DNA from: Paragorgia papillata | Lineage: Eukaryota; Cnidaria; Anthozoa; Scleralcyonacea; Coralliidae | Reading direction: 5' to 3' | DNA length: 64,000 nucleotides | Assembly: GCA_035771165.1 (NCBI GenBank) | Contig: JAWNZC010000372.1 | Coordinates: 400,001 to 464,000 of the forward strand | In this document: positions 1-64,000 of the stretch, piece by piece | Layout of the letters: the number at the start of each line of letters is the position of its first letter | Position numbering within the stretch: the stretch's first letter is position 1 | Notes under the pieces: model-generated | Databases searched by the model: none | The model's input: only the letters and a program-made list of their open reading frames with translations | What the model was told of the DNA's origin: nothing | Made by a program: the position numbers and the translations under genes

Positions 1-38
<38 letters not shown>
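1..38. repeat. (AGTA)n microsatellite
   Basis: Perfect tetranucleotide run at the left edge of the window; its true start lies outside. Confidence 0.97.
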
Positions 39-115
39 AAACTTCAATTATTTGATTTCCTTATCGGATCTACAAGAACAACTATATATTTGGAAATCTA
101 TTTGGCATTCTAAGG

Positions 116-357
116 TTTACAGTCATTTGCAACATGCTTTTCACCAAAATGTTTGGAAGTTCATTACGAAGTTCGCAAGTTCATTACACAGTACGCAGGG
201 TCGTTTTGAACTACGCATTTGATTGGTTATTTGGTTCCTAGCAGCCAATCATGCCAATGCGTAGTTCAAAAGGAATTTACGAACTTCCCAATGAACTTGC
301 GAACTTCAGGACGAACTTCCAAACATTTTGATGAAAATTATATTAAGTGACTGTAAA
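116..357. repeat. Foldback MITE
   Basis: The ends are inverted copies (TTTACAGTCA at the left, TGACTGTAAA at the right). Inside, a CAAAATGTTTGGAAGTTC arm is answered by its complement near 310-335, so nearly the whole 240 bp can fold on itself. No coding capacity is seen. It is a short non-autonomous DNA element of unknown superfamily. Confidence 0.75.
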
Positions 358-850
358 ACAAGAAAATCGGATCCTTGTAAATTGTAATTGTAAAACTGGT
401 TACTTACTTTACGTCACAACATCCCCGTCTCAGACTCCTAGCCAGATGCGGTAATGTTAGAAAAAAACAGCCAAAAAACTAGTGCAATTTTTTTATGGTT
501 TCTGCTCTTGGAAGTTTGTGCACGGTAAAGGCCGTTTCAGTAAAATTAGAGCTCGTTATATAGGCGCTTTGAAGTGTGCCAAGTTTCCAGACTTTATCTT
601 GATTGTAATGACTTTGCTCTCGCGCTCTAGTACTCTTATAGTAGGGAGCTTAAGCAAGCTAGGACGACGACGGCAATCTAAAGTTCAGTATTTAGCAGAA
701 ACTACGAATCATTTACGTAGTATTGAATACTTAAAGTATGTTTTTCGACATCTAAACGCTTTAGAGTTCTAAAAGGATTTTGTTTCTTAATTTGAAGTCA
801 AACTCAACTAACAGGTTTCGCCGTTTCACGAGTAACGTCGTCCTGAAGAC
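358..850. other. No gene recognised
   Basis: I see no convincing coding exon. The open frames here have no splice context or recognisable protein. The last ~80 bases (797-850 onward) begin a segment that is repeated at 4648-4731. Confidence 0.5.
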
Positions 851-1022
851 TACCCTGCGAGTCAGAGCCCTTTTCCAACGTACGCAGGCTTCGGGGGAAA
901 GTGGGCTCTGCCAACAAACTCGATATTTCTTTTTGAGCGTGAGGGCGAAGATCGAGTTTGTTGGCAGAGCCCACTTTCCCCACAAGCTTGCGTAGGTCGG
1001 AAAGGGGCTACACTCGCAGGGT
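851..1022. repeat. Foldback element with near-perfect inner arms
   Basis: The segment starting TACCCTGCGAGTC is matched by its complement ending at about 1022. Inside it, a ~45-bp arm containing GTGGGCTCTGCCAACAAACT (about 900-920) is mirrored at about 955-985. The upstream flank with its outer arm reappears at 4648-4731. Confidence 0.75.
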
Positions 1023-1189
1023 ACCTGAAGACGTGAAAATGATCTGAATAACGTTGTATGTAGAACGGGGCCGGCCTTAGGATTATATTGGGACTAAAAC
1101 TTATTCATTTTCTTTGTTGTGTGAGGAAAATTCTATTGTATTAAAGACGTTGTCCTTGACGTTCGCCTTGTATTTGCTTAACTCATTCC

Positions 1190-1275
1190 TGTCCGAGGGC
1201 TTCCCCAGAGGTGAATAAAATCGTCTGGCGTTAGCCAGAATAAAATACTAAAGACCAATTCGGAAAGGAAAGAGT
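1190..1275. repeat. Copy of dispersed GAGTAAAATCATCTGG-type repeat
   Basis: It contains GAATAAAATCGTCTGGCG, then TTAGCCAGAATAAAATACTA. The same block, with small changes, occurs at about 17255, 30905, 48340, 48690, 61925 and 62795, so it is an interspersed family. Confidence 0.7.
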
Positions 1276-1630
1276 TAAGCTACCTAGTGTCTCGGTATAT
1301 AATCGCTAGCTGGTATCAGCAGCTAGTATTAGGATATCGCGTGGATGCTGAAGCGCTCAGAATTTATGTGACAACATTTGATAAATGAGTTTCTTATTAT
1401 TATCCTCAATCTATCTAGCCCGGTTGGTACGTAACAGTACATGTGAGGGATGTGCCCAAAAAGTGTGCTGGTAAGTAGAGTTGGGTCTGTTTTAAATATG
1501 TTGCCACATCAGGCTTAGATGAATCCAATAAGTAATATTCTCGGTTAGTTTGGAATAAAGAGGCACAAGTGAGTTCTAAATTAAGAGACTTTTTAAATTC
1601 GGTAAAAGGTTTGAATCCGGGTAATTGTTT

Positions 1631-2286
1631 ATTTGGTAAATATTGTTCTTCCGGAAGACTTACATTTAAGTCTGACGTTTCGTCAGCCTGTGCGGCTGCC
1701 ATCATCAGAGTAAAAGCTAGTTATTGGTTTAGTGTGCTATCGTCGACGTGGTCTGACGCGACGACGCAAGTTTACCGAAGATGACTGCGATGACGATGGT
1801 ATGGCTGGTCCTCATATACTCTTGCTTAATAAGAAAAGAAGAAAATCCAATGAGTATCCAATGATCGAGTTATCGCGCAAACGGCTGGGGACCAGTCACA
1901 CTATCGACATCACGATCATCGTCACCAAGCTTATGACCCAGTGAGCTCTATATATAACTGGAGTGATATCTTTGTGGCAATCTCGTTTCCAGAGCGCGCG
2001 ATCCTTATGGGCCTGAAGTACGTATAGTTCCAGTCTTCTACGCGGTTTGGTCAAGGAGACTGGAACTATACGTACGTTAGGCCTACATGTCCGCCATGTT
2101 TGGCTTCAATCTTTCCCGGTGAATGAACAGCAGATATCACTCCAGTTATATATAGAGCTCACTGGTCCGACCATGTTGACGACAGCACACTAGACCAATA
2201 ACTGTCACTCTGAAGATGGCAGGCGCACATGCTACCGAAAGGTCAGCGTTAAATATAAGTCGTCCGGAAGAACAATATTTACCGAA
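1631..2286. repeat. Large foldback with nested palindromes
   Basis: The outer arms (ATTTGGTAAATATTGTTCTT at the left, its near-complement at 2266-2286) flank a second inverted pair, TATATATAACTGGAGTGATA against its complement (1945-1975 and 2130-2162). A third pair is centred near 2045 (ACTGGAACTATACGTAC and complement). Elements seem inserted inside elements. No coding sequence is recognised. From 2287 to 3044 I see nothing identifiable. Confidence 0.7.
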
Positions 2287-3044
2287 TAGACTTTTTGAAG
2301 ATAACCATGTAGTGTGATGGATAATGTCTTGCGACAGTTTGACATCGTGGGCTCGACTGTGGTCATCGTTGTGACACGTAAGCAGAGACGAAACTCGTAA
2401 AGTACGAAAAAAGAAGGTCAACAGCGACTACAAAGAGTACGATGCATGCAGATTCGCCAAAGCCTCCTTTCATTTATCTCGAAAGAGACTCTGTTCGTAG
2501 GGTGGTAAACCTCGGTTTTTATCTATTAGTATAAACTAGCTAGTACACTATTACAAATGCTACATTCTGATTGGCTGAGTTACTTACTGTTTATTGGTAA
2601 TAGACCACTATAGTAGCGAAAGAGTCAAGCGTTTTGAATGAAGAATAATGGCAGAAAACTCGCGTTTTGTTGAGATTTTAGTTTGTTCTTTTAAACTAAG
2701 AGTTTGTCCGACTATTTATCTATCAGCTCACAGACAACTCGGGCTCTTTGTCTAATTAGGCGCGACTTGCGAGAAGTCGTCTTTCTCACACATTAGGGAC
2801 CTTAAGATGCTACGACGATGACGGCGTTTAAAAAAACTCATAAATTCTATAACTGAAAAAAGTCACGGGTAAATAATGAGCATGCAGCAGTGTTTTATCA
2901 GATTTAAGGTGGCTCCGTACAGTTTCTTGAAAAATGGAAAATACAAAGTCTGAGAGTCCAAAACAATATGGTATAAGAATAAAACTAAATGTTATGCATA
3001 GTTAAACATTCTGACAATCAAAAACTGTTACCAAATAAATAGCA

Positions 3045-3409
3045 AGAGTTGTTGCTATGGCAACAATGACGTTTGAAAATGGCTGCCAATTACCCTTCAA
3101 ACTAATTTAATTCGAAAAAAACTTTGGTGAACCCCAATTTTTTTTTCGTTTCTTGAAGTACGAGTAATCAATAGGCCGATTTAAAAAAATTTCTGAAGAA
3201 CGAATAAATTTTTTCCTGAAAAATCGTGTTTGTTAATTTTTAATGGATCTACAGAATTGTTTTAAATTCGGCCTATTGATTAATCATGCTTCAAGAAACG
3301 TTTTAATGAAAACAAATGGGAGGTTACCAAAGTTTTTTCCGAATTAAATTAGTTTGAGGGGTAATTGGCAGCCATTTCGAAACATCATTGTTGCCATAGC
3401 AACAACTGT
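3045..3409. repeat. Foldback MITE in TSR1 intron
   Basis: The terminal arm AGTTGTTGCTATGGCAACAA is answered by its complement near 3388-3407. The subterminal AATGGCTGCCAATTACCC and CTAATTTAATTCG are also mirrored, giving arms of roughly 80 bp. It is non-coding. Confidence 0.8.
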
Positions 3410-3511
3410 TACTATTTTTTTGTCTAACTGTTGTCTAAGCCGAGAAAATCAAAGCTAAAGTTTATGTAAATCAGATTGTTGATGGGTTTGTTGGTTTTTT
3501 TTGTGACCTAG

Positions 3512-10718
<7,207 letters not shown>

Positions 10719-10992
10719 GTAATCGATATATAACCATGGCATGAATAATCGTTTCTGAGAATTAATAGAAACTGTTGTGTTTTAACACTTCTTAGAGGAA
10801 ATGGATGTCGTTAATATGTAAAATGAAAATGACGTCAAACGTGTGTCTACTCTGATGCAATGGTTTATCCTAAACCTTGGTTGTAAGTTCATGTTCAAAA
10901 TAACCCAGGTATACTTTCATGAAAGCCTGACGCCAACACAGACGCAAATCCTAACCCAAGAATTCGTGCATGTTGGACAGGGATTTGTAACC

Positions 10993-10998
10993 AATAAA
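10993..10998 (+). terminator. Candidate TSR1 polyadenylation signal
   Basis: First AATAAA hexamer downstream of the TSR1 stop, 275 bases after it. The stretch 10719-11039 holds no recognised coding sequence and is most simply 3' UTR and flank. Confidence 0.4.
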
Positions 10999-11039
10999 TT
11001 TGTAACTAAATCAATAGCAGTATAAACACGAGGCGTCAC

Positions 11040-11400
11040 TCGTTAGGCCTGCGCTAAACGTCGCACAATAGACGAATTTAATTCAGACGAATTTAATTCG
11101 AATTAACTTCGTCGGTAATGCGACGTAAATACGACGTCGAGTTAAACGTCGAATTTCAGTCGAATTTAATTGTTTTTACTTGGACTCGTGGATCCTGAAA
11201 ACGACGTCTTGAAAACATGGCGCCGAATAGCCACAAACAGAAGCGAAACCTTTAATTCGACGCGACGATAAGGCCTAGGTCAAACGACGAACTTTACATG
11301 AGACGAACTAAATTTCTATTTTGGGTCGACCGAAATTAATAAAGTTCGACAGTTAGGTCAAACGTCGACCTTAATGTAGTCGAAAAGAATTCGGAATCAA
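11040..11400. repeat. Subterminal repeats upstream of Harbinger-like transposase
   Basis: Three spaced copies of a GGTCAAACGTCGA-like motif (about 11046, 11272 and 11356, the first degenerate) and repeated TCGAATTTAATTC blocks precede the transposase. This is the kind of end structure expected of the element that carried it. No matching right end was found. Confidence 0.45.
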
Positions 11401-11445
11401 AGCAACGATTCTTTGGGTCAGCGGGAGGTCAAACAAAACTTCAAA

Positions 11446-12734
11446 ATGGCGCGAAATATGAACAGCGATGTTCGCTGTGGAAAATGCTTCACAATTCGCA
11501 CAGAAGGCGTTCTGTACTTCAGAACACACTTATTTTGTTTACTACGTAAACGACGAGTGCTCATGTTACAACTTTGCTTTCTGACAACTCTACTTATTTT
11601 GTCACGTAACAATACAACTAATATTGTTCGTTTCCGTTCATGCCGTCGTTTGTCACGGCGTGAGGCGGACTGGTTTAATTATGTTTGGAATACATACTCG
11701 AATGCTCGTTTTAAAAAAAATATTTCGAGTATCCAGAGATACATTCACGTACATCCTTGGAAAAATCGAGCACGATCTACAGAAACAGACCGTAGCCGAA
11801 AATGCGATATCACCGGCATTCCGATTGGCAGTTTGTCTTTACCGACTGGCAAGAGGCGACTACTACTACACAATTGCAGAGATGGTTGACAAGGGTCGTT
11901 CGACCGTAGGCACGATAGTCGACGAAGTGACAGAGGTAATCATCCAAAATCTTTGGCTGGAACACGTATCAGCGCATTTCCCAGAAAATGAACAGCAATT
12001 CAGAGAAAAGATGCTAGACATGGAGGAACGGTGGCAATGCTGCTGGGCAGCCATCATGGCTGCCATGTCCCCCTAAAATGCCCAGATGGTGGATTGGCAG
12101 CATGTAAAGATTACCATAACTTTATTTTTTTTTATTCCATTGTTTTAATGGCCATGGTTGATGCATAGATGTATCTGGGGAACGTGTGGTTTCCCATGCA
12201 GGTAATTCACATGACTCCATCATATTCCAGGCGACAGAACTGTGGAGAAACATCTCTGCAGAACAAATACTACCATCAATTGGCAAAGACCTTGGTGGTG
12301 TCACAGTTCCACCGCTTGTTTTAGGAGACTCAGCGTTCCCTTTTCAAACGTGGCTTATGAAGCCTTTTTCTAATGCAGTAGTAAGCCCTCAACAAAGTTA
12401 CTGTAACTACAGGCTAAGCAGAGCCAGAATGACAACTGAATGCGCATATGGTCAGTTAAAGGGGAGATGGAGGGTTCTGATGAGGAAATGTGAGAGCCCA
12501 CCAGAGAAAGTCCGCATCGTGACACTAGCGTGTATCGTTCTACACAATATTTGCATTGAGCGACAAGATACACTCTGCAATCAACTTGATTTAACAATCG
12601 ATTCTAAAACAAATGAGAGGAGACCCAGGGAAGTCATTCGCGAAATTCTCAACATGCGAAACTGTCAGAAGGTACCAGATAACTCCCGTCAAGCAGCAAT
12701 GATCCGGGATGCATTAACAAAAAAATTATGGTAG
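11446..12734 (+). pseudogene. Harbinger/ALP1-like DDE transposase, decayed
   Basis: PIF/Harbinger nucleases cut and join DNA using a DDE RNase-H fold. Conserved blocks appear in order but in changing frames: RFRSCRRLSRREADWFNYVW, then KKIFRVSRDTFTYIL, RLAVCLYRLARGDYYYTIAE, WQCCWAAI with DGCHVPLKCP, CIWGTCGFP, GNSHDSIIFQATELW, LVLGDSAFPFQTWLMKP, NYRLSRARMTTECAYGQLKG and a final ALTKKLW before the stop. The probable catalytic residues lie in DGCH, GDSAFP and the E of TTECAYG. The gene is broken by frameshifts near an A-run at 11711, at about 12055, in a T-run at 12121-12131 and at about 12199, plus an in-frame TAG near 12165. The last 180 codons remain open. Confidence 0.88.
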
Positions 12735-13008
12735 GAGAAACAGAGTCTTGACGTTCGAGACTTTCAGCTAAATCTGACTGGTTATTTTGGTACATGTATA
12801 TACACCGGTACATTATAACTATAATTATTGTTGTGTTACTGCTGTATGAAATATAATTTGTAATTCCCGGGGGCATCCAAAAGTCACAGGGATGTGCGAA
12901 CGACGTTTTTGGAATTAAAATGTTTAATTTAAATATTTGTCTTGTGGTTACCTCCTGACTGGCATTTTCTGGTATAATGTGTGTGATTTCACTATAAGTA
13001 CAAGGCAA

Positions 13009-13745
13009 TTAAAAAAAGTGTAAGGATTCTACATTCTTATTCCGAGAGAATGACAAGTCGTATATAATATATTACAGGTGACAAGTTATGTATGTTGTTA
13101 CGGATATGCCTATCCTAAGACAGTTAATTAACTAGACGTTATTTGATCACTGAACACTTAATAAGTACTTGTAACCAATTAGTAATACTTATGACTTGGC
13201 ATGAGTCAGGTATGATGTCATTTAGTAATTACGTAAATATATTATATATAGAATGAAGTATCTTACTATAATTATATACTCTAGAAACTATATAAGCAGC
13301 CATCGAACATATATCAGGCATGCATATGTATGAGAGTGAGCTATATGTATCAAAGTGGTTACGAAGTCAGTCCTGGAGTTCCTGCCGTTGGTTTTATTGT
13401 TCCTTCCTTTTCAAGTCCATACGGATTATTAACCTGTGCCGGAATCTCCTATTGACTGTTTCGTTGTGTGCAGACGACAGATAAGTTTCTGAACTTTAGT
13501 TTAGTTTTAATCTTTATAGACATTTTCAATATCTGTTCTAAGTTTCTTATTAATTAAATAAATAATTGTTAAAACCAAACAGCTGAGGTTACACTTTTTG
13601 TTGCGTATAGCGGTCACGTAACAATGTACAGTATATACATGTACATGTACATGTATATTTATATATAAGTTACTTTTCTTTCAATAAATATTCAGTTCAA
13701 TGCTTCATTACTTGTCATTCTCTTAGAATCTTTATACTTTTTTAA
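13009..13745. repeat. Foldback/MITE interrupted by an LTR
   Basis: The left end (TTAAAAAAAGTGTAAGGATT ... GAGAATGACAAGT, 13009-13065) is complementary to the right end (ACTTGTCATTCTCTTAGAAT ... TTTTTTAA, 13706-13745). Between them sits the unrelated 528-bp LTR at 13096-13623, so the original element was only about 200 bp. Confidence 0.65.
13096..13623 (+). mobile_element. Solo LTR of a retrotransposon
   Basis: It starts TGTTACGG and ends CGTAACA, so it has the short TG..CA inverted ends of an LTR. ATGT flanks both sides (13092-13095 and 13624-13627) as a candidate 4-bp target duplication. Inside, ACTATATAAGCAG near 13290 looks like a TATA box, and an AATAAATAATT stretch near 13556-13568 could serve polyadenylation. 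No internal gag/pol region or second LTR is in the window, so this is a recombined solo copy. The superfamily (Ty3/Gypsy is likely) is not shown by the sequence. Nothing identifiable lies between 13746 and 14292. Confidence 0.65.
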
Positions 13746-14296
13746 TCACCCAAAGTATTATTTGTAGTTTCAGCCAAAGCTTTTGTCTTGAAGCAAAGTT
13801 CTGTAGACTAAACCAGCAAATTTTCAAAGTGATGTTAAATCGTTCAGCAAACACCATAAATGGAAGTTCCAAATGCAGTAGTTTTTACTGTACAGTATTG
13901 TCTACTGTCCATGCACATTGCTATTTTCCATTTTACATCACTTTGTATGTTAATTATTTAGTTTTAGAGCACAGAACTTATGATTATAGCTACTGTAGGA
14001 TAGGATGATATGCTTAATAGATTTTTAATTATGGCTCCATTCACACCACAGCAACACTTGTATACTGTAACTAATTAGGTAAAAGTAACCTTCCCAAGCT
14101 GCAATTAAAATTTTGAAGCTGTATAAGGTTGAACTAGAAACAGAGTTACACAAGTTATAGTTGTAATCAGAAACAAAAAAACTTTGGATACCCAAGTAAT
14201 AACAACAATCTGAAAATATTTTTGACAATAAAAAGAAAGTCTGACATAAGATAATAGTTTGTCTATAAATCTGTACTAAAGTACAGTATGTCTTAA

Positions 14297-14890
14297 AGTG
14301 CATATAAACCCTACACAGTTTTTATTTGTTTGTATAGATCACGGCAAAGGAACTGATAAGTAATTTTACAGTTTTTGATTTGGTCCATTCGTTTCGGAGA
14401 TATCTTGCTTCAAACATCGGCAAAATGCTCCAATTTGAACGTCCCGCGAAAAATTGCCGCAAATATTATATGATCAAAATAGGGCCTGGAACCGACAAGG
14501 CGTGACGTCATTTAAGAAACGTCAACTCTGGTCGCTCTGTCACTAGCCGTGTACGCACGAAGTTTTCCATACTAAGTTTAGCTTTAAAATTCGTCGAATA
14601 TTTGCAGCTTAATAATTATAGTAATGCCAGATAGGTGTGCTGTATACGGTTGCTCAAACACAGCTAGTGACGCTATGACGTCAAATTAAATTTGATTTTT
14701 GACTTAAATGACGTCACAGGTGTCTCGCCCCAATCCTCTATAATTTGCGGCTTTTTCATTTAAATAGCTATGTTTAAAGCGAGATATCTCTGGAATGAAT
14801 GGACCAAATCAAAAACTGTAAAATAACTCATCAGCTCTTTTTGCGTCTTATATACAGAAAACTGAAAACCGTGTTGGGTTTATGTGCACT
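14297..14890. mobile_element. 594-bp MITE with TTAA target duplication
   Basis: AGTGCATATAAACCC at the left is matched by GGGTTTATGTGCACT at the right, each flanked by TTAA (14293-14296 and 14891-14894). Inverted similarity extends about 110 bp inward (TTTGATTTGGTCCATTCGTT and complement). TTAA duplication is typical of piggyBac-type insertion. No transposase is encoded. Confidence 0.75.
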
Positions 14891-15117
14891 TTAAAACTAT
14901 TCAAAGACAAAGAGAAACGCAACATTTGTTTTTTCCCAACAGTTTCCGATGCCAAAATAAATAACTTCCATACTGAAGTAATTAATAGTCAAGAAACAGT
15001 TTTGTAGCCGACCTGATGTTACTACTTACATGGTGTGATACACCAGGCTTTCATTATTTACGGATGTGGTACTTGAGCCTGAAATGGCGGAACTGGCAGA
15101 TGATGGTCTAGACATTG

Positions 15118-16018
15118 CTAGAGGAGAAACAGGACAAAAATAATTCTCCGATTCTTGTGGGTAACTATGTAGAGGAAAACTGGCAGGCTGCCTGGTGGTA
15201 CCAGTAATGGTATATGCATAGGCGCAGGCTGTGGGTTTCCAGAAAGAATCATTGTCATCAGCTTCATCTCATGTTCACGAGATTTCTCCATTTCAGTTTG
15301 TAGCATGTTAACTAGATGTTTGGTGGGGGTCATTGTCAACCATGGTTTTCATCAATTTAAGTGCTTCTGAAGCAGAATCTTCGTCATTCTTTCGTGTTTT
15401 TTTTTGCTTTGAATGGCACAAAAAGCTTCCTTGCTGTATTGCCAGCTGATTTATCTGGTTTTTCATCTGTACTGGGACTTGAAGCAGAGGGCTCCACTGC
15501 TCGTTCCGGTTGGCATGAATCTCTCGACTTAACAATGACATAAAGCTGTTTGAACCAAGCTCCTTTCCCTTTCTTGTCGATAAAGTTGTCGATACCTGTT
15601 GCTGTCTTGATAGTCATAAGTGCCCACTTACACTCACCAACACACTTTTTAAATTTTGATCTCAGCTGTTCAACTGAAAAAGGAATTTCTTCACCTCTTT
15701 TGATTTATCTTTCTTTCAACTCCTTCATAATTCTTTGATAAATTTGTCCATTTTTCTGTTTTTTGGTGTTCTCAAAAATCAACTTCTCTTTGTAGTATTT
15801 ACTACTGACAATGATGTCAACAAAATCATCAAGTTGCTCAGTAGACCAGTAAGACTTCGTCCAACTTTTCCTTTTGACTTCCTTGTTACGGATTCTTCAC
15901 TCTCTGGTTCTTTTTCATCATCGGAGTCTGGTTCATTGTCATATATTTCAGAACTATTGAAGCGAGCAAATAAAAATATTAGGCAATTATTGGATGAGTA
16001 TGATATGAAGAAGTACAC
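15118..16018 (-). pseudogene. Myb/SANT-like DNA-binding protein, decayed
   Basis: Proteins of this kind accompany Harbinger-type transposons and help bring transposase to the ends. On the minus strand an acidic stretch (EPDSDDEKEPESEES) is followed by the SANT-like block WSTEQLDDFVDIIVSS, YYKEKLIFENTKKQ and IYQRIMKELK, then FSVEQLRSKFKKCVGECK, GAWFKQLYVIVKSRDSCQPE and a C-terminal EKSREHEMKLM helix. It is broken by a frameshift near 15880, a TAA stop at 15705-15707, a frameshift in the T-run near 15400 and another near 15315. It faces the Harbinger-like transposase 2.4 kb away and may derive from the same element type. The link is inference. Confidence 0.7.
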
Positions 16019-16236
16019 AGACTAAGCTGAGTAATGTAACTACATTATCAGACAAAGACGAAGGATGTGCCCAAGATCTGCATATTATAATTCTTCATCA
16101 TCTACATAAGCCGAATCAAATAGACTGATTAATCCTGGCTTTTACTGTTGATGTCAATCGTCCAATAATTTTTTTATTTGTTGGACAACTGACATAATTT
16201 GTCTAATATTTTTTTACCAACTGTGGATAGCTTGCA

Positions 16237-16500
16237 CTCTAAAAACACTCTGGTTAAATTTAATCAGATTGTGGTTAAATTTTAACCGGTTGCTGGGTCA
16301 GTATGTCACCCAACACATTCTGGTTAAATTAACCAGGAAATCCTGGTTAAACTTCAACCAGGAATTATTGTTAAAAATTTAACATTTTCCGGGTCAGTAT
16401 GTCACCCTACACATTCTGGTTAAATTAACCAGGAAATCCTTAAATTTCATCAACACAAATTCCTGGTTAAACGTAACCAGGAATTATGGTTACTTTATAT
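16237..16500. repeat. Tandem repeat, ~96-bp period, GGTTAAA-rich
   Basis: Two units each contain GGGTCAGTATGTCACCC, then ACACATTCTGGTTAAATTAA and CCAGGAAATCCT, at about 16294 and 16390. The flanks carry further CTGGTTAAA and TTTAACCAG blocks that can pair. Confidence 0.75.
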
Positions 16501-16810
16501 GTTATAAATTGCTACTAATATACTCAAGAACTATATAGAACTATAATCCACTTTAATGAAATCACATTTTCTTTGAACCTTCACTAACTTTAACACATTT
16601 TGAGGGGGGTGCACCTTTTATACATGTATATATAAATGAATTTCTCAAACTTTATATATAATAAGAAAATTACTGCAAGCTGTCTGAGGTGTATAGCACA
16701 GTAACATTAGAAAGAATACATTAAAATGCAGTTTTAAGATTTCAGAGCTGCCCGCATGGAAATAACTGCAGGAGAGTTTTTTTGCTTTGTTTTACTCTCC
16801 AAGCAATAAA

Positions 16811-17013
16811 TTACTTTGATGGATAGTTGATATCCATGACATAGAACATCTTGAAGCAGGTGTCCACTGCCGTTATTATTTTTGGCCTTTCCAGCCCTTT
16901 TCCATCTGCAATTACAAACACTTGATGTGGATTAACTAGGTCACCAAGTATAGTAATATGTGCGGCTCATCCAAACTACAATCATCCAAGTATTTGGGAA
17001 CATTAGTACCAAT
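16811..17013 (-). pseudogene. Terminal exon of a split minus-strand gene (SAMD3-like C-terminal family)
   Basis: After an AG acceptor at 17014-17015 the exon reads IGTNVPKYLDDCSLDEPHI, then after a one-base frameshift near 16950 continues TILGDLVNPHQVFVIADGKG and AVDTCFKMFYVMDINYPSK, and stops at TAA 16811-16813. The pattern (hydrophobic strand, ILGD, VFVIADGK, AVD..FK.FYV.DINYP) is the same as in the SAMD3-like gene at 47128-47293 (VIDGLL, AAYYCFNIHYP). It joins in phase 0 to the exon at 43316-43391, 26 kb away, across the large transposon. Its function is unknown. Confidence 0.65.
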
Positions 17014-17254
17014 CTACACGTAGAAATAACAAATTAAATTATTCTAAGGTTCAACATAATAAGCATTGTTCTGGAAAATATACACACATATCAATTTGGT
17101 TTCTCTATACTGATCATTTTAAAAAATCTGATAAAATAAAATACTAATACATTCATTCCCATCGCAGTTATACAAACAATTACGTTATCCTGGTCAATAA
17201 ACTGACAGGTGGACAAATAGTGTAGCTAACCTGATAGCACTGGGGCCCCTCCCA

Positions 17255-17284
17255 CTGATGAGTAAAATCATTTGGCCTTACACC
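17255..17284. repeat. Left half of a dispersed repeat, cut by the 26-kb transposon
   Basis: GATGAGTAAAATCATTTGG followed by CCTTACACC matches the GAGTAAAATCATCTGGCGTTA family. It stops at 17284 and resumes at 43248 with CTTACACTGAGTAAAA. Joining the two gives a continuous repeat copy. Confidence 0.75.
17277..17284. repeat. Left target-site duplication
   Basis: CTTACACC, matching CTTACACT at 43248-43255 in seven of eight positions. Confidence 0.75.
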
Positions 17285-17417
17285 CACTGATCTCTATAAA
17301 AGGACTGGATAGCGCATCTATTGTTTCTCGTGCCCTGGTTTTGATGCCGGATGAGCAGCGGCGGCCATCTTGCTAGGACCCACTTGGGTCCTAAACAATA
17401 TGGCGTACATAGGAGTG
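17285..17417 (+). repeat. Left terminal inverted repeat of KDZ-like element
   Basis: CACTGATCTCTATAAAAGGA, then GACTGGATAGCGCATCTATTG, TTGATGCCGG, CGGCCATCTT, the short palindrome AGGACCCACTTGGGTCCT and ATGGCGTACATAGGAGTG. The right end carries the same blocks in reverse orientation with a few substitutions and a ~10-base indel. Confidence 0.9.
17295..17302 (+). promoter_or_regulatory. TATA box in left terminal repeat
   Basis: TATAAAAG lies about 100 bases upstream of the ATG at 17400. The same box is conserved in the right repeat, at the same distance from its own ATG. Confidence 0.6.
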
Positions 17418-20004
17418 GAACCAAATTCGAGAAGTTTGCTAAGATTTACCATCGAATTAAGGTTCGTAATCTTATTTTATATAATAGTTAAGCGTTTTGA
17501 ACTCTTTATTCCTTTTACAAAGGCTTTTTTTTTTGCGAAAGATACCTGCCTATGTATTTGCTTCACGAATCACGGTATTAACAAAATAGTCGGTAAACAA
17601 ATGTCTTCCAAGTCCGCACGTGTACTTGTTTCTCTTTATTTTGTAGTATAAACGCCGTATTATTAAATGGTTTACAGTGATGGGTTTCCTTTATGTTTTG
17701 ATTGATTTATTGCCGAGTAATTCAAATGAAAATTCAAATTTGGAAAAGTTCCAGCATAAAACCTTATAGTCCATTTGCTACCTTATATGTTTCTTTAGGC
17801 AACCTTGTTGCCATCCTTGTTGCCATCAGAAGTGTATTGTTTTTTTAAGGTTTTGTACTCACATGGTCTATAGAAATAAATTAGCTTGCAATGCAATTTA
17901 TACAATAAAGGCCTTCATGGAGGCATAAATAATAGTGAGATATTATAAAGTATGATTGGTCGGCTTTTCAATGAAAACCAGCTAAACGTTACATTTTTAC
18001 AAGCAAATGCACCTGTTGATATTACCATTTCTGCAGAGTTTCTGGGATGCCAACTAAAACTCTATATATAAACATCTATTGGACCACTTGTGCTGTTGTA
18101 CATTGACGGCCAAGGAGTAGTTCAGGCGGCAGGTAAGAAACTAATCCTTCCTATAACTTCTCTGTGTACTTTTTTAGAACTATATATTTACTTAAAATTG
18201 CAATAGACTATTGCATGTAATATAATTATGCGTTGGTTTGTGTTTTAGGAACTCCTAAGCTATGTGACGATGTAAAGGATGTTGCATCACACATTATGTG
18301 CAGTTATGTAGAAAAAACTGTTGAAAATGATTCTGCATATAATTCAGGTACTGTAACAGAAGATATCGAATATATTGAAATCAAGTGCAACATAACTCAG
18401 TCCATATTCTTTCTGTTCTTTTTAATATCCACTAGAAGAGATTCCCGAGTCATAGTCCATAAGACCAGATTTGATTGACCCTAGAGCTATTGATGAAATC
18501 ATGTCTGGTCAATGGTCAGTCGATAGATTACGAGAAGTTGTGTTAAGTCTGGTGCTACCTGAAAAAGCCAAAGGTATCTTGAAAGATATTTCATCATTTA
18601 CAGTTATCGCCTTAAATAACATGTCTATTAATTTGTACATTTGCATTCCCATTATTTCTTTCATATTCTAACCCAAAAAATGGAGCAGATAAAAGCAATG
18701 GAAAGGGAGTGAAACATATTAAAAATTTCTGGCGATGTGCAGAGAAACCAAAATTCTGGCCACGCGATATACCATTCTGTTCGCATTCAGAAAGAGAAGA
18801 GATTACAGAAGGTAAATTAATAACAATTATGAATTACATGGTCAAATCCGTATATGAGTAACAAAGAATTTTGCTAAGTATTTTACATGATTTGCATTGT
18901 TAATTTAATTTTCAGGACTAGAGACTAAAAGGCGAAAGATTCTTAACAAAGAGGCACTGACGAGAATAATAGTGTCTTATATGAATTTTGTTAAAGAGTG
19001 TGTATCTGTCAGTTACGATAACACGGCTCATAGTACATATGAAAACGACTAAGTCACATATAACTTCCTAAGTATGAAATAAGAGGGCAGTTTATCAACC
19101 AAGGTTTTCTTCACATAAATCGTGTATTATTTTGTCAATGTTTCATGTTTCATTTTGTAGATGAATGATAATACGCCAGACAGCGTAAACCAACCGGACG
19201 TTGACTAAGCGTAAACTAAGCAACGTTAATCGTTTGACTAAAATCAATTATTTACATAATCTGACAAAACTTGAATGAAAAATTTCTTAACGTTGCGTCA
19301 ACCTATAAAGCCTTCTCCAACAAAATATACGTTTTAATAAATTTATAGGTAATTACATTGAATCTCACATAAACATATTACTTCTTTTCTGATTAGAAAG
19401 TTAAAGAGGAGATAAATGAAGAAAAAGATCCAAAAAAATAATGACAAGGTTTGTATACTGACAATATTACATGCACCTCAATTGTTGTTATTAGGAAAAC
19501 AATATTGATTATATAGAAAAAATAAAAAAATGTATAAGAAAAACTAGTAATTAGTAATTTCATACTTCAAACTCCGCATAGGTACTTATCAATTTAATCT
19601 AAAGCTACACGATTTTATAATAATCATCTCTGCTGAAAGTCTGAGACAGGAATGAGTTAATATAAAATAATTTAAGAATAACAAGCAAGAACTTTTCATC
19701 ATACCTTTGTTCAGGAAACAATGTTTGAGCAAACCAGTTGTCATGGGGAAAGTGAAGGCGAGACTCAAAGCCAAAGGAGTTTACATGAAATGTACAATAT
19801 GGTAAGCAATGCGGAAACATTATTTATATTTATAATATATAACTATTTTTTACACTTGTATATATAGTATACCGCCAATTAGTATATAATATTGTGATGT
19901 ACCATTCACAATTTTACATTCATTTGAAGTAGCTGATCACTACGTATATCAATCGACTAATTTATTAACATTTAATTATACATGCATGCATGGTGAGTAT
20001 ATAG

Positions 20005-20215
20005 CATAGGCGTAGAGTTTTGTTTTTGTCCAGGGGGGCTGAAGTGCTGAACAGGACCTTTTCAAGAATTTTCCCGTCGGAGGCGTTTACAAAAAGGGAC
20101 TCTTCTAGGGGGGTCCGGGGACATGTCCCCCGGAAATTTTGGAAATTTAGGGTCTTGGAAATGCCATTTCCTACATTCTGAGGGGTGATTTTTAAGAACA
20201 CTGAAGGTCATGAAA
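20005..20215 (-). repeat. Dispersed repeat fragment with GGGGACATGTCCCC core
   Basis: This compact block contains AGGGGGGTCCGGGGACATGT followed by CCCCCGGAAATTTTGGAAAT, unlike the AT-rich surroundings, and lies between protease exons. No second full copy is in the window. It looks like an inserted repeat. Confidence 0.4.
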
Positions 20216-21830
20216 TGTCATAAGTTGACTTATCACTGTATATGGGTGCTTTTGGCTGACAGGAATGAGGTTGTAACACTTACTTTAGCCTAACGAGTAA
20301 CCTATAATTTGTGAATGGTGATTGATGAGTCAGTTGCTGCAAAGTTTCTGTGGGGGCGGGCTCAGCCCCTCCATTAAGATTTCTAATATTAAGATTAATA
20401 TCATAAAAACAGTTTGCGGAAAAAAAGTTTGTGACGAAGATGTAATGACTGCAGCCCATGAAATTATTGAAACTTTTGATGGCCACCACCAACCTGCAAG
20501 CAGTCATATTAGGTATATATTATATAAAGTATACTGTAGTTTATTAAATGTTCGTGAAATTACATAGCTCATTTTGGATTATATACTATTTGCAAGCCAG
20601 CATGAATTGTATAGACGGAGCTGCAAACGCCGTTCCGAAATCAGTTAAATGACAGGATACAGTCATATCTATAGCGTGTAAAAACCTAGTGTAATTAAAG
20701 AACCTGGAGGCGGAATTTAGTATTTAGATCCCCAAGCATGTATATGAACTTTTTCAGCGCAAAAAAACTTAGATATCAGTTTAAAAACTTAGAAATTCAG
20801 ATATTTTTTTTTTTATTGTTATCAGTAACTTGATTGTGCAAGGTTATCGAATGACTGCATGTTTAGCTGGATTTTCTTTCTTTTGAAAACAAACGAACAA
20901 ACAAAGGAGTACCAGCCGTTTGAATTAAGATATATCTAGCCAAAAACTGCTATAATTATCAAAATGTCCTGGGTACGAGGTTGCTATAATTATAACAATC
21001 AAATCTAGGTTACAAGCTTGTTTTTTGTTTAAGTTTCATACTCGTGCACGTTTATATATCTAGTTCAGAAAATGCCGAAAAGAAAGGACTTCCAAAAGGC
21101 TATAATTGCAGTAAAGAAGGAACCCTGTACAGAGCATTATCAATGGAACCAGAAAGATTAAAAGCAGATGTTCTTTTCTACGGAGTTGCACCTGTGAACC
21201 ATTTGGCTTCCGAGGTGTGACCATAATAATATTACTATTATAAATATTATTATTAATATATTATTTAATTTAATTTATGTTTAAATAAATATTTTATCAT
21301 TATAGTGTTGATTATTCTTTATACTAATAATATCGTAAATATAATTATTAACTTATTATTAATATCATTATCTTCTAGTGGTATTGCTGACCCGTAAGCT
21401 AATTTTAAATGAAACAGAAATTATCGTGCATGCATGGTATTTCATGTAGTATTATTCTTTATATATTCCAGCGATCAATAACACTTTTTTTATTAGATTT
21501 GATTGATCATATTAACTAAAATTTAGTAAGAGTTTAATTGCCTAAAAAAGATGTTTTTAGCTCAGATACGCTTTTACGCAGGTTTATGCGTGTGCTTCAC
21601 TGCTCACATGCGCAGCTCCATCAAATTGCCTTAAAATAGAAGCATGTTAAAAAGCAAACTCCCTCTCCAAACTAAGCCACTCTGAACACGAAATAATTTG
21701 GCTGATAAGTAGTGGTAAAAACATGCCAAAAAACAGTTGTTTAACAGATAAAATCTACGAAAAGCAGACCGTTCCTTAACCATATCGATCAATTAGAATC
21801 GTTGCTATTGATTTTCCAGGCGAAAAACGT

Positions 21831-22283
21831 AGACGTAAAATAAAGATTAATGCCCAGCTTATAATTCTCATAGTTATCAAATGCAAAACAATGACATCTC
21901 GTCAATACCGCTCTTTTATTTTAATTTTATTCTTCCTTCGTTCTTTCCATGTTTTGTTTTATTTTATCCTTTCCTGTCACTTATCCTTCAACTGTTATTA
22001 TCTTGACCCTACGACCTTTTGTATTATTTTAGTTTATCCCCTTTAAACTATTGTTTTTGAATTTTAAATTTTTAAATTCGAACTTTAACCATTTTTTAAT
22101 GTAATGTAACACTTAATTAGCTCACATGAGTCATATATATGTATCATCTTGTAATATTTTAATCACTCTGAAGATGTTGCGGTTTGCAACGAAACGTTAG
22201 TAAATATATATTCAAACTTTTATTATTGTCATGGTCTCGCATTTGAGAATTATAAGCTGGGCATTAGTCTTTATTTTACGTCT
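21831..22283. mobile_element. 453-bp MITE inside protease intron
   Basis: AGACGTAAAATAAAGATTAA at the left, with GCCCAGCTTATAATTCTCA, is mirrored at 22240-22283. Just inside the right end lies CTGAAGATGTTGCGGTTTGC with AACGAAACGTTAG. The insertion coincides with a break in exon phase between 21214 and 22325. Confidence 0.75.
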
Positions 22284-24681
22284 AGATAAAATCTGTATAT
22301 ACTAATTAAATGCCGTATTTTTAGGCTTGGTGGTAACGAACACAATGTACTTTAAGTGCGTTGCAGGGGCATTGAAAATTTCGCTTGATGTTTGGAACCC
22401 AATACACGAGCTTTTCGATGTGTACTTTCCTTGCCAGTGCGATCTAACTACGTCCGAGATGAGTCGCCCTACCATATCAATTGCGAAAAGTACAAATGAT
22501 AGCTACGTACTCATTGAAGAACGTAAGCGGGCGACTATAGAAACAAAACGGAAATGCCAAGTTACGAGTAAGCATATTATTGTTATATATAAACGTATAT
22601 ATGTACTGTATATTGGAATATTTGTGTGCTATTTTTATCCTATGTGAATTTGGCTCTTTTTTATTTAAACATTTTGTATTGTTTCACCACCCTAATTGGC
22701 CACCAATACGTAAGTGAAAACTATCCTTAATAACGGGTCTTCCATGCGGTAAGGTTGAAGGTAAATTATTGTAAGTTCAAAATAAAATTTCTCTATATAT
22801 GAACTGTAAAAATTCCCAAACCATTGTAGTAAAAAATAAAAAATTATCAAGAGATATTTTCTAATTATAATTTTATACTTATAATTGCATTTATAGGAGA
22901 AGTTGGAACGCACATAATGAAAGGTGTGTCTTACATTTACATAAACGATTTAATGAACATAAAAGTACTCTACATGTACTGTATATGTTAAATGTCGCAA
23001 CAACAAAAATAAAAAAAGACAACAAAAACCTTTTCATATTTTTAAGAGTTACATGTCTCGACGGAATCAGTATTTACAGAAGGGATATTCGTTCACTTGA
23101 TGAAGGAACTTGGGTGTGTGACAGCGTAATCGATTTTGTTTTAAAGTAAGTAAAACGTTGAAAAACAAGCTCAAAAAATAGTGGGTGGTGTGGTGTGGTA
23201 TGGTGTGTAGTGCAGTCTCAAAGATGGGATTCGGATAAACAATGCTCTACAAAACAATTATACCCAAACACGTTTTTGTCATATATACATATATGTATTA
23301 TAGTTTACAGGCGGAAATAGAAAATCAGAAAAATTTTTGCCATCCATATCCAAACTACTTTCGACAGAGGCTGTTGATTGAAGGATCAGTGTACGTACAA
23401 TATAGTATGTAATTATCAATCTATCTAATACTACAAATCCACTGACAATTATAATTAAAAACAATTCATAGATTCGAAAAACCGCTTAATCTAAGTGGAT
23501 GTCACATCGATAAAGCTGACAAATGGACACCACAAAACCTCGACAAATTTAAATTTGTTATGGTCCCTATATGTGACATTTAAGTATATTACTTCTTCAT
23601 TTCGTTTTCAACATTTTCAGATCAGTCATAGTAACCTAGTAATATTAAATAAATGTGAGTGTTTTACTAGAAAACAAGCAGTGACATTTTCTCTGTCTTC
23701 ACTATCGATGAATGTCACTTACCGATTTTACATTGAATCTATTATCTTCTCGTGGTAAAAAAACCTGAGGATAACATTTATATTATAACATTTAATATTC
23801 GTTCATCAGTTAAAAATAACATCTATATCTTCGTGCAATGTCCTGTATTCGTTAACCACTTCCTCTTTAATTTAAGGGTGCATTGGTGGGTAATTGTCTA
23901 CGAGATTCAGACTGGACAGCTTTATGTGTTGTGTAGTTTGGGTTGGCGAAAAAAAGCAGCAGCTGAATCACTGAAAAAGTAAGATCAATCGTTGAAAAAA
24001 AAATCCCTCAAGCAATTTTCAAAAATATTGGAAATTCGTCTAAAACTATCTTAACTGAAAAAACCCCACCTTTTTTTACATTAGTAACAAATCAATCATA
24101 TTGTGTGTAGGTACTTCGAACACGTTCGAAAAGAACAGTCATGGGTGAAGGAAATCCCACCAATTTCTAATCCAACATTTGTACAGGTAAACAAAAGTTC
24201 ATGCGCAACAAACCGACTGTATATACAAAACATATACATGAAGTTTTTGGTAAATCAAAAAGTACTGTTTTTAATTATGGCATAGGTTTCAAGACAAACA
24301 AATAGCTTTGACTGTGGCGTGTTTGTCATTGAATATGGTAGCAAGATAATGCAAATATTAAATGGTGTAGCAATTTCATTGACATACTTCAAAATGAACA
24401 ACTTAACAATTATTACTATGACTTGTCATCATTAACAGGGCGAAATCGGACCAAATCTTGTTAAAAGAGATGAGGTGCAACAACGAAGGAGATATTTAAA
24501 GCAACTTATCGAAGAACACCCAGATAGTTAATTTATATTATATTGCAAACATAAATGTACTAAATATAGTGACTTTAATACAGTGGAAATGCAAATATCT
24601 TGATTCTTTCTTTAATTTCAATTTCAACTAAGCTATTTGAAATATTTACAGTTTTTATAAATTTAAAATTAGTATTGAATA

Positions 24682-25305
24682 GGCGACTTGCACTAAGAAG
24701 TCACATGACCTCAATCTTAAAATAGCTGTTATGGGATTATAACCTTATAAAACGGATATAGGTAAAATTTCTAAATTTTGATTTTCAAAACTGTAGCATG
24801 TCACGTGACTATAATAAAAAATTCATGCATGTCCAAAATGTTCTACAGTCAAACATCAAGAAACATGTAGAAAAACGGTTTGATATCGAGCATGCTAATT
24901 TTTAGCAGAAACAAATAATTTTTAGCAGATCAAAACATATTTTGTTTTTGGCCGCCATGTTGGATGACACAAATTTGCCATATATCCAACATGACGGCCA
25001 AAAGCAAAATACACTTAGATACCGTGAAATGGCATAACTCTTGCTAAAACTTGACATGAACAACATTAAACTGACTCGTTACATGTTTCTTGTAATTTGA
25101 GTGCAAAATTAGCTTTTGAAGAAGATTTTGTACACGTGAAATATTTATTAAAGTCACGTGACCAGCAACACTATCGCCGTTTTCTCCAAGACAATGCAAG
25201 TTTTGAAAATCAAAATTCCGAAATTTTACTTATAATAGCGTTATAATTTTCTATACCTGCTATTTTAAGAGGATTGTGATCACGTGATCTCTTGTGCAAG
25301 TCGCC
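24682..25305. mobile_element. 624-bp MITE with TA target duplication, between the two convergent genes
   Basis: GGCGACTTGCAC at the left and GTGCAAGTCGCC at the right are flanked by TA on both sides (24680-24681 and 25306-25307). Further inward, GATTTTCAAAACT and GTCACGTGAC blocks are mirrored, as is GGCCGCCATGTTGGAT near 24955 around the centre. Confidence 0.75.
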
Positions 25306-25447
25306 TATTGTTTGAGCAGCAAATTGTACAAAGCAAAACAACAAGATGAAAATACAATAATAAAACGTGTGGTTTCCTTTCCTTTACCCTTTAAATATAG
25401 ACGTTTGTTGGACGTTCGTCAAGCTCAAACACTCAAAAAAAAATTCT

Positions 25448-25523
25448 GAGCCCCAAACAGAGATTGAACCTGCAACCTTCTAATGACCGGTTAGACACTC
25501 TAACCATTGAGCAACTGAGGCTC
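25448..25523 (-). repeat. tRNA-like sequence (Thr GGT-like), probable SINE or pseudogene
   Basis: 76 bases fold partly as a tRNA: acceptor GAGCCTC/GGGGCTC, D-arm GCTC/GAGT, a perfect 5-bp anticodon stem TCTAA/TTAGA with loop CCGGTCA, and a wobble-rich T-arm around GGTTCAATC. C instead of T at the position before the anticodon and extra bases beside the acceptor stem argue against function. A T-run follows on the minus strand, as for Pol III termination. Confidence 0.5.
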
Positions 25524-26524
25524 AGACACAGTATAATAAATATTCATTGTCATTAAGAACTACAATAGAATATACAAGCTATCTATGCAATATTTTACTT
25601 AAAGGCAAGAAGAATTCCTTATATTCAAAATTTCCTTCAGGAAAGTTCCGAAATAGACGAATCATATTTTTGTGCCAAATGTATAAGCGACAAAAACTAA
25701 CAAAATTTTCATATTCCATATACGATACCATTGATGCAAGTGGTTTGATCACTGAATTACCCTGTTCAGCAGTCTGGGTGTTATATGTCCTCAATGTTGG
25801 ATACAAGGAAATGTTATATATATATATGTGTGTGTGTGAATATATGAATTCATACATCCATACAGCAGAATTTCAGTCCACCTTTGTGATTTTTCCAATG
25901 AAATTTATCCACCACAAACTTCGTCTGCTTAAAAAATGCAGGATCTCGATTCAAGCAATATTCGTGAAGCCTGCATGCATTGTCATATATTACTAAAGAC
26001 GGTGCTGAAAAAAGAAAATAAATGTCGAAAACAAATCAGAGTAAACAATCAGTTATCATTAAAAAAGACAGATAAACAAACACACAGTATATTTCTTACA
26101 AAAATCGTTAGAAAGGTGCAATTTAGTTACCTTTAGGAAAACGGGTGCGAATAATTGTAAATGGTATATTAGGATATGTTATATTAGGACATGCATCTTT
26201 TGTACAAGAGCCATATTTAAAAATTAACAAACTCTAGTCCCCTACTCCCAAGCAAGTTCAATTTTACAGCTGTTTAACTTTAAACAACATAAAGTTGTAA
26301 ACAGTGCGTGGAACAGTTGTACAAGTCTTTCCGTGCCACTGCTATTTCATGACGTTATTTTGGTACACATACAGGGGCAAGTTTTCATGTGAAAAAAGTT
26401 TAAAACTCTATAGAATGTACTGTACAGTAAGCTGGTATGTAGACCTAAATTCAAACAAAATTGATTTAAGTAAAATAAATGCCCCAAAAAATACTGTAAG
26501 TTTACTTACGAGAAAAAACAATTA

Positions 26525-26695
26525 ATAATCTAATCTAATCTAATTTAATCTATAATGTAATTTAATCTAATTTAATTTAATCTCATTTAATTTAATTTAG
26601 TTTACTTTAATTTAATTTAATTTAATTTAATTTAATTTAATTTAATTTAATTTAATTTAATTTAATTTAATTTAATTTAATTTAATTTAATTTAG
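26525..26695. repeat. (TTAAT)n/(AATTT)n microsatellite abutting a transposase exon
   Basis: An almost pure pentanucleotide array, degenerate on its left side. It starts right where the transposase frame loses its expected sequence. Confidence 0.95.
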
Positions 26696-28849
26696 AGCGA
26701 AAATGTAAAAAGGTTGTGCAAAAAACATTGTTTTGACACAATTAACAAAATACAAAAAATTCCAGGTATAAGGGTACCATGTCGCTTGGTAGACCTTCCA
26801 GGTTTAGAGCAATCGCCCAATTGACTATTCTTATTGTCAAGAACATATTTCCCTCTTTGGACGAGTTGCAGAAGGCAAGGAAGGTAACCATACGACGTAG
26901 TATTCTCATTCGATGGTGTCAAGTGATGTGGAGTCCTACATTCCCCATTGTTGTCAAGAAATGGTGCCAATGATTTTTGTACCAGCTCCCGGAGAAGACG
27001 ACGCAAATTTTCTGGAACATCATCATTTTCTTCCATTATGTGAAAAATAACTGGCACTTGGTCTTGCAGAAGTTTAAGTTGTGTGGAGGGACTGTCTTTT
27101 GGAATGGTTCCATTTGCCACAGCCAAAATAAGTTCTGAAACCTCAGGTAACGGTGGGATAAAGGAACAAACTGACTTATCTGACAATAAAGCCAGCAAAA
27201 GTCGTTGGCAAGGCTCTGGCAAATTGAATATTAGACCATTTTCCTCGAGGGAAACCAAAAAAAGTTTCAGACCTTCAGATGCAATCTAAAAAAAATGACA
27301 GAAACTATTGCATGCATATTTCGCTGTAAGATGTTTTAATATATATGAGTTTATTATATACAACTCTTTTCTGTTGAGGTCAGTATTGAACGTACCGTTT
27401 TGAACCGCTGAAAGCTAACATTTTTAAACAAAATAAAAACATGATCTGAATGCCATATAAATGAAAGTAAAATATTCAAATAGTAAAAAATAAATAGTAA
27501 ATTTAATAATAAGTCTCGTAATTCTCCGGCAAGAATTATCAGACTATCAGACTACGACAAAAAGACACTAAAAGTGGCAATAAACTTGAAAGTTTTTTAG
27601 GAACGTTTACAAGAGAACTGGTAACAACGATATTGTAATAAAAATTGTAATAAACCAATTTTTGAGTTTTGACCACGCTTGTTCAGTCTGTGCTATTGAA
27701 ATATCGTACCTCTGTTTTTCACTCGCTATAACCCGATATTTCATTAGTAAAGATCTCACGCTTCGTCAAAGAATAGTACATGCAATCATCCATGTATAAA
27801 TACACCATATTATAGACGCACTAAAAGTACCTCATTTTTTAGCGGTTGAAATTCATTTTCTGCAAGTCCACCAATTGCTAACTTTTTCAGATTACTGCGA
27901 ACATTACGTCGGTTTACAAAATTCCGCATTTCAAACCTAGTGTTGATAAAAAACGACAAATTCTATATGATAATATTTCATTATTTAGCTAAGCCACAAA
28001 TTTTAAGCAGTTGAAATAGATAATTTTATTTAAAACTTATCTTCCATCAAGGATTTCAGAATCCAACGGTGCTTCATTATCTTTCATTGGCAGGTGCGTC
28101 TTTTGAATACCCAGAGTTGTTCCATCCATAATAAGTTTATCTGGAGTAATTCCGCATTCTGGGCAATGAAAACCTTCTCGATATTCAATATCCAGCAGTC
28201 TAAAAGTAATTAATAGCGGTTTTTAAATAATAACGGACTGGACGCATCACAGCCAACCACAGCACGTGATTTCAACGGAATTAACTTGTGTCATATAATA
28301 GTGTAAATAGCCGATGCGGAATGGTTATACTGTAAGTTTATACATGAACAAGCTGTTATTGTTACTGATATTCAGAATTTAGATTTTGGAAAAGGCTTGT
28401 GATTTTTATGTAAGTTTCAAACATGCTACTGTATACAGTACTATTTAAATTCGTCATCATTACATTTTATTACAAACCTGATTATAGCAATCACTGCAAG
28501 ACGAAACTTGGTATATGTAATAAAAATAGTTACCAGCAGAAAATTGTCTATGGATGTATGTGACATAGTATTTATACATTGGAAGCCTAATAGAAAGTGA
28601 CGACACATTAGTTCTTGTCTATAAACCTCGTAAATTGTGTAACATTAAAAGCCATAATTAACATTAAGGAATAATACAAAACGATCGGCTAAAATGAATG
28701 GTATTTACAAAACAAGCAAAGGCAAAGGCGAGTTGTTGTACATGAAAATCCCATAAAGTTTGGACGCAAATTTAAGTATATATTATATTTTATTTATCAC
28801 ATTTACACGTCAGTTAAGTAGTAGAAATGAGATGAGCACTTAAATTCTG

Positions 28850-28930
28850 ACCACCAGAGTTCAAGTCAATCTCGTACCCAGACCCATACGCACGCGGCAA
28901 GCGAATGGCTCTGGGACAATCCATTTGAAA
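28850..28930. repeat. Dispersed repeat fragment, copy 1
   Basis: It contains CTCGTACCCAGACCCATAC and GGCTCTGGGACAATCCATTT. The second block is matched in inverse orientation at about 32680-32705 in the copy upstream of the MULE-like element. Confidence 0.55.
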
Positions 28931-29724
28931 ATCGACTCTGATTGGCTTAACGCGTTGACGCCTACTGCGCTGCGCAGATAATTTCACACCCATTCTCCCA
29001 TCGCGGTCTTCATGTAATGTTGGTTGTTTTCGAGAAGGAGTGAAGCGAAATAACATGTTTATTGGGACTTAAACTGAGAAATTGAGAGTTATTCCTTTGC
29101 AAAAGTCATTTCAAGGAGACAAGAAATACTTACTTGCCTTTGTGGTATTTTTGGAACTCTGGTTCGAGTTTAAAGTATGACAGATAACAGATTCATCGTG
29201 GCCCATGTATCGTGGCCGTGCTGCGTGACGAGTTCACTTTAACACTTTTCAGATTTCATAGTTTTCCGTACTTGTATATAAAATAATTAAATATTTATGG
29301 TATATCGTCGTATGGACACTGGATTTGACTTCAAGAAGTATCATTGGAACGTATAAATGATGGCTATTTGAATAATAAATAATTGTCTACATCTTTCAAT
29401 CACCTCAAATATTCATAATTAGCTGAGTGACTGATCAAGTTTATATCAACATGTATGTAGTATCTCCTCATATTTTTAACAAAAAAATATATTGTCTTAT
29501 GGCTGTTGACACTGTGTTTATTACTTTTTATATATGTTATATGTGACATAGTATTCTTATAGCTGTACAATGTACTACAAGGCATTGTTTTTTTAATTTG
29601 TATCTACAAGTAATATACTGTACATTGGTTTGAAGTATTATATCCATATGGGGTAAGCATTAGTTGCTGATTTATACATTTAACACCAGTTTTAAACTGG
29701 TACTATACCTATGTGACCATATGG

Positions 29725-30045
29725 GAAGCATGGGTGGTGAAGAGTTGCCTGACCACTGTGATCCAAAGTTAAGCTTGATTGGATGGCGTTAGTACTTGGA
29801 TGGGTGACCACGTGGGACACCCTGTCACAGGCTTGAGCTTGGAACTTGTGTGAGTAGAGTTATTGTAGACGTAGTTGATCTCTCCTGTGCTTCAAGGGTT
29901 TTTCCAGGTTCTCTGGTTCCCCCTCCATAAAATCAACAATTCAATCTTAGGAGAACAATCTTGTAAGGGACTTTGAGTCCTATTGTTGTTTCTCCAGTAT
30001 CAGTTAGGTACAAATGTTAATAAATAAAATATATGATAATAAAAT
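29725..30045 (+). mobile_element. 5S rRNA-derived SINE
   Basis: The head (about 29752-29830) is recognisably 5S-like: AGTTAAGCTTGATTGGATGG, GTTAGTACTTGGATGGGTGA and CCACGTGGGACACC follow the 3' half of 5S rRNA. It is followed by an unrelated body (GGGTTTTTCCAGGTTCTCTG) and an A/T-rich tail with several AATAAAA units. 5S-headed SINEs are transcribed by Pol III from the internal 5S promoter and moved by LINE machinery. The left end is uncertain. Confidence 0.75.
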
Positions 30046-30199
30046 AATAAATGGTGAACTTATTTTTCTATTTAATTATAATTTAAATACAAGGAGATAC
30101 CCACTCTATGTAGTGACCCCATATAGTTTCCTTTTTAATATCTTATTTTAAGTGATATCCATATTAAGTGATAACCCCCCTTGCCCCTCCTAGCACTGA

Positions 30200-30425
30200 A
30201 AGGCTGAGTGGAAGCTGCCCCTCCAGTGGCGTAGGAAGCAAGTTGATCTTGGAGGGGCACAGCTTCAAAAGGGCACTTTGTTCAGGGGGTAGGACTTCAA
30301 AAGGACACTTGAGGCACATGTTTTAACATAAAAAGGGCACTTTCCTGTTGCAAAAAGGGCACTTCATGACAAAGTTGGGGGGGGGGGAACATGCCACATG
30401 CCCCATTTTCCCTCCAGTTCCTACA
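30200..30425 (+). repeat. Dispersed repeat with AAAAGGGCACTT units
   Basis: CAGTGGCGTAGGAAGCAAG is followed by several spaced GGGCACTT blocks and a G-run. A related copy in the opposite orientation is at 36690-36925 (CCTCAAGGGTCATTTTGAAG ... GCTTGCTTCCTACATCACTG). Confidence 0.65.
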
Positions 30426-32619
30426 CCCCTGTGCCCCTCCTGGCATCCCTGATCATAAACAGACAGTGATTGATGGTTACAGTCAATGTTTTAGTACACA
30501 CTGTATATCCAAAGTCTGCTTTCTAAATTAAAGAAAATTACTTTGAAAATCAGTTCAGCCAAAGGTCTTTTCATAGTACAGTCACCATTGAACTGTAGTT
30601 TTACTTTTGCAAACAACAATCTCTGTATTATTTCTTATGTACTGAACAGCTGCATTCAGGATGTATTTAAAAGCCAGAAGTTAAGAATTCCCACCTCGAG
30701 AGAACAATTTTCCACTACTAACTCTGGCTGTTTACACAATAAAATTAATATTACATTTACTGTGTTTCACATTTTGATTTGGACCATAACCCATTCCTCC
30801 CTACACCAGCTACTGTAACTTAATTAGCTGATTAACAGGGATTCTCAGCAAACCTAAGCAACAGTGAGTTGACCCATTCAATGTGAGCTTGCAAGGCCAC
30901 CCCAACCAGCTAATGCATTCCCTCTGCAGTAGAATAAAATCATCTGGCATGTTAACGAGAATGAAATTCTAAATAGCTTAACCTGGTGGTGAAAAGGTTA
31001 ATAAAATGATTTCTTAAAACTCATAATTTATTGCTGACTATGACTTTACTCATCTTAGGCTGCACATAATGTAGCCTTGGTTCAAATATCTTCAGTTGGC
31101 ACTTCATCCAAAAGTAAATTTATCAGTAGAGTATACTGTACAAATGAGAGCCTTACTAACTGTGGACACCCTTGTTATAAATGGGGACTACACACATGCC
31201 AGTATTATCTACCTAGTGCTGGCAGAAGATACTTCGGATTAGCCTAATTTGTCAAAATTAATAGTAAGGTGGGGTGCATTGTGCTTTCCCTTGGAAATTT
31301 TAATCCTGACTGACATTTGGACATTGGTGTGTCACAAGTGGTCGATTGCAGTTGCTGGGATAGAATAAATCCTATCCCAGCAGCAACTCTGTCAATGACC
31401 ACTAGTGACCAAATGGAAACCAGGCTTTAGTCACATTTTAGCCCATTTTCAGAGTTACCAATGGAGCTTAGGAAAAATGTTAAGTGGGCTGTATTGAACC
31501 CCCCCCCCCCCCCCCTAGTCCCTCTATTGTTACACCCTGTTACCAGACTGCACAAGATGCCAAGACTCTAAAGGGTATTTTTTGTACCAGAAGCTGCTTT
31601 ATTACAGTATATATACACCAGTAATCATATAATTGTACATGTAATGTTTTTAAGAGTAAAGTTGATATAATTAAGCAGTGTTTTTAGGTATAAACTTAAG
31701 AAGGTGGTGCCTTTGGTTTTACTTTGATGTAGGGCTCCACAAACTTTAGTAAATTTTACAACTGAACTAGACCAAATGAAACCAAAATCCAATATCATTA
31801 TAAATCATATAATTATTAGCTAAATGTGAGCATGTGTGCCACCTGCCCCTCACATCTTTGGTGTTAACTACTTTAAAGTTAATGTTTAAAAATAAGTAAA
31901 AGAAGAACGTCTCACTTTGTTATTTTTTTATGCATAGCAATTTTTTCGCCATACTCAAATGGGCAATATAAACAGGCCGTACAAATATGGCTGGTTCATA
32001 GTGAGGTTCAGCTACTGGTGTTTGAATATTCAATCACATAGATCAGTATAAACAGATGTAATATGAATTAATAAATTATTAAACCTCAGAAAGCTACAGT
32101 GTCGATTATTTGATTACACACAAACAAGTGGATTATAAAACATGTAACAAATTAAATGTTGCAAATCAACAAATGACAAATATACCACCAAGCTAGGTCA
32201 CGTTTTATTTGAAAGACATACATGTAGTACTTAGTACTATATACATGAAATAAGTTTTTAAAATTCCAGATTTCGTTGTAATTTACCTTGTAGCTGTCTA
32301 CGAATAATCGAATAATATTCAGAACAATAATACGATATTCTCGTGTTCATAAGTTTGAATAAACAAGAATTCAAACTGGGTTTCATCAGAAGGTCATGAA
32401 CTGGTCATCGATCACTATCACGCCTGGTGCATTATTCTCCATTTATCAGTCTCTTATCCAGAAATTTCTGCCAAGTAATACTTTATCGCATCACAAACCA
32501 GCCACGATTATATTCTTACAACATTTCTACTGCTATTTGTTACTATTAAATTCCAGAATCAGCCACAACACGTCGATATATTTTGCAGAATATTGAACGG
32601 CCGTGCTGAAGGTTTTCGT

Positions 32620-32770
32620 GGGTCTGGGTACAAAAATACCAACTGCGCATGCCCCAAAATACACACTTTTTATGGTATTTCAAATGGATTGTCCCAGAGC
32701 CATTTGATTTGCCCGCGCGGCCGGGCATATTTGGCTCTGGGAACGAGATTGAGTTCAAGTCGACCATGTA
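32620..32770. repeat. Palindromic dispersed repeat, copy 2
   Basis: GGGTCTGGGTAC at the left and a GGCTCTGGGAACGAGATTGA block at the right surround TTTCAAATGGATTGTCCCAG. It shares blocks with 28850-28930. Confidence 0.5.
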
Positions 32771-32815
32771 CACTGTAATGCTGTATCGAAATAACTGAAA
32801 ACACAGCTTTAGTTC

Positions 32816-34632
32816 CAACCTCGTACCCAGGGTCTTTTCAACCCGCCGCGCTGGAAAAGACCCTGGTATCGGCTGGTCACGTGTCTCCCAGAATCTGGGA
32901 GATAGAAATTGTCACAAGGGAGGGGAGGTTATATTTCAATTGGTCACACGACACTGATAAATGCGCGAAAACGCCAAAGAGATTTTGGAGAAATTTTTCA
33001 CTGAGGTCTCACAATGTATGAATCGTTGAACTTAAAATATCTGTGTTCTTGAAATGTTTACATTTTGCTTTTGTACTGAATAGCGATTATTCGTCTGTGA
33101 TCCTGAAACCAAAGCAAATGACGTGTTGGGTTTAGAGGCAGTTAAACGCTGTAAGTAAGACACATTCTGGTGGTCCTGCCACTGGCTACAGAAAAATATC
33201 GATGATATTCCATCTTTTTCCTGCATTGTTATCACACAAGAACAGGAGATCTTTAAGTTTCCTACTACAAGTTCTATCTCCCGTCATTTCTTCTTTGAAT
33301 TTCCTCATATACACGCGATCAAATACTCAGGTAAACATTGTACGGTGACTAGAGGCGCTGTTTTGAGCTTTTCAAAATTGCTCGAGTACAGATGTTCATG
33401 CATGTACTCGATCAAACAAACATTAACCTTCTAAACTCTAAAGAATGGGGGTTATCATGAACGAAATTTAAAAGGATATAAAAAGAGCTAAAGTTCGTTT
33501 ATTAATGAGACAAATATGTTATGTCGAGGTTTATGTACATGCATAGGAATGGTGCTGCAATCTTAAATCTTGCATCAAAATGTTTTTCACAAGCAATTGT
33601 ACGGAGTTATAAGATACTCAAAATACATATTTCTTATTTTGTTTGAAAAGCCCAGCAAAAATAACCCAGAAAGGTGTGATAGTTTTCGCGGCGGCAACGT
33701 ATCTTTAGAAGTTTGATTCGATAGGTCAAAGCACGAGTGACAAGAACAATTCAACAACGTTCAAAACAAACTCATAAAATTTTAATTAATAAAAGCTTCA
33801 CAAAAGGAATGTTTATCTAACTTTTAAAAGGACTGACAAGTGTTGTTTTCTTAAGCGGTCTAATAAAAGAATTGGAAAACGTAATTTACACGTACGTATT
33901 TCTACATGCACATGACAATGCGGTTTCTTTATCATTGCGTATGTCGAAAGAACACGTATTAAATATAACATAAACAAGACAAACTTTACCTCTTCGTCTG
34001 ATGTAAATGCTAACTGTTTTATTAGAGGCTGATCCCGTCAGCGCATTTCCTAGGAGCTTAAGCTAGCCACACACAATAGAAAGGGAGAAATTCCCACGCA
34101 TCTCTTGCTAAACTGCTATTTATAGTGTTCGAGCGCCGTTTCGACTTTGTTGAATTCTTGACCTAAATTTCTTTAAATTCCAAAGCCTTCTTTTACGTGG
34201 GCCAGCATACCAACCGAGCTCGAGGAAGATCGTCGTGACTCTCCAGAAAGTGTTCTAATGTTCCCCAAATAATTGCGATTGTTGTTCTTACCGAACCACA
34301 TAGTCTACAGACTGCAGGAACTTCATTATCTCCGACAATTGGATTTTTAGGATTTAACTCAGAGATTTAACTCTGGATTTAACTCGGGGTTTAAAGCTGT
34401 TGATGATCGGAAGAGACGTTGCCAACTTTCCACAGATATTGTATTCGCTTGTGCCCATTTACATCAACTCCTGTTTTATGCATCTGCAGAATCGATTGTT
34501 TATCCGACCTCCGCACCCCTCCACCCTAGTAATAAAAAATTGTTATCTCCCAGATTCTGGGAGACACGTGACCAGCCGATACCAGGGTCTTTTCCAGCGC
34601 GGCGGGTTGAAAAGACCCTGGGTACGAGGTTG
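32816..34632. mobile_element. 1.8-kb non-autonomous element with 9-bp target duplication
   Basis: CAACCTCGTACCCAGGGTCT at the left is mirrored at the right end, and the inverted similarity runs about 85 bp through CGGCTGGTCACGTGTCTCCC. CTTTAGTTC flanks both ends (32807-32815 and 34633-34641). Each end is itself a small hairpin (CCCAGGGTCTTTTCAACCC against GGAAAAGACCCTGG). A 9-bp duplication and long ends fit a Mutator-like element. No transposase was recognised inside. It lies in the transposase intron of the 26-kb element. Confidence 0.8.
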
Positions 34633-34899
34633 CTTTAGTTCTACTATCACCACATACATTGTCATTGATTTCATGGTGTACATACCCAGATGTCAGAAAT
34701 AGATGTTATAATCCTTCAGGGTGGCATGAGAAATGCCATACGATCCAAACGATACAATTCTATTTTCAGATCCGCCATACAATTTCGTATTGGTGCAAAC
34801 AGAGCAACGTCGATAATAAACTTAAAAATACAATAAAAAACTAACAATGTATGCATGAAATGAGTGGCTGTTACACATTTTTTGTAATTGATGATCTTG

Positions 34900-35510
34900 G
34901 CAACCTTCATAATTTAATTTAATCAAAAAAATTAAAACGTTTTTGCACTGCTAATGGCTCTTCGTCAGAGAAAAACTTGACGAGTAGTGGGTCGCAGCGC
35001 ACAAATCTCTTTGATTTAACCTTTTTATATACAATATATTGCTTTTGTTCTCTCTTTGACAAAAAAAACCAGTGCTTTGCTCCAGAGGAGGTTGGACAGC
35101 TGCCGCAAAGCATCATGGTCCTAACGCTAAAATTGATAAATTATCGATTCATTTGCATCTGACCGCCGACGAGGAATGAACTCTGCTCGGTGGACTATAT
35201 GCGCAAAAACTTTTGAAAACTCGTCACACTCGATCCAGAATTGTTAAATCTGATGGTCAGAAAAATACGAGAACAATTCTTGGTTATCATAGACAATTAA
35301 TATGCTCAGATTGTGCTTTATTTGGCGTATATTCGTGACAATGGCGGATGGGCATTCAAGACTACCGAAGTTCTTTCGGATTCGACGCATTTTATGTTAC
35401 AAATAATGGAACAAATCAGAAACGAATTAGATGTTTACAACAAAGAAGGATTTGGTTGTGCTGTGCAACGTGTGATTCGTTACAACTGGAGAAAAGCGTG
35501 AGGTGAGAAA
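34900..35510. other. Unassigned region with short open frames
   Basis: On the minus strand 34919-35116 reads through KRFVRCDPLLVKFFSDEEP, and on the plus strand 35313-35501 reads through STHFMLQIMEQIRNELDVYN. Neither has a clear start with splice sites, and I recognise no family. They could be debris of an inserted gene or chance frames. Confidence 0.25.
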
Positions 35511-36689
35511 TCAACATTATTTGTTGTTTAGTGGTTAATGATTTCCCTCACAAATTTTTCCTATTCTGTAACCTTAGGATGCATTTTCCGTGGTTTAATG
35601 TTTTGCATTCTGCAGTATTACTGTAAACTTCTATAACTGTTGTGTGTAGCAATTATCTGGATCAATTAGATACAACTATCATCCTTGGTTTGTTTTTTTC
35701 TCTCCGATTTCAGTTTAACAAACAGTCTTGAACTTTCCTTTTATACTTACTGTACTTGTATCCCAAATTTTATAAAATTGTGAATAAAGCTAGCTTAAAA
35801 TTTATTATTCAATAACAATCTTGTATTTTTCTTTATAATTAAGGTGAATTAAAAATCGAGATAATTTATTGGATTGCCTCCAGAATCTATTGATAAATTT
35901 GGTATATAACTGGACTGGTCAAATATTTCTATTTTATCAAATAAAGTGTATTTCCTGTATCCTCAATATATATGTAAATAAGGAACTTGAATAAAATTAA
36001 AATGTTTTGTCTCAATATTGATCTTGGTTACTTCTAAAGCACCACTGTATTGACACCGATACAGGTATTCAATCAGTGGCATTGTTAACATTGGTCCAAC
36101 ATTTTTGCAGTGAAGCACCCCCCCCCCCCACCCCCCCCTGCCAAGAAAACATCAACTTTGGCACATTTAGAGATGGCATCAGAAAAGTTACTGTATTAAG
36201 GTAGACATGTGAATGAACTATAAGACAGACAATGTCCAGCCCAAGGGTGTCTGTCTTAGACATAGTTCACTGTTTATCAGTATGTACATGCAGTAGCCAG
36301 TAGCACTCAAAGGCATGCAAAGGGATGAATAATATCCAAGCATTTAATTAGGCTTTGAGACCCAGCATTTGGATTGTATAATAATATACAAGATAATACT
36401 TCTGTGTTAAAATTTTATTAGTTATGTCCACAATTATTATGCATTGCCTTATGTAATTATACAACATGACAACATGCAAAACTTCAAACTACATATTATT
36501 TGAATGTTATTTAGTAAAAGAGAATCCATCAATTTATCATTGTAAAAATCCAGTTCAGATTGGTGCTCGTGCCTGGGCACTCAGTCTGAACACCACCAAA
36601 GTAAGTTTTTCCAACACTGGCATCTGTACTGTATCTCTTCACTTCCTGTAAAAAATACGATGTGAGATGGAGTTACTCTTTCATATCTT

Positions 36690-36925
36690 AAAACTATTGT
36701 ATTCACTTCATGGGTGTACAAACCAAGGGGTGGACACAGGAGCACATGCCACCCCACCCCCACCCCCACCCGCTTGGTTAGAAACAAAAAAGCCCTTTAT
36801 CAGAAACCCTTTATCAGAAGACATGTGCCTCAAGGGTCATTTTGAAGCTCTGCCCTGAAACAAGGTACTTTTGAAAGTGTACACTTCCCCCACCCCCATC
36901 AGCTTGCTTCCTACATCACTGACTC
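36690..36925 (-). repeat. Inverse copy of the GGGCACTT-type repeat
   Basis: The C-rich stretch CACCCCACCCCCACC is followed by AGACATGTGCCTCAAGGGTC and ends near CTTGCTTCCTACATCACTG, the reverse of the arrangement at 30200-30425. The rest of 36926-38008 shows no feature I can name. Confidence 0.55.
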
Positions 36926-39900
36926 AGTTGAAATGGACAACTGGGGCAAAAGGGATAATAAATATTTGTATACTGAAAAACAATACGAACAACAAATTAT
37001 AACAAATTAGCAAAAAATGAAAAAATACTACAACTACAATATATTATTCACAATAACAATGACCAATAATAAACTACAAATATTAAATCCACACATCTAT
37101 TTTAATAATCATACTGCTGCGGTGGAACACGTTATTTAATATATAAAAAATATCTATACATATCAGTTCTGTATACAGATATAGTAGATCTTTAAGAAAG
37201 TTAAGTACATTCTGTATGCAGGCCTGATATGTATACAATTTTCCAGAATGATGGTGTTTTTATACAGCGACGTCAGCGTTTTGGACTATAAAAACAGACA
37301 AATACCAAATTTTACTATTTAATAATTGTCCACCACTCATTCTACCCTTACTCTAAAGAATAAAGCTCGAAATATTAGGAAACTTCCAAAATTCTTGAGA
37401 GAACAAGCTTTAGTGGCGAGAGGCTCTCTTAAATTATTGGATGCCATCTTAGCAAAAGCCGAAATGCCATGGTCGGTTCAATGGCGAATATCTCGAAAAC
37501 GGTGAGGGGATCGTTGGGGATCGCCTGCATAGAATCCAAGATTAGACATTTCTTCAACTTATTACGCAAAAATTAGAGAATTCGAACCATGGGAATTCGA
37601 GATTTTTTGGTTTGAAGATTGTTGACAAACCGGAAGTGGAGTCTTCGCTTAGCGCGACACGACCTACATAAACGATCAAAACAAAGTAGAAAAAATACAG
37701 TTACCTTGCAAAATCCTGCAGATATGGATAGTCCAACAATATATGAAACGATATCACTGTTTTTTTAAAGAAAAAAATCAATGACAACAGCGTAATATTC
37801 GGTATTCTATAAAGTCCAATGCAAAATTTTCAGCCGATCAACGATAAGAAAATAGCGCAATTTCATTGGTCGACAATATCACGTGACAATCACATGACAG
37901 CTGTCCGGCCTCCTCTGGCTTTGCTCGTAGCATTAGAACTCTCTTTTGAGTAAAAGCACCAAAAGCCCTATAATTGATTTTTTTGTGATCTGAAATAATA
38001 TTACATACCATTTACTCTTGTCATACAATACATGTACGCAATTACACAATCCTCAATATGAAGCCAATCATCTTCAACTGGCCCCAATTTCCACAATGCC
38101 CCACACTGGCAGAAACCACTATTTGATGCAAGAATAGCTGAACCATTGTGTTGGGATAGCATTAGATGATCACTGGCATCACCATGCTCACCTATCATAC
38201 AGTATATTGGGGGGGGATCTAATGAACACACAAACATGGCACATAAATGCGTGAAATCAAGTAAAAGGAGAGTTTTAGTACTAGTCTTACTGATATTCAA
38301 ACTACAGTAGTACTGTACCTGTTGGTAAAAATAATGGCACCTTTTTTTCACTTCTAGTTATGAGTTCAAAGTAATCCCTCATGTCAGGAGTCACCTCCAT
38401 GGCAAATTTGAACAGCGACAATGGAGAGTTGTCAGCAACTTTTTCAGTGGCTATTTCTGAGGAAAGAGCAGCTATATGGTTGCACTGAAAGGAGGAACAA
38501 GTGGAGCACCTTAGCTGAGGCAATGGGGGATTCACCTTTGTATATACAAAAGTGCTAACTCCCCATTGACCTTTGCATGGTTTTACTGCTATCCACCTTG
38601 ATCCTCCAGGGACAGATCTAAAAAGAATCTGAAATAATAATAAACATTAATTAGATAAAAAAACAGCGCAATTTAACCCCTTAATTTTTCTTTTGTCACC
38701 AACGTTGCCTCCCACCATTTTCCTTTTTCTCCTTAACTCGTACTTCCATATACAGAGGCTACACAGACTAGACAAAAGCATCATGATTGATAATTATGAA
38801 GAACGACAGCATTTTATAATTTTTTCAAAGTTTACATGTACCATGTATTAATTATGTACATTGTACAGTGCACAGTATCAAAACATATTAAATATATCAA
38901 AATTAAAATGAAATATATACAGTACTTAAGGAAGATAAGAGAGTTAAATACCAAAAGGATTTGAAATTGTTAGCTAAAAAATAAACTCTGAAGAAACATA
39001 CTCGAGGTGGTTCCTCTTGGCTATATAAATGTTCACTATCATCCATGCCTTCAACTCCTGCAAGAAACAGTAGAGAAAACAAAAGACAGACAATTAGTAG
39101 TAACAAAAATTATATACAAGTGGAGGATGCTGGTAAAACAAAATAAGTCAAAACTTGTACAGATGTACTTAGCAAGTATTAAGTAAATAAGCAAGCAAGC
39201 GAGCGAGCGAGCAAGCAAGCAAACAGCATATTTCAGCAGTACAGTATATCTAACCTAAACTATATTTCGATTGTTGTTTCAACACTGCTTACACAGTACA
39301 TACATATATATACTGTATAACATACTTTGGTCAAATAGTTCCTGTACATTGATGTTGTACTTCTTGTCATAGCTGTTTAGGAATATTGTCATTGCTGATA
39401 TATGGAGGCAGTCTGCATAAGGGATAGCTATGAAAAATTCAAACAAAATCATTGTAGACTTGTCTAAGTTCTGCATATCTAAATTTTAATAAAAATAATT
39501 AGCATAATCATATAATGTCAATGTGTACATTACCTTTACCAAGTCCACCAGTCACAAAAGGATTGAGTGCTCTAACAAATTCCATACGGTTTTGATTGCA
39601 CGAGAAAGAATAGGCCCATTCATATCCCACTGATGTCTTATGAGCAGCCCGAAGCACAATACGTAAGATGTGTACTAAAAGAACAAATCAATATATTTGA
39701 AAGTGTTCTTTAATCTATGTCACATTACAGTAACTACCTATTAAGCAACCTTCTGAGCAACAGTCTACTTAACCATTGACCTATAACTGTACTTAAACAC
39801 ACAGTGACAAACTGCAGTGCTACAGTACTGTACCGTGGATTACAGTATATCAGAATATAAAATATTAATCTCAGAACTTTTTCTGAGTACCATACACATG

Positions 39901-41239
39901 TAATAATAAATATTGTTTGACAATTATAAACTTCTTTAAACATAAATACCAACCTGGTTTATCAAAAACTTTAAAAACTTTAACACCCACAATGTACATG
40001 TAATTATAAGAATTTATATAACAATGATTTTGAATATTTATAAATGTTTACTGTACCTTTATATTTCTTTTTTCAACATGATAATCATATGCCACAATTC
40101 CCACAAATGATGTACTATTAACTAGTTCTGCTACATAATCAAATTGCAACAGCAATTGTGAATAATGGTGTGTTGGTGACAGAAACGTCTATAATAGAAA
40201 GATTTTAAATAATAAAAAAATTGGTCTAAGTAATAAATAAATGGTCTGGTTCCTTTGCTTCAGAACAGTGTATAATAATCCGGAATAAGGCATTACTTAC
40301 TGTAACTATAAAACTTCTTAATTACATAAATGTCAAAATATATATGACAATAAGAATACTACAGTAAACAATGAAGCTCAGAAAATGGTAAGCTAATGCA
40401 GTTTTAAATTACCTTTTTTTCTGGTCCTTTGTCTTCCACAAAATCTGTTTTAAAACCACATGTATCTTCCCTTGCATCAAATTCCTAATAGTAAAACAAA
40501 GACTTTTTAGACTTTAGACTTTTTACAAAATCAATCATTATGAAAAGAACAAGTTTCCACTTGCCAGGTTTACATTAATTTAGGCAAAGTGTGGTTTAAC
40601 AGTCCAAAAAACATTAGTACCAAGCAGAGGTCATTGAGGTCATCAATCAAATATGACAAGTAACTTTGCTCCAGGAGTTTATACTGTAGTTTAAATCATA
40701 ATTCAGGAAATTGCATTTCCAAGAATAAATTTTTAAATATCAGAAAATAAATATTATTTATTTTTTAATATTATATTATTTTTTAATATTATCACCTTCA
40801 GCACTTAAATATTATCAGAAAACATGTACATGTACCTCTTGATTGTTTTCAGATTCCTCATTCGAACACGCTTCTTCAGTTTTAATATCATTCTATAAAT
40901 TAAAATATGTTTTATTTACATGTGTTTCATTTGTAAATGAGAAAAAAAAGATTTGGGACAGATTTAATATCAAATATCATATACTGTAATTATGAAGTTT
41001 ATAATCAGCCTGATGGATAGACAGGTCATTTGCCAGTGTAGGTCCTCATATGGAAATGAAGACCAATCTTTGTTCGAGCACACATTTACAGTACATGTCC
41101 AGTGATCTACAGACACTTCAACAGATTCCATCTGCTGGTAATAGGCGACCTTTTGGCCTAACCAATAGTACAGGGGTTTTTTTTAAAGTGAAGGAATCCT
41201 AAAGTGCAGTCCTCTCTCCACTCACATTATAAATACTAA

Positions 41240-41470
41240 AGTTGGAAAAATTGAACATCGACAAGGGTGGTGGAAGAGGGGGGGGGCTAATAAGGGGGTT
41301 ATAGCCCCTAAATATTTCTAAGGGGGCTAACCCCCCACCCTCCCCCCCAATATCTTCAACAATGGGGGCAAAATACAATTTTTATCATTCTATTGATGAA
41401 TTAGCCCCTCCAATATAAAACATCTTCCACCACCACTGAACATCTTCTGCTGCCACTGAACAGTGATGGT
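41240..41470. repeat. G-rich dispersed repeat with internal inverted blocks
   Basis: AGGGGGGGGGCTAATAAGGG is answered by GGGCTAACCCCCC and AATTAGCCCCTCC, and the ends share a CATC-TTCCACCACCACTGAAC-like stretch. It is non-coding and lies in a transposase intron. Confidence 0.45.
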
Positions 41471-43121
41471 GCCACTTTTCATTACTGTTATTTCTTACAA
41501 CATACATTACTACGATAGTAGCTTACTAAGATAAATATGTATTACTTAATTAACTCTTTCTTGTCCGATCCGAAAACCAGTCACAGCAGGTGGTCTTGGC
41601 AATTTGTGAATTAACATGGCATAATAACACAAAAATAATACCACAATATATCATTTGAATCGTTTTTACCTCTACTATTCAAATTTTGGGTTTTCGGATC
41701 TTGTCAGACAACCCATTTTGCAAATTATGCTAATTTATGCTAATTACTACTATTAATAATATTATTATAATCCAAAAAATGTTAAATATTTAACGAGAAA
41801 TGACTTTACACCAAATTTTGGATCATGTAAAATGAAAAGCAGCATTTCACAAATTCAAATTGAAAAAATTGAAGCAATACAATAAAAAGCAAATATTATA
41901 TTGATTTTTTATGATTTTCCATTGAGACCCCCCATTGTGACCCCCCATGGTGCGGCCGCGAGCGATCATATAACTTATTTTGAAATTTACAAATTTAAAC
42001 AGAATTATACAAGAACATACGACCAAAATACATCAGTAAGATCGTTTTTAAGTCAGCTATTCAGATTTTAAGTTATTTTGAGTGATATTTACTCCTGTTT
42101 GCCATTACAACGCCGACAACTCGCCGACAACTCTCGGCGAATTTTCTTCGATTTTGCCTGACTCGGCCGAGATGGTTTTCGTCAAATTTTACCAAATTAT
42201 TGCTAATCTACGAAATAATTACAACAAACAAATGCTTATACTTACTTTCGGAGTTGTTAGAGCCTAAATTTTCGTTGGTTTCGCTTATATATTGACAAAT
42301 AAAAGCCATTTTGTTCTTATCCATACTCCATGATCCTCGCGGGATTTCAACAGAAGGGAAGTCAGGTCAGAACTCGGGTAATACTTCATGGCATATCGTT
42401 ATAAAGGTCTTATTTTAAAAAGGGATCATTCAGGATCATTTTAAGCCCTAGGGGGGTAATTTTGGTCAAAACCTCGCAGGTTCACAACAAATCAAAGTGA
42501 TCCGTCACCAGTAGCGGATGACAATAGGGCCGGACAACTAGGAACAGTTCTTGGAGTATTACAACCAACATTTTTAAATAATATGTACATGTACCTTGTA
42601 TCAAAATTCCCTATCCGGATGTATATTAACGTAATATTTCATATAGTAACACATATTTAAGCTTAATAAATGTAGCCACACGTTACTGTGCATAATATAC
42701 AGTACTGAAATGTTCAGAAAGAAAAATACCTTGCGTTCTGAGTCTACTTTTCTTCCTTCGTCTCTAAAATAAGAGCCAATCCGTGGACGTTTGTATTTTA
42801 ACCCATATTTATAAATTTAACAGCAGTTGACTCCTTCACAGTTGTATAAGATAAACCTGCACAGCACAGGCTACAGCCACGTGACACAAAAATGGCTGCG
42901 CTTAATGTTTACTAGAAAAAAACAAAGCAAATCAATTTGCTTACGATTTTGCCTTTGCAAACGAGAAACAAATATTCAAAAAACTATTTAAAAATAAATA
43001 AAAGGTCTTTGAGTAGATATCTAGCATTTTTACGGCACCGTTTGTATGTTTTAAACACCTTTCATTACCCCGGTTGCATTCCCGGTTGGATATACCGTTT
43101 TTCGGTAGCGAAATATACCTG

Positions 43122-43247
43122 CACTCCTATGTACGCCATATTGTTTAGGACCCAAGTGGGTCCTAGTAAGATGGCTGCCACCGCTCACTTCCGGCATCAA
43201 TTCCTGAACAATAGATGCGCTATCCAGTCCTTTTATAGAGATCAGTG
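43122..43247 (-). repeat. Right terminal inverted repeat of KDZ-like element
   Basis: Reverse-oriented copy of 17285-17417 with the same TATA box, AGGACCCACTTGGGTCCT palindrome and ATGGCGTACATAGGAGTG start region. Here the start runs into CAG/gtatat, a possible splice donor. Confidence 0.9.
43230..43237 (-). promoter_or_regulatory. TATA box in right terminal repeat
   Basis: TATAAAAG on the minus strand, facing into the element toward the transposase ATG at 43139. Confidence 0.6.
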
Positions 43248-43255
43248 CTTACACT
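43248..43255. repeat. Right target-site duplication
   Basis: CTTACACT. The following GAGTAAAAA resumes the dispersed repeat that stops at 17284. Confidence 0.75.
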
Positions 43256-43315
43256 GAGTAAAAAACAAAATAGGCTGTTAATTCTAATTTAAATATTTCT
43301 ATATAAAAAACTTAC

Positions 43316-43391
43316 AGGTTGCACATTCACAAACGCTTTAATTGCATCGTCAATGCTGCATTTCTTTTTCCCTTGTCTTCCTGTTGGCAAG
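43316..43391 (-). pseudogene. Exon of the minus-strand gene split by the 26-kb transposon
   Basis: Between an AG acceptor (beyond 43391) and the donor gtaag it reads LPTGRQGKKKCSIDDAIKAF and VNVQP. It ends in phase 0, and the exon at 16811-17013 begins in phase 0 with IGTNVPKYL. Removing the transposon would leave an ordinary intron of about 0.3 kb. From memory, a stretch like DDAIKAFVNVQP followed by GTN belongs to the SAMD3-like C-terminal family. Upstream exons were not found. Confidence 0.6.
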
Positions 43392-43607
43392 CTGCATGGC
43401 AAAAGACATTTAACAATTATACCATGAGCTCGAGTCGTATATGATCTCATAGCCAACGAGGCGCTTGTGCTCAATGTGCTCAATGAAATTCGACGCTCGT
43501 GGTAAACAAGTTATTTGGTTCAACAAGTTCTTTAGTAAACAAGTTCTTTGGCTCAACGAAATTGTACAAAGCTTGTTAAAAAGATAAACAAAGCAATAAA
43601 TTACAAG

Positions 43608-45130
43608 TCAGTTATAGATCTGCACATTGCAGTTGTGAAAGTTGAACACTGGACTTTGTGTCGTCGAACTGCTTCGATTGCTGAAAATTATCGACTGGTT
43701 GTTAACTGAAGTCGATTGAGCATTCAGAGATGCAACTGACTCTTTGAAGATAACATCTGTGCCACTGTTTTCTTTATCTTGATCTGTTTTACACAAGATC
43801 GCAGGAACCGAATCGCTTGGACGAATATAATCGCTTAATATGGCAGACATCATTTCTTGTTGACGTGCGGATGGGCGACTGCTGTATGACTCAATGGAGG
43901 TGTCAGATTTATGGCCTGTCAAAGACTTTATATGGCGATTTTCGACATGGGCCTCCGACAAAACAGTGACAGATGTCGCCCTAATGCAATGATTAGTTAA
44001 CGGAGGTTCAATTCCTGCTCTTTTGCTCATAACACGAAGCAAGTTTCCAAGAGTCGATTCGCCGACTGGCATGTTGGAATACCAAACCATGTCGTTGGCA
44101 TCAAATTTTTGGCATTTGTGATCCTTTGGTCGCTGGAAAAGACTGTCGCAAGAAGGATTTAGGTGTTTTAAGTAATTTTTTATTGTTTCGACAGGACAGT
44201 TATTCGACTCGGGGCCAGGAAAGATTTTTCCTTCCGATTCGTCTTCAGGATCGTTGAGGCCTCCTTGATGGTTTTTGGTCGCTAGAAGAGAACCTGGAAT
44301 TTCACGGTTGAGTTCAAAAAACTCTTTACCGTCTGGTGTTGACCTCAGAATTAGCATTGACGGCTTCAACTGCCTTTGGTTTTCTCTTCCTCTTTTACCA
44401 AAGAAGAAACTTAGGTAAAACCAGACTGTGCGAAACAGTTGTGCGGGATCTTTGCTGTCGGCTGGTCCCAACTCCCCAGAACTGAAAAGAAGCTGGATTT
44501 GCCCCCTTGAAACGGCCCTTTTGTGAACCGTTCGGGCTATTTTCCCGGACTTTCTCAAATCTTTCACAAACGCATTTAGGACAGCATTCGCTTCTGAAAA
44601 GGTAGGATCTCCAATTATTGTGAAATCTTTATTGTTTGGAGGGCTTTTGAGGAACCGGTCAATGGCGGCTCTTATCGACTTCATTGTTGTTGTTTTGTAG
44701 TAGGAGCCGTCTTTTTGTCTAACGGACGTATAAAATTGCTTCAAACAACTATTTAATTCCGTTTTAGACATATCGGTTATGTATTTTTCAAACTTCTTTG
44801 AACTTGTGAACCACTCTAAAAATTATAAACGAAATTTTTTATTTAATTTTATAAACAATGTTTTTTTCCACCAGCTCAAGGCACGGCACCGCTCGGCGTT
44901 TTGAATCGATGTTTATTTGAAGAATTTGCAATTTTAATTTAAAGAAATATTTACTTACCATCAAATACATTCATGCCATATTTTGTTGCTTTGTTTGTAT
45001 TTTTTGGTGTATTTTTTTCAAGTAATATTTGAATTTCTTCTTCGTTCAAATTAGCAAATTTTGCTGATTTCTCTACTAGTAGGCTATGAGCTGATAGCCT
45101 AGTAGTAGGGAACCAATCAGATTATGTAAA
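43608..45130 (-). CDS. Crypton-type tyrosine recombinase (2 exons seen)
   Basis: Crypton recombinases integrate circular DNA through a tyrosine nucleophile. The main exon 43608-44815 contains an uninterrupted frame whose first Met (44771) gives 387 residues. The catalytic set is visible from that Met: R127/R129 (GKRGREN), K166 (ATKNHQGG), H261 and R264 (NHCIRATS), H287 (LTGHKS) and Y296 (IESYSS). An upstream exon, from 44959, reads KFANLNEEEIQILLEKNTPK and KATKYGMNVFDG and splices in phase to EWFTSSKKFEKYI. Its 5' limit is open: no in-frame ATG is seen before a TAA near 45130. The C-terminus ends FNFHNCNVQIYN. The zinc finger MYM and KCTD1-related host genes derive from such recombinases. No terminal repeats are expected for Cryptons. 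Confidence 0.85.
45072..45107. repeat. 36-bp near-perfect palindrome
   Basis: CTACTAGTAGGCTATGAGC is followed by its near-complement TGATAGCCTAGTAG, just at the 5' end of the recombinase coding region. Confidence 0.6.
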
Positions 45131-45353
45131 AGCTCATATCCGACAGCATGCTATATAATAAATTGAAATATTCTGCTTGGCTTCATCTAAGGAAATTGAA
45201 AATTTTAGTTGCACTATGAAAACATATTAAACTCAGGAGTCAGTAGTAGCAACTAAATCTCAAAACAAATTACTCCAGACATAACCCAAACATTTCTTTA
45301 TTAGTTTAAAACAAAGCTAGCAACTGAATGTGCAAGTATGCAGGTCCAGTGAA

Positions 45354-46152
45354 CTAACCAGAGTCAACTTTGTCCATCATGTGTACCAGTATATTAAGGT
45401 AGTTTTGCCATTTGGTTTGGTCATTGGCGTACTCAATAACTTTTTCTGAAAATGATGAAGTCCACTTAAGAAAAAGGTTGTCTTCAAAGGTTTGTCTGTC
45501 GTTGTCATCAGCTCCATCCACATAGACACCACAGTAGATGCAGGCATCCTCATACTTGCATGCGTAATAAAGTTTCTCCATGTGGTCCCCACAGTCATGG
45601 TCCTTCACCATCACATTCAGCCCCGGAAGGTGCAGCTCATCTGAGGACATATAATTCATACAGATTAGTGAAAATCTCGTGTTTCAAAAAATATTTGCTG
45701 GTACCTGTATCAATGTCAATCCCCAAATATGACATCACTCACCTGGCATCATCCCACATGTGTAATCCACATCTTTCAACGCATCGTCTAATTGTTTCAC
45801 TTTTCTCTTGTTCAGTTTTGTCTTCGAGAAGATGAGCCGCCACTTGTTGCACTCGGTGCATTGCACCATTGTGTTTGTGTTCCTAGCATGCTGCACAGAG
45901 GGAGAGGAGCCTATCTTTTTTCTGGCAGCCTTTGGCCTTGTCTGTTTGCTGGGTCGGTTCTGGAAAAGTAGTGAACAGGGTACAGACGATGTTACACATG
46001 AGGACTATATCCTATAAATGAATAATCAAGAACAGCTACATACTTCTTCAGTTTGAGTTTTGTAGACCTCCCGGAACGGTTTATAATGCTCATCACCAGC
46101 AGGTTGAGGAAAGGGTAATGTGCCAACCTCCTTGCTTCTGTCATCCCGTACA
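45354..46152 (-). CDS. C-terminal part of a cysteine-rich protein of unknown function (3 exons)
   Basis: Exons 46044-46152, 45743-45959 and 45354-45640 splice in phase and end in TAG. The product reads LPFPQPAGDEHYKPFREVYK, then TEE/NRPSKQ, a basic stretch, NTMVQCTECNKWRLIFSK with DVDYTCGMMP, and LPGLNVMVKDHDC, KLYYACKYEDACIYCGVYVD. The C-x2-C-x2-WR and later Cys pairs look like a degenerate CW-type or other small zinc module. I recall similar C-termini in repetitive gene families of cnidarians and fish, but no function. The N-terminal part is missing: the region upstream of 46152 is a different repeat. It is likely a mobile-element or duplicated-gene remnant. No lesion is seen in these three exons. 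Confidence 0.6.
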
Positions 46153-46370
46153 CTGTTAAAAAAATATCTGTTATTTTACAGTAAAAAGTACTGGCAGCTT
46201 AGACGCCAGAGAAAGTACTGTAAATTAACAGAAACTGTATTTAAAAAAGTACTGTATTTTTACAGTAAAATTTACTGCTAGCAGCAAACTGTTTTTCCAC
46301 AATGAAAGTACTGTATTTTTACAGGGGAAAAAAACCCTTGGCTACATACATAAAATAGGCTACTGCAAAT
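46153..46370. repeat. Repeat rich in TACTGTA/TTTACAGTA inverted blocks
   Basis: Several AAGTACTGTATTTTTACAG and TTTTACAGTAAAA blocks alternate, resembling short terminal sequences of a MITE family. It directly abuts the exon end at 46152. From 46371 to 46868 nothing is recognised. Confidence 0.6.
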
Positions 46371-47914
46371 TAACAGAGCCCGTGTTCAATGAGTGCTTCC
46401 TTTGTGCTATATCTTCACATTAATGACAATTGGAGACTTAGGAAAATTTAACCGAATAGAAAATGTATGGAATTAAAATAAGAATAACATTAAAACGCCA
46501 CCGTATATTTTAATCTATATTTATTTAAATTTTCCAAGTCTTCATCAAACAATACTATAGTTGCAAAAACTAACCATGCAGTTGTCAAAATAGTAACTTA
46601 GTAACTACAAACCATATAGTTACTATATATGGAAAATAACACATCAAATATATTAATTATCTCTGAATCTATATATTAATTATTTATACATCTGTATATA
46701 TCATCAGTTGTAATACTGATACATTTAAAACATAACAAGTAAACACTTCTTCTAAACAGGAACATAATATGCAGTTCATCACTCTCTAGTTCATATGGCA
46801 ATAGAGTACTGATGCTATCAATGTGCACCATACTGAATATATAGTTTAATTTTTCACACTAAGTTGCCCTATAAATTCCATTCACTTTGGTAATCTTTTA
46901 GATTATTGGCCAATGAAAGGACTTTGGGGTGAACCTTGTAATTTTTTCCTTTGGCTTTAGTAACTTTGGTTCCTTTGTCTGGGTTCAGTTTCACAAAACA
47001 TCTGCATAACAGAGGGGGGGAAAAAACACTCAAATAGGAACTAAAATAATATGCACTCCTCTTGACCAATCAGAATGATGTAATTTTATATACATGGAAT
47101 AAGAAAATAAATGTTGATTTGATATACCTTTGGATAAACTCAAGAGTGGCTGCCAATAACTGAGGATAGTGGATGTTGAAGCAGTAATAAGCTGCAAATA
47201 GCAGCATTACAGCATCTTGCATTCCATTCAACCACTCGTTGACAAGAAGACCATCAATGACCAAAGCACATCTATCAGTTACACGTTTTTCACCTATAAA
47301 AATATGTAACGTAATATTAGCTGTTCAATTGATCAATTCAACTGATCTGACAATACCCGACTCAAGTGACTCCCTAGTACATTAGGCTCCCCTGTTTTAC
47401 ATGCCTGTTCTGAAATGACCCCTTCGTAACTTTCATTACCCTTTTTTTAAAACACAAATGAATAGTTGAGTATTGCATGGTTAACACGTCCATTATTGCC
47501 TGAGCTAGACACAAATGGCCTCTTTATTATTTTACTGTCTAAGACCAGACAAGTTTGCTCATCAAAGAGAATACTCGGTGAGCCTAGCCAGCAATGGGTA
47601 ACTGACCAATAAACATGATCATGGTCAGAGACAAAAAAATTAGGTCTGCAAAGCAACGAATTTTGAACAAGACAACATTCTTACCAAATACAGCAATAAA
47701 AGGGGAAGTTGGACAATCAACAAGGCAATCATCAACTGTTGCAGTGTCCTAAAATAACAACAAAAATATAGTTTAATGTGCAGTTAATTTTCTTAGAATT
47801 TACTTAATATTTAAAAATTAGACAATGACCCAGGTTTTCTATGAGCAGATGATAGCAACGAGGAACAGTCCAGTTGACTGCTGCTCATAGACAATGAGGA
47901 TGAGTTGTCTAATT

Positions 47915-48209
47915 GTTTTACTGTCGTGGCAATAGAAGCGTTCCGTAAAATATTGTGGCAATATAGTCCTCAAGTTGAACAATTCATTTGATAAGATTCG
48001 TTGACAACTTCCTGTTTTGAATTCTGTTTTGAATTTGATTGGTGTTTGGCAAATCATCCTGTTTCTTATTGCTTGTTTAAAAACCAGAAACCAATCAAAT
48101 GCAAAACAGGAAGTTATCAATAATTTTCATCAAATGAATTGGCCAAACATAGCAAATGAATTGCAAAACCTTTTTAGGAATGCTTCTATTGCCACGACAG
48201 TAATTTAAA
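47915..48209. repeat. Foldback MITE in SAMD3-like intron
   Basis: GTTTTACTGTCGTGGCAATA at the left and its near-complement at the right. Subterminal TTCATTTGAT and CAGGAAGTT blocks are mirrored too. Confidence 0.75.
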
Positions 48210-48339
48210 CCAACTACTGTAGTTGGCCAACTAAATAATAAAGAAAAGAAAATAGTAAATGTTGTCCATCAAAATATTTTACTATTCTATTTTATTTATT
48301 ATTTTGTTATTACATGTAACTCAAGTCAGTAAGATCATC

Positions 48340-48400
48340 CATCTCCTTTAACCCTTTCCCTCCTAAGGTTCTCACTTGATGAGTAAAATTATCTGGTATC
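48340..48400. repeat. Dispersed GAGTAAAAT-type repeat, copy
   Basis: CCCTTTCCCTCCTAAGGTTC, then TGATGAGTAAAATTATCTGG. Same family as 1190-1275. Confidence 0.7.
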
Positions 48401-48654
48401 AAGGCCCGTTCACACAGGCAATTTTCTCATCCTGACGCATGCGATTGAATGACTCACCAAAGTATCGAACCTCGTAATACTTAGCTCTGCACAGATGTTC
48501 AATACCTTGGTAAGTCAATCCATTCAATCGTATGTGTCAGAAGGAGAAAAATCACAACAAAAATCACCTGTGGAAACGAGAAAGATAACAAAGTGGCCGG
48601 TTTGGGGTGACATATAGCAGGGAAAGGGTTAAGGAAGACAGATGTGCAGCCGGG

Positions 48655-48780
48655 TAGGCCCAGCTAACCCTTTCCCACCTATATAGGGGTTCTCACTTCA
48701 CAAGTAAAATCGTCTGGTGTTAGACAGAGTAAGATAACAAAGTGACCAGTTTTGGACGACCTAGCAGGGAAAGGGTTGAC
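48655..48780. repeat. Dispersed GAGTAAAAT-type repeat, longer copy
   Basis: CTAACCCTTTCCCACC at the left, CAAGTAAAATCGTCTGGTG then TTAGACAGAGTAAGATAACA in the middle, and GCAGGGAAAGGGTTG at the right. The outer CCCTTTCCC and GGGAAAGGG pair, so the unit may be a MITE of about 110 bp. Confidence 0.7.
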
Positions 48781-50980
48781 CATGTTTCACTAGGTCTACA
48801 ATGCCATTGATGATGTAAAAACGAATAACTTACAGGAAGACATATTATCATTTTGTCCTCTTTTTCCTCAAAGTAGGCAAGCAGCAACAGGTATACTCCA
48901 GACATCATTGCCACTTTACTGTTGGACTCTGTCATAGTGGCTTCAATTAATGACACTGATTTCTTGACCTTCTTATTTTGCATGTGTTGCTTCATGTAAT
49001 CATAAATCACTTTAGATTTCTCTTCAAGACTTTGTTTTAACACAGTCTGGAGTTGAAATCCCATGAGTTGCTCAAAATGCTGCAGAAGGTTATTTCTTTA
49101 ATTTCTTTAACTGATGCAGGAGTAGGTTTCACTCGATTGATAAGAAGGCGCTGGGACGCATATGTTTGCTTCATGAACAATGAAACCTTCGCTTTATCAA
49201 TGACATCTTTGGGAAATTCTTTAACCAGCCACAGCTGTTTCTCCTTTTGACTTTCCTCGTTTTCATTATCCGGCAAGGAATCAGGTTGCCAATTGATGCA
49301 TCCATATGAATCACTGACAGGTTTCTTTATCTTCTTGGCAGGTGGCTCGGTATTATCATCATCTACATTCAATTTCACAAGTAGAGAGCCTGACTTATTC
49401 TCTTTTCTATTTAAATTGGATAATCGTTCCTCCATTTGTTTTCGAAGAGATTCATACCCATTTCCCACAATTGTATCACCAACAGTATCGCAGAATGATT
49501 CCCTGTACTTCGTTACAACCATGTTCGCAATTTTAGATAGGTTTTTCCTTCCAGGAAGAATTGAGTGCTGCCGAATCTCATTGCATATGATTCTAACCAT
49601 CTCACGCCGTTCACTTGGTTTTGGGCGAGTTTTTTGGTCACAAGCATCAAGGATAGCCTTTGGAATTTTAGCCCACGGTGTTCTAAAACGTTGAATCCAG
49701 TTACATGAACCATGTTGAAAGTCACTTGTTTTCGTGACACCTTGAGATGGTGATGGAGTATCCAAATCACTTGAAACTGATGGAGTAGTGCAGCGTGAAC
49801 CAGTAGGAGAGTCAAACATGCTCCCACTACCTGTATCAGACATTTCGCTGGAGTTGTCAATAGGAAAGTGTGGCGATTTATGTGTTTGGACATCCTTAGC
49901 CTTACCTTAATACAGACAAAATATAAAACTATAATTCTACTCAACTAAGATGTCACATTGAGGAATAATTTTTGTCCAAAGCATAAGCTAAGTCTGAATA
50001 AATTACTGCAAGGCTAAGGCCTATTCCAGACACTGCTCCACCTATGTGCCGAACCAGAGTTAAGTTAGGCCACATGCAGTCAAACTTTGGAGCCACAGCT
50101 TAATCAGATGGCATACAGTACATAAATCATTGAAACGAATTGAACATTAGTGAATTATGGTAGAATTACATTACCAGTAATTTATGTGTTACATTCCACA
50201 CACAAAAAAACTGGCACCAGTAGCAAAACATGCAAGTTCAAAGCATTCCAGCTGGAATAAACAAGTGACCCTGAAGAATTGGGTGTATATTACAAGTAAT
50301 TACATGTATTTGGCATTTCACTTCATTAAAACTTTTGTTGAATCTCTAAAAGTCTAAAACACGTTATTTAATTGAATGAAATGCCAAACATTACTTATCT
50401 GACAAATTAGGTGGTTTAATTTGCCACACTACAGTATATTCAAACTGAAAAAATAACCAATTGAGGCAACACACATAATTCACCAGTTAGGTTTGGCACA
50501 CACGTGAACCAGTGTCTGTAATGGGCCCAAGTATTAGCTAAGATACATGTAAATACACATGTACTCTGTAACAATGCATTTTCATAAATATGAAGAGAAA
50601 GTTACAATGTATACTGTGTTCCTTGAAGCTTTGCACAGTAACTACAATAACTTTTCACTGATAAAATGTGGGATTCTAGATGTTGGAATAAACAACTTTG
50701 CTTACAATAAATACAATATTACCAAAACCAATGATGTGGCATGGCCCCAAAAAATATGTAATGATTTCTGCCCAAAATATTTGACAAATCCATCCGCATT
50801 CCTAAACCTTTTTGGCTGGAGAATTTAAAAGTTGGAAATGAACCAATAATATTGCAGTGATCGCATGGTGTCAATTTCAAAGGATAAAGAAAGCAGATGG
50901 ATTCGTTAATGTTTTGGCAGAAATCATGACATATTTTTTTTTGCCATGCTTCGCATCATCGGTTTTGGTAATAAACTAAA

Positions 50981-51485
50981 AGAGTGTTTATACGGAGGTG
51001 AGCCAGCCCGGGTACCCGAGCTAGCCTGCTTTGCCAATTTTTATTGTGTTTACATGAGAAGGGCTAGCTTGCCTAGCTGGGCTTGCTTGCTTGTTGTGCT
51101 CATTGCATAATTTATCAGTTCCGGCAAGACGTGAAATCTCATTGTTTTAAATATGAACTGTACATGAACAAGCAGAACTTGTGAATTGTTAATATGTCAA
51201 AAAAACTGATAAAAACAAATTCTGTCACATGCACAAAGCTTTTAATGCCAGCCCGGGTAGGCAAACCAGCCCACTCAATCATGTTTACATGTACAGTACA
51301 TGGGAAAAAAACAGCCCAGGTAACCGAGATCTCAGTCTCACAAAGTGAGATCTTGGCTAGGCAGGCTGGTTCAGCTCTCATATAAACACAAGATAAAAAT
51401 TAACAAGAAATAGCACAAGCACGATCTCAACAAAGCGGGCTAGTCCAGGTACCCTGGCTGTCTCACCTCCATATAAATACCCTCT
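50981..51485. mobile_element. 505-bp MITE in SAMD3-like intron
   Basis: AGAGTGTTTATACGGAGGTG at the left is matched by CACCTCCATATAAATACCCTCT at the right. Inside, GCCAGCCCGGGTACCCGAGC-like blocks recur in both orientations (51004, 51250, 51440). Confidence 0.75.
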
Positions 51486-51849
51486 AACATGATGAATCTC
51501 GCAAGTTGTCAATAAAAAGTTACAACGTTTTGGAAGATACTGTATTGCAAGTACAAACCTTTTAAACATTGCTGCAGTTTCCGTATCTGTATTGGCTTCA
51601 ATACACCCGCAAGATCTGTTTCTTGAGTTAACTTTAAATCATCAAGATCATCAACCCCAATACCAATTAGTATTCTGTTGTTTTTTCTAATGTTTCTTCA
51701 CTCAACTGTGGGAGACATGCCTGGATAAAGCTTGTAACTTTCTCCATAGTATTGTGAAGTTTTAACAAATATTCCTAGAATAATAGTATCAAGATACTGT
51801 AATCCAGAATATAAATACAAATAATATTAAGTCTTAATTTATTGCATGT

Positions 51850-53615
51850 TTTTCTTAAATCAACTAAAGCACATCTCTTAAAATATGAATGCTTACTTTC
51901 AAATCGAAGGGTCCAAACTCTCATCAAGGGACCAAATTGCAATAACTGCCTTGGGTAATGAGCCAGATAATGATGCTTGGGTCTTAAAGGTGTCTCAGGG
52001 AAATAGGGTAACACGAAGTTCTAAATATTCTTCAATTTTAATTCTTAAATATGTAACCTGGCCAAATGTTATTTTTGGTGCACACACAAGTTCAACAATT
52101 TCCCTTAGTAAAAGTATTAAACCCCCAAACTTTATCACTAGTATCTTGTATCATTTAGGCAAATCAAAACTGGGAGCAGCCGAAGAAAACACCAATTTTG
52201 GACAGCATGTCCACCCAATTTCTTGCTTTTGTCATTCAAAATGTTGGGCTTATAATTTGCATCACTCCCTTTGTACTTGAACTTAGTTATCATTTGGTTT
52301 AAAGAAACATAGGTAAACCACTTCCTTACTTTAACCAGATAGTTGATGAAAAGAGCCAAATCATATTGAACCACACCTTCAAATAAATCATGGCCAAGAC
52401 AAGGTGGCAAGCCAGGATTACATACATGGTAATACCTCAATTCATTAAAAATGGAGTTGAATTTTATCCCATGATAATGACTTAATTCAGTATTGCTTTC
52501 AACTTTTTTCCACAGCTTCTATGTAGTTGCTGGGCGTTCTCTCAGGGAAAGTATCTAATACCTAGATTTAATGTGATCAGATGTTATTAAACAGGATCGA
52601 CACACATGTGAAGTGCTAATAAAATTATCTGTGAAGCCTCCAATGCAATGGCTGCCCAAATTATCTCCAAAAAACATTGATACTGTTCCCCGTACATACT
52701 CATTGCCTACTAATACACCACTTTCCTCAATCTCCTTGAGGTCATTGACTAGTTCACGGAATACAATATTCTGACCAAAACATTTAAAATCAGCCTCTCT
52801 TACTAGCAGAACAAGTTGCATTTGATCAACCTTTGAGCGGTGTTCAGGGTAAATGTTACTTAGGGTAACATAAACTGCCAATACCTTGTGCTTCTTTTTT
52901 GCTGATCCTAATGGATTTACAACTTCAAAAGAATCTTGGTAAAGTAATAATTTCAAAGCATTGGGGACTTCATTAAATAAAACATTACTTTTTGTTACAC
53001 TGCCATCAGTGATATCTTGTAAAACTCCCTCTTGAGAAGGAATGGGGTTATCAAATTGTTCTTTAACACTTTTGTCTTTCAAAAAATCTGTAATAGTGTT
53101 AACGATAGGAACATACTCACAGCATCTTTTCACATTATCCTTATCAAACCCAAGGCAAATCGCAACTGGGGCAACATACCTGAAATTATCTTTAAAATAC
53201 TGTTTTCGCCTATAATCAGTGCTTAGTGGACCTTTGTCAGCATGTACATTGTTAAAGATGTTATTATTGAAAATTCAAGATCGAAAAAACCTGCTTGAAT
53301 GAAATTGTCAAGGACAAGGTGAACTTCTAAACCACAGACTCCCTCCAGGATGTCATGCATTACATCAGGTGCATAGTTGGTTGCAACATGGAAATGTTCA
53401 ACGTCATTCAAAAGACATGGAGCTTTAATACCTGTGGATCGTGGATCATCTAGTTCCAAATCTTCATTATGATTGTCATAGTTGCGAAGTAGTTCAGGGT
53501 TTTCTGTTGGTGCTCGTCGCATGTGATCAATGTGCATTTTACAATTTCTGCAAAAATGATGACTAACAACAACAAAGCCAGAGATTCCATTTACACCCAA
53601 GTTGTCACCAGTCAC
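51850..53615 (-). pseudogene. Transposase-like gene in fragments (CACTA/EnSpm-like family suspected)
   Basis: Minus-strand fragments: 53223-53615 (GDNLGVNGISGF, CRNCKMHIDHM, APDVMHDILEGVCGLE), then from about 53250 a new start-like segment GPLSTDYRRKQYFKDNF running into 52555-53133 (CCEYVPIVNTITDFL, NPLGSAKKKHKVLAVYVTLS, RGTVSMFFGDNLGSHCIGGF, CRSCLITSDHIKS), 52138-52440 (LPPCLGHDLFEGVVQYDLAL) and 51850-52014 (RPKHHYLAHYP, FGPLMRVWTLRFESKHSYFK). The first fragment and the later ones each contain a GDNLG..GI.GF plus a D..HD..EGV block, so two related copies are joined head to tail. Frames change several times. I recall such proteins from repetitive families in fish and cnidarians; assignment to CACTA-type elements is tentative. 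Confidence 0.6.
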
Positions 53616-54607
53616 TTGAGCAATCCCAACACTAACCTTAAACTAAAACACTAACCCTATACAAACCTATATCTCAAATCAATGCACTTATCTCAAATTT
53701 CGGCTGCCACGTTGTTTTTAAAAATGTTCCAGTGTTTGATTTATATAAAAGCAAAATTGTCAGGAATTTATGTTGTCTTTTAAAACATCTGATGCCATTT
53801 ATATTTACTGTACTTCACAGGCAATTGAATTAACCAAGATTGGCAAGAATCAATAAATTATTGTTTTTTGCTTTCATGGATTTTTTATACAGCAGAAAGG
53901 AGAGGACCCGGCTGTCCCTGCTTTCGCTAAAACTGAAATAAGTTGTCAAAATGACTTTTTGACTAGTTATCTTCACACATGTTTTACGTGTCTTGGGAAA
54001 AACTAAAAAAAAAAAATCTTTCAAACACAAACATGTCTTCTCAATTTGCGGCAGCAAAGTTTATACCCAAAATGTTTGAGAATATGTGTGAAAAATAAAG
54101 CAATATGTCAAAGTTTAAAAACAAATATCACCCTACCTTCAAATATATCGTTAAGCTATGAAAGATTCCACTCTTCTAGCTTTTTTGTCACAAAACTATC
54201 CATATTGTTTTTGGCTCCCAAAAAGAGCTCGTTTTCAGCTCGACAGCTCAGCGAAAAAGAACAAAAAAAACACAGAAAAGGGCGCGAAACATATAATCCG
54301 GTGGGGTAATTTTCCTAGTAATTTAATTCGTGTGAAGTTCTTAATGCTTATTGGATAGATCGTACCGGGTGGGGTCTATGCGCCGAGGAATAGCCATCCT
54401 TGACCTTGTTTTGCTGAAATAGACAACATATCGTTTATATTAAATACTAGTTTAGTGTAAGCTAAAAATATACCGTTTACGAAATGTTATCCGCTCCATA
54501 TGGTTATGGGAAGTCAGTTCACAAATATAAACAGTGTTATATATCATCGACAGTCGGCCTGGCTTTTTAGCTTTTGCACATAGAGAGTGGAGCCGGAGGA
54601 CTGAATC
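53616..54607. other. No gene recognised
   Basis: AT-rich sequence with short chance frames. Nothing with splice signals or protein similarity could be supported. Confidence 0.5.
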
Positions 54608-54910
54608 ACAGAATAGAAATACAACCAGAAGTCCAATCACGTCGGAACCTTTGAAGTTTATGTCCTCGCGCATCTCGCCTCGCGCATCTTGATTCCTCGT
54701 CATCCTACGCAATCCTGGCAAGTTCCCCCGGCAGTTTGGACCTTCAAAAGAAGGTTACAACGGCAGGGGGGACTTGCCAGGATTGCGTAGGATGGCGTAG
54801 GACATTGCGTAGGATGGCGTCGGATGGCGTAAAATATCGCGCCTGCGCATTGAAGAAATGCGGACAAGTTGTCACTCGAGTTGGACTTCTGGTTGTATTT
54901 CTATTCTGTG
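54608..54910. repeat. Foldback with nested inner palindrome
   Basis: The outer arms are CACAGAATAGAAATACAACC with AGAAGTCCAA, and their complement at 54881-54910. The inner arms around CATCCTACGCAATCCTGGCA are mirrored at about 54770-54800, with the GGATGGCGTAGGA unit repeated three times next to it. From 54911 to 55839 nothing is recognised. Confidence 0.75.
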
Positions 54911-55839
54911 ATGAGATGATATTTATATGATGAGAAATATCACAGAATATTTTATATTATTTATATATAGTAGAGAGTGAGATACAGTACCAGGAAATCA
55001 TTACCAGTGATGATATTGATCACGTGACTAACCACTGAATTGAATGTTCATCGTGTTGTTTAACATATAATAAAAAGAAAATTACACAGTGGCTTAAGGA
55101 TATGAATTTTATCTTCTCATGTTGAAATCAATATTTTACTCACTCGTTTCGCTCATTCGTAGAATATTGCTAATGCACCACTTAAAGATAATGTAAAAAT
55201 TAATATATCTTCGCATCCCCATGTAGTATCCTCTATGTATAACACATACCTGTATAAAGTAAAACATTCTGACACTGAAAATCTTTGAGCATTAATATAG
55301 AGTGACTATAATTACTTCATAAGACACATTGATCTATATTTGTGTAATCACAAACATGTAATAATCACTTAATTTTGATATTGAAAGTTACCTTGTCTAC
55401 CTAATATGCTTCTCAGCCACTTTTTTCTGGAGACCTGGGCAAAGGCACTACCCATACAATTTAAGGTTGGACAATAAAGGGTTAGTTGCTAGAATTTTGT
55501 GAAATTCAGATAAATTTGTATTTTTTATTTCAATTTTCCTTGCTTGATGTGGGATGCCGGCTCTGTCTATAAACTCCTTCTTAGATTTTGTCTTGGATAC
55601 TGTAAGGTGTTTACATTATACCAGTTGAGCCAGACCATTGCATCTAACCAAAAGATAAATACATTGTGTATGCCCTGTGGGTCTGATCACCGGTATTTAA
55701 CTTTAAGGTGATAATTGGCTTTTGGAAAATTTTATAATAAACTCCCCCATTTACAAAATTGAATGGAAAATTCAAAAACAAATGATTGCATATACTCTAG
55801 CATGGTACAAAATAATTGACTAGTTCCCTGGTAGAAATC

Positions 55840-56545
55840 TTAGTTAAGATCCTACATAGGATCTTAACTAAATCCTATAAGATCCTAAATAGGATCCTAT
55901 TTAGGATTATATGTAAGATCCTATAAGATCTTATAAGATCTTATTAAGATCCTGTAAGATCTTATTTAAGATCTTACAGGATCCTACAAGATCTGTCTAA
56001 GATCCTGTAAGATCCTACAGATCCTATAGGATCTTATGTAAGATCTTAAACTTCCCTATCCGATCCTGATCGTTCCTATAGGATCTTAAACTTTCTTATA
56101 GGATCTTGTATAGGATCTTAAACTTTCTTATAGGATCTTGTATAGGATCTTAAACTTTCTTATAGGATCTTGTATAGGATCTTAAACTTTCTTATAGGAT
56201 CTTGTATAGGATCTTAAACTTTCTTATAGGATCTTGTATAGGATCTTAAACTTTCTTATAGGATCCGGTACAGGATCTTAAATTTTCTTATAGGATCGTG
56301 TATAGTATCTTAAACTTTCTTATAGGATCTTGTATAGGATCTTAAACTTTCTTATAGGAACTTGTACAGGATCTTAAACTTTCTTATAGGATCTTGTACA
56401 GGATCTTAAACATTCTTATAGGATTTTGTATAGTATCTTAAATGTTCTTATAGGATCTTGTATAGGATCTTAAACTTTCTTGTAGGATCTTGTATAGGAT
56501 CTTGAACTTTCCTATAGGATCGTATACAGGATCTTGGCTAATTCA
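55840..56545. repeat. Satellite, 32-bp period, GGATCTT-rich
   Basis: From about 56060 to 56540 roughly 14 units of GGATCTTAAACTTTCTTATA followed by GGATCTTGTATA repeat every 32 bases with few changes. The left third (55840-56060) is a less regular mix of AAGATCCTATAGGATC-type palindromes that probably gave rise to the array. Confidence 0.95.
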
Positions 56546-57144
56546 TTCGCGATAGTCTGAAGATCTTTGGAAATTACTTATAATATTATGCAGTCTAGAT
56601 TAAAATAACTGCATATACATCACAGTAAGTTTTTCCAACAGCTACTGTACTGCATAACTTGGCCTCATTTAATGTTTATACATGATCGTGCAGCAATAAT
56701 AAAGTATAATTGCATAATTTTCCTGATTTTATTTGATACAGTAAATACCATACAACAACATTGAACAATTGCCATTTGACAACTAACATTAAAACAGTGG
56801 TAGCTATATGTGAAACAGCTGTATAATTAGACCAGAACAAATAATTATAGATAAATTGTAGCCTTAAAAATGTTTAAAAAATGTTTAAAAAGGGAAACCC
56901 AAGGCATACAGTTTAAAAACCAAACAAAAATCATGGATTAACAGATCTCATCTCACTCAATTTCTTTAACTTTTGGGCTATTATTAACCACTAAAGCAGC
57001 CGACCTTTTCCGATACGATTTTAGCTTATCCAAGCACTTTTGATTTAAACTTTGTCATATCGAAGTCTTTGCTTATTGCCATGGACTTTTGTTTTACTAG
57101 TTCCAGGCCTCGCTATTGTTGATTTGCGAGGTGAAATATTAAAG

Positions 57145-57861
57145 ATGGCCGACCGTCCGAGGAGGCAAGTTAAGGCACCGGAGCGATTTTCTTGTAATTT
57201 TTCGACAGTATCTAGGATCAAAGATACCACAAATGCAAAAAAGGACAGAAAGCTATTATATGATATCGAGGTGGTAGAGGTGGACCGCGAAGAGAAGCGA
57301 GTGAAAATTCACTACGTCGGGTACAGTGAACAATATGACGAATGGCGGCCATATGGCAATGAAGAGCAGTATTTCCCTTTCATTCGAAGCGAAAAGTTGG
57401 CTATTCCTACTCCCGAATCATTGGAAGATCGAAAACAAGCTTTCCATGGCCATCTATACCGGGAAATAAAGAAAAAACTGTGGTCATGGCATCGTGAAGA
57501 CCCTGATTTTTGTGTTGATCTGAACACAGATCAAGATGTGTTTGAAGCTGGCTTAGGAAGTGTGGTTCCTGGTCGTTTGTATAGGGGGGAAATGGTATAC
57601 AACCCGAGAAATAATAGACTGCTAGACTCTATTCTCGGCCAGAAATGGGATGAGAGGATTTTAAATCAAAACAGTGATTTTGCTTATGTCATTGGGGGTA
57701 CCATTAGGTATTGGCTAGGACAGAGGAGCCCAATTGTTGAATTCAAATATGTCGGAGGCCAACTTATCAAATCTGAAATTGAAAACAATTATTTTGTGAA
57801 TTTTCAATTTTTTCGGGGTGATGGGAACAAACAACTACAAGGAGAAAGATTAATAAAATAA
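57145..57861 (+). CDS. Tudor-knot/chromo-like domain protein, 238 aa
   Basis: A single open frame from ATG 57145 (MADRPRRQVKAPERFSCNF) to TAA. Upstream in-frame codons exist, but the MADRPRR start follows AAAG and fits best. Residues of about 40-85 form a Tudor-knot/chromo-like barrel: LLYDIEVVEVDREEKRVKIH, YVGYSEQYDEWRPYGNEEQY. Such domains bind modified histones or nucleic acid. The rest (HLYREIKKKLWSWHREDPD, GRLYRGEMVYNP) has no known role to me. It is intronless and tail to tail with the zinc-knuckle gene at 58725-60459, 0.86 kb away. I recall the same MADRPRR-type protein as a repeated gene in cnidarians, so it may be the accessory protein of a two-gene mobile element. Confidence 0.75.
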   Translation: MADRPRRQVKAPERFSCNFSTVSRIKDTTNAKKDRKLLYDIEVVEVDREEKRVKIHYVGYSEQYDEWRPYGNEEQYFPFIRSEKLAIPTPESLEDRKQAFHGHLYREIKKKLWSWHREDPDFCVDLNTDQDVFEAGLGSVVPGRLYRGEMVYNPRNNRLLDSILGQKWDERILNQNSDFAYVIGGTIRYWLGQRSPIVEFKYVGGQLIKSEIENNYFVNFQFFRGDGNKQLQGERLIK

Positions 57862-58724
57862 ATTCCGGGCACTATTTATAAAGCTGATGTCACCATCGAA
57901 AACTCTATGTCATTAATATTTGACCTATTTCCTGTTAAATACCAGAACTATGAATGTGTAGCAATATGTGAACCATTTTTTTTTTGTTTGAAATTGTTTA
58001 TGAATGAATAATTTAATAGTGTGGACTGTTACAAGAGGTGGCATGCTTTGACATTTTTTTGTTATTAGGGACTAATTCAGGGGCATAGGAAGTGGGGGAT
58101 GAGAGCAGTCCCACAAATATTTGTGCAATATGCTGAGAATGGCCTCAGAAAGTCCTCGGGAAGAACTATAACTTTGTATTAGTATTTGGACTATTTCCTG
58201 TCACAAGGAAGAATACTAAATGAGCAAAAAAAATATGAACCAATTTTTCCTAATTTCAGGGGCATAGGAGCAGGGGAAGGGGTGCAATGTTGGCCGGAAA
58301 TATTTTTTACTAGGCTAGCCCAACTCCCATTTTTACAGCCTCTACCAAGGCTACCATAAATATGATGTAAGAGGCACAACTTATGCACACGCTCATACAT
58401 GTGTATATTTAATTTATGTATAAAAACAACATAAGCAGATTAATAATATAAAATTATGTGTATAATTTATGTATAAAAACATGTATAAAAACATGTATAA
58501 AATATATATATGTAAATATAAATAATATATATAAATAATAAATAAATATAGATAAAAACCCACACATCCTAGCTGTATTCATAACAATCTGATTTTTATC
58601 TTTTTATCTAGTTTTATATGTAAAGATATATATGTATAAAATATGCATAATTTATGTATAAAAACAACATGAGCAGAATAATTGCTGGCAACGGCCATCA
58701 TTTTAACTGCATGTCCAAATGAAC
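57862..58724. other. Spacer between convergent genes
   Basis: AT-rich, with ATATATATGTAAATATAAATAAT-type stretches, TATGTATAAAAAC repeats near 58455-58500 and a pair of GGGGCATAGGA blocks (58080 and 58260). No coding exon is seen. Confidence 0.5.
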
Positions 58725-60459
58725 CTAATTTAAAGTACACTCTGCCTGCCATCTGCCGTTCTCCTTCACCAGATGTGTACAACACATTGGCACAAGGCAA
58801 AACTTACACTTGGCTGTGCAAGTCTTGATCATATGTCCATGTAGTAGACAGTTCCTGCACTTGTAGCTTTTTTTAATTCTTTCACACCCAACACCTTCCA
58901 AAAACTGTATGCGGCTTCTCTTAAGAAACAGTTGTTCCAATGCATTTGTTCCATGGTGGTTTGTGGATCTAAAATAATCCTTTGAGCATCTGTCATTGTA
59001 CTTTTCCATTCCTTGCTGGGTGAAGTATTCAATGTTAGAATACAATGCCAGAAACTCAGGAACATGGTAACAAAAAGCATGCATATATGGCGTCACGTCC
59101 TTTCCCTGATACACTTTTAGAAATTTCTAAAGCCATGTTTTGATTTTATCTTTGATGCGAAGAACACTGTCTTGTGATGTGTAATCACATTTCAGATCAT
59201 TAATGATGTGAATAAACTCATCCCATATAACTTGAATGTCTTTAGCATTTTGTGCTTTCGGTAACAGAGCAGATAAATTAATGTTCTGAAACAGTTTCAG
59301 TTTTTCCGGGCCGACAAGATCCCTGTAATCCAATTTTTTAGTGTCTTTGTTTACACGGAAATGGAAGTTTATACCTAAACTCTTCAAAAAATCTTCATAT
59401 GCAGCCATGTGTTTATATTTGTCTCTGACAAACCCTTCAGAAAATGACTTTTTCTTTTCAATTGCATCGGATCTTCTCAGTTCTCTTATGAACAAGTCAA
59501 TTAATATATCTGAAATTCGAAGAAAAAGATGTAAAGAGTCGATGATCACGTGATCCATTGGTATAAAATGGAATAACGGCTTTGCTTTGCAGTTGAATTG
59601 CTTTTTTGCTGCATGTGATGAGATATTTTCAATAGTTCGTGTAATTGACCACTGTTTATTTGTGTCCCATCGCTCTGTCTTTGGGCATTTACACCATATA
59701 CAGGCATAATTTTTTTTCATCCCATACATTTTTGGAACATCATTAGCTTTCATGGCAATTTCATGCCATGCTTCGTTGGAAATGTTGAATTTGTCTTTCA
59801 AATACAACCACATGTTTACATTGTCCATGTCATTGTCAGATAGTTCTTGTGGTTCAGTTTCTGTAAATGCTAATTCTTCATCACCAATAAGGTCAAACAC
59901 TTCATACTCATTAGTTTCCGCATTAAGGACCTCCACTTTTGTTGCAATGAAATCATACAAGCCGAGAAAATCCAATGTCGTTTGACACTCCTCTTTAAGT
60001 TGCCCTCTGATTTTTTTTTGTTGCTTTCCCGAGTTATAGTCATTAAATTTCTTGTTGTTGGCCGGACCTCTTCCCTTCTTTTTCATCTGTTCTTTGGCAA
60101 CTTTTTTGGCTAGACGTTTAAACTTCTTCTTGTAATACGGCACTTAACTTTTGTTCTACTCGTAATCTTTTCACAGTTTCCTGCATCAATGATTCACTAA
60201 TTTTCCGTTTCCCAATCCTCAATGTCTCATTCTCATTCTCATCCTTCAAATTAAGTTTGTCAACTTCATGATAGTAAATCTTAAAACGGTAAGGATCACC
60301 AGTGTTCCACTTCCCCAACAGCAGTTTCAAACACTTTCCTCCCAATCGGTTTGCTTTTAAATAAGCTTTGTTAAGAAGGTAAAGCTTCTGGCGGAAAGCA
60401 TGTACATGAAAACGACGGCATATCGCTCGTTGAAGAGTTTTCTGTAGACTCTTCCCCAA
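58725..60459 (-). pseudogene. Large transposase-like protein with C-terminal CCHC zinc knuckle
   Basis: From ATG 60459: MGKSLQKTLQRAICRRFHVH, a coiled region, a frameshift near 60130, then YYKKKFKRLAKKVAKEQMKK, LKEECQTTLDFLGLYDFI, NVNMWLYLKDKFNISNEAW, NYACIWCKCPKTERW, PMDHVIIDSLHLFLRISDIL, DAIEKKKSFSEGFVRDKYKH, YRDLVGPEKLKLFQNI, an in-frame TAG at 59127-59129, and VYQGKDVTPYMHAFCYHVPE, QQGMEKYNDRCSKDYFRSTN and CRNCLLHGHMIKTC (CX2CX4HX4C) with CKFCLVPMCC. Zinc knuckles bind single-stranded nucleic acid. I recall full-length relatives with about 150-200 more residues between MYGMK and NYACIW, including an RNase-H-like DGT motif, so this copy seems internally deleted in frame. Two lesions make it a pseudogene. 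The chromo-like gene at 57145 is its likely partner. Confidence 0.7.
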
Positions 60460-60931
60460 CGGCCTTTACGTTGCAAACACAAACCAGTATCGCAAATATG
60501 TATAGGAGAAGCATACAAAAACCCGAACTTTAAATTTTTCAAAAAACAGCAATTTTGGTACCAAACGAATGGAAATTCTTTCAAGATTTTATGTGCTTGT
60601 GCATTTTCAATCTGCGCATGCGTTTCCGATTTGTGGCGCCGAGACCCGAGCGTGATCGCCAAATTAGTTTATTGCGTAATAGTACGTATCTCTGCCCAAC
60701 CTTTTTCAAGCACCTTTTCTCCATATTTCATCTTTATGCATTCTATCAATAATTAAAACAAATGACTGAATTAGCTTACAATGTTTATGATTCAATTACC
60801 CTTTTCATCGGTAAATTGTTAACTTCTGTAACTCTAATTCTGATTGGCCAGACAGAACATTGGATTGTGCTACGTTGGCTATATATTCATGAGAGCGGGG
60901 ACCCTACTGAGAGGTAAATTATAACAAAAAC

Positions 60932-63919
60932 CTAGTTCAACATACTTTTCAACAAATTTACTTTATCTTGGTCAAGTGGTTTCTTTTTTCCGCTAGAATT
61001 ATCTTTGGGTTCCACAGAACCATCATTTCGTTATCAGTAAAAAGATGTGACAGCAATGATGTTGCATAGAGGGTCGGTTTCTTACTTCTGGCTGGCACAT
61101 CAGTCAAGAGATTAATGCCATTGATAACCTTCAGTGTAAAAAGCAAAGGATTTATGTCATTGATAAGTTTTAAGGTAAAAACAATTTAAATGTGTGTTTT
61201 AATTTTGACGGTTTCCGTTTTAAATGTTTTGTTGTTTACACACCAGCTGAAATTACAGAGCCAACTGACCTTTGTCTCATCCGCTAGAACACATTTAAGC
61301 AATGATTAAAGTGAGTTCGTTAAGATTTTCACAGGCTTTATAGCCAGCATATTGCTGTTTGAAAATGGTCAAACAGTTTAAAAAAATGCAGGAACCGAAC
61401 GAAGTTTCAAATCGAATGAAGTATCACAGTGATACGTGCGTTACTTCGTTATTTTAGTCTGCTCTTTGATTGCTGCCTGCTGGTGTTCGTTTCTGCTTTA
61501 CTTATACCTTTCTGATCGATCAGCACTTTTCTCTTTATACGACTTCTTAAGTGCATGTTAGCGAATATAGTCAATATATCGTTAGTCACCACGAGTATTG
61601 CTGAATTGAGTATTGCTATAACTTCGCATGTACATGCAGTTTACTCAGTGTCGCAATTATAGCAGTGAGATAATGAGTATTGTTATAAAATACAGTAGTT
61701 GGGGACAAAATAATAGGGTTTTCCCAATCTTCCTTATATACCGTTCCACCAGCTAATGTGACAATTATACAGGTTAAATTTCTTTGTTGGATTTGCAAGA
61801 TTGTTTCTTGAACAGAGGCTCAGAGCATGTCAGTTTGGTAGAACATTTTACGAGATATAGTACTGTAGCTCTCCAATTTTAGTAATTCATACAAATTACA
61901 TACTGTGTAGGATATATTCCCTTGGCGAGTAAAATCATCTGACGTTAGCCAGAGTAAAATACTAAAGGGTCACCATGGCAGTGAAAGGGTTAAATTAAGG
62001 TACATGACTGTAAACATGGACAGTAGATATTTGTTTACCTCGACTTGTGAAGTTACTCCTGGTGAACTAGTTTCTCCACTAAGCAATTTTGTTTTTTTAA
62101 TTGGAGTACATAGCTCATACTTAAAAGCATGATCAGATCTTTTTAATGACTGCTCCAACATATTTTGAATGCTGTCCAATTTCACAGAGAACTCTTCTAA
62201 AACCACTTTAATTTCCTGGAATTCCTGGTTTTTCTTTGGGACCTTGTTAATACATGTAAACAATATAAAACATTTGTAACAATTTTATTATACCGGTAAC
62301 TATATTTGCTCATAATATTAGTGCATAATTGGTCATGTTGTTAGGCAGAAACTGATATATGTACAGTACAGCGGTAAATGAGGCAATAGCCACAAGAGCT
62401 TGTAAATGTAATGCAGAACAGAAGTTTTAATAATCAGTTTTGACATGTTCACAGTCACAAATCCTAATAGCATGAAAGGGGAGAAGAGACTACCCCATGT
62501 GAATTGGACAGAAGTTTGACCTACATATGGCAAGTTCATCACAAGAATTGGACTCAAAATGTGACCTAGCTTGATCGAAAGTTTTGTCTTCTAACTCTTC
62601 TTCATGCAGTTACAATATTCATTATACCAGCTGTATGACTAAAAAAATAATATATATAAATAATATAAATAATTTTAGATGGCTGTGTGAACTACTCAGC
62701 CTATACTAGTCTTACAGTGTAGCTTAAATGCACTCCATGTTTAAGACTTAAGTCACATTGTGTTTAAAACCTGTCAAATTGTTAACCCATTATAGCCCAG
62801 GAGGTCTCCAATTGACGAGTAAAATCATCTGGAGTTAGCCAGTCACATCCAGTATTCTATGTGATCCTTAACTTCAACCACTAGCTGCGCTGTTAATATT
62901 GACATGCTGGTCTGTGTAATCTGCATTTTGTTTACCTCAAGAGCTTTTCCAAGCATTAACTGCCCTACTCTTTTGGCCTCATGGGCAACAATTTTACCTG
63001 CAAGAGACAAATTTGTTTAAACTGTTCAACCCTATCTAGAACTCTAAACCTAACTCGAAATCAGTCACAACTGCGAAATTCGCCTTTGATTTCTTTCATG
63101 GCAGATGATCAGATGCGGTTTTTCAAGTCAGTTTTAATCACGACAGAGTTCGGCGACGATTTATAGAACGACGAAGATGCTAAAAAGCGAATGTCCGATT
63201 GTTTATTTGCATTATAAAAACCGTTTGTGTAAAGATGTCCATAAGAAAATATTGCACCTTGTTTCAGTTCACGAAGCTCACTGAATTATAAGTGATGTCT
63301 TTGCTGCATTTCAAACATCTTAGATTTATCGTTCACTGACTCTGCTAGCGTAAATTATGCACGTCACAGACATAGCAAGTCACTCACGCGTCCAGCCGTT
63401 CGTAGAGGGCGGGTAAAGTCCCGTGAGTCGAGATAAGGTTGGGAATCGAGCCTAGTTTCGGCCATGAAAAGCTGAAAACCGCTTCCAATCGTTTATAATC
63501 CTTTATTATGATGTTTTCCCGAGCTGTTTAGTTTGCCCCGAGCGGAAAATACTACATCACATTGACCTAAAGCAGGTTTAGTCCTGCTTTAGGTAAATGT
63601 GATTTAATGCCTTCTTGCAAACTGGTAAACAACTCCAAATATGGAAACTGACTAAATATTTAAAAAATTGTCCTTAATTTTCACCAATTTGTGGTACTAG
63701 TATTTGACAAAACAATTATTTATTTTGTTCGTGGACTATATAGTGGTGAATATTTACCTCTACGCTTTGCATCTTGGCAAATATCCACCAATAAAAGAAC
63801 AATTCGTATTACCAACTCACTGGAATCGTCTTTGGGCTTGGGTTCTTCACAATCAAAATCATCATAAATATTGTTATCTCCATCATCAAAACTTAACGAG
63901 CGTTTCCTTTTGCCAGATC
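60932..63919 (-). CDS. BEN-domain protein, C-terminal part (4 exons)
   Basis: BEN domains bind DNA and are found in chromatin repressors and in some virus and transposon proteins. Exons 63758-63919, 62936-62997, 62039-62242 and 60932-61128 join in phase. The product runs GSGKRKRSLSFDDGDNN, an acidic stretch, LVIRIVLLLVDICQDAKRRG, KIVAHEAKRVGQLMLGKALE, a coiled-coil-like FQEIKVVLEEFSVKLDSIQN and SSPGVTSQVE, and then the BEN core NLLTDVPARSKKPTLYATSL, LLSHLFTDNE. A one-base shift near 61035 leads to SGKKKPLDQDKVNLLKSMLN and a TAG at 60932-60934, which looks like the true end. Either this copy is damaged or a base is wrong in the assembly. The 5' exons are beyond the window. Confidence 0.7.
61915..61995. 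repeat. Dispersed GAGTAAAAT-type repeat in BEN-gene intron
   Basis: TTGGCGAGTAAAATCATCTG, ACGTTAGCCAGAGTAAAATA and a closing GTGAAAGGGTTAA. Confidence 0.75.
62785..62850. repeat. Dispersed GAGTAAAAT-type repeat in BEN-gene intron, second copy
   Basis: AACCCATTATAGCCCAGGAG, then TTGACGAGTAAAATCATCTG and GAGTTAGCCAG. Confidence 0.75.
63557..63601. repeat. Short perfect hairpin
   Basis: CACATTGACCTAAAGCAGG and its near-complement CCTGCTTTAGGTAAATGTG are separated by six bases (TTTAGT). No T-run or gene end is associated. The rest of 63165-63757 holds nothing I can name. Confidence 0.7.
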
Positions 63920-64000
63920 CTATCAACGATAATTAATAATGGTCAGCCAACTTTGTAAAAGTACTGAAAGGTGAAAGGGTTGGCGATGCCAATGTAAAGC

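What the first reader, a model, noticed from the sequence alone, without database searches (positions are those of the whole stretch)
17277..43255. 26-kb KDZ-like transposon with two convergent genes, DDE transposase and Ulp1-like protease
Seen: ~130-bp inverted ends, an 8-bp target duplication with one mismatch, a minus-strand gene carrying D (MDGTTLG), D (IYDNACRLHEY) and E (TAEQGNS) motifs plus cysteine clusters, and a plus-strand gene with HWWVIVYE and FDCGVFVIEY. Known: KDZ/Zisupton transposases carry cysteine clusters and, as I recall, make 8-bp duplications. Inferred: the SUMO-protease-like gene is a component of the element, which may define an animal KDZ lineage with its own protease.
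Basis: partly seen in the sequence, partly recalled or inferred. Interest (0 to 1): 0.93.

Follow-up and report, generated by a model that had tools for sequence, protein, structure and literature searches.

The report
Motif-targeting KDZ transposon nested in another
What looked like one 26,000-base jumping gene in a probable coral genome is two, one lodged in the end of the other; the inner one carries a transposase gene and a gene resembling a protein-cutting enzyme, and its family's end lies 18 bases from the same short DNA word (ATGGC) at 21 of 28 places checked, so it likely chooses landing sites by that word.

Summary
The features are real: inverted ends, flanking 8-mers matching at 7 of 8, D/D/E motifs, and a convergent Ulp1-like gene. 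The transposase lineage is KDZ (octocoral homolog P0002 46.6 bits, cut-off 26.6; the window's copy 21.5); the Ulp1 exons score 30.4 (cut-off 20.7). But this is not one transposon. The ends belong to a family of mostly ~2.5-kb elements: 16 of 16 other pairs fetched lack both genes, 14 of 16 have perfect 8-bp duplications. The gene unit has its own end at 43121 (CAGGTATATTTCGC), lodged in the right terminal repeat. That end recurs at 35 places (up to 2 mismatches); of 28 exact copies, 21 have ATGGC at 18 nt, 2 at 19 nt, 5 none nearby. So the unit likely inserts at a fixed distance from an ATGGCGGAC-like motif; a later deletion likely removed its left end. Ulp1 and transposase exons lie tail to tail at 3 loci, one ancestral pair; Ulp1-like exons at C404/C413 and C114 have no transposase match. 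This copy looks dead: a frameshift, a missing splice donor, no catalytic Asp. The far end, target duplication and tethering protein are unknown.

The parts
17277..17284 (.). left 8-mer flank CTTACACC (target duplication of the outer TIR element)
   Evidence: matches 43248-43255 at 7 of 8
43248..43255 (.). right 8-mer flank CTTACACT
17285..17417 (+). left terminal inverted repeat (L-type) of the outer element
   Evidence: 39 other near-full matches at 95-98% among 40 of 633 candidates scored
17285..18064 (+). left part of the outer TIR element
   Evidence: mostly 83-90% to the ends of the 16 short elements; the match stops at 18062-18064 in 15 of 16 (L018 at 17585)
43122..43247 (-). right terminal inverted repeat (R-type) of the outer element; homology stops at 43122
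   Evidence: 95-98% to other copies; in all 32 ends of 16 short elements the sequence continues GGAGTGGAA, here it breaks into CAGGTATATT
43135..43139 (-). ATGGC target motif inside the right TIR, 18 nt before the inner element's end
43103..43121 (-). terminal sequence CAGGTATATTTCGCTACCG of the inner (KDZ-Ulp1) unit
   Evidence: 35 places at up to 2 mismatches in the genome; L083 and L084 99.67% identical up to it, unrelated beyond
18074..43121 (.). inner KDZ-Ulp1 unit, left end missing
   Evidence: 18074-43073 shared with C415 (91-93% in the long blastn pieces, 97% of aligned bases over 18.1-25.8 kb), 20491-43022 with C11, both without 25.8-39.3 kb and without the TIR ends at these borders; C415 and C404/C413 have other sequence left of 18074
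18065..18073 (.). 9-bp junction between outer-element left part and inner unit, taken as a deletion scar (inferred)
23470..24435 (+). Ulp1/SENP-like catalytic region, predicted exons about 23470-23577, 23878-23978, 24111-24186, 24286-24435; His, Gln, Cys kept, Asp position is Cys
   Evidence: Pfam Peptidase_C48 30.4 bits, cut-off 20.7; SENP2 alignment; same residues in C415 and C11
18485..22567 (+). further predicted upstream exons of the Ulp1-like gene (18485-18573, 18743-18811, 18916-18997, 21064-21214, 22438-22567), low confidence
   Evidence: home-made exon model; similar DNA in C415; no Pfam match for this part (protein 4, which lacked the 18916 exon)
25579..38628 (-). KDZ transposase gene: exons 38628-38319, 38191-38009, 34821-34696, about 28576-28471 (frameshift), 28216-28040 (D1, MDG; no GT donor where the homologs put the exon end), 27941-27828, 27285-26746, about 26173-26132, 26004-25886 (D2, YDN), about 25796-25579 (E, AEQ)
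   Evidence: tblastn of Xenia P0001, exon model, frames read by eye, alignment with P0001 and P0002
41550..42543 (.). nested ~1-kb repeat inside the inner unit
   Evidence: absent from C415, C11, C396 and C348 copies; 98% copy in L031

Best explanation
The 26-kb block is two mobile elements, one inside the other: a terminal-repeat element of a multicopy family (17285-18064 and 43122-43247) and, lodged in its right repeat 18 bp from an ATGGC motif, a separate unit (18074-43121) that carries a KDZ-lineage transposase gene and a convergent Ulp1-like gene and likely inserted there because it selects targets by that motif. Shown: the two units have different genomic copies, 16 other pairs of the outer ends do not flank the genes, and the inner unit's end sits 18 (21 copies) or 19 nt (2 copies) from ATGGC in 23 of 28 exact copies, with 20 distinct flank sequences. 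Inferred: the KDZ transposase, or a host DNA-binding protein it is tied to, reads an ATGGCGGAC-like site and joins the unit's CAG-tipped end 18 bp downstream. Inferred: the order was outer element, then inner unit, then one deletion that removed the outer element's interior together with the inner unit's left end. Inferred: the Ulp1-like protein is an accessory of the inner unit, perhaps a SUMO- or ubiquitin-like-binding factor rather than an active protease in this family, since its Asp is missing.
For: Outer family: 41 and 40 genomic matches of left and right TIR, the window's own included and one only 38 bp, with 40 of 633 and 40 of 643 candidates scored. 16 inward-facing pairs fetched: 14 of 16 with perfect 8-bp duplications (11 directly, 3 when the left tip is one base longer), 1 with two mismatches, 1 without. 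0 of 16 match the gene unit by blastn apart from small interspersed repeats and one nested repeat. All 32 TIR ends continue GGAGTGGAA, where the window's right end switches to CAGGTATATTT. Inner unit: C415 matches 18074-43073 and C11 20491-43022 without the outer ends at these borders; C396 matches to 43121 and C348 to 43122, and they are 99.67% identical to each other up to there and unrelated beyond. Edge: 35 places (reversed control 4). ATGGC within 35 nt upstream in 23 of 28 exact edges: 21 at 18 nt (C396), 2 at 19 nt; reversed control 0. 20 distinct flanks, consensus ATGGCGGAC; chance of 21 of 28 at one spacing about 1e-57 if edges are independent and bases even. Genes. Tail-to-tail exons at window, C415 and C11.
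Against: The inner unit's left end and its target duplication were not found; at the window's left junction the expected target sequence is absent, so a deletion has to be assumed. 5 of 28 exact edges have no ATGGC within range, and two other matches (C322:5604757, C265) begin inside the edge without it. C11 carries an edge at its left side but none at its right. Most of the 35 edges were not shown to belong to units with a KDZ gene; only 2 other loci with DNA-level copies of this transposase were found, each keeping only its last exon, and neither keeps the edge at the right end. Ulp1-like exons at C404/C413 and C114 have no KDZ match, so the pair is not obligatory. Some edges share the same flank (C38 = C448, C47 = C280, C11 = C396), so they are not all independent. 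The window's own KDZ piece scores below Pfam's cut-off (21.5 vs 26.6). The 7-of-8 duplication would also fit a single 26-kb element.
Confidence: 0.8

Rival explanations
1. One reading: one 26-kb autonomous KDZ transposon with ~130-bp TIRs and two convergent genes; the short elements are its internal-deletion derivatives.
For: TIR pair, 7-of-8 duplication, Zisupton and Dileera make 8-bp duplications (PMC12730594, passages), and the short elements need an autonomous partner, which was not found.
Against: 0 of 16 other pairs contain the genes; C415 and C11 carry the gene unit without these ends at their borders, and C415 and C404/C413 share sequence left of 18074 that the window lacks; the right repeat is broken exactly at an edge that recurs elsewhere next to other flanks.
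Confidence: 0.07
2. Composite cargo: the inner unit landed in the TIR element, after which the whole 26 kb moved as a unit on the outer TIRs.
For: The 8-mers flank the composite at 7 of 8, and both outer tips are intact.
Against: Only one copy of the composite was seen: one TIR-edge junction, and one genomic match of the transposase N-terminal exons. The duplication is equally explained by the outer element's own insertion.
Confidence: 0.1
3. Start-codon trap: the inner unit lacks its own promoter and ATG. Landing 18 bp after an ATG puts its terminal CAG/GTATAT splice donor in phase, so the target supplies promoter and first codons (MAYIGVQ here).
For: ATG plus five codons plus CAG/GT at 21 edges; motif ATGGCGGAC resembles a common Met-Ala-Asp start and a YY1-type initiator site (both recalled); the window's TIR has a TATAAAAG and this ATG.
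Against: 4 of 21 flanks have an in-frame stop, against 3.7 expected by chance, so coding is not selected; no transcript data; the first exons are model guesses.
Confidence: 0.12
4. ATGGC plus a hypervariable 13-nt spacer is part of the inner element itself, not of its targets.
For: ATGGC sits at nearly constant distance in most copies.
Against: In the window ATGGCGTACATAGGAGTG is ordinary TIR sequence of the outer family, present in 32 of 32 short-element ends without the inner unit. L083 and L084, 99.67% identical inside, have no blastn match outside although both have ATGGC at 18 nt.
Confidence: 0.03

Closest known systems
KDZ transposons (Kyakuja, Dileera, Zisupton; Pfam PF18758)
   Same: Transposase lineage (P0002 46.6 bits), D/D/E residues, cysteine-rich region; CA-starting tip, as reported for Kyakuja (5'-CA..TG-3' without TIRs, 7-bp duplications; Zisupton and Dileera 8 bp; PMC12730594, passages).
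   Different: A convergent Ulp1-like gene and a fixed 18-nt spacing to an ATGGC motif; the passages seen of PMC12730594, PMC9297572 and PMC12062965 mention no protease partner. The founding papers (Bohne 2012, Iyer 2014) are not held.
Ginger1 and Mutator elements with Ulp1 domains (PMC2836005, passages); CACTA elements of Chenopodium, whose paper PMC8978399 uses the term Peptidase_C48 (search listing only)
   Same: DNA transposons with a Ulp1/C48-type domain.
   Different: In Ginger1 the Ulp1 domain is fused to the C-terminus of an integrase-like transposase; here it is a separate, convergent gene beside a KDZ transposase. The CACTA arrangement was not read.
Dada, target-specific DNA transposons (PMC3706591; search listing and start of abstract only)
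   Same: A DNA transposon with defined target sites.
   Different: By its title it targets multicopy small RNA genes; here a 5-9 bp motif at fixed distance, in 20 distinct flanks.
SENP/Ulp1 SUMO proteases (SENP2, 1tgz)
   Same: Sequence match (E 0.0011) with the His, Gln and Cys positions.
   Different: Asp position is Cys in all three copies, so activity is doubtful.

Membership tests
KDZ transposase (inner unit) | Match to the PF18758 profile above the curated cut-off | tested here: inconclusive
   Window exons 21.5 bits vs 26.6; octocoral homolog P0002, 55-58% identical to the window's exons, 46.6 bits, so the lineage passes and this copy alone does not
KDZ transposase (inner unit) | D, D and E catalytic residues (MDG, YDN, AEQ) | tested here: met
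   conserved in P0002; the Xenia model lacks the C-terminal E exon
KDZ transposase (inner unit) | CxC cysteine cluster | tested here: inconclusive
   Xenia homolog 18.4 bits to CxC4, cut-off 26.9; no CxC match for the window's exons
KDZ transposon (inner unit) | 7- or 8-bp target duplication of the unit | tested here: inconclusive
   left end lost; no complete copy could be read
Single 26-kb TIR transposon | The same TIRs bracket the two genes in other copies | tested here: not met
   0 of 16 pairs
Outer TIR element family | Paired inward TIRs with 8-bp duplications | tested here: met
   14 of 16 perfect, 1 with 2 mismatches, 1 none
Peptidase_C48 / Ulp1 | Profile match above cut-off | tested here: met
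   30.4 bits vs 20.7 for joined predicted exons; 14.6 for a looser first join
Peptidase_C48 / Ulp1 | Catalytic His-Asp-Cys triad | tested here: not met
   His, Gln and Cys kept, Asp position reads Cys in window, C415 and C11
Motif-targeted insertion | Fixed distance between element end and target motif | tested here: met
   21 of 28 edges at 18 nt, 2 at 19, 5 without

The most novel reading that the evidence does not exclude
An animal KDZ transposon lineage, travelling with its own convergent Ulp1-like partner, is a site-selective transposon: a protein of the insertion complex (the transposase's cysteine cluster, or a host factor such as YY1, bridged by the SUMO/ubiquitin-binding Ulp1-like partner) reads ATGGCGGAC-type initiator/start-codon sites and places the CAG-tipped end exactly 18 bp downstream, so that the element parasitises ready-made promoters, including those in the terminal repeats of other transposons.
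Probability: 0.3. Interest if true: 0.85.

Novelty: new variant of a known kind. Interest (0 to 1): 0.6.

Why it matters
If right, it adds a motif-targeted member to a transposon superfamily for which the passages read here report duplications and tips but no target choice, and gives a simple assay, because motif and spacing are explicit. A 5-9 bp target read at fixed spacing in an animal DNA transposon would bear on how transposons use promoter-like sites and on directed integration tools. It also shows that a convincing pair of inverted ends with a near-perfect duplication can be a nested composite, a trap for annotating giant transposons from one copy.

Tried and rejected
A single 26-kb transposon: rejected (0 of 16 pairs; own end at 43121). 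MuDR-like reading, with the TIRs as promoters and the start codons (MAYIGV) of both genes: held for a while because both TIRs carry TATAAAAG and ATGGCGTACATAGG; dropped when the TIRs proved to belong to another element. Coding selection on the flank ATG: rejected (4 of 21 with stops, 3.7 expected). Protein searches: Ulp1 assembly, 7794 candidates, none at E<=0.001; transposase, 1 relative among 6927 candidates, then 2 among the 7994 scored. Structure of P0002 failed (mean pLDDT 32.7), so no fold search was run. Viral contigs: 22 stretches matched a pattern, none a relative. Purifying selection on Ulp1 exons: not shown; exons 95-100% and overall 97% identical between copies, with indels and stops in the last exon of C415 and C11. 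Empty site: the right-flank search (40 of 275 candidates scored) showed no second place with the 140 bp next to the block. Papers on YY1-type targeting: two searches, 8 and 0 papers listed, none fitting by title and start of abstract.
Full report
OBSERVATION. The described features are in the sequence. The ends are inverted repeats of ~130 bp: 41 bp perfect, a 9-bp indel region, then 66 bp at 94%. The 8-mers outside match at 7 of 8. Motifs are where stated. Local similarity of the ends (score 194) far exceeds 198 random pairs (maximum 32), and a 7-of-8 match has a chance of 0.0009.

THE TWO GENES. A first search with joined predicted exons found one relative, Xenia sp. P0001 (53% identity). 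A profile of window plus P0001 found Paramuricea clavata P0002. P0002 scores 46.6 bits to Pfam KDZ (cut-off 26.6); the window's own exons score 21.5; P0001 scores 18.4 to CxC4 (cut-off 26.9) and has no KDZ match. D, D and E residues align with P0002. tblastn of P0001 places the exons on the minus strand from 38.2 to 25.9 kb. The Ulp1-like exons score 30.4 to Peptidase_C48 (cut-off 20.7; a looser first join scored 14.6) and align with SENP2 (E 0.0011): His, Gln and Cys are kept, the Asp position is Cys. No relative of this Ulp1 assembly was found among 7794 candidates.

THE ENDS BELONG TO ANOTHER FAMILY. The genome holds at least 41 left-type and 40 right-type TIR matches, the window's own included and one only 38 bp (40 of 633 and 40 of 643 candidates scored). 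Sixteen inward-facing pairs were fetched, 14 of them 2.4 to 2.8 kb, one 3.9 and one 4.6 kb. Fourteen have perfect 8-bp duplications (eleven directly, three with a left tip one base longer), one has two mismatches, one none. By blastn none contains gene-unit sequence apart from small interspersed repeats and one nested 1-kb repeat. Of the 16 TIR loci that came with the searches, two are the window's own ends; the other 14 match a short element next to the TIR, several being ends of the 16 pairs, but only 1.5 kb on each side was seen. The match between window and short elements stops at 18062-18064 on the left in 15 of 16 and at 43122 on the right.

THE GENE UNIT HAS ITS OWN END. Two other loci, C415 and C11, hold the Ulp1 exons and, tail to tail with them, the last exon of the transposase. 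C415 matches the window from 18074 to 43073, C11 from 20491 to 43022, both lacking the same ~13.5 kb (25.8-39.3 kb) and neither carrying the outer ends at these borders. Left of 18074, C415 shares about a kilobase, in pieces, with C404/C413 (two contigs 99.8% identical, counted as one locus) that the window does not have. On the right, C396 matches the window up to 43121 and C348 up to 43122; they are 99.67% identical to each other over 2.1 kb up to there and unrelated beyond. In all 32 ends of the short elements the TIR continues GGAGTGGAA; in the window it switches to CAGGTATATTTCGC. So 43121/43122 is a junction between two mobile units. A single deletion from 18064 in the outer element to 18074 in the inner one would account for the loss of the outer interior and of the inner left end (inference).

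THE FIXED SPACING. The edge CAGGTATATTTCGCTACCG occurs at 35 places with up to 2 mismatches (reversed control 4); 28 of them begin exactly CAGGTATATTTCGC. In 12 edges read with flanks, 9 have ATGGC exactly 18 nt upstream, one 19 nt, and two (which match only from inside the edge) none. Genome-wide, 23 of the 28 have ATGGC within range: 21 at 18 nt, 2 at 19 nt; the reversed pattern gives 0 (it prints 24 rows, one edge twice, and for C396 only a nearer ATGGC, so its 18-nt site is taken). Five of 28 have none (C114 twice, C149, C337, C421). The 23 flanks hold 20 distinct sequences with consensus ATGGCGGAC (G 15, G 16, A 14, C 11 of 20 at positions 6-9) and weaker preferences after that (A 13 of 20 at position 13); 4 of 21 18-nt flanks have an in-frame stop, 3.7 expected, so the constraint is on DNA, not on a reading frame. 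The motif resembles a YY1 site and a Met-Ala-Asp start (recalled). Some flanks recur (C38 = C448, C47 = one C280 edge, C11 = C396), through assembly duplicates or a repeated target.

ARCHITECTURE STILL OPEN. Edges at C47 and C16 run into ~330 bp of shared sequence and an array of ~128-bp units; such arrays also lie left of the gene unit in C415 and C11, and C11 has an edge beyond its array.

STATE OF THIS COPY. The transposase has a frameshift in the exon near 28.5 kb, no GT donor near 28.04 kb where the homologs put the exon end, and no recognisable counterpart of the HGICYGFEIMRDHES stretch of P0002 (read by eye). Its N-terminal exons have one match in the genome, the window. The Ulp1 exons of window, C415 and C11 are 95-100% identical, overall 97% of aligned bases; C415 and C11 have a 30-nt longer last exon with a stop; all three lack the Asp. 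The pair is therefore conserved by common descent of three copies, one association, not three. Ulp1-like exons at C404/C413 and twice on C114 have no KDZ match. The other KDZ-related loci in the genome (C86/C289/C448/C23/C304, C112/C1, C110, C152) show no DCG motif, by one regular expression, in the stretches of about 1.5 kb fetched on either side.

WHAT IS KNOWN. From passages of PMC12730594: Zisupton and Dileera make 8-bp, Kyakuja 7-bp duplications, Kyakuja with CA..TG tips and no TIRs. From passages of PMC2836005: Ulp1 domains occur in Ginger1 and Mutator elements. PMC8978399 on CACTA elements uses the term Peptidase_C48 (search listing only). PMC12062965 (passages) notes an F-box isoform of fish Zisupton. 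Passages of PMC12730594, PMC9297572 and PMC12062965 mention no protease gene beside KDZ. Four searches (10 of 10, 12 of 12, 25 of 68 and 25 of 119 papers listed) showed no title or abstract start that describes such a pair; the founding KDZ papers are not held. Two searches for YY1-type targeting found nothing fitting.

VERDICT. Observation confirmed; KDZ and Ulp1 identities supported; the single-transposon reading rejected; a nested composite with a motif-spaced inner element put in its place.

Noticed in passing
window 43608-44822 (-): 404-aa open frame with DUF3504 (38.9 bits) and phage-integrase (28.1) matches, Crypton-like; its end has at least 7 other genomic copies at 96-98% (40 of 275 candidates scored).
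   Followed up: partly
window 25448-25521 (-): tRNA-Thr-like sequence with anticodon GGT inside the gene unit, possibly a tRNA-derived repeat.
   Followed up: no
L047-L051 and contigs C86, C289, C448, C23, C304: A second KDZ-related family, several copies with a 317-aa open frame without stops; three exon pieces of the other families tested alone (L047, L044, L040) get no Pfam match. No Ulp1 motif within the fetched flanks.
   Followed up: partly
own genome C114:747938-748322 and 848656-849873: Two Ulp1-like copies 44-51% identical to the window's; neighbours not read.
   Followed up: no
L094, L095, L071, L073, L075: Arrays of ~128-bp units next to the edge family carry a 28-bp piece of the terminal sequence (43081-43107) in many units, possible subterminal binding sites.
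   Followed up: partly
own genome C11:5488455-5490419: A variant of the outer TIR family (3 mismatches in the tip) forms an inward pair 1.96 kb long just beyond the C11 copy.
   Followed up: no
window 41550-42543: About 1-kb repeat, 98% identical to one in L031, absent from the C415, C11, C396 and C348 copies: a recent nested insertion.
   Followed up: partly
window 1-17000: Dense inverted repeats left of the block; most of the 25 longest pairs listed, 66-128 bp, lie there.
   Followed up: no
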